Assembly (NCBI GenBank): GCA_030765065.1
Contig: CM060986.1
Span: 78,361,573-78,425,572, forward strand
Length of the DNA: 64,000 nt
Origin: Deroplatys truncata
Taxonomy: Eukaryota; Arthropoda; Insecta; Mantodea; Mantidae
Direction: 5' to 3'
Shown here: in pieces, positions 1-64,000 of the stretch
How the letters are laid out: the number at the start of each line of letters is the position of its first letter
Numbering within the stretch: position 1 is the stretch's first letter
Position numbers and translations under genes: made by a program
Notes under the pieces: model-generated
What the model saw: the letters and a program-made list of their open reading frames with translations, nothing else
Databases searched by the model: none
What the model was told of the DNA's origin: nothing

Positions 1-531
1 ATCTCAGAAATGGCTTATGCCACAAAAAAGCTTATTTGAAATAAATTGTGTGCCTTAAAGAGATCTACATTTGTTGTGTAATACGTTTATGTACATGTAG
101 TATTGCTTAAGGTTTACCAGTTATACAAGCTTATACAAAATTCCTTCCTAATGACTTTACAGGCTATTCTCAGAAAATTCAAGATATACATTTAATTTTT
201 TCAGAAAATATGTTTAATATATGGTATTTTAATAAAAATCATTAGTCGTTTCAGTAAATAAAAAATTTGGAAAATGTAAAAGGTAGCCTGGGGTTTGGGG
301 ATTTTCCTGATAATCTTCGTGTCGTATCTTTGGAAGTTTGGTATTTATCTGACCTTTCGTTTTTGAGTTATGCTGTTCACAGACAGACAGACACACACAC
401 GGACCGTTTCTAAACTGATTTTTTATTTTGAGGACCTCCAAACATGTATTTCCGGTGAAATCTCGGTATCGAATTTCTGGGTGGAATACAATACTTCCCC
501 TACTTACTTTACTATACGTAGTAGAGAAAGT
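1..531 (-). mobile_element. AF repeat copy (a), cut by window edge
   Basis: Reverse-oriented copy of the AF family (plus orientation is defined as starting ACTTTCTCTAC). The family head lies at the right end, finishing GTAGAGAAAGT at 521-531 and followed by AAAAA, matching the A5/T5 flank seen at other copies. It carries the conserved block GAGTTATGCTGTTCACAG and a short CA tract near 380-402. The tail half runs off the left edge of the window. No coding capacity seen; small open frames here are spurious. Confidence 0.85.
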
Positions 532-627
532 AAAAATGTACTCTTAAAAACCCAACGTGGATAGAAGAATCACTTTTTACATGAGCACTATAGTAATATG
601 AGGAATATGCGTGTTCTTTCCATAGGC

Positions 628-697
628 AGAGGAAGTCGTGGATTTCAACCCACGACCTTGGAATCAGAAGGCCAGCGCCTAACCAATTGAGCCACCC
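628..697 (-). repeat. tRNA-like remnant (SINE head)
   Basis: On the minus strand a box A-like TGGCTCAATTGG (complement of 682-693) is followed by a box B-like GGTTGAAATCC (complement of 640-650). It shares CCAAGGTCGTGGGTT with the SINE copies near 26.3 and 60.8 kb, so a truncated SINE head is more likely than a tRNA gene. No clean acceptor stem is visible. Confidence 0.5.
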
Positions 698-1005
698 AGA
701 ATGACAAATTTCTAGTGTTTAATAACACTAAAATCCATATTTATATATTTTGGCAATTTTGGTCTACTTTCATACTGTGTATTCTTAAGCACATGCCGTT
801 TGAATCATAATCGTTGGTGCAATTTTTGAAAAGTCATAAATAACAAAGTTTCCCATGTAAAGTGTAGGTTGGGAGACTTATTGCAAATCTAAGTGTCGTT
901 TCCTTAGAAGATAGTGAACTTAAGTACCAAGTTTGGTATTTAACCGACTTTCCGTTTTTGAATTATGCTGTTCATAGACAGGCAGACACACACACACACC
1001 TTTTT

Positions 1006-1886
1006 ACTTTCTCTACTACGTATAGTAAGTAGGGGAAGTATTGCATTCCACCCAAAAATTCGATACCGAGATTTCACCGGAAATACATGTTTTGAGACCT
1101 CCTGAATCCAAAAAAAAGAATTTTTGGAAACATGTCCGTGTGTGTGTCTGTGTGTCTGTGTGTGTGTCTGTGTGTGTGTCTGTGTGTGTGTGAACAGCAT
1201 AACTCAAAAACGAACAGTCGGATAAGCACCAAACTTGGTATTTAGGTTCAGTATCTTCCAGAGATGCGACACGAAGGTTTTCAAGAAAATCCCCCCACCC
1301 CAAACTACCCTTTACATGGAAGATTTTTCGAAAATTTTAATTTTCTCAAAAATGGCTCTAACGATTTTGATGAAAACATCATATGTTTAAGATAATGTCA
1401 TGGGAAATGAAATGTATATCTCGAATTTTCTGGGAATGTCTCCAAAAGTATTCTTTATTGTGAACAACTTTTGCATAACTGGTAAACCATAAGAGATACA
1501 CAAAATGTTACTACACAAAAAGTGTAGATCGCGTTAAAATACACAACTTATGTCATATACATTTCTTTTGTTGAGTGAACCGTTTTGGAGATATTGCTTG
1601 TTATTTCCTTAAATTTTCCAATACTTATACTTTTTCTCAAATTCGTTATTCATTTTTTTTATGTCCTGGACATGCAAAGAGAATGGAATGCACCACATAG
1701 CAACCAGCGTTAAAATATTTGACTATCGCTTAAAAGCTACCATATTCCCCTTGTATCTACAAGAAAATTACCAATAAGATTGACATATCGATATCTCGAT
1801 TAACATGAAGCATATGGAGAATAGGCGTTTTTTAAAAATAGTGTGTACAAGAGTAGAGAAAGTCATGTGAGTGTAACACATCAGAT
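1006..1886 (+). mobile_element. AF copy (c), full length, nested
   Basis: Full-length forward AF, 881 bp, from ACTTTCTCTAC to ACACATCAGAT. TTTTT at 1001-1005 and 1887-1891 flank it as a 5-bp target duplication, with the caveat that T-runs make the boundary ambiguous by a base. The GT-rich slot at about 1136-1193 mixes GTGTGT and GTCTGT units. It is inserted in the reverse-oriented AF host around it. Confidence 0.85.
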
Positions 1887-1901
1887 TTTTTTCTAATTTT
1901 T

Positions 1902-2760
1902 ACTTTTTCCACCACGTACATGGCAAGTAGAGAATATACTGCATTCCATCCAAATATTTGATACCGAGATTTCACTGAAAATACATGTTTTGAAGCCCCT
2001 TGAATCCAAATGAAGCATTTTGGAAACATATCCTTGTGTGTCTGTGAATATCATAACTCAAAAACGAAAAGTCGGATAGATTCCAAACTTTGAATTTGAG
2101 TTCAGTATCTTACAAGAATGTGACAGGAATATTTTCAAGAAAATTCTCCACCCCAAACAACACTTTACATGGAATATTTTTGGAAAATTTTGATTTTCTA
2201 AAAAAAAAATGGCTGTAACGATTTCGATTAAAATACCATATATTAAACATACTTACATGAAAAATAAAATGCATATCTTGAATTTTCTATAAATGGCCTA
2301 GAAAGTCCTCTTCATTTCAAAGGAATTTCGTATAACCTTGTGTAACTGATAAACGTTAAGCGATAAACGAAAACGTACCACGCAGAAAATGTAGATTTAT
2401 TTAACTCCCAATTTAGTTAAAATAAGTTATTGTCCCAGACGCCTCTGAAATATCCGTCATTAAAGGTTCGAATTGTTCAATACTTGTTACTCTTTTTTAA
2501 GTTCCATCGATGTTCAGTTTTCTCGCGATTGCATGGAAACAGTATGCTTTTAAAGCCAGCATATATCGTCCAGGGCTTAAGCCTTTGATTATCGCTGTTT
2601 CCTTTGTATGTATAACCAATTGTGTATGTAGCTAATTCTGCATAGGTTTATTTGGATTAAAATGTAGTAGATAGAAAAATAAGCTTCAGTAATAATATCT
2701 TGTATGCCCAATAATAAAGATAGAGGTTAGAGAAAGTCATGTGTATATATCATAAAAGGG
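1902..2760 (+). mobile_element. AF copy (d), diverged, nested
   Basis: Second forward AF in the same host. It starts ACTTTTTCCACCACG at 1902, is preceded by TTTTT (1897-1901) and followed by T6 from 2761. It is more diverged from copy c than c is from the later copies, and its slot is nearly empty of microsatellite (only a short tgtgtgtctgtg near 2035-2045). Confidence 0.75.
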
Positions 2761-2863
2761 TTTTTTCTTATTGAGGTGTACATGAAACATGTATTTTCGT
2801 TAAATTTACGGTATCAAATATGGATGGAAAATACAATACTGCCTATAGGTTAATAGCGAAAGT

Positions 2864-4394
2864 AAAAGAATAATTTTTAAATTTTATTTTGAGAGAGCTT
2901 CCCCAAGCCTTCCGTTATCGATGCCACTCTTCCTGGGTCGTTGTGGCTATTTCAACAACCTCTCTCAGAAAAAAGAAGCCTTTTTACAAGGCTCTGCACG
3001 CATGCTTCATTAAATCATCTCATACAACGCAAAAAGGGTATTTTTTTCGTTGGCCTCGTCAATTAAGAGAGATCTCATCATTATTTTGTTAAAGTTTAAA
3101 ACATGTGCTTCTCTCTCGTTTCGTTGTGAAGACCTTCTATAAAAATGTTCCGGGAAAGCCTGAAATCACAAACACTGGAATCCATTGTGGAGTGTTGTAT
3201 GTTATGTTCGCAGCACGAGAATTGCTATCGTTTGTTTGATTACTCTTTGCTCGTAAAACGAGCCTTGTAACACATGTCGAGAGTTAAAAACGGAATATAA
3301 CTACTAAAGGCATAAACACATAATTGCGCAAACTGCAAAAGACAGTTAGATCGTGTATATCGACTGGCAAAACTCGCATGGAATTAGGGGATGAGAACAG
3401 TTGCGTTATAGATTGTGCGTTTGGCCCACCAAATTACGTGGCACAAATTTGTAAAATTAAACTCTCCTAGCAGTGTGTAAATATTTATGGACCAACGTAA
3501 ACTGTATACCCAGCTGTAATTGAAAACAGATGGTATCCAGGGAAGAGAAGAGGGTAGTTGAGAGTGGAAAAGAGAAAGAATGGGAAAAACACATCGTGCT
3601 ATTTAAATCGTGGTGGAATTTTCAGAGCAGTCTACTTGCACAAACACCGGAAAACAACCTCTGACCCCTCGGCAGTGCCACAGCATAAATGAAAGAAAGG
3701 GGAAAAAAACGAAAACCTTTGTGCGGTATTTCGTTGTAATAAAAATACGTTACATACCTGTTATCTATCTTGTAATGTGGAAAACGCATAGCTCACCTTA
3801 CAAATTTCAACAGGAACACGTATTCCGCTCCTGACCAGCTTGAAATATACACAAAATTTAGATACGCTCCTAAAATATATGTTCCTGGTCCCATAATACA
3901 TTATTTTTACCTTTTTGCTGTTTTAATCTTTAATGATTAGATCTACACATAATTTTGCATTGCCAAGTTGCTAGAGTTTCATCAGTGCTTTCGTATATTT
4001 TGCAATATGCGCGCGCATTTCTTGACTACCACGTCGAGATTTTCTGCTCTGCTCGACATAGTCGTATATCTAAAGAGGATCTAAGGCACACATACCCATT
4101 TTGTGTCACTCAGTGACATTCCTCTCCTTTCTCCCTCCCAATTCTTGTGTTGGGTGTGGTGGGAATTTACGGCGATACAGTACTATAATAGAATAGCTCT
4201 TTCGACTATAGCTGAAACGAAGAACAAAACAGGGGACCGTTAAATCTCGTGCACCCTCTAGTGGCAACCCTGATCTAGGGGATGTGCCGTTTTCTCGTTT
4301 TAGAAAAAAGGATTCGCTAAATAATTATACTACATGACTCGCAGTAATCTCTCAGGTGCTCTTATTTTAATTTCTTATTATATTTAATCCGGTT
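2864..4394. other. No recognisable feature
   Basis: AT-rich sequence with only short open frames (longest about 75 codons) and no protein family, tRNA-like box or terminal repeat I could identify. Confidence 0.5.
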
Positions 4395-4745
4395 GTCTCC
4401 TTATCGCGGTGGTAGCGTAGCTGCTTAACAAACGGGAGACTCGAGTTCATTTCCCGGTACCGACGTAGGGATTTTCTCCCGCTGGAAGGCCTGGTTCAGG
4501 GTGCACTCAGCCTCGTTAAGTCCTGAGGGACCAATTGAGGAGCTACTTGATTGAAAAGTAGCGGCTCCAGGTTGAGCAGGTCGCATATACCGGCCGGAAG
4601 GGACCCGACGCGCTGACCACGTCCCATTCTCCAGTATCGCACCCCACTCATGCACCCGTTGTAGACAGAGATGGGGAACGCAGCGGCAGGGTGGCAGGCT
4701 TTGGCCCAGCAACAGACTGTTGCGCTACGGAGTTAGTTTATTATA
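4395..4745 (+). repeat. SINE-like tRNA-derived element
   Basis: Box A-like TGGTAGCGTAGCTGC (4410-4424) is followed by box B-like GAGTTCATTTCCC (4443-4455) and then a GC-rich body of about 280 bp, clearly different in composition from the AT-rich surroundings. This head-plus-body layout is that of a tRNA-derived SINE. I see no second copy in the window, so family status is inferred. The 95-codon open frame on the other strand is not thought to be coding. Confidence 0.55.
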
Positions 4746-4792
4746 ATTCATCCGCATACCCATATATCATCATATGTTATGAGACGTTAGCT

Positions 4793-4819
<27 letters not shown>
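4793..4819. repeat. (TC)n microsatellite
   Basis: Uninterrupted TC dinucleotide run just downstream of the SINE-like element. Confidence 0.95.
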
Positions 4820-4823
<4 letters not shown>

Positions 4824-5079
4824 TTCGTTTGGCGTGTTGAACCGATCAACAAGAGAGACATTTGCATGCATTTCCTTCCTGAGAGAGAATTGAATAGGTG
4901 TTACGAACCTTTTACCAGCACAGCATGTAAGTAATTATGAATACAGAGCTTAATTATTCTATATTTAAAAACATACAGAGGTTTTTATATCTTCGCTGCT
5001 TAGAGAAAACATTAGGAGGGCGTCACAGAACATGTTCAGAAAATTAAACAAGGATTGGTTTTAAAAGATTTAAATTATT

Positions 5080-6111
5080 TTATTGTTTTTCAAAATATTC
5101 CCCTTTAACATCAGCACATTTTTTGCTTTCGATGAAACCAGTCCTTAAAGCAATGATCCACTCTTCCTGAGGCATTTCAGAAATCAGGTTTTTATAATGT
5201 TCCGCTACTTCATCTAATTAAAAGTGATTATACGAATTTTATCTTTAATTTTTGGAAACAAAAAGAAATCGCAAGCTGCTAGTTCAGGGCTAAATGGTGG
5301 AGGGTCCATAGTCCTGACCTTAAGGGCATTCAGATACTCAGTTGTTAGTTTTGCTGTATACGAAAATGTGATCTCATGAAGTAACATTATTTTTCCTTTT
5401 GGGCGTTTTTCACGAACTTTTTCAAAAAATGTCTGTAAACAGACATTTGTTTACCAGTCGGCACTAACGGTAGGTACGTCTATCTCCTAATGCTATAGTA
5501 GCAATACGAATCGTTTTGGGAAAAACTAGCAACCATCTTCTTACCAGTGCTGCGAATTCGTCGCACTTTTTTAGGCTTAGGCTCTGTTCGAAGACCCACT
5601 GAGCCGATTTACTTTTCTTTTCAGGGTTTAACGATAAATCAAATATTCACCAGCAGCAACCACCAAATTTGTAGTGCCGCCTTGGGATTTTTCCACATTT
5701 TTTCTGCACCAATCAATGCGTTTTTGATCGGGAGTTAGTTTACGGGGAATCCATCGACAGCAAAGTTTATTCAAGTCTACCTGTTATTTTAAAATTTTTG
5801 TGTTTGACTCATACCAATGTCCAACGTCGCCTGAATAAGTCCATAAGATGTCCGTCGATCTTCTTCATGAATTGCTCAAACAGCGGCAATATTTTCATCA
5901 GTAACAGCAGTTTTAAGCGTTCTTCACGAAACTCATCACAAAGAAAAAACCCATCTCTCCTAAATTCGCCCTAGCAACTATAACTTTTACCTTAGATGGA
6001 ACTTCTTCGCCAAATGCATTTCTAAACGAATATTCACATTGTTTAGGCATTAATGATGATTTAAAATCGTAAAAAAATCATAACCCGTAAATGTTCTGTA
6101 GTCAAATTCAT
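5080..6111 (-). pseudogene. Mariner transposase pseudogene
   Basis: Decayed mariner (Tc1/mariner, DDD type) transposase read on the minus strand. The start is taken at the ATG complementary to 6109-6111, because MNLTTEHLRVMIF there matches the mariner N-terminus; the stop TAA at 5080-5082 follows GEYFEKQ. The span of about 344 codons equals the family norm. Landmarks in order: YDFK/SSLMPKQ, TAVTDENIAAV, WIPRKLTPDQKR, then SPELAACDFFLFPKIK near the C-terminus. Many stops and frameshifts interrupt it. The first two catalytic aspartates look lost (G where VTGDE is expected, E where HHDN is expected); the third, in ACDFF, remains. No convincing TIR pair was found, so element ends are open. Extinct. 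Confidence 0.85.
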
Positions 6112-7464
6112 TCTTTGATGAACAAAATCTTTAAATGATGAAGTAAATTAGAGCAAATCGAACAACAATCGAACTACACGGCAATCAACTTGCAAAACAT
6201 TTGAAAGTAGCTGTCAAAGATAAACAAATTCCATTTGTTTTTAGAAATATTGCATTCTAAAACTTTAGTATCGCTCTCGTATCACAAAATGGTTTCATCT
6301 TCTCTCGTTAGTCACAGCAACTTGGATTACCGGTATTAAGTCATTGCTATAGGAAATATGCCATTGTTATTGTTAGCATGCGTGCCATAATGAGCAATTT
6401 ATGTACAACATTGTTTAAGATAACAACCTTTTTGTAATGTTAGGGTTGCATAAACTATTTCAATGTAATTACTACATTTTGTCACGTAGTTTCTGTATCT
6501 GAGTCGTTCATTTGATACATATGAAAGCCATGTTCCGTTTGCGCCTGGCAGAAAGATGGGCGAACTCTGTGTAACCGAGCCATGGAGTTTGTTTACAATC
6601 TAATTACCCTTGTCGGAAGAGGAGACGAAGGAAAGCGACGCTAGCGCTGCGATCATTGCGGAAAACAAAAGAGGAATGATAAAATGAAGATAGGCCAAAC
6701 TAAATTCAAAACAACAGAATTAAGTTTCACAACCAACGAGAAGCTTAAAGAGTACCTTGCGGGAATTCTTGTGAGTTTGTACAGAGTGTAAGAAAATTTC
6801 CAAGTCCCACAAACAAGAAAGTTGGTATCCTTTAGAAATTATTTCTCGTACTTAACCAAGCACTGCTTTCCTCTCTGTACTCAAGGGAGCCTATTTTCAA
6901 AACATACCTTACAGTCTTGGCGTACTCTGAAAGAAAACTTCAGTTAATAAGAGTTATTTTATTAAGAAAATAAAAACAAAATTCAGCTCCAATAGTGTCC
7001 CTATAAGCCCTAATGTTTTCTTCTTCTACATTGTTGCTCTTTTCAGTGGTTTGTAAAATAAGGCTTGCCATGTTCCTGATTCTTTCTCTTACTTTCCTTT
7101 TGGCTTGGAATTTCTCTTATCTGTGTATTCTTAATACAGTTTCTGTTAGACCACATAATGAAGTTTAGAAATCACACTCAGGCTAGTTTTAAACTTTTTC
7201 TTTCCTGGTTTTTCAATATGCATATTTCAATAGAGATATAGATAGTATTGTGTAGGCTTGGCATAGTTATAGCTTTACGTTTGCTATTAAAACTTTATTT
7301 TATTATATTTTCCATATCTTTCTTCTTTAGATGTTTTGAATTCCAAATCTATATTTGAATATGCATATTCGTTTACTTCTGACTACAAAAATAACTTTAA
7401 TTTTCTCGCCCTTTCCCTATCATAACTATACATATATGTATTTTACTCAGAATGTCCGCATTAT
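6112..7464. other. No recognisable feature
   Basis: AT-rich unique-looking sequence. I found no coding homology, tRNA-like boxes or terminal repeats. Confidence 0.5.
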
Positions 7465-8221
7465 TGAGGCAGTATTTTATATCACGACACTGTGAATGCC
7501 AGAGTGATTGTAGTGTAAATTAACATTATTGTATGACAATGATTTGAGATGTTTGTTAATTATAAGCATTGTTAGGAAATAAGTTTACACGGCCTCACTG
7601 AAACTGACAATAGGAGCGGGTAACAATGTAGCGAGGGGGCGAGTTGTTTATCAGTTAGAAGAGACAAACAAATGACGTCAGAGTAGCGCTTTTCTTTAGA
7701 AATGGAGGGAATATTTTCCCTAGAGCATATGTGTTCGTAATTTTGATTGGATATAAAAATAGACGCTAATGTTGGCGCGTTTTATTAACCAATAGCAGCT
7801 CTGTTATAATGTTTAGGCATATCGGGGTGAGGGAGTATAAATTCCGTGCCAGAGACAAGTAACGCACAGTTCAACAGAATCATCCACGGGTAACACGTCG
7901 CGCAGTTCTACAGAATCTCTCGCGTCGTAAAGTTAGTTAAAAGATATGAAATACGCGAATTAATAATGTGCGGCAAATAAGTGATTATAGTTACATTCTA
8001 AAATATAAAAATTTCAGTCTGGCGTGTATCAAGAGTAATTATGTGAAATGAATAAACTGTGACTGCAATAAAAGTGTAAAAACAAATTCTTTTATCAGAG
8101 TTATATTTTAGTCACATCTCCTTTCCGTTTACACACCGTGTTCAAGAGATTTGCTCGACTGGGTAATAATAGCTAGCCGGAGGACAAAGAACTCAAAATT
8201 CAAAATAGTAAAACAATAACA
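7465..8221 (+). mobile_element. LTR of a retroelement (LTR-1, forward)
   Basis: A 757-bp block starting TGAGGCAGTATTTT and ending AATAACA, with a core-promoter-like gagTATAAAttcc near 7835 and AATAAA motifs further on. It is matched in inverted orientation by 16004-16786. Just after it comes GGCGCTCAGCAAATAAGATA, the diverged form of a primer-binding-like GGCGCCCAACA present beside the other copy, so this is an LTR with about 40 bp of internal sequence attached rather than a pure solo LTR. No gag or pol sequence is recognisable downstream. Confidence 0.7.
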
Positions 8222-9354
8222 GGCGCTCAGCAAATAAGATAACACGAACAATACCGCGACATTATATTGTTCTCTTTTGCATTTAACTTTATAAGTGACT
8301 TTCATCATAATTTATGTCTGTTTTTTCTTCATCAAACTGATTACGGAAAATTTAAAGATTGAGAGGATATTATAACACGAACAAAACTATGACGCGTGAT
8401 TTTAAAATACGATAATTTTTTTTAAAAAAATAACAGCAAATAATTCTCCAAATAGCTTATTATAATTCATTACCTTACATCTTACACTACTTCTCCACAT
8501 ACGAGTAGATACACAATCTTAAAAGGCATAATAAACATGTAACTTTGTGTTTACTGTACTGAAAATGCAACAATCTTTCAATAGCAAAGAGAGTGGGTAA
8601 TTGATACAAATAATAAGATCAGTGGCAATTCATAACATACACTCGCAACTAGCCGTAAACCGCTGATTTGCGGACCCAATTTTTAAGACCTTTTTGTTTC
8701 TACTATCGTATTTACTATTCCTTTTGATGCATCTGTTTATTTCCATCAACATGACATTTTTTTAAAAATAAAGGAAATAATAACTCTCATTGACATCTCT
8801 CTGACATCCTACTCATTTTGTTAATAACTAGCAGAAGCCGCAATTTCGCTTGAGTTATTCCCTTAATTGTGTTACACTTTTCTCTCTTCATCTTCCTATC
8901 TCTAGCTGTCTCCATTCCCCTTTCTTCCGATCTCTCCCTTCCTTTCTTATTCACTCCTGCCTCACAAACTCCCTCCACTGACTCTATCTCCCTATTGTTC
9001 TCTCTTTGTGCTGTATACGAGGCTTGTAATGTTTGGAAAACCGGCAATAAAACAGCTCTGTCAGGTATATAAATAAATAAGACATATATAAGTAACGCGT
9101 TTAATACTAGATAACTTATTACCAATTCCTTGCACTTCTCACTGTTCGGTACAGTATAAATACTTGGAAACCAAACGACACAGGAATCACAATTAAATTC
9201 TATCTAGCTGGAATGTATAGAAGAGTAAATAAAATTACTCTAAATTCTTAAATACTTGTTTTAGCAATATTTTATATTTATCCGAAAAATTGTGCTTATA
9301 AACCCTTACTGCGCGACTTAAAAGCACATTAATGAGCTAAATATTTTAATTTGT
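8222..9354. other. Short retroelement remnant, then no feature
   Basis: The first ~40 bp resemble the internal leader of LTR-1. The rest is AT-rich, apart from a pyrimidine-rich stretch at about 8880-9010 that creates a 112-codon minus-strand open frame of low-complexity composition. No gene supported. Confidence 0.45.
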
Positions 9355-10215
9355 ACTTTCTCTACTAAGTATAGTAAACAGGGGAAGTATTGTACTCCAC
9401 CCAAAATTCTACATTGAGGTTTCACCGGAAATACGTGTTTTGAGTCCCCTTAAATCCAGAAAAAAAGCATTTTTAGAAAAAGATCCGTGTATGTGTGCGT
9501 ATCTTTGAACAGCATAACTCAAAAACGAAAAGTCGGATAAATACCAAACTTGGTGTTTAGGCTCAGTACTTTCGAAAGATGCGACAGGAAGGTTTTCAGG
9601 AAAATCCCTAAAACCCAGACTACCCTTTACATGGAAGGTTTTTCGAAATTTTTTGTTTTCTAAAATGGCTCTAACGATTTAATTAAAATACCACATGTTA
9701 AAGGCATTTACGTTACAAATAAAATTTATAACTTGAATTCTCTGGAAATAGCCTGTGAAGTTAATTTTATTTGGAAGAAATGTTGTATAGCCTTGTGTAA
9801 CTAGTAAACTAAGCTATAGATGAAAAGTACTACACAAAGAATGTAGATCTCTTTAAAACACACAATCTATTTAAAATAAGTTTTTGTAGCATAAGCCGTT
9901 TCTGAGATATCCGTATTAAAATTTCGAATTGTTCAATATTTGTCATTCCTTTAAAATCCCATCGATGTTCAGTTGTTTCTCGTGATTGCATGGAAACAGT
10001 ATGGAATTTTAAGGCCAGCCTATAACGTTCAGTTCTCAAACATTTGACTATCACTGTTCCCTTTGCACTTACAACGAAATGTGTAACGTAGTTATTTTTG
10101 CAAAGGCTTATTTGGATTAAAATATATAGACAGAATAAACTTTAGTAATAATAGTTTGTATATTCATTAATAAACTATAGAGGGTAGAGAAATTCATGTT
10201 AATGTATCATCAGAT
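9355..10215 (+). mobile_element. AF copy (e)
   Basis: Near full-length forward AF from ACTTTCTCTAC to ATCATCAGAT. Its microsatellite slot has collapsed to gtgtatgtgtgcg. The flanks lack a clear T5 duplication, consistent with an older insertion. Confidence 0.8.
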
Positions 10216-10304
10216 TGGGGACCCCTCCGTGATACGTGTAGTACGAAAGTATTTTTAAAGGGATATATAGCCCATAAACTAGAGTTTAGCTCAATGCTCT
10301 TAGT

Positions 10305-10333
10305 TACACACACACACACACACACACACACAC
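10305..10333. repeat. (CA)n microsatellite
   Basis: Run of about 14 CA units lying between two AF copies and not in the AF slot. Confidence 0.9.
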
Positions 10334-10676
10334 TCCTCCCCCACGCACACACAAAAAAACGTTTTTAAAACCTTGATGTTTCCCTTCATGATAGTCCATC
10401 ATATGTCATTATATGTGTTAAAATAAGCTATTTATCCAAAACCGAAAATTATTAGATAATTTTCAGTTGCAGTTTAGGTATTAGACATAAACTTCCAAAC
10501 TTCCTTTCTTTCATCACAACTAGTACATTGTTTTCTGTTTGTCATTGTCATTCGTAATTTGCAATTTTGTTGCTGGAAATAGCTGTTGAATTTTACATTT
10601 TGAAGAATGTTTCAGCTTTTAACTGGTTATAAGAAGCTGGAATGTAGCAACACGAATGAAGCTTCCAATATATTTT

Positions 10677-11509
10677 ACTTTCTCTACCACGTACATAGTA
10701 AGTGGAGGATATGGCATTTCACCCAAAAACTAGATAGGGATATTTCACCGAAAACATGTGTTTTGGGACCTCCCCTGAATCCAAAAAAAATCATTTTCAG
10801 AAAAGGGTCCGTGTGTGTGTCAGATAGACACCAAAGTTGGTATTTAGATCTAGTAACTTCCAAAGATGCAACATGATTTTCAAGGAAATCCCCTAAACCC
10901 CAAACTACCCTTTACATGTAAGATTTCTCGAAATTTTTATTTTATAAAAAACGACTAAAACTTTTTACTAAAATGTCATATATTGAAGATATTTACGTTA
11001 CAAATAAAATGGATAGCTTAAATTTCCTGAGAATAGCCTGCAAAAAGCCTACACAATAGAAATATTGCATTAGCATTAGCCACTTTCATCTGCGGCATCC
11101 TTTATAACTGGTAAGGCGTTAAGCTATAAACGAAAATGTGCTACACAAAAAATGTATATCTCTTTAAAACACCCAATTTATTTCAAATAACTTTTTTGTG
11201 ACACAGCCAGTTCCGAGATATCCGTTATTAATGGTTCGAATTGTTCAATACTTGGTCATTCTTTTACAGTCCTGTTAATATTCAGTTGTTTCTTGCGATG
11301 TCATAGAATGAGTATGGAATTTTAAGACCAGTTCTTAAACATTTGACTTGCGTTGTTTCTTGTGTAACGAATTGTGTAATGCAGCTATTTCTGCAAAGGT
11401 TTATTTGGATTAAAATGAAGTAGATAGGAAAACTACTTTCGTAAGAATAATTTGTACATCAGCAAGGTATAGAGGATAGAGAAAGTCATGTGAATGTAGA
11501 ACATCAGAT
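10677..11509 (+). mobile_element. AF copy (f)
   Basis: Forward AF from ACTTTCTCTACCACG to ACATCAGAT, followed by a T-run. The slot region is shortened, and the conserved AACAGCATAACTCAAAAA block has been deleted along with part of its microsatellite. Confidence 0.8.
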
Positions 11510-11926
11510 TTTTTTCTTTCTGAGTTGAATAGAGAATCAAAGGTAGTTCAGGTGCCTTAAAACATTTGTGTCATCTACAGGGAGAACGACAGTGAAGCAA
11601 ACTCGGCAATGAAGTCGTTCTGTAGTTTTAAAGGGGACCACTTCGAGGCAAATGGTTCGCCACGTTCAGTAACACAACCGTGTTTTGATAGATAGATAAA
11701 CCTTCTGAATTCTTTAATACATGATGACCATCCACGTCAGTCAACCCAGTACATATTTAGCAGATGAGACCAATTTTATCTGCCCAACCATCCTGCGGTA
11801 TTTACATTTCGAAACGCTACGAACTTATGCATCAATCCAATATGTATAGATATTATTGCTTTAGTAATGAGAGGCTCAAAATAATTACATCAGAATACAT
11901 TTATATATTTTTCCGTTCCTTTTCAG

Positions 11927-12087
11927 TTGAGTCACACTCAGCTTCCGAATATAGCCAAGAGGTTAACGATTCCTTGAAACATCACAATACCTTCTCAGAT
12001 AATTTCTCTGGCTGTTCCTTGAAACTTAGAGTGGAAACTCCGGCGACACTTGCCGTTCTCGGTACTGCGAAACCCTTCTGGAAGTAG
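11927..12087 (+). CDS. Possible terminal coding exon, unrecognised
   Basis: A pyrimidine-rich tract ending in AG (tttttccgttccttttcag, to 11926) is a good 3' splice-site candidate. It is followed by 53 open codons to a TAG at 12085-12087, with codon composition less AT-rich than the flanks. I do not recognise the protein. The frame also stays open upstream to an ATG at 11764, so an intronless reading is possible. No partner exon, donor site or polyadenylation signal could be tied to it. This is a weak candidate and chance is a real alternative. Confidence 0.15.
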
Positions 12088-12929
12088 CTACAGCATCTTT
12101 TGGATATGAATAATGTGTCCGTATCGCGTAACTGAATTACAGAAGTCTGAAACAAAATCATAGAAATAATTACTCCACATATAAAACGAAATGTTAGTTT
12201 CATAAACGTGAAACATTTAGAGTTTATAATCAAAACTTGGTCTGATAGAAAAAAAACGCTTTTAGCGTTTCTATTTCTGGTAAAAATAAATTTCAGAAAA
12301 CTTAATTTCCAACCAAGAAAAGAAAGTTTGCAAAACAGAATTATCTCCATTATAAATAGAATTATGCCATTTGAGCATATGCTTTTAGACTTAGCCATGT
12401 TCAGAATTTATGATGTGCTAAATTTAGTCGGCATTTTCATTTAGTAAGGATTAGTACGTCATTAGTTTCTAATTAAAGTGCATTAGGTACGTATATATTC
12501 AGTAGAGCCCGCGTATCCACTCATTACTGCCCACCTACTAAGATTAGGCGCATAATTCGCTATTATCAAAATGAAGAGGTATACATGATCAGCACTCTTA
12601 AATGGTTAAATCCGGTACTTTATCTGAACATGAGACAATAATGCTCTAGAGGGACTTCTAACTTGAATATTATTCGTTATCGAGAGTCCCACATTACCTT
12701 TTGATTGCTGCAGTATCCATACTCTGATATCTAAAAACGATAGTTCAGTGCATACCCGAGCTAGCAATTAACCAGTTATTATTCAAATAAGTTTCATTGT
12801 TATTTATTATTGTGTACCTTCCAACTACATGTGGTTTCTATCTTAACCTGTCGATCTGAACATATGTTTGTCTTATCTATTTGTCTGTCTATCTATTTAT
12901 ATATTCTATCTATCCATGTCTATTCCTTT

Positions 12930-13320
12930 AGGGAAGGGGTTCCGACTCCGTAAATTGCCGTTTTTCGAATTGGGTTGGACTCGGCGAGACAGTGGCTCAT
13001 GATACCATAGGAGATTGGGCATGTCTGGAAGGTGATGTCCAGGCGGGGTTGTGAGACAACTCAGTGCCCTCTGACACCACCCTTGAGAGCTGGGATCGGT
13101 GCCAGAGCTCCGTCGTCTCTACCGAGATTCTTTGGTAGTTTTCCCCTTTAGGGTTCAGGCACATAAGTGGCATATTCATTTTCGTCCCTATGCAAGTATT
13201 TGGGGGCCTCAGTTAGTTTATAGGTGAAGGCCTAATGAAAAGCGAAGGAAAGCGACCCGGCTGGCGCCTATGTGAAAGAGCTTCGGCCCTGGGTGGACCT
13301 TCACTTCACAACATCCATAT
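12930..13320. repeat. GC-richer unclassified segment
   Basis: A segment of about 390 bp with higher GC content and many G/C runs, flanked by TATC-rich low-complexity sequence on both sides (about 12875-12925 and 13315-13345). Composition resembles the SINE-like insertions elsewhere in the window, but I found no clean box A/box B pair and no second copy. Confidence 0.3.
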
Positions 13321-13639
13321 ATATGTCTCTCTGTCTATCTATCTTGTAACATCGTCCAAAGAAATAATTGTACCAGGTTTTGCATAGGTATACTATACAA
13401 ACAATAATTATGTGACGCTGGCTTTGCGAAAAGGTGCGGACAGAAGAGGGAGAAAAACTGCCGTTCGGGCATTTTGTTCGGCAAACAAAGCGAGTGAAAC
13501 AAAACAGAGAAAAGTGGTAAAACAAATTCAGTGCAGACACTAATTATTTCGTAAATGTATATTTCCTTTATACACCTAATGCGAAAATATTCTGATGTGT
13601 TATATTCCACAACTTTCTCCAGTCACTATTATTTATTTT

Positions 13640-14346
13640 ACGTATCTTCTATAAACTATTCTTACAGAAGCTTATTTTTCTATCTTCTTCATGTTGGTCC
13701 AGATAAACGTTTGCCTCAGTAGATACATTACACATTTCATATAGGAACAAGAAGATTGAAGCAATAGTCAAATCTTTAAAAGACGGGCCGTTATAAGCAG
13801 ACTTTGAAATTCCATAATCTTCGCATGACATCATGAAAAAACAAAATTAAGGTGACCAAGCACTTAAAAATATAAATTACTGAAAAAATCAAACCAAGAG
13901 CAACAAATATCTTAGATATAGTTAATGGCACCAAAGTACGTGTGTGTTTAGTTAGTCATGCGGATATTTTAAACATATAGTATCTTAATCAAAATTCTTA
14001 AAGCACTCTTGAGAGAGAGAAAAGTAACGAAGGTTATACCTTTTAAAGGGTAGCTTTGAGTGGGGATAATTTTCTTGAAAATGTTCGTGTCGCATCTTTG
14101 GAAGATGCTGAACTTAGTATGAGCTTCGGTACTTGTGCAACTTTTATTTTTTATTTATATGTTTCACGGACACAAACACACGCATGAAAACTCATATACG
14201 AGCGCTTTTTTCTTTTTAATTTCTTTTTTTTTTTTTTTTTGATTCGGTGGACCTCAACGCACGCATTTCCATAAAATGGCAATTTCGAATTTTTGGGTGG
14301 AATACAATACTTCCTCTTCCTAAACTAGGTGTGTCATAGAGGAAGT
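13640..14346 (-). repeat. AF copy (g), degenerate
   Basis: Reverse AF in two recognisable parts. The tail-side part (13645-13845) reads actattcttacagaagc like other copies. The head-side part ends in ggtggaatacaatacttcc and gaggaagt at 14346. The middle is largely replaced or deleted, and the microsatellite slot is replaced by a T-run near 14216-14240. Confidence 0.65.
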
Positions 14347-14576
14347 AAATATTATGAAGGTACTTCGGAAGTCGTCGTCGTCGTCTCTAACGCTCCCCAT
14401 ATACCTATGACATATCTCATTCCACCAAGCGATGACTGGACTCATTTCTGAGGTGGAGGCTCCCAGCGGGCGGAATCCGTTACCTCCGATGATAGTGTAA
14501 TGATCAGGATGGCGGTGGAGTGAGAGGACCTAGAGCTGTTACCGTGGACTCCGAACCAACTCCGAGTTCACCTTGA

Positions 14577-15862
14577 TACGTAATTATTGATGGGAATATA
14601 TAAATAACTAAATAAAGAAATGATAGTAAAATGGAGAAATAGTTGCAATAAATAATTTGCATATATTAAATCAAGCGGTAATACTTTAAGCTTCAGTTGA
14701 AAAGTTTGTCCGGAAAAATGAAGTTAATTAGGAAGTCAGGTTAGCGGAAGTCATTAGCGAGCCGAAGTAGCAATCGATTAGTTTAAAGCTTCTGGAAATT
14801 CAGTTAGGTTATAAGCTCAGTACGTTTGCAGGATCACTAGGCAGAATTTTGGAAAAAGTAAAGTCATTTACATTCTGAGAATTTAGTTAGGTCCCTTGGT
14901 AACAAAGTAATCCTACACGTAGGGTTTTAAGTATTGCCCCGGTTAAGATGTAAAGTTGATAAGCGGAGCTAAGACGTGAGGGTTACTCTCACTGTTGTAA
15001 CGTATCCTTAGGTTTTGCTGATATAGCATTTTTTTCATTTATTAACGCATGTTTTATTCAAAGCATTATTATTTATATGTGCTGGAATAGTAATTCCTAA
15101 GTTTCAGGATTTAATGTTCAACATAGAAGAGGGGGTTTTGCTCTTATTTTTTGGATGAATATTCAAGAATTTTATTTATCCTTATTTATTATTAGTTGAA
15201 ACCAAATTAGAGGTATATCACTGTTAATGGGTTTAATTCCCTTATTAACTTTTTTACTTATATTATCCTTTAAAAGAAAACATTTAATCCTAAATCAAAA
15301 AAAATAAAAATTACTTTATATATATATATATTCATATAGTCAACATGGAATTTATTATTCTGGAATTTACGTATTACTCGTGTGATGTTTTAAGCGCCTA
15401 GTGACGAGCTTGTGTGAGTAAGATTCCGCGGCTAATGCGAGAGGTCTCGCCGATAATCATTTTAGCACCCACGGCAAGTTACACTACTAGTTTCTTTTAT
15501 TGCGGAAACAGTCATTTCAAATCGAAAAAATTTACACTGTAGAAATTTGCAGGTGTAATAATTCGGTGTTATAATTTCGACTACTACGGTTCATAATCAA
15601 TTTCATTCTCTATCGTCAAATTGTCAGCAACTCGCTTTAATAACTCAAATATTAGTTCACAATAAATTACTCAGTCAATCTAAACTGGCTTGTCCTTCAC
15701 AACACATCCCGCATACCCTGAGAGAAAGATCTCATAGCTTACCACTGGAGCAGCTGGCGCATAAGACAACAATGAGCTACGATATCACGGCAGCAGAATC
15801 AACAACGAAGCAGCTAAACGGCTTCAAAAGTGCCGACCATCGTTTTGTTTCAAAATTGTCGC
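14577..15862 (-). repeat. Repeat R, copy 1 (interrupted)
   Basis: Reverse copy of an unclassified non-coding family of roughly 0.85-1 kb (R). In R orientation it begins near GTGCGACAATTTTGAA, continues with CAGCTGCTCCAGTGGTA and CTCAGGGTATGC, and ends TTATTTATTGCAAC...TCAATAATTACG. About 330 bp near 15008-15340 are foreign, including a mitochondrial-like piece. The R start adjoins the leader of LTR-1 (15863-16003), so R may be internal sequence of that retroelement. Confidence 0.65.
15008..15300 (+). pseudogene. Nuclear mitochondrial fragment (ND5-like)
   Basis: Read with the invertebrate mitochondrial code, 15036-15095 gives LTHVLFKALLFMCAGMVI, a highly conserved stretch of NADH dehydrogenase subunit 5. 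Upstream, SLGFADMAFF fits the same protein after removal of one extra T in a T-run (15029-15035). Downstream to about 15290 a second open stretch appears only when TGA is read as Trp and AGA as Ser (for example FIISWNQIS); I could not assign it to a particular mitochondrial gene. The AT bias and code usage differ from the R sequence on either side. Interpreted as a NUMT; it cannot be translated by nuclear rules. Confidence 0.7.
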
Positions 15863-15992
15863 ACCATCAGGACCATCGTATATACTGCTTCAGTCTTAGG
15901 GATACTTCACACGATCAAGTCAAATGTAAAGGCGTGAATAGGGGCGACTTAAAATTGCCATTTGTCTCCGTAATCTCTCGTGTTATCTTATT

Positions 15993-16003
15993 TGTTGGGC
16001 GCC
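15993..16003 (-). other. Primer-binding-site-like motif of LTR-1
   Basis: On the minus strand GGCGCCCAACA follows directly after the LTR end AATAACA. GGCGCC-type sequences at this position act as tRNA primer-binding sites in many LTR retroelements. The usual leading T is absent. About 130 bp of leader follows before repeat R. Confidence 0.45.
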
Positions 16004-16786
16004 TGTTATTGTTTTATTATTTTAAAATTTGGGCTCTTTATCCTCCGGCTAGCTATTATTACTCAGTTAAGCAAGTATCTCTGAGCAGGGCGTGTAAACG
16101 GAAAGGAGTTGTTACTAAAACATAACACTGATAAAAGAATTTATTTTCACACTTTTATTGCCGTCACACTTAATTAATAGATCACATCTTTAATCTTTAT
16201 ACACGCCTGACTGAAACTGTTATATTTCCGAATGTAATTACTGTCGTATCAGTTGCCGCGTACTTCACATTTTGTAACTAACTTTACGACGCGAGCGATT
16301 CTTCCAAACTGTATGACGTGCACTTCACGAGAGATTCTTCAAGACTGCGCGAGTGTACCTCGTGAATGATTCCATAGAACTGCGTGAAACATGCTTATAG
16401 CTCGAGAATTTATACTCCTTCACCTCGAAATGCCTAAACATTATAACAGAGCTGCTATTGGTTACCAAATCGCACCAAAATTAGCGTCTGTTTTGTCAGC
16501 CAATCACAATTACTAACACATATGCTCTAGGGAAGATATTCCCTCCATTTCTATAGAAAGGCACGCTACCCTGACGTCATTTGTTTGTCTCTTCTTAGTG
16601 ATAAACAACTCACCCCATCAGTTAATTTTACCCACTTCTACTGTCAGTTTCAGTGAGGCCGTGTAAACTTATTTCCTAACAATGCTTATGGCTAACAAAC
16701 ATCTCAAATCATTGTCACACAATAATGTTAATTTACACTACAATCACTCTGGCATTCACAGTGTTGTGATATAAAATACTGCCTCA
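16004..16786 (-). mobile_element. LTR of a retroelement (LTR-1, reverse)
   Basis: Inverted counterpart of 7465-8221. It starts (minus strand) TGAGGCAGTATTTTATATCA at 16786 and ends TGTTATTG on the plus strand at 16004. It shares the CCAAT-containing block, the TATAAATTC box and the 3' AATAACA end. Divergence from the forward copy is clear, so the two are not recent products of one integration. Confidence 0.7.
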
Positions 16787-17399
16787 CATTCCAGAACCGT
16801 AAATCGAACCCTGGCGCCCTTGGCACTTCAGAAGTGATGTTACATATTTATTTACGTAATCGTATCTTTTTCTTGTTCTACATCAATTTTATAGCTAGTA
16901 AACAGCAAGCGATACTGGTATAAAATTGGACTGAAATAACGTAGTTGAATATTTAAGCATACCTACAAAAGACTATACTTCTAGTTTTAGTAGTTCGAAA
17001 GGTGCTTAGGTATTGAGTAGGAGTAGGAAACAGACGGAGGGTCATCCAGAAGCTGGAGTCCAGCATTGGAAGAAGGCCACAATGGTCATTTATTGCTCTC
17101 AGCGTGACCCCTGAGAGTGGAACGAGGGGAAGACACGAAGGACGACCACATCTAGACGACGATGTGCGCTAGCATGGTGGGGTCCCTAAAGACCCCGATA
17201 AGGCACATCTTGGCGCAGGCTAGTCTAATCCCCTGGATCCCCTGTGGCAAAAACACAAGCTCTCAGGTTGAGGGCCCCCAACAGACCCACGAATTTCCAG
17301 GAAGAAAGCTTTCCAAGCATCCACTGTCCAGTCTTAAAACACCGATCGCCGTCACTCGGTCATTCAACCCCGAAACAGATGAAATGTAATAGTCTGAAC
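16787..17399. other. Unclassified sequence
   Basis: Includes a GC-richer stretch (about 16995-17395) with a 75-codon open frame that matches nothing I recognise. It may be the left part of the adjoining S2 repeat, but the similarity is too weak to claim. Confidence 0.3.
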
Positions 17400-17555
17400 A
17401 GAAAATGATGAACAGGAAATTCTAGGTAGAAGAAAAACCACCCCAAATTCGATCCGGGGGAAACCACGAAAAAACGCATGTTCAGAAAGTCCTGGGATCT
17501 TCCGAATGAAGATCTCTTAAGTTACCACGGAGCCATCTCGCACGATATGCTTAGG
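17400..17555 (-). repeat. S2 interspersed repeat, short copy
   Basis: Shares GGTAGAAG...ACCACCCC...GGGAAACCACGAAAAA with the S2 copies at 18.8-19.3 and 49.2-49.6 kb. On the minus strand a box A-like TGGCTCCGTGGTAA lies at the start of the repeat, suggesting a tRNA-derived head. Confidence 0.5.
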
Positions 17556-18834
17556 TATACTCCCCTTAAAAACTGACAAAATTCGACAAAAGCCGCTAGG
17601 TTAACTGCTCATCACAATTACCTATCAAAAATAACCTTCATTTCACTGTCGTGTTTCATTCCTTAATCGCTAGTCTCAATGAATACAATCATTAATCGTT
17701 TGAGATGAACTCTGAAACCTAATTTTAGCTAGAAAGTGCTTCCAAAGGTTGTTTTGACTCACATAAATAATAACTGTAATGGAAAGTTCATGTAAATGGA
17801 AAAATGTGCATCGTATTTGCTTGTGGAATTGCATGCCCTGGGGTGCTTTTATTCACATATGACATTATATCAGGTAACCACAATACTGATATACTTCACC
17901 GCAACATTTTGTAGTATGAAGCAGAAATGTAATGAAGTTAATTAAATTTTCTGTATTTCGTGCTTATGTTACATATATCATAGCTAGAGATGTATCTCGT
18001 CAAGTTTCCTTCACAACCTTCTTACTTCTCCACTCTATTATATTTCCGTATTATTTTTGCACATCACCATCACCATCATCATCATCATCATCATCAAGGC
18101 TCATCTACCAAAAAATGAAATATGCTAGTGCTGTACTTATCATACACTATGGTTGCAAACACCACCTTGTTTGGGAACTCAAGGTTCATGATGGGTCAGG
18201 TAGATAATGCCCAGTAACCTCAGTGCGAGATAAGTGGCTTAAATATACACTCGTGGAATACTGGCAAAAAGTAATAAATATGTGAATGAACTATGTGCTT
18301 CCTGGCAATACAATAAAAACTCGAGGGAAATATTACAGAAGAGAATATTTCCCTACAATGAAACACATACCAAAATATACACCAAAAATTATGTCCTAAA
18401 CTTGTGATGGGATTATTTTACTAAAGCGCATTACCTAAGCATGCAACTTTAAAAATGCATTCAGACATATAATTCCAGTTAAATATTTCATAAATAATTT
18501 CAGTGTTATTATTGATCTTGAACTATACGCTGCTGCATGCATATGTAATTACGTTTCAGAGAGCTTGGAGGCTTCTTGTTGGTGAAGCCACGGAGATCCC
18601 TTTCTAGATGCCTCTTGATTTTCTAAAAACAAACATCTAAATCCGTCCAATGCCTCCTCTGCCTTTGACATGAAGAGGGAATGAACAAGTCGATGACATT
18701 ATTCAAGATACACATTATTCATTATTTATATATGAATCAACATTTGTGTTACCTATATCACGTTCCCTTAAAATTGATGCACTATTAATACCTCATTTCA
18801 AGAGATCCTTAAACCAGTAGGATGTAGCATGTGA
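17556..18834. other. No gene; contains a CAT microsatellite
   Basis: AT-rich sequence without recognisable coding or terminal-repeat structure, apart from the trinucleotide run listed separately. Confidence 0.5.
18061..18096. repeat. (CAT)n microsatellite
   Basis: Run of CAT/CAC trinucleotides, perfect in its right half. Confidence 0.9.
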
Positions 18835-19330
18835 TTATCGGAGAGGCACACCTCACGCACTGCGACCATCTTTATCTGTTGTGGCAGGAGGCAGGAATGA
18901 AGCAAAGGAACAGGAGGAGGTCCCAGGTCCGCAGGCAGAAAGGCCTACAGAGACTCGTAGAAGTCTCTAATATTTCCAGTTTGAAACCCGTAACCAGTGA
19001 GCGATAAATCCTCAAGAGGGAGAAGCAGCTACCCTAGCTGCTAGGACAGCTCATTCTGGCGTTCACGGGGAGAAATCTTTGCAATGCGCTTGCATCCACG
19101 CATCTGCCCGGCACCGCAGGACCTGAGCACCTGAAATGTGAAATGGAGATGAAATGAGAGGAAATGGGGGAAAGGAGAGATCGTGGTAGAATACACCACC
19201 CCGGCATTCGCCTTGGAGACCAGGGGAAAACCACGAAAAACTCCATGGTTGGAGTGTGCTGTTACTGGGAGATCTCCCAAATGTGAGCCCTAGATGTTGC
19301 AGCCTGAACCATTCCACTCCGTTAATTAAA
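18835..19330 (-). repeat. S2 interspersed repeat
   Basis: Shares with 49165-49630 a series of blocks in the same order: a GCATC...GCATCTGCCCG / GCACCG block, CACCTGAAATGTG, GGAAATG, ATCGTGGTAGAA, GGCATTCGCC and GGGAAAACCACGAAAA. Overlapping minus-strand open frames of 70-102 codons are incidental to the GC-richer composition. Confidence 0.55.
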
Positions 19331-19984
19331 CCAGTATATGACGCTGAGTTGTATAAAGATTTTGGGGTCATTCACAATTAAACTTAGACATAAACGCAAC
19401 GTAATCATTGAAGCATTGTTCCACTCTATCATGTCTCAATGCACGTGTTCACAGTGGCTGACGAATAAATATGGCCATAAACTTATAACGTAAATATATG
19501 AGTTTGCAAACTCCAAACTTTCATATTAATATCTGTCAAACACAAGCAACTAGCCAATTAGAGAGCGATTCTCCATACACCTCATCATGTGATCATACTG
19601 CCTTGACTCGCTAACTGCTTTTCTTGTAAGATCGTGGACCAGGAATCACTAGGATATCTATAAAAATCGCAGAAAAGCAAATAATGGAGGTAGATGCTTT
19701 TTTGTGAGTTTAATGTCCTTTTACCGGGTAACCAGCTCTTGTTCATTTTGATACATGTATATAACCTTTCTCATCCTATGTGTTGTCGGTGGTTACTTTA
19801 CAGGCTGCCATATTAGATCAGTTGTTTCAGCTCCCCTGCAATTGGCTGACATTGTGAATGACAACATAGTTTGCGTTAGATTTATGCTTACGTTTTGAGT
19901 CGTTAAGTTAATGTTTTGAAGTCAATCCCGTGTCACTTAAAATTGTTGATGCTGTTTAATGTTACCTACTTTGTTGTTAAGTTC
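19331..19984. other. No recognisable feature
   Basis: AT-rich sequence between S2 and repeat R copy 2; the last ~150 bp may be a diverged upstream part of R. Confidence 0.4.
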
Positions 19985-20830
19985 TCCGATATCGTCATCT
20001 CCTAGCTTGCTCTACATCTAGTCCGCCAGCTGCTTCAGTGGTATGGCTATGAATTTTTTGTCTCACGGTATGCAAGAGTGTAGTGTAAAAGGATAACACC
20101 AGTTTAGTTAGCTGACACGTTTTAATGTTGACTAAAATGTTCTGTTTGAAGAGAATTTCCGACTGTTGAATTAAAGAATTAAATTATTTCTATCATAATA
20201 GTGAGGCGAAGGTCAGTTGCGTAAGTCGTAGAAATTTTACTCGGAAGATCTCTCACAATAGCCGCCAAATCTTTCAAACTCAGGCGCGTCACTGGCGCTG
20301 CGCTGCTTTCTTTATGCAACTAAAGATTACACGAATAGTCACAAAAGTAATCACAAGATTAAGTAACTAATTCGGAGTAGAAAAATCAGTCTGTTTTAGA
20401 ATGCATGCTCTTTTATTAAGTTTCGCCTACCTATTACTACCTATAACAACGTTTCTAATTACGCGGTCCAATCCTAAAACTCTAGTTCTTTCTATGCTGT
20501 GCCTTGCTCGAATCTAAGAACTTCATTCCCTTTCTAATTTACAGAATTCCTGTTTACATGACTGCAAACGTATTGAACTCGACCCTAACTGCATTCCAGG
20601 AACGTGTACGTTAATGCGTTCTATACTCGACTGTTGCTAATGACTTTCCTTAACATGACCCGCTAATGACCATTTACCGGACAAATCTTATAATTCGGGC
20701 GTATTACATTATACACCGATTTAATATACAAGAATTATTTATTGCAATTATTGCTCAATCTTACTAGCATTTCTTTATTTAATTATTTATACCTTCCTGT
20801 CGAAAATTACGGTATCAGCTTAATTTTCAT
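19985..20830 (+). repeat. Repeat R, copy 2
   Basis: Forward R from CCAGCTGCTTCAGTGGTA to TCGAAAATTACGG. It contains the shared GGATAACACCAGTTTA block, the GACTGCAAACGTATTGA block and the terminal TTATTTATTGCAATTATT. It is in direct orientation with copy 3, about 2.0 kb away start to start. Confidence 0.65.
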
Positions 20831-21954
20831 CGTAAATTGTCGCTATAAATTCAAGAAAAGCAATGAAAATGGCTTCAAAGCCTTAAAAAGGAGCAAGGAA
20901 GCAATTACTAAGAGCACAGTGTTTGAAGAGCAAAAAGGAACAGCTAAACGTGCAATGCTTTCAAAGAAGAAAATGCAACGATCGACTATTACAAATCCTA
21001 AAGTTCCCTGGGGACATTGTCTCTTTCTCCTAGGGTTATTTATGTCACCGTTTCCTTTTTATAGGCAGGGAAGGTAGCGTGCATATTGCTGGTAGCATAC
21101 GGAACCTTACGGCCGCAACCAATTTGAAAGGCCGTGTTTTTCTAAACCTGAACAAGGGAATAAACCCATTTGAACCGCAGTAAAATGACAAAGCAGTCTA
21201 GTGCTCTTGTATTTATGGGTAGCCACTGCGGTCAGCGATTTGTTACTTGTGGAGCAGAACGTTGTGAAAGTGCTCGCAGCTGATTTGAATTTATGTAGTA
21301 TGAAGGCATCGTGCCGTAACTCACGTCAATCCCGCTGGATGGCGCGGCAGTCACTACGGCCTGAACATTATTTTCTTTACGTACCATAAACCGAGAAATA
21401 GGGCAGTTTTCACATACGATTTTATAGCAGCGTGGTCTCAAAATTGTAGTCATCGCTGCAACAGTGATTCTTTCTTTCCGTTTTACTGGATCATTCGCCT
21501 GCCGGAAGTATGTGCTGTTTTGTCCACAGAAATTTCGTTTTAGAATACTTTTGGGTTAAACATTGATCCTTCAGTCGTTTGAAAGAAGTATTTCTAGCGC
21601 AATAGCTTAAAACTTACTGCAATAAATTCTAGAAAATAAAATCTGTCGCACTCGTGCTACTTTCTCTACCCCTTACAACTTTGTATAATCCTCACATAAT
21701 ATAGTAGTCAGTAAAAATCGGGTTATCTTGTGTTTACCTTTTCCGAGGCCAAATTCGTGCGTGAAACTGCGAGCAATATTATTTACATCCCCGAGGCTTA
21801 CTACACCAGTCTTCAATCAGGTGAGATTAAATGATGTTTTGAGAATTATGAGCAAATTTTCGTATCATCTCTGCATCACTACATCTCATTTCCTTTTTCT
21901 TCACACAATCCGCATTTTGATAACGTACTATATTATCTGAATTTTTCAAGCCGC
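20831..21954. other. Spacer between R copies 2 and 3
   Basis: 1.1 kb without recognised protein. A 111-codon plus-strand frame (20742-21077) starts within R2 and is Lys/Ser-rich in its middle; I do not recognise it. A lone ACTTTCTCTACCCC at about 21659 is the only AF-like scrap. Confidence 0.4.
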
Positions 21955-22955
21955 GCGATGTTGCGACAATTTTGAAGCAGTATACCTTACCTGCTTCTGA
22001 TGTCGTATTCTCATAGGTCGTTCTGTTCCCTCTTGCGCGAGCTGCTCCAGCGGTAGAGCTATGAATACTTTCTCAGGGTATGCATGAGTGTATTGTGAAG
22101 GATAACACCAGTTAAATTGACTCAGAAATTTATTGTGATCTAATACTTGAGCTATTGATGCGTTACCGATCGTTTGAAGATAAAGAATGAAACTGATTAT
22201 GAATTGTATCACTTGAAACTGTAACAGTTGACTTATTATACCCGCTAATTTCTGCAGTATCAATTTTGCTGTTTGAAATAATTGTTTCCGTAATAAAATA
22301 AACTAGAGGCGTAATTTGCCGTGAGGCGCTAAAATGTTTACCGGCAAAACCCCTCGCAATAGCCGCTAAATCTTACTCACACAAGCGCATCACTGGGCGC
22401 TTAAAATAACACACGAGTTGCCATAAGTTTCCATAGTGGCGGATGTATGCATAAATGTATGCACGAAAGGAATGTGCACGAACGAATTTCGATCAGTACC
22501 TCTCTGACTCAGATTGCACGCCTTTACATTAACTCAAGTTACACCTACTTTAGAACTACCCCACCAAAGTCTTTTCTTGCGCTGGTCAATACTTAAAAAA
22601 ATTCTACATGTGCATCTGTTGCCTTGTTACTATGCGATACCACCTCGACTCCAAGAATTACATTCACCTTTCTCTTTAATTGAATTCTGGTCTACATGAC
22701 TCTGCAAACGTACTGAGCTTATAACGTAACTGAATTCCAAGAGTCTTTAAGCTAGTGCGTTCTATTCTCACTGTTAATAATGACTGCTTAACATAACTCG
22801 CTAATTACCTTTCTTCGGACAAAGCTTTTCAACCCAGGCTTATACATTATACATTGATTTATATATTGAAATTATTTATTGCAACTATTTCTTTATCTGA
22901 CGATCATTTCTTTATTTAATTATTTATAACTTCTCGTCAATAATTACGGTGCTAT
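21955..22955 (+). repeat. Repeat R, copy 3
   Basis: The most complete R copy. It runs from GTTGCGACAATTTTGAAG through GAGCTGCTCCAGCGGTAGAG and CTCAGGGTATGCATGAGTG to CGTCAATAATTACGG. All four R copies share the order of blocks, and none holds a convincing open frame. Confidence 0.65.
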
Positions 22956-23039
22956 GATCTAGAGTGTGCTTGCTCCTCCATAGGCCACTGACCCAATGCA
23001 TTATAAGTCCTACAACGAGAAGGATAATCCGTTAAAGAA

Positions 23040-23940
23040 GAGGTTGCCAAAAGCTATCATCGAGTTCACAGGACATATAAATATGAATACAAAACTAAAG
23101 AAATATAAATGGAAAATTAACTGATTATGTGTAACGCACGAAATTTGTAAGAAGGTAATTACCTCAGTCCAATTTTATTTAATTTGATTATGGATGAAAT
23201 AGTACATCGTCTGGAAGCTTAAAAGGTATGTCATGGGAAATAAAACCATCAACAAGTTCTTTGTGCAGATGACACTGTTCTTATAGCTGGGCCAGAGAAT
23301 GATCTTCAAAGGTGGCTACACAGATTTGTGACATAAAAGAAAAGATCATGAAAGTTGCAACGAAAAAACAAAATGTGTATATATACCCAAAGAACCCCTA
23401 AGGTGTAAATTGGAAATTAAATGCAAAATCATTGAGCATGTAATACATCTTACATGTTTAGGGATAGTGTATCAAATTATCGAAATATAATTGAAGGATT
23501 TAGACAGTTCACAGAGCATCAAAAATATAAGGTTATTTATGAGATACTAAATATTTGAACACTGAAAGTAAAATGAACATTCATAAAACTGCAATAAGAC
23601 CTTAATTAGTACATGGAACAGACAAAATAGATGAAAACAGCAAAACTTAACACTTATTCGCAGTAACAGAAATTGATACATTAAGGGCAATGGATAAAAT
23701 GGGAATGGACAAATAAAGAATGCAAGTATAAACATGACATAACGAATAACGGATATAATATAATGAGTGGAAAAAGAAAAACATTGGAATGAACATGTTG
23801 GCAGAGAAGAGAAAACAATTTTGATTAAAATAGTACGAGATCAGTGACCTGCAGGAAATAAAAGTGTTGGAACGCCACTAAAAAGAAGCCTATTTTTCAG
23901 GCTCAGGCTAAACAAATGAAGAAGAGTAAATAGATATTCT
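23040..23940 (+). pseudogene. LINE reverse transcriptase fossil
   Basis: 5'-truncated, frameshifted non-LTR retrotransposon. Recognisable in order: a motif region NYLSPILFNLIMDEIVHRLE (RT fingers/palm), then VLCADDTVLIAGPENDLQR, in which the catalytic YADD box reads CADD, and towards the 3' end HKTAIRP and PAGNKSVGTPLKR, matching the C-terminal GRP-rich part of RTE-like endonuclease/RT proteins. These pieces fall in different frames with many stops. It would have reverse-transcribed its own RNA at a nicked target. The exact clade (RTE-like or related) is inferred from motif style. Confidence 0.8.
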
Positions 23941-24527
23941 TCTATTCGTGTTTTGTTACACGCGATGAATTTTGACTCCGAATAACCCAATCAACTGCAT
24001 TGTGGACTTGGTTGCATGTACGCTATGGAAAATCAAACCCAGCTGTTTGAATATCGTAGATCAGTTTTTGTGTTACTAATGAACGCATGCGGAAGAAAGA
24101 AAAAACGTAGAAGACGCTTTATAGGTGCTGCATGACATATGCTGGGAAAGCTTAAAGTTGTAACAACAATATTGCGAGAGCGGTTAGGGCTTCGAAAAAT
24201 AGTATTTGAAAGAATCTGAATATTTCAATGAGTTGTGCATTTTTACTATACACTAAGTAGAGGAAACATTATGCTCTAACCAAAAAGTTAATATCAATAT
24301 GTCAGCGTAAATATAAAATAAAACTTTATTAAAAACTTTAACGTGAAAATGATAACTAATCTATTCTCAGTCTTTGATACCTCATCCAATTTTATAAATT
24401 TACCTATAAGCTGATCAAGAACAAGAATTGTACTATTCCAATTGTGAGGTCTATTGAATCTAAAATACTTTTACAAAGAGATCTGTGTGTGCACATGAGA
24501 GAGAGAGTAGAGCATAACTCAAAAAAA

Positions 24528-25252
24528 ATCTGATGTGTTACACTCACATGACTTTCTCTACTCTTGTACAATCTATTTTTACAAACGCCTATTCTCCATA
24601 TGCTTTATGTTAATCGAGATATCGAGATGTCAATCTTATTGCTAATTTTCTTGTAGATGCAAGGGGAATATGGTAGCTTTTAAGCGATGGTCAAATATTT
24701 TAACGCTGGTTGCTATGTGGCGCATTCCATTCTCTTTGCATGTCCAGGACATAAAAAAATGAATAACGAATTTGAGAAAAAGTATAAGTATTGGAAAATT
24801 TAAGGGAACAACAAGCAATATCTCGAAAACGGTTCACTCAACAAAAGAAATGTATATGACATAAGTTGTGTATTTTAACGAGATCTACATTTTTTGTGTA
24901 GTAAAATTTTGTCTATCTCTTATGGTTTACCAGTTATGCAAAAGTCGTTCACAATGAAGAATACTTTTGGAGACATTCCCAGAAAATTCGAGATATACAT
25001 TTCATTTCTCATGACATTATCTTAAACATATGATATTTTAATCAAAATCGTTAGAGCCATTTTTGAGAAAATCAAAATTTTCGAAAAATGTTCCATGTAA
25101 AGGGTAGTCTGGGGTGGAGGGATTTTCTTGAAAACCTTCGTGTCACATCTCTGGAAAATACTGAACCTAAATACCAAGTTTGGTGTTTATCCGACTGTTG
25201 GTTTTTGAGTTATGCTGTTCACAGACACACACACACACAGACACACAGACAG

Positions 25253-25286
<34 letters not shown>

Positions 25287-25425
25287 ACACACACGGACAT
25301 GTTTCCAAAAATGCTTTTTTTGGATTCAGGAGGTCTCAAAACATGTATTTCCGGTGAAATCTCGGTATCGAATTTTTGGGTGGAATGCAATACTTCCCCT
25401 ACTTACTATACGTAGTAGAGAAAGT
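24528..25425 (-). mobile_element. AF copy (i), full length, nested
   Basis: 898-bp reverse AF from ATCTGATGTGTTACACTCAC to GTAGTAGAGAAAGT. It sits in an A-run immediately after the host block CATAACTC, and its CA microsatellite (about 25228-25292) is one of the longest AF slots in the window. It is highly similar to copies c, l and s, suggesting a recently active subfamily. Confidence 0.85.
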
Positions 25426-25894
25426 AATGAATAGTCGAATCAACACCAAACTTGGTATTTCAATTCATTTTCTCTCAAAGATGCGACACGATTTTCAAGA
25501 AAACCCCTTACCCCAAACTACTCCTTACATGGAGAATCTTTGGAAAAGTTTGAATTTCTAAAAAATAGTTGTAACGATTTTGATTATTACCATATATTAA
25601 AAATATTTACATGACAAATAAAATCTATATGTTGAATTATCTGGAAACAGCTTGTTAAGGAAGGAATTTGGTATAATCTTGTATATCTGGTAAAAGTTAA
25701 GGGATAGACGAAAACGTACTTCATAAAAATATAGATATCGTTAAAACACACAATTTATTTAAAATAAGTTTCTTGTGGCATAAATCGTTTCTGAGATATC
25801 CGTTATTAAAGCTTCAAGTTGTTCTTTTTTTATCATTCTCTTATAGTCCTTTCAACATTCAGTTATTTCTTGCAATTACATGTAAACTGTACGG

Positions 25895-26050
25895 CAGAGG
25901 TGGCGAAAATGTGACTCGCGAGTCATTTTGACTCGTAGGCGCATGTTCCCTCTCTGCAACCGTCCGTTTGATTTTCACATGCTGTTGAGTGATGCAGTGC
26001 GTGTTGTATATTTGGTGACTCGCGGAAGGAAGTCGTTTTCGCCACCCTTG
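25895..26050. mobile_element. hAT-type MITE, 156 bp
   Basis: Terminal inverted repeats CAGAGGTGGCGAAAA and TTTTCGCCACCCTTG (13 of 15 positions pair) are flanked by perfect 8-bp duplications CTGTACGG at 25887-25894 and 26051-26058. Eight-base duplications with CAG-starting termini are the signature of the hAT superfamily. Too short to code, hence non-autonomous. It interrupts AF host h. Confidence 0.9.
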
Positions 26051-26231
26051 CTGTACGGAATTTTAAGGCGAGCAGATAGCGCCCTGTTCTTAAACATTTG
26101 ACTGTTACTATTCCTTTGGTATCTATAATGAAATGCGTAATATAGCTACTTCTGCAAAGGTTTGTTTGGATTAAAATGTTGTAGATAAAAAATAAGCTTG
26201 AATAAGTATAATTTGTGTCCCCACTAATAAA

Positions 26232-26523
26232 CTAATTAAATTGAGTTCTATTTATGGACGTTCTTTAACTACTATGGTCCTTAGTGTCTCATTCTATATT
26301 GGGCGTGAAAGACCAATTTGCTCAAAGGCCTCTTTATCAGGCTTGAGGTTCTTTTGAATGCCGTAAATCTACGACACGGGACCACCGGCTTTACTTCCCT
26401 TCCGAATGAAGCCATGCCAAGTATTTTTACGCCCGAAAAATCCATCGCCCTCCGCCGGGTTTGAACCCACGACCTTGGGAAGTAGAGGCTAGCAGGATAC
26501 CACTAGTCCACGGAGGACGACTA
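26232..26523 (-). mobile_element. tRNA-derived SINE (S1), copy 1
   Basis: On the minus strand: box A-like TGGACTAGTGGTA, then box B GGGTTCAAACCC (complement of 26458-26469), a body of about 220 bp, and an A/T-rich tail at the left end. It is flanked by an 11-bp duplication CCACTAATAAA at 26221-26231 and 26524-26534. It shares the whole body (GATAAAGAGGCC, CACGCCCAATAT, GACACTAAGGACCATAGTAG) with 60816-61082. RNA polymerase III boxes plus target duplications support retroposition by a LINE partner. Confidence 0.9.
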
Positions 26524-26839
26524 CCACTAATAAATGATAGAGAGTAGGGAAAGTCATGTAAATGTTTCACAACAGATTGTTTTTCTGTGAAGTGACGCGG
26601 AATTCACAGTACAAAATAACACATGCAGTATATTTTTAAAAACGCATTTAAAACATAACTATTGTACCTAAAATTATAATATACCAGGTGGCGTACACAA
26701 GTCTAATTGGTTAAAGCTAGTTTATACCGGATAGCGCGAGTGCCAAAAGGTTTGCCTAAGCATAACTGTAAAGGGGACTCCATACTGACAGAGCTAAATA
26801 AAATTGACGAACACTTTAACTGCAATTACTGGCCCCAGA

Positions 26840-26910
26840 GATCATTCGATAGATAAACTGCCCTGCTGTATGGGTGTTCCTGGTTCGATTCCAGGCTGGC
26901 CTCCAAAAAG
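26840..26910 (+). repeat. tRNA-like remnant
   Basis: Perfect box B GGTTCGATTCC (26882-26892) and a pairing T-arm (CCTGG...CCAGG) follow a degenerate 5' half without a clear box A. Either a SINE head or a tRNA pseudogene. Confidence 0.4.
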
Positions 26911-27259
26911 TTGGCTTTAAACAATACCATTTCACGGTATGCCAAAAATCTGATGTTTGGATGTGAGAATACTTGTGTGTGTATGTGTTGTGTGTGAGAG
27001 AGGGGGGTGTTATCGGCTATCTAATAAGCAATTCATTCGTTAACAAAATTCAGGATTGCCGCTTGGCGCAAATATGAGGACACGTGTTAAGGTCCCGTGA
27101 CAGTTAATCTGCAATCAGTACAACTATTTGGCACTCATTGATGCCACAAAGTTAACAAGATTAAACAAAATTCTATTTTTCTTATACGAGGGTTGTAAAA
27201 AAAAGTAGTGGCAACATGTATAGAAAATACTTTTTAATGAACTTATAGATACGATTGCA

Positions 27260-28247
27260 TTACATTCCTTCAATATAAATTCTGGCAAAGGTTAGGACCT
27301 CTTGACAAATGTCGGGAAGCGTAGGATGCCATTGGCAAGTTGTTGGTTGCTGATGACAGGACGAAGCGCCCTACTGCTGAAACACTGCTGTCACGTCAGG
27401 AAATCGCATGCCCCGGAGGGAAATAGATCGAAGTCACAAAGAATCATGTCAGGTGACTACGGAGGATGCTCCAAGACCTCCTAATACCACCGTCGCAATA
27501 CGAGATTGGTTACATTGAGTTGTCATGCAACACGATAGGAAGATTGTCTCACAATAAATGTGGAGGTTTGCGGGCGCAAATGGTGCTATTGAAATCGGCA
27601 ATAGTAGCCCTGCGTTGACGGTTTCTCTTTGAGGCACAGCATGCGTAAGAATTGCACCCTCACAGATGTATGCCACGATCAGCATAATCCTCACCGGACT
27701 GGCCTCCTGTCGAACTTTCTGTAGACGCCTTGGGACTCCATTCATTTGACTGACGCTTTAATTGAGGCTCTTAGGCTCGTAAACACGTCTCATCAATGAC
27801 GACAATACGCTGCAGAAATCGTCACTACCATTGCGGTATATGTCGAAGTGGATACCAGCAAGAGCATATGGTGCCATTGCTGTATGTCGGTGAGTCGATG
27901 CGGAACCAAGCGGGATGCAATCTTCCTCAGGTTAAGACATTTCTTCAGTATGTGCCACACCGTTTGATGACTGAGACCAAGTTCTCAGATAATTCCCGGA
28001 CAGTCTAACAAACGGCCTATGGAAAGGAGATTACTCACAATGCCAATTTAATGTTGAGAAGTGGACGGTCGACCTGTGTGGTCTCATTCCAACCCGGAAG
28101 AAACGCTTTGACACATCGTGCAACCTTCCTATACGGTAATGCATTCTCGGCACAGGTTTCACGTAAACCTTGATAACATTCAGATGCATATTTGCCACGG
28201 GAAACCTCGACTTTAAGCCACGACCGCTAATCACCTTTTGTAAACAT
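27260..28247 (-). pseudogene. Mariner transposase pseudogene
   Basis: Decayed mariner transposase. The ATG (complement of 28245-28247) is chosen because MFTKGD is followed by RSWLKVEVSRGKYASECYQG, the family's N-terminus; the stop TAA at 27260-27262 follows YIEGM. In order: ALPYRKVARCVKAF (helix-turn-helix region), FLQRIVVIDETCLRA (first catalytic Asp kept), ILTHAVPQRETVNAG, VLHDNS (second Asp kept), SPDMILCDFDLF (third Asp kept). Frameshifts and stops separate these blocks and the total is about 15 codons short. The left tip TACGAGGGTTGT (27185-27196) is a mariner-type TIR end; the right tip was not found. A 173-codon open frame (28031-28552) overlapping its N-terminus is out of frame and incidental. 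Confidence 0.85.
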
Positions 28248-28529
28248 GATTTAGAGCAGTGGAAACGATACTGTCCAGTTAAACGCCGCACAGCAACTAC
28301 CCTTCTAACTGGTGCGACTGTTTTATGCATTCTACCCATCGAAAAATGCACCACCTCATTGCTCCCACATCCTGTTTGCCCATGCAAGTTTGGTTTTTTA
28401 CCCTTTATGTACACACAAAGGTGCGCTAGAATTAAATTGTTTGCTAATAGTGCACTATTCATAATAAGCATGTGCAAAAACATATCCGCTTTGGTGAATG
28501 AATTAATGTAAGGGTCTCTCAGGCACACA

Positions 28530-28796
28530 TTATACCTGGAATGATCCAGCATTTCTGTACGTCAAAACCAAAATGTGTTCAGAAGACAGATACCACGCCT
28601 GGAAATGTTCAGAGCACAGCCTTCGAGGCTCAGCTGCATTTTTGTGCGTCTCCGTACAAATCGTAACCAAATCTGTGTATTCGTTATTGGTGATCGTTAC
28701 CTTTTTGCCTGAATGACCTGGCTCAACTACATGTAAGCGACCACGCGACGCTAATCGGTACGAAATTACCATGTAAACACCTGCAGATAGTAGCAC
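28530..28796 (-). pseudogene. Transposase N-terminal fossil
   Basis: Minus-strand open stretch containing TNNEYTDLVTICTETHKNAA and, after a gap, RNAGSFQV. This matches the start of a Tc1/mariner-related transposase family whose N-terminus reads like NxEYTDM...YGE...NA..A and whose helix-turn-helix ends in a GS(F/V) stretch. It belongs to the outer TACCAGGTGG element and is cut off by the mariner inserted to its left. Confidence 0.6.
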
Positions 28797-28974
28797 ACCT
28801 CGAACTTTCGCTGCACTGCACTGTCACTTTCAACATCAGTGATGCGGCAACCTCTTTTGCACCTATGTATGCGGTAAACATAAAACTGCAAAGGATGACT
28901 TGTTTGGACCACCTGGTATATATCAAATTAAAGAACGAATTCCAATTAATAAGCTTGCACAATGAAAATTTAAA

Positions 28975-29262
28975 ATATCATTTTTAGCAATGTTCACCAT
29001 TTTGTTTCCCCTTAATAAAACGTGTTAGTCATTTTCAGAAAATTGTTCAAAGTAAAGTGTAGTTTGGAACTTGGGAAGTCCCTTAAAAACCTTGGCCTGT
29101 TGCAATTAATCAACTGTTGACTTTTCGGTTCTGAGTTAAGCTGTTCACACACATTTCTCTGAAATTGCTTTTGGGGATGTGCGAGAATCAGTGTACCCCA
29201 GAACTTTTTGACATTGAATGCTTGGGAGGAATCTAATACTTCCTCTACCTAATATAAGTACA
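28975..29262 (-). repeat. AF fragment (j), degenerate
   Basis: Head half of a reverse AF: GTAAAGTGTAGTTTGGA, TTTTCGGTTCTGAGTTAAGC, then GGAATCTAATACTTCCTCTACC. No microsatellite remains in the slot. Confidence 0.55.
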
Positions 29263-29279
29263 GGCAATAAAAGGCTTGT

Positions 29280-30127
29280 TCATAGCACCTATGTAGCAAC
29301 AGTGGTAAAACTATCCTAATGCTTTCGAAGTTAAATAAAATGAAGTTAAAGGGAAGTAATTATTATCTTAGATAATTTATTGCATTTTACTCTTGGAATA
29401 TTCATAACAGATGCAAATCTGTGCTTCCCTAAATAAATTTACTCGCAATATTACCTATGATAATTTATTCCTTCTCCATTTCCTTTTCTAGCATTGCTAC
29501 TCTCCTCCTCGTTTTGTTTTTGTTATCAGGAATTCAGAAACACGTATCTGCAAGCCCTACCGTTATTTATGTTCTGTTTTCTTCAGAAAGGAGCGTTATT
29601 ATTAAAATGGCGTTGTTTGTGAACTGTTTATGGCTGACTAGAATAAAAAATGATGAGTAAAGGATGTTTGAGAAGTTGCAGAAGACTTATTACGAGGGAT
29701 AAAAGTGAGCAAGTTGTTATGGGTAGACCGTGACGATAATCTTGGTGGAGTAGAGCGTGTGATCCGCTTAATGAAGTGGCAGCAGCAGTCTCGTTCCCTC
29801 TCTCAAAGGAAATTGCTGCTGTGACCCACTCATTACCAGTTCTCTGAGCGTGTAATCAACTAAGGGACCAAGCTCCTTCCTCAAAAGATGCGTTTCTCTG
29901 AGCCACTCCATTCTAACGGCCGTATAAACCAATTCTTCGCACCTGCTGATGCAGTACGTCTGAGATTTAATTGTGTTCCACCTGTAAGGAGTCGCTTGGA
30001 GGTATATCTGCACACAAAAGCTAAACTCCTACAATTTGTACTTATTCTTCTCCTCTTGAAGAATTCGGGTTCGGTTCTTCCGGGCTTGATTTTGCATACT
30101 TGGATGTTCACATCAGTTTGCACTCTT
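29280..30127. other. Unclassified, one open frame of note
   Basis: No recognised family. GC-richer 29690-30070 carries overlapping frames of 80-86 codons on both strands; none looks like a known protein and I do not call a gene. Confidence 0.35.
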
Positions 30128-30280
30128 ACTTTCTCTATCAGTACCTAGAAGGTAGAGAAGGGTTGAATTCCGTTCAGAAATTACATACGAAATTTCGTCG
30201 GAAATATATGTTTTGAGGCTCCCTAATTAAAAAAGGCACTTTAGAAAAATGTCCGTATGTGTGTGTGCATTTGTATGTCT

Positions 30281-30324
30281 CCCCCCCTCTCTCTCCCTCT
30301 CTCTCTCCCTCTCTCTCTCTCTCT
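30281..30324. repeat. (CT)n in AF slot
   Basis: C7 followed by CT dinucleotides interrupted by CCC, in the position where most AF copies carry GT/CA repeats. Confidence 0.9.
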
Positions 30325-30371
30325 GCCTCTTTGTCCGTGCCTGTGTGTCAGTGAACAGCATAACTCAAAAA

Positions 30372-31185
30372 ATCTGATGTGTTACACTCACATGACTTTC
30401 TCTAATCTTGTACAAACTATTTTTACAAACACTTATTCTCCATATGCTTCATGTTAATCGAGATATCGAGATGTTAATCTTATTGCTAATTTTCTTGTAG
30501 ATGCAAGGGGAACATGGTAGGCTTTAAGCCATAGTCAAATATTTTAAGATCTGGTTGCTATGTGGAGTATTCCATTCTCTTTGCATTACCAGGACAAAAA
30601 AAATGAATGACGAATTTGAAAAAAAACTACAAGTATTAGAAAATTTAAGGGAATAACAAGCAATATTTCGAAAATGGTTCACTCAACAACAAAAATGTAT
30701 ATGACATAAATTGTATATTTTAACGCGATCTACATAAGTCGTTCACAATGAAGAATACTTTTGGAGATATTCCCAGAAAATTCGAGATATACATTTCATT
30801 TGTCATGAAAATATCTTAAACATATGATATTTTAATCAAAATCGTTAGAGCCATTTTTGAGAAAATTAAAATTTTCGAAAAATGGTCCATGTAAAGGGTA
30901 ATCTGGGGTGGGGGATTTTCTTGAAAACCTTCGTGTCGCATCTCGGGAAGATACTGAACCTAAATACCAAGTTTGGTGTTTATCCGACTGTTCGTTTCTA
31001 AGTTATGCTGTTCACAGACACACAGACAGACACACACACACACAAAGACACACACGGACATGTTTCCAAAAATGCTTTTTTTTTATTCAGGGGTCCTCAA
31101 AACATGTATTTCCGGTGAAATCTCGGTATCGAATTTTTGGGTGGAATACAATACTTCCCCTACTTACTATACGTAGTAGAGAAGT
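30372..31185 (-). mobile_element. AF copy (l), full length, nested
   Basis: 814-bp reverse AF from ATCTGATGTGTTACACTCAC to GTAGTAGAGAAGT. It is bounded by AAAAA at 30367-30371 and 31186-31190, the cleanest 5-bp duplication among the AF copies. It lacks about 45 bp around the ACAAAAAATGTAG region relative to copy i. Confidence 0.85.
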
Positions 31186-31862
31186 AAAAAGAAAAGTCCG
31201 CTAAGTTCCCAACTTGGAATTTAAGTTCAGTATATTAAGTATACTGTATAGTTAAGTTCAGTATACGACCCTAAGATTTTCAAGAAAATCCTCCATCCTA
31301 ACCACCCTTTACAAGGGCTTTTTGAAAATTTTTATTTTCTAAAAAACGGCTAACGATTTTGATTAAAATACCATAAATCTTTACATGATAAATAAAACCC
31401 ATATCTTGAATTTTCTGGGAAAAGCGTTTGAAGTCCTCTTCATTCTGAGGAACTTTGTATAATCTTGTACAACTGATAAACGTTAAGAGATAGACGAAAA
31501 CGTACTCCATAGAAAATGTAGATCTCTTTAAAATACACAATTTATTTGCAATAAGTTTTGTGGCATAAGCCATTTCTGAAATATTCGTTATTAATGGCTC
31601 GAATTGATCCGTACTTTTTCATTCTCTTAAAGTGCTGTCAACATTCGGTTGTTTCTCGCGATTGCATGGAAACAGTATGAAATGTTAATACATGTTCGAT
31701 TCTTAAACATTAGAATATCGATGTTCCCTTTGTATCGAAAACGAAGTGTTTAATTAGGTATTTCTGTAAAGTTTTATTTGCATTAAAATAAGCTTTAGTA
31801 TAAATATGTTTAATATCCACTAATAAAGATAGATGGTAGCGAAAGTCGTGTGTGATCAGAAT

Positions 31863-32639
31863 TTTTTGATTCAATTTGTCGAGCAGTGTTTCTTCGTGTC
31901 TGAGGCAGGAATTATTGTTTCAAGTTATTTACAAAACAAACCATTAACAATTTCAAACCTTAAATCTTGTGTGTTTTTATTGGTTAGATTTCTTCAGCAT
32001 TGGAAATGCTATTCGGAATCAGGATAATACTTAATAAACAATATAACTCAGCCACATGTACCTCTCTGGCACCAAACAGTTACAGACAATAATATTGCAC
32101 GTATGGTTCACTGACAGTCTTTTAATTTGGAATCACTTCCGGAAGATAGCGGCAAGTCCTGCGGGAGATGACTCTTGATCCAGAGAACCGCATCAGAGCT
32201 TCGTCCAAAGGATAAACATACAGCGCCAGGTACTAAGTGAAGATTCCGTAGAAATGTGTGAACCTGAGAGCGAATCTGTGTAGAGATGGTACTGGGTCCA
32301 AGTTCATTATGTATCTGGGTTTTCTGACATATTAAATCTTATTATGTATTATTTATAAAACCGCCTCTTATAGACAATGTTTTATGGTAATACGTAATAT
32401 CTGAAGATACCATATGATAACCTTCATGCATCACACATTTGTTTGTATTTAATGAGAAAACCAACTTCTAAATCCTGGATATGCCTTAAGGTTAAATAAG
32501 CATGCCGAAACAAATGTAAATCTAATTATATACCAAACGTATCTTGTCTATATGTAACAATCATTCTTTTAGGCCTTGCCTCAAATATTGTTATGAAAAC
32601 ATATGAATAGATAACGTACAAAGATCTAAAATCCAGATA
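31863..32639. other. No recognisable feature
   Basis: AT-rich with open frames up to 64 codons; nothing assignable. Confidence 0.5.
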
Positions 32640-33453
32640 CTAGTCGGCCACGATATGAGTGCATTCGGTAGGAACAGGAACTAAACAGTTATGGAACAAG
32701 TGGGCGGGGCATCGGAAGGACGAGGTAAAGAAAACATCCTCAGTTTCGATTTGCATTTACTAGTGAAGCTGAAACCTACACATTGTTACATGTTGGAGTG
32801 AAGGCCGAAAAGGTTACCATAAAATGATTAATTTAGGTCAACCCAACACGCGCTTGGGGGCACAACTCCCTGGCAAAAAAGGCCGGGTCCTTGGTGCGTA
32901 AATTTAAGGGGAGGGCGTGGATTTTTATATTACATTGAAAAATGACATAACACACATTACCTGGGATTTATTCACAAAAACGTTTGGCTGCTCTACATAG
33001 TTAACAAACAAAACAGGATAAAGGGAGATGCGACAGACCATAGACCGGCCACACACGACTGGTTCCAACGACCACTTACTCTGGATTGACGCTATCTTGC
33101 CCCCACCAACTATGTCTAGCCAAATGCAGAAAAGGCTGACGTCATACCAGATAATTTCAAACAGATCCCTCCCTTTGGCGTGATCCGCACCAAAAGGAGA
33201 GACTGTTAAACCGAAATACAACTAAGGAGACCCAATAATACTACGTCTGGTAGCAATAATACAGTACAGCAGTGCGTCACGGGGTAATGACAAAATTAAA
33301 AATACGCCACAACATGTGCTACTGTTTTCATTGTGCAACTGTACACTCCTGTATCGTCTTGCCCCTTACTCCCCTCTAATCCCTAGTCCCTGATAACGTT
33401 AGGCAAAACCAGTGGCTGCCTCATGTAAAGGCACTCATATCGTGGCCGACTAG
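32640..33453. mobile_element. TIR element, 814 bp, superfamily unknown
   Basis: Perfect 23-bp terminal inverted repeats starting CTAGTCGGCCACGATATGAG (32640-32662) and its complement (33431-33453), flanked by TA on both sides. The interior is GC-richer than the surroundings and has no recognisable transposase; the 98-codon minus-strand frame (32925-33221) matches nothing I know. Perfect ends imply fairly recent activity. A TA flank suits Tc1/mariner, but because CTAG could itself be part of a duplication the class is left open. Confidence 0.85.
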
Positions 33454-33976
33454 TAATATACATCGATTTGTATGATTATATTGTAAACCTAAAAATATGT
33501 TATATATTATTGCGGTACGTCAATGGCATAAGCAGGTTTAGGAAAACATTTTCATATAAGATCTCTTGCAAACAACATCTATCACGCTATAACGCGTTAC
33601 TATAAGGATTCATACTTATAAAACCTAATACACATATGCATTTAATTAAATTATTAATGCTGTTGACACAATAATTTCGTCCGCTATGTTTAAATAAAAT
33701 ATTTAAAAAGAGAAACTTATAACATACTGCTGCTAGCTATGTCATGTGTAATTTAAATTGAGAAGTTAAATGATATATCGTCGTATTAAAGAGTAATAGA
33801 TATTCATTAATTTGTGGAAATAAATAATAGTGAGGATTATTATTTGAAGCATCGGTATAAATAAATCATATGAAGGGTCCAAGGGCAAAACAATCAAAGT
33901 TACAAATTTTATTTGATGTTGAATCTTAAAAACACAATTACTCATACTCGACCCACGCTCCTGTATTGTGCTTATA
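33454..33976. other. No recognisable feature
   Basis: Very AT-rich spacer between two TIR elements. Confidence 0.5.
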
Positions 33977-34988
33977 TAGTGTGTCTCAAATTGATGTATA
34001 CACACTTTGAAGCGTTATTTCTCTGCAACGAACTGAGACAGAAATAAATTGTTTTTGTGTTCTATTCCTTAAACTTCCTTAAGCCCGTGCATGTTCAAAA
34101 CACTCCGATCAACGACAACTCCGAACAGACCGACATACCGTCTGGATTGTTGGTAATAGAATATCATTGATGGCATGTTCAATCCGATCTCTCATTTCCT
34201 CCAATGTTTGTGGTTCTTTGGCGTACACCGTGTTCTTTAAAGTTCCCCAAAGGTAGAAGTCTAGAAGCGTTAAATCGGGAAATCGAGGCGGGAACTCCAT
34301 AGTACTCCCTCTTCGTACTGTTCATCTCCGATTGAATGTGCGATCGAGAAAATTTCTCACAACATGGAAGTGAGGTGGAGCCCCATCTTGTTGGAAGTAA
34401 ACCTCATTTTCATTCTCAAAGAGATCATTAAGAAGTTGAGTCATTATTTCCAACATTTTCAGGTAAGTTTGACGCGTGAGAACCTCTACGAAGAGGTGGG
34501 GCCCAATTATTCCTCTGCAAGACATATCACTATACTGTTACTCCTGGAAGACTGAAAGCATTTTCTTCAATGATGTGTGAGTTTTCCTTAGCCCAGTACA
34601 CACAATTATGCCGATTAATTGTGCCATTAAGTTTTAATGTGGCTTCATCTGACCAAACAATTGAACCCCGAAAATTTTCCCATTCGTCACACTTATTCAG
34701 GAACCACTCACAAAATTGCACTCGCAAAGCTGGGCTGTCCTCATTTAATGCGTGGAGAAGTCTCGAAATCTAAGGCTTCCATTTTTGATCTCGCAAAATT
34801 CGATTAACACTGGCTTTCTTTATACCAAACTCACCGGCATTTTGTTTATAAACACATGAAGAACGATGAACGTATTACTACGCTTTTCCAGTGCCTTCTG
34901 GATCATATACAACAAAACTTACTTTTGTCTCATTTGGTTGCTGAGAAATAACGTTACAGAGTGTGTATACATCAATTTGGGCACTCGG
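33977..34988 (-). mobile_element. Tc1/mariner-superfamily element, about 1.0 kb
   Basis: Terminal inverted repeats share CAAATTGATGTATACACACT (33987-34006 and the complement of 34963-34982), with diverged tips AGTGTGTCT and CCGAGTGCC and TA flanks. It encloses a broken minus-strand transposase (34079-34815). About 0.2-0.3 kb of the 5' coding part is missing compared with full-length relatives. Confidence 0.85.
34079..34815 (-). pseudogene. Transposase pseudogene (DDE/D type)
   Basis: Minus-strand reading gives in order SVNRILRDQKWKP, ALNEDSPALRVQFCEW, IVWSDEATLKLNG (first catalytic Asp), INRHNCVYWAKEN, YFQQDGAPPHFHV (second Asp), FPDLTLLDFYLWGTLKNTVY (third Asp), then AINDI and a stop at 34079-34081 after HARA. 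All three acidic residues remain and the last two are about 41 residues apart, which suits a DD41D-type Tc1/mariner lineage. Disablement: a TGA replaces the Trp after FNRR, frameshifts fall near residues VTV/MSCRG and VRSCR, and the helix-turn-helix N-terminus is deleted. Non-functional but less decayed than the other transposases here. Confidence 0.85.
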
Positions 34989-34990
34989 TA

Positions 34991-35271
34991 TAATATATTA
35001 GGAACGGAACAGGAACAATGACAGGGCCAACTTAATTACATTACAGTAATTAAACCTATAAACCAAACGGTATTTATAGACTTAAAAAAGGGGTTTGACA
35101 AAGTGAATTGCTCATAATTGTGGGATATACTACACAAACAATTTAGGCATAAATGCATTTAAAATTATACAGAGTTTATATGAAAACACAAAATGCTAGT
35201 TGAATTGAATGGAAAAGTAATAAAGGAAATAAAAACAAATTATGTTTTAAAACAGGGATTATTCTAATATA
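34991..35271 (+). pseudogene. LINE reverse transcriptase fragment
   Basis: Plus-strand reading gives TVFIDLKKGFDKVN followed by LVELNGKVIKEIKTNYVLKQG, the RT motif with the first catalytic Asp (FxDxxKAFD) and the segment just before the RQG motif of RTE-like LINEs. It is cut on the left by the Tc1/mariner element and on the right, immediately after the RQG-like motif, by the LTR-like palindrome. Confidence 0.75.
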
Positions 35272-35272
35272 T

Positions 35273-36755
35273 TGAGGCAGTATTTTTAACACTTAAATGA
35301 TTTTCAGTCTAATTATATAATATAAAAATAATAACAGCCCGCCTTAAAGCAATATGTGTATGTAACAATATATAAAAAGTGTATATTACAGTCATTATAA
35401 TGTTTATATTATTGTATACATGTGTAATAATGTTATGTGAATGTATTACGTAATTTAATAATTTAGGAGCTGTGAGAAATAGGTTAAAAGTTTCTAACAA
35501 TGAGGTAATAATGAGGTAACCTTGAGACAATAATGAATTTGAAAGTTTAATAATGCTGCTTGTGATTCTTGGAGCAACAATAATGTAATTTTTGTGACAG
35601 CTTATAAAATAGCCAATCAACAACCAGAAAAAGCTTTAGTTAAATGAAGGTATTCTATTGGACTAGGATTAGCCAAGCAGAAACTAAAATGGAGAAAAAT
35701 TTACAAATTCAAAAGTCAGTTGCTTGTAGACAGCGTTCCTAACCGGACGTTAGATGCGTCCTCGAGAAATTTAATATGTATTTTGTGTGAGACAAAAATA
35801 GTTTACGTGTTAAAAAGTTGAAGAAGGATATTTCTTTATGTTGTTTGATGCTACGTATGGAAAGTCAGTTTGAAGTAGTTTGTATTGAAGGATTTGTATC
35901 GTATTTCAACTGTTGAGGAGCCGAACTTGTAGTAGTTGCAACCGCACGTATAGTAAACAGTTTCCGGTAGCCTTCAGGTGGCCTTTGCCTCAAGTTTAAA
36001 AAAAATATTAACTTTGTAATTAAACTGTTTCTTCAAATATTTAACATTTATGTTTGCCTCGGCTGCATCAGTATTATTGTTAGAGACATGGAAGTCTTGG
36101 CGGGGCGTGATGCGACAAGAATGTACGCTTACACAGATTTTAAGTTTCAATTCGCTCCTTTTTATTAATCCTTGACACCCAATTAAATAACACTTCACTG
36201 ATATCGAGAGCTGTGAGATTCTTTTATTTAATACTTGCACTTTTTAATACGTATACTATTTTCGCTTCACACGAATTTATATTTCTCTCGAGGACACATC
36301 TTGCATCCGGTTACTATCACTGTCCGCAAGCAACTGACTAGATTTCAACCGTCTAAACTTGTAAATTTCTGTATTTCATGTCGCTGATTGGCTATATTTA
36401 CTCCAATAGAATACCTTCATTTAAATAAAGCTTTTTCTGGTTGTTGATTGGTTATTTTTATAAACTGTCACTAAAATTACATTAATGCTTCCAAGAATCA
36501 CAAATAACATTAAAACTCTCAAACTCATTATTGCCTCAAGGTTACCTCATTGTTAGCAACGTTTAACTTATTATTCTCACAGCTCCTACATTATTTATGT
36601 AATATATTTACACAACGTTATTACACATGGATACAATAATATAAGCATATGCAATGACTATTACATACATTTTACAAATTCTTACATATTGCTTATTGAA
36701 TTTACATATTATATAATTTGACTGAAATCATGTAAATATTAAAAATACTGCCTCA
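35273..36755. mobile_element. Palindromic LTR-like structure (LTR-3)
   Basis: Two arms of about 0.55 kb face each other. The left arm starts TGAGGCAGTATTTTTAA at 35273; the right arm is its complement ending at 36755. The shared order is TGATTTTCAGTC, TAGGAGCTGTGAGAA, CAACAATGAGG, TTATAAAATAGCCAATCA with AACAACCAGAAAAAGCTTTA (core-promoter and CCAAT-like), and GTCAGTTGCTTG. The minus-strand copy continues through the centre to about 35834 and carries AATAAAAGAATCTCACAGC and GGCTACCGGAAACTG. The 5' tip resembles LTR-1. No protein found. Confidence 0.65.
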
Positions 36756-36756
36756 A

Positions 36757-37115
36757 AGTGCAAGTAATTAATAAAATAAATCCCACAGCTCTCTCTCTAT
36801 ATCAGTGAAGTGTTATTTAATAGTGCGAAGGATTAATAAAGGAGTGAAGTAAAATTATAATCTGTGTAAGCCTACATTCTTCAGTCGCACCACTACCTGC
36901 TAAGACATTCATGTCTCTAAAAAAAAGTATAAATACTGACGCAACCGAGGCAAACATAAATATATAATATTTAAAGAAACAGTAAAAATTACAAAGTTAA
37001 TATTTTTTTAAACTTGGGGCAAATGCCACCGGAAAGTACACTTGGGGCGAAGGCTACCGGAAACCGGGTACTATACGTGTGTTTGCAACGAATTCAAGTT
37101 CGGCTCCCCAACATA
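36757..37115 (+). mobile_element. LTR-3 partial third copy
   Basis: A forward copy of the downstream half of the LTR-3 unit starts at AGTGCAAGTAATTAATAA, directly against the right arm of the palindrome, and runs through GAGGCAAACATAAATAT, TTTTTAAACTTGGGGCAAA and GGCTACCGGAAACC to CAAGTTCGGCTCCCCAACA. It corresponds to unit positions beyond the arm, as if two units had joined head to middle. Confidence 0.6.
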
Positions 37116-37149
37116 AGAAATACAATACAATATTTCTCCTAAAATTAAA

Positions 37150-37750
37150 CTTCTTCAATATAATCTGATAAGAAGGAAAGGCTACAGAAAGCAATATACC
37201 AGGCGAATAAAATATTTTAGACTCTAAGAATAAAACTAAATTACTGGAATTCCAGAGAAGATATTTGATACAAAGTAAACCTGTATTTGAATATAGCGTT
37301 TTAGAACAAATCCCACGCTTACAGTATCTCAGTTGTGATGTAAGCTACTATCAAGATCAGTATATAAACAAAACGTACAAAAATATAGTTGTTTGTAGAA
37401 CAATCAAAGGACAACTAAACTTCTGTTCAACCATGCCAGGGTTAGTAATACAATATAGAATTTAAACATGAACTAACGAGGTAAAAGATAAAGGTAAGAA
37501 ACAAGTAGCTGAAGTGATATTTTATGTTCAGTCAAGAGAGGACATAATATAAGAAATTAGGCAATTAGAGAGTGAAAGTACAACTTTTAAAGCAAATAGA
37601 TCACAGAGAACAACAGATTAGATGTCTACAACGAATACCAGAAGAAAGAATGACTAAACAAGCCTACAGTATAGACTAAGATATGGAGGTTAACTGGATG
37701 CCTAGACGAAGATGGGATCAACAGACATGAGGTCGTAAATAACAAACTCT
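37150..37750 (+). pseudogene. LINE 3' fragment
   Basis: Weak plus-strand similarity to the C-terminal part of RTE-like LINE proteins: IRCLQRIPEERMTKQAYSI followed by MPRRRWDQQ, resembling the ...RMPEERLPKQAL...GRPRKRW stretch. Many stops. It may be the continuation of the fragment at 34991-35271 beyond the LTR-3 insertion. Confidence 0.5.
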
Positions 37751-37759
37751 TAAACCGTG

Positions 37760-39025
37760 AAAGAAGATAATTTCCGATTTTTCAAGTTTATTTGTACTAT
37801 TACTTTACAGAATCTTTACTGCATTACAATCTCCATAGAATTACTTTCCTTTTTCAAGATGAGTGATAGGCTTAGTCCTTCTTGAACAATGCGTTTACAC
37901 AGAGAGAGAGTGAGTCCTTTCTTTATTAATAATTTCTTTCCTTTTTTTTAAAGATTTACGTTAACATTGATCATTTATCTAAAGACGAAAACTATCAAGA
38001 AAATTTGGCTTATGAGGTTTTTTAATATTGACAATTACACCCTGTAATGTAATAACAGCTCCCGATCAATACATTCATAAGCAATTTCGTAAATAATATT
38101 TCAGGACTAAAGCAATACAAATTAAATAACATATCCATAAAATGCGCTTATAAAACATTAAGAATTATAAAATAATATGCTTCTACTTATGGATGTCTAG
38201 CCTAGTATTTTAATTACTGCCAACGGTCAAAAAAATGAAGATCGAAATAGAAATATTATGGAGTAACATGGTAAGGAACATTAAGGAAGAAAAAAAATCA
38301 ATTGATTATCGAGGTAGTGAAAAGAAAGGGATAAAATTAAAAAAGTAAAACTGAAGGGATTGACAGCTGTGATTCGTTCAATCAAAACAGTTCTATTGTG
38401 GATTATTCATCTGATATACCAGCGAAATAGCCATGAATACCTACGTCTATTGGATTTAAGGCATATGTGGAAAAGGTTAAGGTTTGTAAAGCAGAGCTTG
38501 TTTAAAGGAATGTGCTACCACATGCCCCCTTCTCTCGGTCCTATTATTTTAATGTGCTAACATACTCCAAAATCTTCAGAGTAGTGTTTTACAACTGGTG
38601 TATGGCGTAATGAAACCCTACTAACTCAAAAAAAATTCCCACGATTTGCCTTTCAGCTGGTCTCAAACCACATCGCAATTCGCAAATGGAGTCAAGAGAG
38701 TGCGTCTCGCTAGTTCGGAACAATATTGTCACTGCACCTTCCAGCAACTCGAAGGAATGCCAATTGAAAGAACTTCATCTCATCCATGCAACGAGACCGA
38801 AATACATGTACTCCTGCAGGCTTATTGTGTCAAGCGACGTTGTTCCCTATGGTAGTGGTTCCAGAATCTCTGTATATAGGGCGTTAAAAATCTTCGTTTA
38901 CGATGTACTTAAAAGAGCTGAAATTAAAGCTTGCATCTGACACATCCTTTCATATTTATTTCTGTTCTATGAGCTCAGAGCTGTTATTAGGAGATGTTTT
39001 CTGCTTCGTGTTAATGCCACTCAAA
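37760..39025. other. No recognisable feature
   Basis: AT-rich; open frames up to 84 codons (38686-38940) match nothing I recognise. Confidence 0.45.
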
Positions 39026-39028
39026 ATC

Positions 39029-39098
39029 AAAACTCGTGGCTTAGTTGGTAGAACGCCTTCCTGGTGCGAAGTTCGATTCCCGGCTGGCTTCGAAAAAA
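39029..39098 (+). repeat. tRNA-like module
   Basis: Box A TGGCTTAGTTGG (39037-39048) and box B GTTCGATTCC (39071-39080) are both excellent. The spacing between them is about 10 bases shorter than in real tRNAs and the acceptor ends do not pair, so this is a SINE head or pseudo-tRNA, not a working gene. Confidence 0.6.
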
Positions 39099-39099
39099 T

Positions 39100-40485
39100 A
39101 TTTGTTTAATAAAGAAAATTCCTCAACTCTGGCGTGTAAATTTGATTGTGTTGACCTATTTGTTCCGGTTATTTAACGCCTTAATACCTGAATTATTTTT
39201 CACTTGAAGAAAGAAACTAAAATCCAGATCATGAGCTTAGTATGAGCTTAGTTTGGTTATATATAGTGTTCACTTCAAAGTGCATCATGCCGTCATTGTT
39301 TTGAGTCAATTGTTTGAAGCGACTGTCAGCTCTAAAGGGAAGGACATAACATAGTATGTTACCTAGCAAGCACTCAGTTTCATTCGAAGATTACTAACAC
39401 GATTTATTGCATTAATCATAAAACGTAGAATAAATGACGTGCCTCTCAATGGTACATGCAGTGTAAAATAAAATAACATAAAATAAACAATCCAAACTGT
39501 TAGTCTTTCTTGCAGAACCCTATCAACGTCCATTAATTCCCGACACACAATGTTTTAACTTACATTCGCAGAAACGAGCCACAACACTCTCTGTTGGCAA
39601 ATTCAAGTACCCCACTTTCAGCTTTCATGGACCATTGATATCCACCAAATAAAGCACAGTGCCAAAGAGGATTTGGTAGCATATACGTACAGAGCGCCGC
39701 GCGTCTGTTGCTACAAGATGCAGGTTCTCGCGTTCAGACTATATGCCTTGCTTATTATGCAACTTCTCCATTATACTAGGCATACGTCTCTGCGAAAGCT
39801 CAGCGACTAGACAAGTGACATCCTACAGCGTGTTCAATGGCACAGTTTGAAACGAACACCCAGTATAACATCAGAAATAAGAAATTTCTTATCTGTTGGG
39901 TGTAATTAGATTATTAAAGCATTTAATAGCCTAAACTTTATTCTTTAGCTATTTGAATTCGTAGAGTTTTATCTTACTTTATTTACAGAAAGTGAATGAC
40001 CCTCCAGTGTGTTTGGTAAAATATGATACATTAAGGTTGTACATTTCTAGTTCCATGTAACGACTTCCAGAAACTCTGTGCTTCACTTTTCTTGCTCTAT
40101 CATTTCTTGCCTTGAAAGACTATCTGCGATTCGGGATTTGTAATTTTACTTGTTAACATAAAACGCACATCAGTCAACAAGGGGTCTCCAAAGCATATAC
40201 CTCCCATCACTGTGATGCGAATTCGCTACGTTAGGCATTAAGAGGCTAATAACCAGGTAGCTTATCTGGCTTGAATACATACAGCGACAGTGCTAGGACC
40301 AGCGAGGCCTTAGGCAAGTTTATCTTTGACCTTTATTCGAGAGAAAACTGATTGCATTAGTGATGATGGTGATGATAATGCAGAGAATGAGCAGAAATAA
40401 CGCTCATCTGGACACTGAAACATCCTTCATTAGAAACTACAGACTTCATATTAGCTCTATGTGCGTTTATAAACTTGTATTTAAT
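39100..40485. other. No recognisable feature
   Basis: AT-rich; small tandem duplication GAGCTTAGTAT near 39231-39252. No gene supported. Confidence 0.45.
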
Positions 40486-40487
40486 TA

Positions 40488-40853
40488 TACCAGGTGGCTC
40501 AACCGCGCTGTATTTCACGTGTGTATATTCCTTCGTACGTTAAAAGAATTGCAGAATTCAACGGGGCAAATCCAAACAAACGTAGGTCAGTGGGAAACTG
40601 GCGCAATAACGTAAGCGATCTACTGTCTACTTCTCTTGCTTATCAGCGAAGACGATTGGCGCATAGCGATTATTGAGAGGCAGTTCCCAGGCTTGCACTA
40701 GAGGTACAGTCAGTGATGATAGACAAGAACAGTACAAACATAATAATAGTAGTAATAATATAGGGGAACAATGCCAATGACACACCTTCCGTGCTCTTGT
40801 GTTGACATGGTTTTCATTACGTCGCTTTTCCGTTTTGATTTACTCTACTATAC

Positions 40854-40895
<42 letters not shown>

Positions 40896-41390
40896 GGTCA
40901 ACAAATGCCAATGACACTTTACGTGATCTCGTGTTTCGTTACAGCCCCTTAATGATTTGATTTAACTCTAAATGCGTAAAATCCGTAATGTTACACAACA
41001 ACACCGTAAACACAATTTGCAAAATAACTATGAACAGATACTGATAGATCAAATAAAGACACTATTATTGTTTGTCCACCAAAAAGAGAATTTATTCCAT
41101 TGAAAATAAAGACCTTGTAACGGAAATGGAAAGCATTCCAAGACCTTTTCGGTGTATTTACACTCTTCTTGTACATCTGTACACTCTAGTGCAAGCCTGG
41201 AAATTGCCTCTCAATAATAGCGATCCGCTAATTGTCTTCGCTGATAAGCAAGAAGAGTAGAACGAAGGTCTCTCAGGTTATTGCGCCAACCTACGTTTGC
41301 TTGGATTTGCCCCGTTGAATTCTGCAACTCTTTTAACGCCCGAAGGGTTATCTACATAAGTGAAATACGGCGCTGCTGGTCCATCCGGTA
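40488..41390. mobile_element. Long-TIR non-autonomous element, 903 bp
   Basis: Arms of about 225 bp (40488-40715 and 41162-41390) are inverted copies. Both carry GTATTTCAC, GTTGCAGAATTCAACGGGGC (one mismatch), AAACGTAGGT, CTTGCTTATCAGCGAAGAC and CAGGCTTGCACTAGAG. Tips TACCAGGTGG and TACCGGATGG match the family at 26682-28918, suggesting a derivative of that Tc1/mariner-like group. The centre (40716-41161) holds two direct copies of about 85 bp separated by an AAT microsatellite. No coding capacity. Confidence 0.85.
40854..40895. repeat. (AAT)n microsatellite
   Basis: About 14 AAT units lying between the two internal direct repeats (about 40762-40851 and 40894-40976; each contains ATGCCAATGACAC and ends TTTACTCT / TTAACTCT). 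Confidence 0.95.
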
Positions 41391-43040
41391 TATACCGGTT
41401 TATAACTTTTTGATGCACATGTTTTATTAAATTAAACAATTAATGTCTTTAACATTTTGTAAAATCTCAAGAATAAATTCCTTGGTTTCTTTTTATATTT
41501 TTTCTTCGAGCTTTGGCTGAGCTGAAATCCCATGTAAAAAACAGAACTTGCAACTACATCATATTTATTGGAGATAACTTCCATAATCTAGGCTGTTAGG
41601 AGCGTTGTAACATAATTTCATTTGAAAAATCATCTCTTGGTGTCTGTTGTAATAGAATCTTCATTACCACGTTTTTGTTTAATTCTTCCTTGAAAGTAGA
41701 GCTTTTCAGCATTCCTTGCCACTGCAGATGTAGTCAGATGTAGGGCTGCATTATTCAAATAAAACCTTTCTGTTTTCACTGGGTCTTGTTTTTGGGTGAG
41801 GGATAAGGTTTGGCTACAGCTGGATGAAGTGATCTTCCAGTTACAAGCTTTTAGTAAAATAAAAGCAATAGCAACAAAAAAAATGAGGAACTCAGTCCTA
41901 AGTCCCAGACCCTAGACTTATATCACCTTCAGTAGCGCCGCCTCTTCCGTTTCATAATGTGCACACCTATGTGCTACCCAGATGTGAGCCGCCAAGTTAA
42001 CTGAAACTTAGGAAAAAATAAAATGCAAAGCTAAAATAAAATCTGATGTGAATACTCGCAAGATTTGCTCTACCTATGACAAATTTAACAAACTATGACT
42101 GTAACAAATCACAAATGAAAACAGGAACTCTGTATATCTCTGAGACGGTGAGATGCAACCCAAATGCACCTGTTTTAAGCCCTCTACCAACGCTTCTGAT
42201 TCAACTGCTATCTACGTTGCTCTGTGCCGTTCTTCTCTGGCTAGTTGGATAATGGATAAGGAACTTATCTTGGAAAAATATGGCCGACGATCTCGGATTG
42301 TGTCAATACTTGAAAGAATAAGGTTCCATTTGCTTTCCTATTAGGTGTTTCATTCCTCCAAGTTCTTGCTTAGAGGAAGAACTGGTTGCGCTCCGAAGAA
42401 ACGCTATAACGCGACAGGCGGCACATAACTTCGCTCCGCGGTGTCGCGTCCTTTTATGAGAGTACTTACTGCAGCTTTTGAAGGGCACTAATTAATTACT
42501 ACACCATTCCTCAGATATGAAAACTTTGCTTTGCACGCCGATCCGTATAAACAATTAATTCCGCTGTTGCATTCTTCGCGGCATTAACTACTACTTCCGA
42601 CATGGTGGTCGGATAAAAATTGACATAAGAGTGGCATGACTTGAGCTAAAATCTTATTTATTTATAGTAATCCTTGATTTTCTTGCATCACGGCTCTATC
42701 TTATCCTCTTGGCTGATTTTTCGTGGGCTTCAAAGCGTCCCTTCGTGGTGTAATAATTTCTCAATCTCTGACTGGCTAATTTTTTATCACATAATTTATT
42801 CTTACTACTTTTCTAGTACTTCTCTGGTTTATGCATAGTTTCGCCGCCTTCCACGCCTACGAGCGACCCAAAAGTTTAACATAAAGGGTCAATGAGATTT
42901 TCCCCTAGCCACGTATACAATGGAAACACCGCTGGTTTGCGTGTCATAAACGGTGATTCTCGCCTCGAAATGCAAATTTTCAGCTACAAAAACTTTTCCA
43001 AACCAAGCTTGCTTCCAATGAGTGAAATATTACAATGATA
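41391..43040. other. No gene recognised; AF scrap at 42037-42065
   Basis: Only a short AF tail scrap (AAATCTGATGTGAATACTC, about 42037-42055) is identifiable. A GC-moderate stretch at 42140-42500 has 61-63 codon frames on both strands without a known match. Confidence 0.4.
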
Positions 43041-43044
43041 AAAA

Positions 43045-43395
43045 TACATTACTTCACTTGTTTTGACTTACGCTTGTGAAAATTGCACATTGAACCGATC
43101 TGAAAACAGGGGATGAGATTCTTACGTCCCGTAGCAGGAATGACTCTTATGGATAAACAAATAAGTGGTAAATTAGGAAGAACTTAGATATGTTTAATAT
43201 TGCAGACAGAATAAATTAATTACAGATTAACTGGTTTGAGTACATAAATAGGATTGACTCTGATACTTTTATTTAACTATAAACCAAAAGAATTCAGGAA
43301 CATAAGAAGACCAATAGCGAGATGGATAGATCAGTTCTCTTGAATGGAAACAGGCCTAATGGTCTAAGTCTATGAAGCAGAAGAAAAATGCATTA
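43045..43395 (+). pseudogene. LINE 3' fragment
   Basis: Frameshifted plus-strand similarity to the C-terminus of an RTE-like LINE protein: LTYACENCTLNRSE, then NIADRIN and NWFEYINRIDSD, then RRPIARWIDQFS, followed by SL.EAEEK, all in the expected order. 5'-truncated, as usual for LINE copies. Confidence 0.7.
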
Positions 43396-43399
43396 TTGC

Positions 43400-44550
43400 A
43401 AGTGTCATACTCAAATCAGCAATCGTATAGATATCATTAAGCTGTTTTAATTTTCAGTACATTGTAAAATCATTTCAAGATGCGAGACTTATTATTGTCT
43501 CAAAGCTTAAGGTGATCTCATGCAAACATTGACCAACAGGTCATTATCATACTACCAACAACTCTACTTGTTCAATAATGCTATGACATACATGATTTTC
43601 TAAAGCTAAGTGTCTTTCTGAATAGCATTTCACATTTGTAACATGAAAGTGTTAATAAATTATAAAATGATCCTGGCTACTGTACGCTACAATAGTGTAC
43701 AGCTCGGCATAGTTTAACGCTAACTGCATTTGAAGAGCAACCACATCGAAACTCTAAGAGAAAACAAACCGGAAAGTTTAACATATTACCTCGCTGTACA
43801 TTTCTGATTGTGGCGGGGCATCTTGTGGACAAGCCTACCAGCGTTTCCTTTAACACAACGAATTGTAAATGTGTACTGATGCGGATTACATTTGGACGTG
43901 ACTGGAAGTCGGCTTGGCTAATAACCACAGTAATGTGTGACATTGTTTCATGAAACAGATCGAGGAGGAACAGCATATGTATGTCCGACATGTCAACAGA
44001 ATAATGCCCCATACAAATTGCACGTACGCTCGCTCTACCGGCTCGTGAATAAAACAGTGATACATCTCGCACTTCCATCACTAGTCACTGTATCCCCAAA
44101 TATGCTACCGACATTGGAATTGAATACTAATGTCCCATGCTGTTCTAAATTTAAATGTAATAAATATGCTTACACCCTGTTAACAGTTACAAATAGTGGT
44201 TTTTATTTTCCGTGAGGTTTACTTAGCGACTATGGAACTAGGCTTTGTGAATCCTTTCCTAGCCTTCCTCAAGCATCCGTCCATATGAGTACTACACTGG
44301 CCAGTGTGTCCAAATTACTTAGAGCTACGTGCAATTAGCATTAACAAAGCGCCATGCCTTGTAGACAACATGCTACTTCAATCCGTGGATCATATAGTGA
44401 GTCTAACCAATTCTAGAAGAAAGTTCAACTCTAGGATGTAAATTATGTCAGAAGTTATATTATATACAGTGTACACTTGATTAACTAATTACACACTTCG
44501 TATTTAAAAATTCCAGCTCTCAATAGAGTTAGTCAGAATAAGTGATTAAT
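43400..44550. other. No gene recognised
   Basis: A 134-codon minus-strand frame (43677-44081) and a 92-codon plus-strand frame (43937-44215) overlap on opposite strands. Neither has a motif I recognise, and both lack a good start context or repeat support. Confidence 0.35.
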
Positions 44551-44554
44551 TTTT

Positions 44555-44975
44555 ACTTTCTCTAGCGCCTACTTACAGTCTGTAGACAAAGTATTGCATT
44601 CCACCCAAAACTTCACCAGTAATACATGTTTTTGCATTTAAAAAGCTCCATGCGTCTACTATGAACAACCTAAATAAAAAGCGAAAAGTTAGATTTTTAA
44701 GTTCAGCATCTTCCAAGAATGCAACACGAAGATTTTCAAGATCCCTCACCCCAAATTATCCTTTATATGGAAAACTTTATTTTCTTAAAATGACTCTAAC
44801 GATTTTAATTAAAATATCATATGTTTAAGTTACTTGCATGACTAATAAAGTATTGTATCCTGAACTTTCTGCATAAAGTCTGTGAAGATCTCTTCATTCG
44901 GATCGCACTTTGTATAATGTTGTATAATTGGTAAAACATTTATACTAAGTTGCGTTTAAAACACGTACTACGACT
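44555..44975 (+). mobile_element. AF copy (m), truncated
   Basis: Forward AF head ACTTTCTCTAGCGCC preceded by TTTT. The microsatellite slot is lost. Similarity ends near 44975 (ACGTACTACGAC), where unrelated sequence of about 110 bp precedes the next AF copy. Confidence 0.7.
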
Positions 44976-45087
44976 TAATGCCTGCAGTAGGTCTGCTCAT
45001 CCATTGTAGTATGAACGGCCGCAACAGTTCCAAGTTCTAGGAACATTTCACAAAAACTCGATCTTTCAGATAACCCCAAAGGAAAAA

Positions 45088-45922
45088 ATCTGATGTTATA
45101 CATTCACGTGACTTTCTGTACCCTATCTCATTTATTAGTGGGTATACAAACTATTCTTACTAAAGCTTATTTTTCTGTCTGCTAGAGTTTTAATACAAAT
45201 AAACCTTTGCAGAAATAGCTACATTATACATTTCATTATAAATACAAGGGGAACAGCGATAGCCAGATATTAAAGAATTGGACACGATTCCGACCTTAAA
45301 ATTGCATACTGTTTCCATGCAACGCCAAAAACAACTGAATGTTGACAGGGCTTTAAGAGAATGACAAGAAATTGAGAAATCAAACCTTTAATAACGAAAA
45401 TCTCAGAAATGTATTATGCCTCAAAAAATTATTTTAATGAATTGTGTGTTTTAAAGAGCCCTACATATTTTGTGTCCACGTTTACCAGTTATACAAGATT
45501 ATACATAATTTGTTCTAAATGAAGTGGAATTCACAGGCTATTTCCAGAAAATTTAAGATATGCATTTTTTTTGCGATGTAAATATCTTTAATATATGGTA
45601 TTTTAATCAAACTTTTTAGTCAATTTTAGTAAATAAAAAATTTCTAAAAATCATCCATGTAAAAGTTCTTATGGGGTGGGAGGATTTTCTTTAAAATCTC
45701 CGTGTCACACCTTTGAAAGGTTCTGAACCTAAATACTAAGTTTGGTGTTTATCCGACTTTTCGTCTTTGAGTTATGCTGTTCACAGACACAAATACGCGC
45801 AGACCTTTTTCTAAAAACCGCTTTTCTTGAATTCAGAGCATGTATTTCCGGTGAAATCTCGAAATCGAGGTTTTGGGAGGAATACAATATTTCACCTACT
45901 TGCTATAGGTAGCAGAGAAAGT
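45088..45922 (-). mobile_element. AF copy (n)
   Basis: Full-length reverse AF from ATCTGATGTTATACATTCACG to GCAGAGAAAGT. The A-run before its left end matches the usual A5 flank. The slot holds only CACAGACACAAATACGCG. Confidence 0.8.
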
Positions 45923-45934
45923 AAACATGTTCGG

Positions 45935-46444
45935 CAGTCGTATTCATTTCATTGTACTGAACACATTTCGATGGGTCCCGGGCCACTGCGACCTTGACGA
46001 AATGAGAAAGCCGACGCTTTAGCCAAGGAAGGGTGCTCAATGGAGCAGCCAGTTGTACCAATGACATGCTCAAGCATCAGTAGCGTCATAACATCTCGAA
46101 TAAAATGAGCAATTGTAGACTCTCGGAAGGTAGCGGCAGCTGGTAAAAGATGGGAAATGCTTGCTACAAACCCCATCCCCAACAACCTGCCCCGGGAGCT
46201 GGCAGTAGCCACCTTTAGGATGACTACAGGGCACGATTATTTGCAAAAACACCTGCATAGAATCGGTATGGTTGATAGCCCAATTTGTCCCCTCTGCTTG
46301 CAAGAGGAAGGCACTGCTGACCATTTGGCCTCCTGCACTGCCCTGCAGACTGTTATAGTTGAAGATTCTATGGAAGGAAGGTCACGGCTGTACTGGGAGG
46401 CAAGGTGTCGAATGGCAGACCAGCCAAGGACGGGCGTTGGCTGA
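45935..46444 (+). pseudogene. LINE RNase H / C-terminal fossil
   Basis: 5'-truncated non-LTR retrotransposon. WVPGHCDLDE then, after a one-base shift, NEKADALAKEG form the end of a ribonuclease H domain. A stop interrupts the linker (SRIK*AIVD). From 46157 an open stretch reads ELAVATFRMTTGHDYLQKH and ends with CPLC...H..C (SPICPLCLQEEGTADHLASC), the conserved C-terminal zinc-binding segment of RNase H-bearing arthropod LINEs. The stop TGA at 46442-46444 is followed by an AAG-repeat and A-rich tail (to about 46480), typical of a LINE 3' end. Confidence 0.85.
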
Positions 46445-46675
46445 AAAAGAAGAAGAAGAATATTTACCTAAATAAATAAATAAAGAGTTTTGAAACTCGG
46501 CAAAATGGGTTAGTTTTTCAGAGTTATTTCAGAGTCCACTAACAGGCAGCGGAGCCTCCTCTAGTCCAGCTACTTGCCGAGCTAGATCGTCACTGGGCAG
46601 GAGGGCTGGCATAAAAGAAAGTATAATGTGAAATATATGGTTCTTTGATCTCTTCCAAAGGTTTCTGGAAGTGTT

Positions 46676-46930
46676 ATGGGTTTCATCTATGGCGAAAGCC
46701 TAAAATACATAAATTTGAGGTCAAACTCGCACACTGAGGATGAATTGAAACAAAACATCGGCCGTGAAATGTCGTTAATTTCTAAAGATGAACTGCACCG
46801 ACTCTATGGAAAGTTTATCTGTAGATTACTGCAAAGTGTACAAATAGTGAGACAATGGTCCCAGCACATGCAAGTTAATTACCGTGCATTTCACAATAAA
46901 TGCTTTTTATATGTCTGCCTACTCGCCTAG
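46676..46930 (+). pseudogene. Transposase C-terminal fossil
   Basis: Open stretch containing NSHTEDELKQNIGREM and ISKDELHRLYGKFICR, resembling the region after the third catalytic Asp of Tc1/mariner-related transposases (NPxTxxELKxxIxxEI...). The upstream catalytic part is not present in recognisable form. Family assignment is tentative. Confidence 0.45.
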
Positions 46931-47293
46931 AAACGGTCACGTTCGGCAAACAGCTGGGTTACAGCAGGCTCGCTGCCGGGTCGCGGCCTCTGAAATGTTC
47001 GGGGTGCTTGCCAAAATTGACGCTGTATCCAACAAATATAATTGTAAAACTGAATTGCGTATTTAGCACTTTATACAAATGGTTTTAAGGTAATAAATCT
47101 TTAATCCCTTAAACATCGGTAACAAAGAATATAAAACATTGTGATGCAGCGCCTATGGCCCAAGGTTATCGTGAGATCGTCTCCGGACAATTGGAATAAA
47201 CAACGATAAGTAGCACTCGCCAGCGTAAACACCGAACAGAACCATATGTAAGTATCTCCACCCCGTCCTCCTCCAGAATGCGTGTCGAAATAG
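46931..47293. other. No recognisable feature
   Basis: Mixed-composition sequence up to the heat-shock-like motif; nothing assignable. Confidence 0.4.
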
Positions 47294-47306
47294 TTCTAGA
47301 ATGTTC
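47294..47306. promoter_or_regulatory. Heat-shock-element-like trimer
   Basis: TTCTAGAATGTTC is a perfect TTCnnGAAnnTTC array, the binding pattern of heat shock factor, followed at 47310 by GAA and then TTCC. Downstream at 47404 an ATG (ATGGCGGGTGAGT) includes a splice-donor-like GGGTGAGT, and a 7-bp hairpin ACTTCAC/GTGAAGT lies near 47582-47600. It may belong to an LTR or a gene's 5' end; neither is proven, and chance occurrence is possible. Confidence 0.35.
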
Positions 47307-48051
47307 TGTGAAATATTCCACTGACCATACAAACAAGCGTTCTCGCGAGAGTAGTCATTGCGAGTCGAGAGTGAGTTGAGTTGCGTCAGTAGTTCAGTGA
47401 GCGATGGCGGGTGAGTTTCCCATGCGATATCAAGAGCGTTCTCCGAGCGAGTTGATAATAACTGTTGTGACTGCGGAGCGACGGGTTGTGGAAGTCTTGT
47501 GTTCGACTCCCGGGTGAAGTGAACCGTCCGACGTGAAGAGGCTACATCACGAAGGAAGTGAAGTGACGAAGAATTGAACTACTTCACCTTAGTGAAGTGA
47601 TAGTGTGAACGAAGTCAACTCCTAGTGAAGTTGAACTAGATAAGAACTTAGAAGTGTGGCAGTGAGAACTAAGAGAAGTGAGTTGAAAAAACTGGACAAA
47701 GTCATAGTATTAAAGTACATTTCTCAAAACTCCAGGTTACTTGCTATAACTTTTGTATATTACGATTAGGTTCTCCAAGTTGGCGTAAATTTAAACTGGA
47801 GGTTAGAGCAATAAGGTTAGCAATTATGACTTAGATCGTTATACCTCTTCTGCCAAATGACGATTTATTACACTGATGTTTGCTAAGTGATGAAGTATGG
47901 CATAATATTCTGGAGCAATTATGTTGAAAGTCAAGCACCCTTACACTACAAAAGAAAGCTATATAATACATAAAAGGCACTGGAATACTGAAAATGTAGA
48001 AAGGTGTGCAAACCATCCAATAATAATTTATCAGATCAATTTTATTCGGCA

Positions 48052-48098
<47 letters not shown>

Positions 48099-48269
48099 AC
48101 AGTTAGTATGTTACAAAATGCAGTGTTGAATACTGCACAAGGTAAGAGCTGCCTTTCCTCACAATTTCTTTTTCAAAACAATAGGGAACCTTTTCCTATA
48201 GGTATAGTTTATACCACCAAGGGGAACACCTCGTAAACTGCTATCTAAATAGATTTATTGTGGCTGCCA
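47307..48269. other. Unclassified, with GAAGTGA-rich stretch
   Basis: 47370-47700 is GC-richer and full of GTGAAG-type words, plus a box B-like GTTCGACTCCC near 47500; it may be an LTR or leader fragment. The remainder is AT-rich with the GT repeat listed separately. Confidence 0.35.
48055..48096. repeat. (GT)n microsatellite
   Basis: Perfect GT run of 21 units, outside any AF copy. Confidence 0.95.
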
Positions 48270-49080
48270 TTCCTCAGGATAGCCTAATTATTGATGGCAA
48301 AATATGTCTAATTAAATATAGAAACGGTAGTAACTAGACAAATAATCGCAATAAATAATTTCTGTATATTAAATCAATATATAACGTAATAAGCCTTTGT
48401 TGAAAGATTTGTCCGGGGAGAAAAAGATAATTAAAAGTGATGTTGAGCAAAGTCATTAATAACAGCTGACTAGTGAACATGTTAGTATAAAAGTTCCTCG
48501 AATGCAGTTAGAGATTGGGTTCAGTACGTTTGCAAAGTCACCTAGGCAGGAATTCTGTAAATTAGATAGAATAATAAAAGTCTGTGATTTGAGGAGCTTC
48601 CGCATAGCAACAAGGTAAGAGACGCATACATAGGATTTTAAGATTAGACTGCGCGAGAAGGGACGTTGGTAGGGGTAGCGATAGGTAGGCGGAGCTTAAG
48701 TTAAGAAAAATACGTGCATTATAAATCAGTCACTTGTTTACTTAATTCTGTTACTTACGCGTGCAATGGCCTTTGTGAATGTTTCATTTTAAGTAGTGTA
48801 GTGACGCACTTGAGTGAGTAAGATTTAGCGGCTAGTGCAAGGGATATTTCACAGCAACATTTCTGCAACTTACGGCAGCTGATGCTGCACTTAATTATTG
48901 TTATAGTAGTAATTAATTGGCAATTTCAACAGATGGCGACTCTTCTCAAACTGGACATTTGTATAAATTTTAAAATTTATCAGCTAACTAAACTGGTGTT
49001 ATCCTTTCAAAATTCACTCACGCATCCCTGACATAAAGAACCCGCAATACCACTAGAGCGGCTGGCACATGAAACGAACT
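48270..49080 (-). repeat. Repeat R, copy 4
   Basis: Reverse R with CAATAAATAATTTCTGTATA at its 3' side, TTCAGTACGTTTGCAAAGTC in the middle, and CTAAACTGGTGTTATCCTTTC and CCACTAGAGCGGCTGGC at its 5' side. Same block order as the other copies, and no adjoining LTR-1. Confidence 0.6.
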
Positions 49081-49164
49081 ACAAGCTGACATCAAAAATC
49101 ATCAACAGAGCAGGTAAATGTTATGAAAGAAAATCGAATAAATTAGTGGCATCAAAGTTGTTAC

Positions 49165-49630
49165 ACCGAGAACGGCTTCATCCAACAGAAATACATGAAG
49201 TGAAGGAACGACAGGCGTATGCAGGGCACAGATACATGCAGAGGCCCCTAACATTTCCTGGCTCAAAGACCTGACCCACTACTGTAGCTGCCCAAAGAGG
49301 GCGATTAACCAACCTTGCAACCAAGCAACCCATTGATGTCCAAGGGTAATGCTTTTTCCTTAGAACAAGCATTCGCGCCATCTGTCCAGCACCGTATATG
49401 TCACGAAACCCGGAGCTACACCTGAAATATGCGAAGGAAACGGAATGAAATGGAAATGAGGAAAAGTAAATCGTGGTAGAAGAGAAACCACTCCAGCATT
49501 CGCCTACCCATCAGGGAAAACCATGAAAAATCCAAGTCGTAGTGGACGGTTGACGTACATTGAACCCGAGACCTCACAAATAGCATCCCTACAAATTATT
49601 ACGAAGCCAACTGTGCTCTAGTATGAAATT
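49165..49630 (-). repeat. S2 interspersed repeat
   Basis: Third S2 copy; see 18835-19330 for shared blocks. At its right end the minus strand gives a tRNA-like AGTTGGCTTCGTAA and GGTCTCGGGTTCAA, consistent with a tRNA-derived SINE read leftwards. Confidence 0.55.
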
Positions 49631-49634
49631 GTCC

Positions 49635-50592
49635 CCAGGTATTTGGTTATTATTGTAACTATGTACAACACCGCTTCACTACAATTCCATTTAAATTTCG
49701 AATACAAATATCCTGTAGATTACTGTGTGTTCTATAAGTTCAACATAGCGTCTTCAATGCTTACAACATCTGGATTTCTTCTATAAGGAAATCATACAAT
49801 GTTCTCCCCAACTTATTTACATTCATGATCCGTATTCTTATTGTAAACTATTTGATATTTCTTCTAAAATTCATAACTCTATCTCGCATATAACCAGGTT
49901 AACTGCCGGTGATGTCATCTAAAACGAGAAAAAAATATCTTTTAAACCATCCCGTTTCTACGTACCCTATGGTGACCCGTTCCTGTTGTCTCTAATGCTC
50001 TCTCGTTCTCTCTGTTTGTGAGAGGATCGATGCGCTGTTGGCTCACATTGTTGATACTGTAAATTTATAAAACACACTGTTGAAATGCAGTTTACTTTTT
50101 TGTCTGCTGCTAGCCTTTCTGCATATATTAGTATTGTTATGGTTTCCTAGCCGTATTGACCCACGCACATTCTCGTCCGCCTTTCCTCCCATCTGTGTTT
50201 CCCAGTACTTTGTAATTATATTTTGTTTGGTGTGTGATCTGTCGAGCGAACTTCTTGCATCAGATATATTTACTACTTCAATATCTGCGTCTTTTTAAGG
50301 ATCTTTAAGAGAATACTCTATTGAAAAAGCTGTATTTAAATAGTTTCTAATAACTTAATTGAAATTAAGTCATAGTTTTATCTGATATGCATTTAATGTG
50401 TGCTTAATTTGGGATCAATATCATATAAAGTGTTAAAGATACTAGGTTTCAAAGAGAATAATGTCAATTACTAACTTTAACGTTTACATATAATGATTAA
50501 TGTTTAAATCTCCCTTCCTTAGGGCCAAGCGTCTTTATGTACCCCCTTATAGTTTTCCAGAAACAATTATATGTTTTTGAGTAATTCTGCAT
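49635..50592. other. No recognisable feature
   Basis: AT-rich. A 72-codon hydrophobic frame from 50080 starts with TTG rather than ATG and is not called. Confidence 0.45.
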
Positions 50593-51352
50593 TTAAGGGG
50601 AGGCATCTGTGAAAATTGCTAAAATCCATAGTTTTGGTCATAATGATGTGAAAGTTTGTATGTATTTGTGCCAAAGGGTATCTAGTAGATGTACTAAATT
50701 TCACATTTCTATCTACGATAGTTTTGCAAAAACAAAATATTTACTGTTTTTTTTGTCACAGTTTTAGTGTAGTATAACAAATGCTCCATGCATAACATTA
50801 TTAGTTGTAAATAAACTAAACTCTGACTGTATGTTTCTTTTGATTATGTCTACAAAACTGGTATTCTTTTTCAGATATGTCAAATAGTTTTGGAGAAAAA
50901 ATACATATATTACCTTTTTTTCCAAATTATTAATAATTTTCAAATTAAAAATGCAATAACAATTAAACTGCTCCATATAGATCATTTAAAATACCAAGTT
51001 TCATGTAGGAGTTATCTAAAAACATTTTTACAAAATTACAAAGAAATCTATTAAAAACTGCATTGCAAGGAGCATTTTAAACATTAAAAAATGTAGAAAA
51101 ACAAAAAGTGAAGAAAAATGACTTTAAAGCTTTAAATGTATAACAACACATATTTATTGCTTTAGAATTCCCCTGAACCATATGAAGGTCTTTGAGATAA
51201 CTGTTTAACTTCCTCTTCTTTAATTTTTAATACTTTTAACTGTTTCTTTGCTGATTTGAATGTATTTAGCCTTGTCACAAATTATTTGAGATATAAACAT
51301 ATCATGACAGAAGCTTGTATAAAAAAACATAACCTAAGGCTAACCTTGCGTG

Positions 51353-51475
51353 AATTAATTCACAGAGGTTAGGTTAGGTTTAGTTTTTTTTTATTTATAT
51401 ATAAGCTGGTTTCTGATTCACGGGAGGATAGGCTAGGTTAGGTTTAGTTCTTGTTTTTATAAGAACCCTTAGGTC
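51353..51475. repeat. Duplicated tract with TTAGG-like motif
   Basis: Two adjacent units of about 62 bp each contain a version of AGGTTAGGTTTAGTT (51367-51383 and 51426-51448) followed by a T-rich stretch ending TATAAG. GGTTA/TTAGG is the common insect telomere unit, but here only two or three units stand together. Confidence 0.6.
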
Positions 51476-51611
51476 CGTCTTCATATTTTGACCAGTTTTG
51501 ATACCCATTTTCTTCATAACCTTAAGCTTACCACTACATCCTTCAAGGATACCCAATGAGGTGAGGTAAATTCATCTCGGAGTAAGAATAAAAACAAAAA
51601 AAATTGTTTTT

Positions 51612-51680
51612 TGGGGCGCGAACCTCTGATTATGCAACGTAAACATATCATCACAATGCCTTAACACGTTTGGCCATCTG
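51612..51680 (-). repeat. tRNA-like module 1 in TTAA element
   Basis: Minus strand: box A-like TGGCCAAACGTGTTAAGGC and box B-like GAGGTTCGCGCCC, reminiscent of Leu/Ser tRNAs (TGGCCGAG..TAAGGC). No acceptor pairing. Confidence 0.5.
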
Positions 51681-51861
51681 AGCATATGATAGCTGCAGCA
51701 TTGTCTGACCTCATTAATACTGTCTGCCTAATATTGTGTGTGTCTTTTTATCTGCATCCAATTGAAACCCGTCAGCATCCAACCATCCGTCACACCGCTT
51801 GCTTTAGTTGGGCCCTCCCCATCCTTTACCACAGTTCCAATTGAATGCATAATATGCATTT

Positions 51862-51936
51862 TACCGGGTTTCGATCTTACGATCCTGAGTTTGATAGGTT
51901 AGCTACTCCTATTGTGCCTTAGACCGCATGGCCATA
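51862..51936 (-). repeat. tRNA-like module 2 in TTAA element
   Basis: Minus strand: TGGCCATGCGGTCTAAGGC and GATCGAAACCC, again Leu/Ser-tRNA-like, with a possible anticodon stem ATAGG/CCTAT but a loop of 9 rather than 7 bases. Same orientation as module 1, about 250 bp away. Confidence 0.5.
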
Positions 51937-52584
51937 AATCACGATGTCGAGCTTGCGCCGCCATATATAAAGGTTTACTAATCGTGTAACATACCATGTT
52001 ATATAACATTTTAAAGCTGAATTGTACAAAAATAGGCGTGGCAGGCATTTAAATTTCCGTGCATGGTCTTTAAAAACGCCTGCCAAACCCTTAAAAAAGG
52101 TTTTCATCACCATCAAACACATTTAAATGTTTGACTAACATTATAAAGAGTTTATTTTTACAGACATCAAAAAACTGAAAATGCTGGCCATTTTGACTAA
52201 TAAATCTCTCCTAGGTCCCCTTAAACTTCAAAATTGTATGCGATTTTGCTGTAATGGGGTAATGAGTGCATTTCAGGAGCCACACCCACCCGCACATGGG
52301 CATTTAAATCAGGACGTAACGGCCTTTTAAATGGTGATGCGGCATAAACTACAATAGATTCTGAAAGTACAAAGTATAAACATAATTTTAAGGTAAAAAA
52401 CGTAAAATGGGATTTTTCATCATTTTTGCTCCAATTTCACCGATGCCTCCCCTTAAACAAACAATGTAAATAAAATTGTAAAACTTAGGACAAAACCACT
52501 AAACTAATTTAAAACTGGAAGAAATCCTATATGTTACATACTACCAACTGCGCTAATACCTACTATCGTTTATTTTATATAAAC

Positions 52585-53132
52585 AAACAAACTTCTACAA
52601 ACTATTCTTACGAAAGCTTATTCTTCTACCTACTTCATGTTAATCGAGGTAAACATTTGCAGCAACAGTTTCACCACACATTTCGTTCTAGCTACAAGAC
52701 CTACAGTCATACATTTAAACGTGGCTCGCTATATGCTGCCTTTGAAATTCCATGCCCTTTTCATGACATCGCTAGAAAGAAATTAATAGCAATAGCACTT
52801 TAAAAATTGTTGAATATTGACGGATATCTTGGTAATACCAGAAAGAAGTTATAGAAATAAGTTGTGTTTTAATACATCTACATTTTTGTATAGTAAGCGT
52901 TTCTATGGTTTATCCATTATTCAAGATTAAATATGTAAAATTCCTTAAAATGCAGAGGAGTTCACAGAATATTCCCAGAAAATTCAAAGAAGAGCATATT
53001 TTATTTTCCATGTATATATCTTAATCACATGATGTATTAATCAAAATCTTTATTTGCGGTGAAATCGCGATATCAAGTTTTTTGGTGGAATCCAAAACAA
53101 CCTCTACCTACTAGATGCCTGATAGAGAAAGT
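52585..53132 (-). repeat. AF copy (o), internally deleted
   Basis: Reverse AF with tail-side ACTATTCTTACGAAAGC and head-side GCGGTGAAATCGCGATATC and GATAGAGAAAGT. The slot and its neighbouring conserved block (about 250 bp) are deleted. Confidence 0.7.
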
Positions 53133-53757
53133 AAAAAGTATCTTGGTTTTCTTTTTTTTATTTTTAATTAACTAATGCTGGATGTTTCAAACAGATTAAA
53201 TGAAAACTTCATCTATGGAATATTTGCAGTATTGAAAATACTGAAAAGAAAAGGCTTGCAAGAATAGTGGAATTAATTTGCAAATTTCCTATTAGTTTTC
53301 CATATATTAACTATTTAAATCACTTTAAAGGACATTTATGAGTGAAGATTTTCATAACTCGAAAGCAACGCTGCAGATCTTCCATTTTGGTCTCCCCTCC
53401 CGACCTTACACGTTGAAGATAGTTTGGAGAAATCGGTGATCAAGCATGGCCGCCATTTAAGTGTGTTTAAAAGCGCCAGCCACAGTAGATTTACTAACCT
53501 GTACTCCTGCGGGAAGAATTCCGCACACCGACAGCGCTGATATGATCCTGGAAATTTACAGCGTCGTTAACAAACAAAATACTTTTTAAAAAAATGGCAT
53601 TCATTATCCAGAGATTCTAACATTTTTCAGGACCTATTTATTGAAGACAACAGGTGCGCAAATTTTCCTTCCATGCTATGGAGCGACACCACTGAAATAA
53701 GTAACAGTAGAAAGGTTTTCTTTATGGAGAGTTGAATTAGTCTATAAAATGTGATAT
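53133..53757. other. No recognisable feature
   Basis: AT-rich spacer; nothing assignable. Confidence 0.45.
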
Positions 53758-54260
53758 TGTAGCGGCCCATAATTCGAACCACGATCTGAGGATTGCGTTA
53801 TATTTCATGAAGTATCGATATGAAAATGCAGGAAGCGCTGGCTTGTTGGACGCCGGGTCGCTTGCTTAGCTTGCGGATAAGTATATATTGGCCACGAATG
53901 TAGAACATCTCTCTCAATTTTGCTCCGATACTTGAACGACGCCGAATCCACGCCAGTTAGGGCCCCAACGTAATAAGTTAATTATTATAACTGTGCTCAC
54001 TTCAAGACCAGCGAGAGCTCACCAGATAAATCATGTGTGGACAAGTTTAAGTTCCTGCAGGTATTCCCCTCTAACCAGGGGCCCTCAGTATCCATGTAAA
54101 ATATTAAGAGAATATAGTCATCGGTTTTTATACAAACATCGGGTTCTTATTCAACTACCTATAGCACCCTGCATCCCGGCACCGAAAAGCCCTACACCCC
54201 CGTTGTCTACACCCCCGTTGTAAGTAACCATTGGGACCAAACGCCCAAAGGTGCCCTACA
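53758..54260 (+). mobile_element. Solo LTR, 503 bp
   Basis: Begins TGTAGCGGCCC and ends GGTGCCCTACA, so the tips TGTAG/CTACA are inverted. It is flanked by ATAT on both sides (53754-53757 and 54261-54264). TATATATTGG near 53881 may be the promoter box. TG...CA ends with a 4-bp duplication and a TGTAGCGGCCC start suit a Ty3/Gypsy-type LTR left after recombination. It contains a perfect 15-bp tandem duplication CTACACCCCCGTTGT (54192-54221). The 76-codon open frame within it is not thought to be real. Confidence 0.7.
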
Positions 54261-55389
54261 ATATTCCGAAGAAAGAGTGTGAATTTGAAGAATTATTAGT
54301 GAAAAATCTAGCGCTTTATGCAATATGTATCTATTTGGAGATGGCCCTTATTTGTTGCTCTAAATGGCAAAACCACAGAAGATACTTTCTAAATTAATTC
54401 AATAATTCACTTATACTTATCATTGCAGATAAACTCGAGAATAAGCATCGTAATGGATGACAGAGCTCCTCACTGTCTCTGTAGGAGATGGAGGAATTTG
54501 CTATAACTTGCTGGCAATTGACCTGAAGCAAATAAAATGTTGAAGTGTTTTGAAGTGCCGATTTTGCGTGTGATCAAAAACCTCCATGCCGTGTGCGCGA
54601 GAATTGAGATATAAAAACAAACCGTGGACCAAAACTACACTGAACACCGCTACCTTAGTTCTTCAACTGCAATAATTGTTTCGTATATGCTTTTAGTCAT
54701 ACTTGTAGTTTTAAAATTGTATTTCGAATCTTGGTCCATGTCAATTTATTCTAAAATAATTACGACTTCTTATATTTTTAGGTTTGCCCAATATCGAAAT
54801 AGATTTTTTTGTCTTCGCCATGCTGCGTTCTTGTGTATTAAGAAAATGAAACAAGCAGGAAAGAATAAATAGGTTTTGAAGTTGCAAAGTGAAAGACACT
54901 AAGGTAATAGTTGGGTTATCTTTAGGAATGCAGTATCATATTGAATTGGGGATTTAATATGTTTTCATATTTATTTATTGGTTTAATATTATACCAACAT
55001 ATTTTCTCTCTACACGAATCGAATTTTCTTAATTGTATACACATATGAAGTATCCTGTGGTGGGTTTACATGCGTTCCTCCTTTTACAGTTGATGACCGA
55101 ACTTATCAATCAAATTGGATTTGGATTAAAACAAAGAAATTATAAATATTTAAATTACGTGCCGTAAGGCACCTGTTGATATGTCTGTCACGATGGCATA
55201 ATACAACGATACTACCACGTTACCTTAAGGAACAGTGCGATATTATGTAATGACGTTTAGTTAACGAATTTCAGCAATAAAGAAGTTCCTAGTAGGTTTA
55301 CGCATCTACAGTAAGTCTATTACTATCGTCTGTCTCCGTTGGTTCATAACCCTTAATGAATAACTACTTAATTTCCGTCCAAGCGTTTT
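54261..55389. other. No recognisable feature
   Basis: AT-rich; an 82-codon frame at 54624-54872 has a hydrophobic middle but matches nothing I recognise. Confidence 0.4.
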
Positions 55390-55542
55390 ACTTTCTCTAT
55401 TGTTTACCTATATAAATAGAGGAAGTGCTGTATTCCATCTAGAAATTTGGTACATATAAATACATGTTTTGAGACACCCTGAATCAAAAAGGACATTTTA
55501 GGAAAAGCTCCGTGTGTGTGCGTGTGTGTATGTGAGTGTGTA

Positions 55543-55585
<43 letters not shown>

Positions 55586-57050
55586 AGCATAACCCAAAAA
55601 CCAAACCTTGGATAAATTCCAAACTTGTATATAACGCCATCATCTTCCAAGGGTGCGTCATGAATAATCAGGCCCCAAAATAGCCTTTGCATGGAAAAAT
55701 TCTAGTTATTTTTTATGTTCTCAAAATTTGATCTAACGATTTTGATTAAAGTACCTATGTTTAAGGTATCTGTATGACACACTATATATCTCAAATGTTT
55801 GCGAATGGATTTGTCTAATTTGTAAATCGTAAGAGATCAACAAAGACGTACTATATAAGGAAACTGATGTGTTACATTCACATAACTTTCTCTACCCTCT
55901 ATCGTTTATTAGTGGGTATATACATTTTTCTTACTAAGGTTTATTTTTCTATCTACTACACTTTAATCTCAATAAAGCTTTGCAGAAATAACCACATTAC
56001 ACATTTCGTTAGGATACAACAAGAACACCGATAGTCAAATGTTTAAGAACTGGGTGCTATACGCTGGCCTTAAAATCCTATACTGTTTCCACCCAATCGC
56101 CAGAAACAGCTAAAACTATCGAAGGGTTTTAACAAGAATGACAAATTATTGAACAAATTGAACCATTAATGACGTAAATGGCTGATGCCACAAAAAAGTT
56201 ATTTGAAACAAATAGTGTGTTTTAAAGAGATTTATATTTTTTGTGCGGTTCGTTTTGGTCTATCGCTTAGCATTTATCAGTTATACAGAGTGTTTCAGGA
56301 CCTCTGCGACAAACCCTAAGGAACCATAGATCTCACAGAGGGGAACGTTTCTTGTCAAACAACCACCATCCTCCGACGCATATTTACGGAGTTATTTACC
56401 CCGTTTGAAGCGTATCCGATAGAATAGATTTGAGAGGCACAGCCAGTACACTTTGACTCTCTGTTTGTTTATAAACACTGAATCAAGTGACATCGCCTCT
56501 TTCTTGTCCCTTACATCTGCTTAGGTTTGATAAGTCATATACCATGCATAAAACCAAACTGAAAGGCATCTTCCTATTTATCGCATAGCTTTGAATTGAA
56601 CGCACGATGGTATTAAATTGTGTATCCTGAACGCAACGTAGTGAATGCTTCCGAAGTTTTCCGAATCGAACTCTCTCTGGCTGTTACTCATTTATTTTGT
56701 CGTAGGCTGTACGTCGTAGAGAAACTGAATATCTAGATCAGGTTAAAATACGTAATTTATGTCGCATACATTTTTGGTGGCATTAATCATTTTCGAGATG
56801 TCTTTTATTATTGGTTTGAACTGTCAAATACTTATACATTTCAAACTTCTAAGCCACTTGTCCTTTTCTTTTTTTCTCTCCCCTTTGTGGTAATACAAAG
56901 AGAATGGAATGGCAAGGCCATCATGTTGGGACCCGCTTTTAAAGGAGTTGACAATCGCTTAAGCCTATTGCATTCTCCTTATACCCGCAACGAAATCTGT
57001 AATAAAACCATTTCTGCAAATATTTATCTCGATTAATATAAAGTAGATGC
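55390..57050 (+). mobile_element. AF host copy (p)
   Basis: Forward AF. The head (55390-55862) has a GA-rich slot (about 55550-55582) and ends at the A-run that normally precedes ATGTAGATCGCG. It resumes at about 56726 with ATATCTAGATCAGGTTAAAATACG and fades at 57050 against a tRNA-like module. Confidence 0.75.
55863..56725 (-). mobile_element. AF copy (q), nested, interior replaced
   Basis: The left part (55863-56287) is a normal AF tail in reverse. The extreme right end TACGTCGTAGAGAAA (to about 56724) is the AF head tip. The 430 bp between (56288-56715), starting AGTGTTTCAGGACCTCTGCG, share nothing with AF. This is either another insertion plus deletion or an AF-ended composite. Confidence 0.6.
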
Positions 57051-57120
57051 CTCTGTGGTCTGATGGTTAGCATGCTAGCCTCCAAATTAGAAGGTCCCGG
57101 GTTCTATTAGCCAGGATTAT
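57050..57120 (+). repeat. tRNA-like module
   Basis: Box A TGGTCTGATGGTTAGC (57056-57071) and box B-like GGGTTCTATTAGCC (57099-57112) at natural spacing. It truncates AF host p, so it is probably the head of a SINE extending to about 57245. Confidence 0.55.
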
Positions 57121-57433
57121 TCCCTCTGCTTCTTAGAGTCTGGAAGTATGTATGTGAGTGTATAAACTTAATGTAATAACAAAATGTCACCAACTCAAAG
57201 GTTAACACCACTGTAAGCGAATAAACATCATTACCGATGAGCAACTTTTCCGAAGGTAAAGTTCATCGATTTGACCTTGGATTTTAAAAGCGGTTTATAT
57301 ATATCTCGCGAGTCTTCTCATCCTGCGGATTGGTAACTATGCCACCCTTCATTTTAAGACGATGCGAAATGCAGGTACTGACACCGCATTTACCCTAATT
57401 CGTTGATTAGGACTACTATGGTACTTGTTAACG

Positions 57434-57505
57434 TATTCTGTTAGCGCAGTGGTTAACATGCTGGAAAGTCATGGTAAAAGTTGGAAGTTCAAATCACGCC
57501 TGCGA
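57434..57505 (+). repeat. tRNA-like module
   Basis: TTAGCGCAGTGG (57441-57452) is a canonical box A, and AGTTCAAATCA (57486-57496) a good box B. Spacing is close to tRNA but acceptor stems do not pair. Confidence 0.55.
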
Positions 57506-58089
57506 ATAAATGAGCTTTTTATTCATTTCTGTTCATGTTTTGAGAACATTCTTGCAAATTTAGATTTCCTTCCGAATGCACTAGAAAGTGGATTTGTATA
57601 TTGTAACAAGTAACAATTTATGTTTTAATGAAATTCACATAATTAAACTAATTAAGCGAAGCGACACTTGCCTGCCAAACTATCACTTCTCGTTAAATTT
57701 ACTAAACATAAATAGTGCCTTCAAGTGGCAGTATTTTAAGCAGGAACATTCCTTCACCACTGAAGGCCAACGCGCACACTGTTGTGCTACGAGTGCAAAT
57801 CACGGGTGTGGCATAAGCAGTTAACCGCTGTGCATTTTCTGTCCATGGTCAAATTTCAGCTAATTAACTAATATCCCCCACTTTGAAAAACGACGAAACC
57901 TGTGCACAATGAAGTTTGTTTAAAGGGCGGTGGCAGAACTGGTTTGTTATTAACAAGTGACAATCTGCGCTTTTGCATCATTTGTGCATTCATTGTAAGT
58001 GTTAAAAGTGTACATTATAAATAGAAAATTGTCTACAAAACAGCGCCTGTTTTCTTTACAGATGTGAAAATTTGATCGAAATTATGAAG
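57506..58089. other. No recognisable feature
   Basis: AT-rich; a 78-codon frame at 57588-57824 is unrecognised. Confidence 0.4.
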
Positions 58090-58410
58090 GTGTATATTTC
58101 TTCCTTGAAAAGTATTCGCATATACAGACAACATGCAGGTAAGCTATCTCAAATTAAGCCTTATAAGCCCACATTACTATAGCCCTAAACAAGGAAGATA
58201 CTAATCGAAGACGTGAATTCTGTGAGTGCCATGTGCTCCGCAGTGAAAGTGATCCTAACGTTTACAAAACAATCCTGCGGTCTGAATGAAGCAATCTTTA
58301 GGTTAAATGGAGGAGTTAACAAACACAATTGCGTGTATTGGTGTTGTGAAAATGCACGATTTATTAGTGAGGTGTTAAATGTTCCTGCAGTTACGGTTTG
58401 AGCTGGTATA
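58090..58410 (+). pseudogene. Transposase fossil, first-Asp region
   Basis: Plus-strand pieces in two frames: GKLSQIKPYKPTLL, NRRREFCECHVLRSESDP, KTILRS, then NEAIFRLNGGVNKHNCVYW and ISEVLNVPAVTV. These parallel the transposase at 34.1-34.8 kb around [21 protein letters not shown]. The catalytic Asp of WSDEA is lost at the frameshift. 5'-truncated. Confidence 0.7.
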
Positions 58411-59370
58411 TGCAGTATTACGTTTATTTAGTACTAACTAACCCATAACCTAGTTATATATTTATGTAAAGACGTGAAGGATGCTCAGTATAAGGAATTC
58501 CCCTACTTGGTATAGGTAGGAATAACTTGCAACAAAAAACGAGAATACCTCTTTTCCTATTTTATTTCTCCCATTATAACTGTTTTCCAATAATATAAAT
58601 GTTTCTGTCACATAGTAATTACTCGGTAATTGTGACTAGCCTCTCACGTAACACATATTATTACACGACTTTATCTATTCATTCTAAAAATTGTAGATAT
58701 TTAACAAGCCAAAGAAACATTCTACCTTCCGGTAATTATTACATGATTAACGAAATACACTATATATTGACTCCGTTACAATTTTTAAAATTATTTTAAC
58801 GTTATATATTATCACAACGTTTGAATCTTGCTTCCCCCCAAGGTAGCAAAATTTATTTATTTCAAGTAAGAAAACGTTACAGCCATCTCTCCCTGTCTGC
58901 TTCCCCCTGTCTACCTGGCACTTCAAGATAATTAATGTTGGAAGGTTACTCACCAAAGCTGTTGATTAGAAAAGTTTGAATAGTCCGAAAAAATAGTGCA
59001 CCTTGACTCACATTTCGTATTTGCGTACTACCGGTAGGTGTGCCTGTCAGAGTCTCCTCGTCTTCTTACTTTGCCAAGTCACCCAAGCTAGGAGAAGATG
59101 AATAGTTCTCGTTTCCTCCGTTGTAGTGCTGCCGTCGCCTCACTATTGGAGACTTTATTCGCCAATGACATACTCCGACGCCCAACTCTTGAATATGCCT
59201 TTCTGATACTATGGACGTAGTTCAAACTAGCGGAAGGGGAGAACATGGCACAGCAGCAAAGGAGTGATAAGCTTTTATCTTTTCGATGGAACCGTGGCTG
59301 CGGAAAGGTATCTTGAAATGTTAGGAGAACCAAAATTGAAAAAGGACTATCTTGACAGTGAAGTGGTCAA

Positions 59371-59542
59371 TTGATAAAATAAATGAGTCGAATGATATTA
59401 AAAGCCTTCATTTACATCATGATGGTAAAAAATCTGGACGATCGTTTCGAGACTTCAAGGTCTCATCTTCTGCAGGATTTTTGGAAGTCGACATGATGTA
59501 AGTGAAGGCTTTTAATATCATTCGACTCATTTATTTTATCAA
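59371..59542. mobile_element. Fold-back (hairpin) MITE, 172 bp
   Basis: Left arm 59371-59422 starting TTGATAAAATAAATGAGTCG and right arm 59492-59542 are near-perfect inverted copies (about 50 bp), with a 70-bp loop containing a smaller GAGACTT/AAGGTCTC hairpin. It could form a long hairpin. It lies between two parts of a transposase fossil. Confidence 0.85.
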
Positions 59543-59599
59543 ATGTTAAGAGAAGTTATTATGAATTAGACAATACCTCTGTACTTGAAGCTGTACGAA

Positions 59600-59830
59600 A
59601 AGAAAACACATTTGGTAGGAAGACGATGCTCCACCGTACTACGGATTACACGTCCATGCATTTTTGATGACAATTTTCAAGAGTGTATAGTAAGGCGGGG
59701 TAAAATCTATTGGCCTCCAAGATCACTGGACCTCACACGTGTGATTTTTCAAGTGGAGGATATTGAAAGACATTGTTGTCGCTAAAAAAAATCATTAAAT
59801 CTACAGCATTTAAGGGATTTAATTGATCAA
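59600..59830 (+). pseudogene. Transposase fossil, C-terminal part
   Basis: Plus-strand pieces: EDDAPPYYGLHVHAF (second catalytic Asp region), RRGKIYWPPRSLDLTRV (third-Asp motif with the Asp lost) and NLQHLRDLIDQKCETI. Spread over two or three frames. Probably the other half of the element represented at 58090-58410. Confidence 0.7.
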
Positions 59831-60815
59831 AAATGTGAAACCATTATGGTAATGATGGAGAGTTGTGTGACAAAATATGTAAAACAGTGTTGAAACATGT
59901 GTTAAATGTACAGTTTCAGTAGAACAAATTACTTTGTATAAACCATTAAAGCTAGGAAAAACTGTAGTGTATTTTCGGTTACCTGACTTAACTGGCATAT
60001 GCCGCAAACAATATATTAAAGTAAATAGAATAATAGAGAATAATAGTTATAAGAAGAGCTTGTTGGAGAATTGGTAGGGAAATTTATGTGAATGTAACGC
60101 ATCGTTATATTTTTCTATGTTGTGCTCTTCCTTCGTATCAGAATACTATCCACTGTGTTGAACTGCGTGTGTAGTGTTCCCTAAATGTTGTTATTATCCC
60201 CCTGGATAAGAGTCGCTGTATGTGAGGACATGAGGACAACTACAGTGTTATGTTTATCGGTGTACTCGTTCTGGGCACCCAAGGGCATTTTTTGTACTAA
60301 CAGGATTTTAAAAGCGTTGCAAGATATTTTCTGAACTCCGGCACAAAACGCCGATAAAAGCACTCCAGGAAAAGCATCCTTGCTATCCCAACCTTCAATA
60401 CATGCGGTATGCATAGAGAAAAAGAGCATTTGGAACTCGCCCTTTTTATTTGAATACTTTGGGTCAACGTTTTACAAATTAGAATAGTTTTATTCCTCTT
60501 GCATTCTTCTAGTGTCCAGGACAATAAGTACAACTTTAGTATGAGTCAAATTAACATACTCCGACCTAAAATTAAGGTAATGGGTTACTGAATTTAGGCC
60601 AAAAATTGGAAGTTCTCATATTTACTACTCTTAAGTTTCATACTATCAAAAATATCCAATCAAAGTTTTAAAGCGTTACTTCAACTCCAAAAGGCTACTA
60701 ATCTCACTTCTTTTAAATAACTACAAATAATTTACTTCAAGTTTTTAAACTGTCCAGTACCAAATAATATAGACTCCATTTCTTTAAAGAAATGTGTTTT
60801 AACTTCTGTATATAA
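59831..60815. other. No gene; AF tail scrap
   Basis: A possible AF tail scrap reads GGTAGGGAAATTTATGTGAATG near 60075. Open frames of 62-82 codons are unrecognised. Confidence 0.4.
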
Positions 60816-61082
60816 GGGGGTGGTCCTCTAGTTCCCAAGGTCGCGGGTTCAAACCCGGCGGAGGGCGATGGATTTTTTTCGGGCGTAAAAATCCTTAGCT
60901 TGGCTTCCTTAGGAAGGGAAGTAAAGCCGGTGGTCCCGTGTAGTAGATTTACGGCACGTAAAAGAACCTCAAGCCTGATAAAGAGGCCTCTGAGCAAAAT
61001 TACCTGTCTTTCACGCCCAATATGGAATGGGACGCTAAGAACCATAGTAGTTAAACAGCGTCCATAAATAAAAAATAAAAAA
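60816..61082 (+). mobile_element. tRNA-derived SINE (S1), copy 2
   Basis: Box B GGGTTCAAACCC (about 60846-60857) and the S1 body. The box A part is partly deleted. The tail CCATAAATAAAAAATAAAAAA stops exactly where the mariner tip begins. Confidence 0.85.
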
Positions 61083-62288
61083 GAGGGTGTCCAGTAAAAA
61101 AGCAAGGAAAAATCTTTTTTCGTAAACAACGCACCTTATTTCTCGACATAGTCTCCTTTCATGGCTATATACTAGGTCCAGCGATCCTCCAGCTTTTTCA
61201 TCCCGTCGGAAAATAGATTCTGTCAAACTCTGCAAAATATTCGTTTATGGCGATGATCACTTCCTCATTTGATTAAAATTTCTTCCCACCAAGCCCAAGT
61301 TTCAAGTTATGGAACAGGAGGTAGTCGCTTGGGGTTGGTTAAGCCTGAAGAGTAGAGTGGTTGAGGAACCAATTCAAAACCCAACCCATGCACTTTCACC
61401 ATTTTAATCGCTGATGTGTGGTATGGCGCATCCTGATGAAAGAGTACATTTTTGCATGTCACCCTGAGTCTTTTTAGGTCAGTGCAAGTTTCAAGCAATC
61501 CAACAATAATGAATAATAGGGGCCAGTTATGGTGCTGTCTTTCTCCAAGTAATCTATGAGGATTATTCCTTGGTAATCCCCAAAAAACAGTGGCCATCAC
61601 CATACCTCTAACAAAATGATATTTGCCTTCTTCGGTGCACTTTCACCGGCCTTTGTCCATTGTTTTGACTGCTGTTTTGACTCTGGTGTGTATTGATGGA
61701 TATAAGTTTCATTGGCGATCACAAATCGGCGCAAAATATCTTGCGGATTGCAATTAGACATGGCCAGACACTGTGTTAAGATGTCCTTCCGGAAGCGCTT
61801 TTGGTCGACTCGCACACAGCTTCTTCATAGCCAATTCTCAGTGCAGGGTATTGTGTACTCGCTCAGTTGAGATGTCTACAGTCTCAGCAATCTCACGAAT
61901 TGTTATTTCGCAGCCCTGCATTACCATATCATGGATTTTGTAATGGTTTTGAACGGCCGGACACGAGCTTCGTGTTCGATGCTTGTCCGCCCGCATTTAA
62001 ATTCATTTATCCAAAAGTAAATAATCTTCAATGATGATGCAGAGTCCGCGTGAACTTCATCCAGTTCTGTTTTGATTGTGCGGCGGTCCAACCATTCAAA
62101 TGAAAATGTTTAACAACACGACACTCGGTTTTTTTTCCATTTTCGATCACAGCCAACACATTGACCATTTCGGACGGCTGCCAATAATAACTTTACGGTG
62201 TACATTGTTGAAACCTTTGAATAATGAAGCTGCAACAAAAATGTTAATTCTTTCCTGGAAAATTACCACTCCCATCAAACCACCCTCG
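61083..62288 (-). mobile_element. Mariner element, about 1.2 kb
   Basis: Tips GAGGGTG (left, from 61083) and, on the complement of the right end, CGAGGGTGGTTTGA beside TA (62289-62290). CGAGGGTG-type tips next to TA are common in insect mariners. Inner parts of the TIRs have diverged. It encloses a broken transposase on the minus strand. Confidence 0.8.
61136..62168 (-). pseudogene. Mariner transposase pseudogene
   Basis: Minus strand, about 344 codons from ATG (complement of 62166-62168) to TAA (61136-61138) after GDYVEK, the usual mariner length. In order: ECRVVKHFHLNGWTAAQ, INEFKCGRTSIEHEAR, IREIAETVDIS and MKKLC (helix-turn-helix), DQKRFRKDILTQCLAM, RRFVIANETYIHQYTPESKQ, MATVFWGLP, VLFHQDAPYHTSA. 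The first catalytic Asp is Asn (ANETYI instead of xDETWI), the second is present (HQD), the third is lost in the degraded ...YSSGLTNP. Several frameshifts. Dead. Confidence 0.88.
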
Positions 62289-62447
62289 TAGATAGGCTTT
62301 TCTAGTTTATAACAAAAACTTTCACTAGAAAACAAACACTTCAAAATAAACGGTAAGAACGTGTAAAAACAAAGCAAAGGAAGATGGAAATAGTTTAGTT
62401 GCTAAAAATATGCATGTTCCACTTTAAACTTGACATCTCGAAAGTTT

Positions 62448-63815
62448 ATTGCTCTACTACTTACCTATACCTAGTGGAGTGCATTTTAGAAAATAGTCTA
62501 TGTGAGAATGTGTATCTGTCTGTCTGTGAACAGCATAACTCACAAATGAAAAGTAGGTTAAACATCAACCTTGGTATTTATGTTCAGCATCTTCCGAGGA
62601 TGTATCAAAAAGATTTTTAAGAAAATCCCCCACAACAAACATTTACATGGAAAAAGTTTGCTTTTTTACTTTCTCTACTACGTATAGTAAGTAGGGGAAG
62701 TATTGCATTCCACCAAAAATTCCATACTGAGATTTTACCGTAAATACATGTTTTGAGGTGCACTGAATGCATATAAAGCATTTTTGTAAACATGTCCGTT
62801 TGTATGTCTGTGTCTGTGAACAGCATAACTCAGAAACAAACAGTCGGATAAACACCAAACTTGGTATTTAGGTTCAGTATCTTCCAGAGATACGACACGA
62901 AGGTTTTCAAGAAAATTCCCTACCCCAGATTACCCTTTACATGGAACATTTTTCGAAAATTTTAATTTTCTCAGAAACGGCTCTAACGATTTTGATTAAA
63001 ATATCATATATTTAAGATACTTTCATGACAAATAAAATGTATATCTTGAATTTTCTGGAAATGTCTCCAAAAGTATTCTTCATTGTGAACGACTTTTGCA
63101 TAACTGGTAAACCATAAGAGATAGACAACATTTTACTACACAAAAAATGTAGATCGCGTTAAAATACACAATTTATGCCATACATTTTTTTTCAGTGAAC
63201 CATTTTCGAGATATTGCTTATTATTCCCTTAAAATTTTCAATAGACAAATGGGAATTCGTTATTCATTTTTTGTCTGGTAATGCAAAGAGAATGGTATAC
63301 TCCACATAGCAACCAGCTCTTAAAATATTTGACTATCACTTAAAGCCTACCAATTCCCAAGAACTTTAGCAATAAGATTAACATCTCGATATCTCGGATA
63401 ACATGAAGCATATGGAGAATAAGCGTTTGATAAAGTAGTTTGTACAAGAGTAGGGAAAGTCATGTGAGTGTAACACATCAGATTTTTTCCTCAGAAATGG
63501 TTCCAACGATTTTGATTAAAATACCATAAGTTTAAGAAATTTGTATTATAAGTAAAATGTATATCTGAATTGTCTTTGAATAACCGGTGAAATCCTCTTT
63601 ATACTGGATGAATTTTGTATAACTTGTAAACTTTACATCCAACTATTGATTCGGTTTCCTCTTTCCCCTTGTATCTAAAACTAAATGTGTAATGAAACGT
63701 TGTGCAAAGGTTTATCTGGATTAACATGAAGCTTTTGAAAGCATAGCGTGTAGGAACACTATACAAATACACCATAGAGGGTAAAGAAAGGTATGTGAAT
63801 ATAATACATCTAAAT
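62448..63815 (+). mobile_element. AF host copy (r)
   Basis: Forward AF with a degraded head. It carries CTGTCTGTCTGTGAACAGCATAACTC, stops in the T-run after TGGAAAAAGTTTGC (62661), resumes at 63484 with TTTTTCCTCAGAAATGG and ends GGTAAAGAAAGGTATGTGAAT near 63812. Confidence 0.75.
62668..63483 (+). mobile_element. AF copy (s), full length, nested
   Basis: 816-bp forward AF from ACTTTCTCTACTACGTATAG to ACACATCAGAT, flanked by TTTTT at 62663-62667 and 63484-63488. The slot is reduced to TTTGTATGTCTGTGTCTG. Host and insert have the same orientation here, unlike the other nests. Confidence 0.85.
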
Positions 63816-64000
63816 TAGTTACTGTAACCTTGTGACCTTTGTTAACCTCTCATTTGTTACACACTGTTGTCTAATGTTAATTTTTGAAAACTATTTGTAA
63901 CTACTGTAAGGAACATTCGAACTACAGTGCTTACAGTGAGGACGGCAAGAAGAGAAGTTGTATGATGGACCAATAGGCCTAACAAGCTGGAGATCATCCT

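What the first reader, a model, noticed from the sequence alone, without database searches (positions are those of the whole stretch)
1..63815. AF: an abundant non-coding mobile family with T5 target duplications
Seen: about 18 copies or pieces of one ~0.85-kb sequence in 64 kb, in both orientations, with fixed ends (ACTTTCTCTAC ... CATCAGAT). The best copies lie between two TTTTT/AAAAA runs (1001/1887, 30367/31186, 62663/63484). GTAGAGAAAGT near the 3' end is the inverse of the first 11 bases, and the last 25 bp can form ATGTG/CACAT. No coding region. Inference: a non-autonomous transposon that targets T-runs. The termini fit no superfamily I can name with confidence (not TA, TTAA or 8-bp, and no poly-A tail).
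Basis: partly seen in the sequence, partly recalled or inferred. Interest (0 to 1): 0.75.

Follow-up and report, generated by a model that had tools for sequence, protein, structure and literature searches.

The report
Helentron-dependent repeat (HINE), ordinary kind

Summary
In detail: the window carries 4 well-preserved and 4 decayed near-complete copies of a ~0.85-kb non-coding element, plus pieces, with fixed ends ACTTTCTCTAC...CATCAGAT in T-runs. The genome (4.29 Gb) holds 101,358 exact copies of the 37-base 3' end. 'Non-autonomous transposon that prefers T-runs' is right, but the superfamily can be named: a HINE, the non-autonomous form of a Helentron (endonuclease-carrying Helitron). 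It has 11-bp subterminal inverted repeats, a 5' inverted repeat, a microsatellite and a short palindrome by the 3' end. A likely autonomous partner, ~10.4 kb with an open 2,324-codon frame (Rep with the Helentron motif, PIF1 helicase, C-terminal endonuclease), shares about 740 bp of 5' sequence and the last 34 bp. The 'T5 target duplication' is not supported as stated: empty sites already hold 7-8 T, filled sites gain about 4-5 T, five T have a sharp border only on the 5' side, and 0 of 4 informative copies show matching 5-mers; in pure T-runs it cannot be excluded. Side result: 9 of 11 sampled autonomous copies carry a captured HINE 5' half, supporting a published self-insertion model.

The parts
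1006..1886 (+). HINE copy 1, 881 bp, mean 99.6% identical to 39 sampled genomic copies
1001..1005 (+). TTTTT directly before the 5' end; over 90 ends these five positions are T in 82-89 of 90 and position -6 in 28 of 90
1006..1016 (+). 5' subterminal inverted repeat ACTTTCTCTAC (same in 42 of 43 copies)
1029..1039 (+). inverted repeat complementary to the 5' subTIR (GTAGGGGAAGT); forms a 5' hairpin, z -3.02, 1 of 200 shuffles as good
1138..1192 (+). GT/CT-type microsatellite inside the left part (limits approximate)
   Evidence: read from sequence
1653..1660 (+). internal T8 run ('site 1'), the commonest self-insertion site in the 39 sampled copies; 8 T in 41 of 43 copies
1853..1863 (+). 3' subTIR GTAGAGAAAGT, 23 nt from the 3' end
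1865..1881 (+). 3' palindrome ATGTG...CACAT; 3' 23-mer identical in 42 of 43 copies
24528..25425 (-). HINE copy 2, 898 bp (mean 96.2% to sampled copies), with an older HINE beside it
30372..31186 (-). HINE copy 3, 815 bp (92.2%), nested in an older HINE about 30128-31545
62668..63483 (+). HINE copy 4, 816 bp (88.7%), older HINE sequence on both flanks
10677..11509 (+). decayed full-length copy, 833 bp
13590..14346 (-). decayed full-length copy, 757 bp
45088..45922 (-). decayed full-length copy, 835 bp
55862..56726 (-). probable decayed full-length copy, 865 bp, ends diverged
9355..9910 (+). 5' part of an older copy (matches element 1-589 at 73%)
1902..2396 (+). 5' part of an older copy directly after copy 1 (element 1-524, 70%)
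1..531 (-). 5' part of an older copy cut by the window edge (element 1-587, 69%)

Best explanation
The element is a HINE: a short, internally deleted relative of an autonomous Helentron that lives in the same genome. The Helentron's Rep-helicase-endonuclease protein would recognise the shared ends, nick at the 5' T/ACTTT end, peel off one strand with the helicase until the 3' palindrome/CATCAGA signal, and join it into a T-run elsewhere, probably through a single-stranded or circular intermediate. Shown here: shared ends, shared 5' sequence, many insertion sites, T-run targeting, an open RepHel-endonuclease frame. Inferred from known Helitron/Helentron biology: nicking, strand peeling, circle, and that this protein moves this element.
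For: Ends and anatomy fixed in 43 copies. Autonomous element A (C9:66062003-66078002, L059+L060): open frame of 2,324 codons with Helitron_like_N (1.1e-27) and PIF1 (1.8e-28) (first 2,258 codons), Rep motif YYQRVEFQMRGSPHEH and C-terminal Exo_endo_phos_2 (1.9e-6, 28.2 bits, cut-off 27.4). Its 3' end matches the HINE's last 34 bp at 94%; 11 of 11 long-frame copies examined carry that end followed by 4 or more T. Its 5' end is ACTTTCTCTACTACGTATAGTAAGTAGGGGAAGT, and the HINE matches the first ~650 bp at 93-96% and a second block, to element position 679-741, at 85-89%. Published Helentron/HINE features (PMC4067079, passages and section 7) match: subTIRs, 3' palindrome, microsatellite, T-rich target, HINEs as deletion derivatives, Rep motif with S between G and P, fused endonuclease.
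Against: HINE positions about 750-847 found no match in A, so the HINE is not a simple one-step deletion of the copy examined. The 3' palindrome is thermodynamically weak. The 3' subTIR lies 23 nt from the end and the palindrome 5 nt, nearer than the 38-60 and 8-35 given for the mite HINEs. No second frame over 200 codons for an RPA protein was seen in A. 2 of 11 autonomous copies (L069, L081) have rearranged 5' regions. No transposition was observed.
Confidence: 0.95

Rival explanations
1. A cut-and-paste DNA transposon (MITE) with a 5-bp T5 target-site duplication.
For: 25 of 43 copies have exactly 5 T before the 5' end and 42 of 43 have at least 5 T after CATCAGA; the net gain against paralogous empty sites is 4.8 T counted that way, the size a T5 duplication would give.
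Against: No terminal inverted repeats at the two ends themselves; the inverted repeat is 23 nt inside on the 3' side. In the 4 of 43 copies with a non-T base within 5 nt of either end (L018, L102, window 24528, window 30372) the two flanking 5-mers differ; single later mutations could explain some. In 7 of 90 5' ends the bases before ACTTT are ATT, as if they travel with the element, though two of the seven (L038, L078) share 11 flanking bases and so may not be independent. The partner with the same ends encodes RepHel-endonuclease.
Confidence: 0.03
2. A canonical Helitron family (5' TC, 3' CTRR, insertion between A and T).
For: The RepHel protein family is shared; another RepHel type in this genome (L031) has the L form of the Rep motif.
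Against: Ends are not TC...CTRR; the target is a T-run; the partner has S in the Rep motif and a fused endonuclease.
Confidence: 0.01
3. A satellite or segmental duplication rather than a mobile element.
For: A regular ~3.4-kb tandem array at the start of contig C1 contains HINE copies, and tandem 5' halves occur.
Against: Copies have fixed ends with unlike flanks at scattered places and in both orientations; self-nested insertions interrupt and then resume the host copy at one position. The array looks like a HINE trapped in a larger repeat.
Confidence: 0.01

Closest known systems
HINE / DINE-1 (Helentron-associated interspersed elements; PMC4067079)
   Same: Non-coding; subTIRs; 3' palindrome; 5' inverted repeat and microsatellite as in DINE-1; T-rich target with variable T number and no demonstrable duplication; autonomous RepHel-endonuclease partner sharing the ends.
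   Different: A sequence family I could not match to a described one (only a text search for two end motifs). Here 5 T have a sharp border before the 5' end and the variable run is on the 3' side; the 3' subTIR (23 nt) and palindrome (5 nt) lie nearer the end than in the mite elements.
Cg_HINE elements of the Pacific oyster (PMC7492417, passages)
   Same: 5' subTIR of 11-12 bp with a complementary IR 1-12 bp away, microsatellite in the left module, subTIR then palindrome in the right module.
   Different: No central satellite-like repeats noticed in copy 1; here a likely autonomous partner was found, which that paper could not relate to its elements.
FoHeli (Helitron2-type elements of Fusarium oxysporum, PMC5148889, passages)
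   Same: Several 5' termini joined to one 3' terminus, explained there by self-insertion followed by a start at the outer 5' end and a stop at the first 3' end; this fits the composite autonomous copies here.
   Different: FoHelis lack the endonuclease and have other insertion preferences.

Membership tests
Helentron / HINE | subterminal inverted repeats of about 11-15 bp | tested here: met
   ACTTTCTCTAC / GTAGAGAAAGT, 5' form exact in 42 of 43, 3' form exact in 41 of 43, 23 nt from the 3' end in 43 of 43
Helentron / HINE | short palindrome near the 3' end | tested here: met
   ATGTG...CACAT present, 3' 23-mer identical in 42 of 43; but the predicted fold is no better than shuffles
Helentron / HINE | insertion in T-rich sequence with at least two T on both sides | tested here: met
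   at least 2 T left and 3 T right (after CATCAGAT) in 43 of 43 copies
Helentron / HINE | no target-site duplication | tested here: inconclusive
   0 of 4 informative copies show a matching 5-mer, but the net gain of 3.8-4.8 T in homopolymer sites cannot be split between carried T and duplicated T
Helentron / HINE | autonomous partner sharing both ends, with Rep, PIF1-type helicase and C-terminal endonuclease | tested here: met
   that it moves the HINE was not tested
Helentron / HINE | Helentron form of Rep motif 2 (S between G and P; F/Y-x-R before it) | tested here: met
   YYQRVEFQMRGSPHEH against the motif in PMC4067079 section 7
Helentron / HINE | place in the Helentron clade of a RepHel tree | not tested
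   no tree of proteins was built
canonical Helitron (Helitron1) | 5' TC and 3' CTRR ends, insertion between A and T | tested here: not met
   ends ACTTT...CAGAT in T-runs
MITE / DDE transposon | terminal inverted repeats | tested here: not met
   the inverted repeat is 23 nt inside on the 3' side in 43 of 43 copies
MITE / DDE transposon | fixed-length target duplication | tested here: inconclusive
   5-mers differ in 4 of 4 informative copies; 39 of 43 are pure T and uninformative
SINE | A-rich or simple tail at the 3' end | tested here: not met
   fixed CATCAGAT end before a T-run
SINE | RNA polymerase III promoter head | not tested
   only an Rfam scan of the window at gathering score, no match

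The most novel reading that the evidence does not exclude
The sampled autonomous Helentron lineage is a composite: an older Helentron inserted in the T-run of a HINE, and later jumps started at the HINE's outer 5' end and stopped at the first 3' end, so the parasite's 5' half became the master's new 5' end. Because the family keeps hitting its own T-run (18,234 left junctions of this type in the genome), self-insertion would be a routine way for these elements to renew their 5' ends, and a genome-wide excess of 5' over 3' halves, if a fair count confirms it, would be a record of 5'-to-3' rolling-circle polarity.
Probability: 0.5. Interest if true: 0.45.

Novelty: new member of a known kind. 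Interest (0 to 1): 0.28.

Why it matters
It names the superfamily of a repeat that would make up roughly 2% of a 4.3-Gb genome if each of the 101,358 exact 3' ends has a ~0.85-kb body (an estimate), and ties it to likely partners with open frames. The many self-insertions with known empty sites, and the composite autonomous copies, make this genome a good place to test how Helentrons choose T-runs, which end they start from and where they stop.

Tried and rejected
Tandem satellite origin: rejected because of nested insertions and unlike flanks.

T-count test at paralogous empty sites: a net gain of 4.8 T counted from the body ACTTT...CATCAGA (3.8 if the last T belongs to the element); this alone cannot tell carried T from duplicated T. 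Test at an interrupted run (ATACATTTCTTTTGTTGAG): 5 right junctions of that exact form exist; their left sides could not be read, so it stayed open. One search counted 352 right junctions at that site with at most 6 T; the 100 listed have match lengths that mean 5 or 6 gap bases (letters not shown), so short runs seem not to be used.

Left against right self-junction counts (18,234,955) are NOT a fair ratio: the right anchor is longer and misses a variant right half (TTTTTTGTCTTGGATATGC). In 6 loci read (L115, L116, L117, L119, L120, L121) I count by eye 10 left and 7 right halves; a seventh, L118, was too rearranged and was dropped. Unequal crossing-over could also multiply left halves in HINE arrays; it does not explain autonomous copies at unlike sites.

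Rfam on the window and on L113: nothing at gathering score. Text search for the end motifs: 64 papers hold one of them, 20 titles listed, none of these on repeats. Organism: not identified, no search was sent for it. Never answered: a count of 5' ends, of ATACATTTC left junctions, of autonomous-type 3' ends and of TATT-type 5' ends.
Full report
What was checked. The window lies in a 4.29-Gb, 818-contig genome at C12:78361573-78425572. Copy 1 runs from 1006 to 1886. BLAST with it finds 34 hits of 60 bp or more covering 12.6% of the window, against none for 20 randomised queries. Four well-preserved copies (1006, 24528, 30372, 62668) and four decayed near-complete copies (10677, 13590, 45088, 55862) have both ends on one strand; the other hits are pieces, several of them 5' parts.

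The family in the genome. The search of the own genome found 1,440 candidate places and scored 40, all 99-100% identical to copy 1, itself included. I fetched the other 39. They average 99.7% pairwise identity (98.9-100); this sample is the best-scoring end of the family, so the figure is not an average age. The exact 37-base 3' end (with three T) occurs 101,358 times, with none for the reversed control; this count includes copies in a tandem array.

Anatomy. In 43 copies (39 plus 4 of the window) the first 11 bases are ACTTTCTCTAC in 42, followed by a complementary inverted repeat (AGTAGGGGAAGTAT at positions 23-36 in 42); GTAGAGAAAGT (41 exact) lies 23 nt from the end in all 43, and the last 23 bases are identical in 42. 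For copy 1 the 5' pair folds better than 199 of 200 shuffles; the 3' palindrome does not stand out (58 of 200 as good). A GT/CT microsatellite sits near element position 135-187 (read). These are the parts listed for HINE and DINE-1 elements in PMC4067079 (passages) and for oyster HINEs in PMC7492417 (passages).

The likely autonomous partner. A search with Pfam PF14214 gave 152 matches (291 candidates, 150 scored) in the own genome and none in 14 control genomes; I count 18 listed matches in uninterrupted frames over 2,000 codons. One copy (A, C9:66062003-66078002) was read in full. Its frame of 2,324 codons holds Helitron_like_N, PIF1 helicase, DUF6570 and an N-terminal stretch matching Herpes_teg_N, the Rep motif YYQRVEFQMRGSPHEH, and a C-terminal endonuclease domain (Exo_endo_phos_2 1.9e-6, 28.2 bits against a cut-off of 27.4). 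The helicase part matches PIF1 structures and the Helitron transposase Helraiser (7lcc, 2.4e-25) in the PDB. PMC4067079 section 7 (read) gives S between G and P and a fused Exo_endo_phos_2 as Helentron marks. A ends in GTAGAGAAAGTTATGTGAATGTAACACATCAGAT, 94% identical over 34 bp to the HINE's end. Eleven autonomous copies (A plus 10, all chosen for long frames) were examined: 11 of 11 carry this end followed by 4 or more T. Their right flanks are not all unlike: four (L064, L068, L070, L082) continue in the right half of a HINE's own T-run and a fifth (L076) in a variant of it. The 5' end of A is the HINE 5' end.

Composite 5' ends. In A and 8 of the 10 others a block of HINE bases 1-651 (u1, 93-96%) stops at the HINE's internal T-run and is followed by a second, older 5' block (u2, 87-89%); two copies (L069, L081) are rearranged. 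In six of the nine (A, L065, L071, L073, L077, L079) the sequence before u1 is unlike; in three (L063, L067, L075) it is the left half of a HINE at the same T-run, which fits nested insertion but does not prove the border there. In a tree the nine u1 blocks form one clade (96/86) and the nine u2 blocks another (100/99); the groups L075+L077, L071+L079 and A+L065+L067+L071+L079 appear in both, while L063 and L073 are placed differently. So the two-block unit was copied as one. The simplest history is that an older Helentron entered a HINE's T-run, and later copies began at the outer 5' end and ended at the first 3' end. PMC5148889 (passages) proposes this route for Fusarium Helitrons with several 5' ends, so the idea is not new; whether a Helentron example is already in print I did not establish (listings only).

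Self-insertion. Of the 39 fetched copies, 21 have HINE sequence touching at least one side of the element; what share chance would give was not tested. For the internal T8 run the genome has 33,953 intact sites, 18,234 left junctions and 7,955 right junctions of one form, each with zero reversed controls. All four good copies in the window have older HINE sequence on at least one flank.

The T-runs. At that site the empty run is 7-8 T (mean 7.59 over 69 listed sites, T inferred from match length because letters were not shown; 8 T in 41 of 43 read copies), left T mean 5.15 (82 of 97 are exactly 5) and right T mean 6.24 (46 sites with letters): a net gain of 3.8 T, or 4.8 if the last T of CATCAGAT is the target's. 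All these listed sites are on C1. Of the lists of 100 I dropped 31 array rows from the empty set, 3 left rows with a non-T base in the gap, and 54 right rows shown without letters. Over 90 distinct 5' ends in the fetched letters the five bases before ACTTT are T in 82-89 of 90 and the sixth is T in 28. On the 3' side (92 ends) five T are near-fixed and then T fades (0.85, 0.67, 0.48). So the left T have a sharp border and the right run varies like a target. Two models fit a pure T-run: five T carried at the 5' end, or a T5 duplication. Four of 43 copies have a non-T base that can tell; in none do the two 5-mers agree, though a later mutation could explain single cases, and window 30372 has an altered 5' end. 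In 7 of 90 ends ATT stands before ACTTT, which suits carried bases; two of the seven (L038, L078) share 11 flanking bases and may not be independent. I therefore hold the title's claim to be unproven and unlikely, not impossible.

Verdict. The element is a HINE and its partner most likely this Helentron. The mechanism (nick, strand peeling, joining into a T-run) is taken over from that family and was not shown here. Novelty is a new family of a known kind; the composite autonomous lineage is the part a specialist might use.

Noticed in passing
G000:C1:20306-122592 (L113, L114): A regular tandem array with a ~3,409-bp unit near the start of contig C1 (places). The three units read each hold one ~833-bp HINE copy (about 89% to copy 1; neighbouring stretches 95.6-98.4% identical): a HINE caught in a satellite.
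   Followed up: partly
L031 / L061-L062 (G000:C4:128864265-128880264): A second RepHel lineage in the genome with the L form of the Rep motif (WQKRGLPHAH), as in canonical Helitrons; its frame is broken.
   Followed up: partly
L059+L060, N-terminal part of the long frame: The Helentron protein starts with a stretch matching the Herpes_teg_N family (1.2e-8) and a long array of charged SERKRNKEYMEQAREDEEYKE-type repeats; differing frame lengths suggest that their number varies between copies.
   Followed up: no
G000 contigs C1-C16: The lengths shown for C1-C16 (C11 not shown) are 134-339 Mb except C16 at 707 Mb; from memory this recalls animals with many autosomes and a giant X, such as bush-crickets, but the species was not identified.
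   Followed up: no
window 60737-61135 (-): A 132-codon frame contains SAGFEPATLGTRGPP, a peptide I recall from repeats in arthropod gene predictions; probably another repeat.
   Followed up: no
window 21659-21673 (+): An isolated match to the 5' end (ACTTTCTCTACCCCT) with no further element sequence there in the BLAST list.
   Followed up: no
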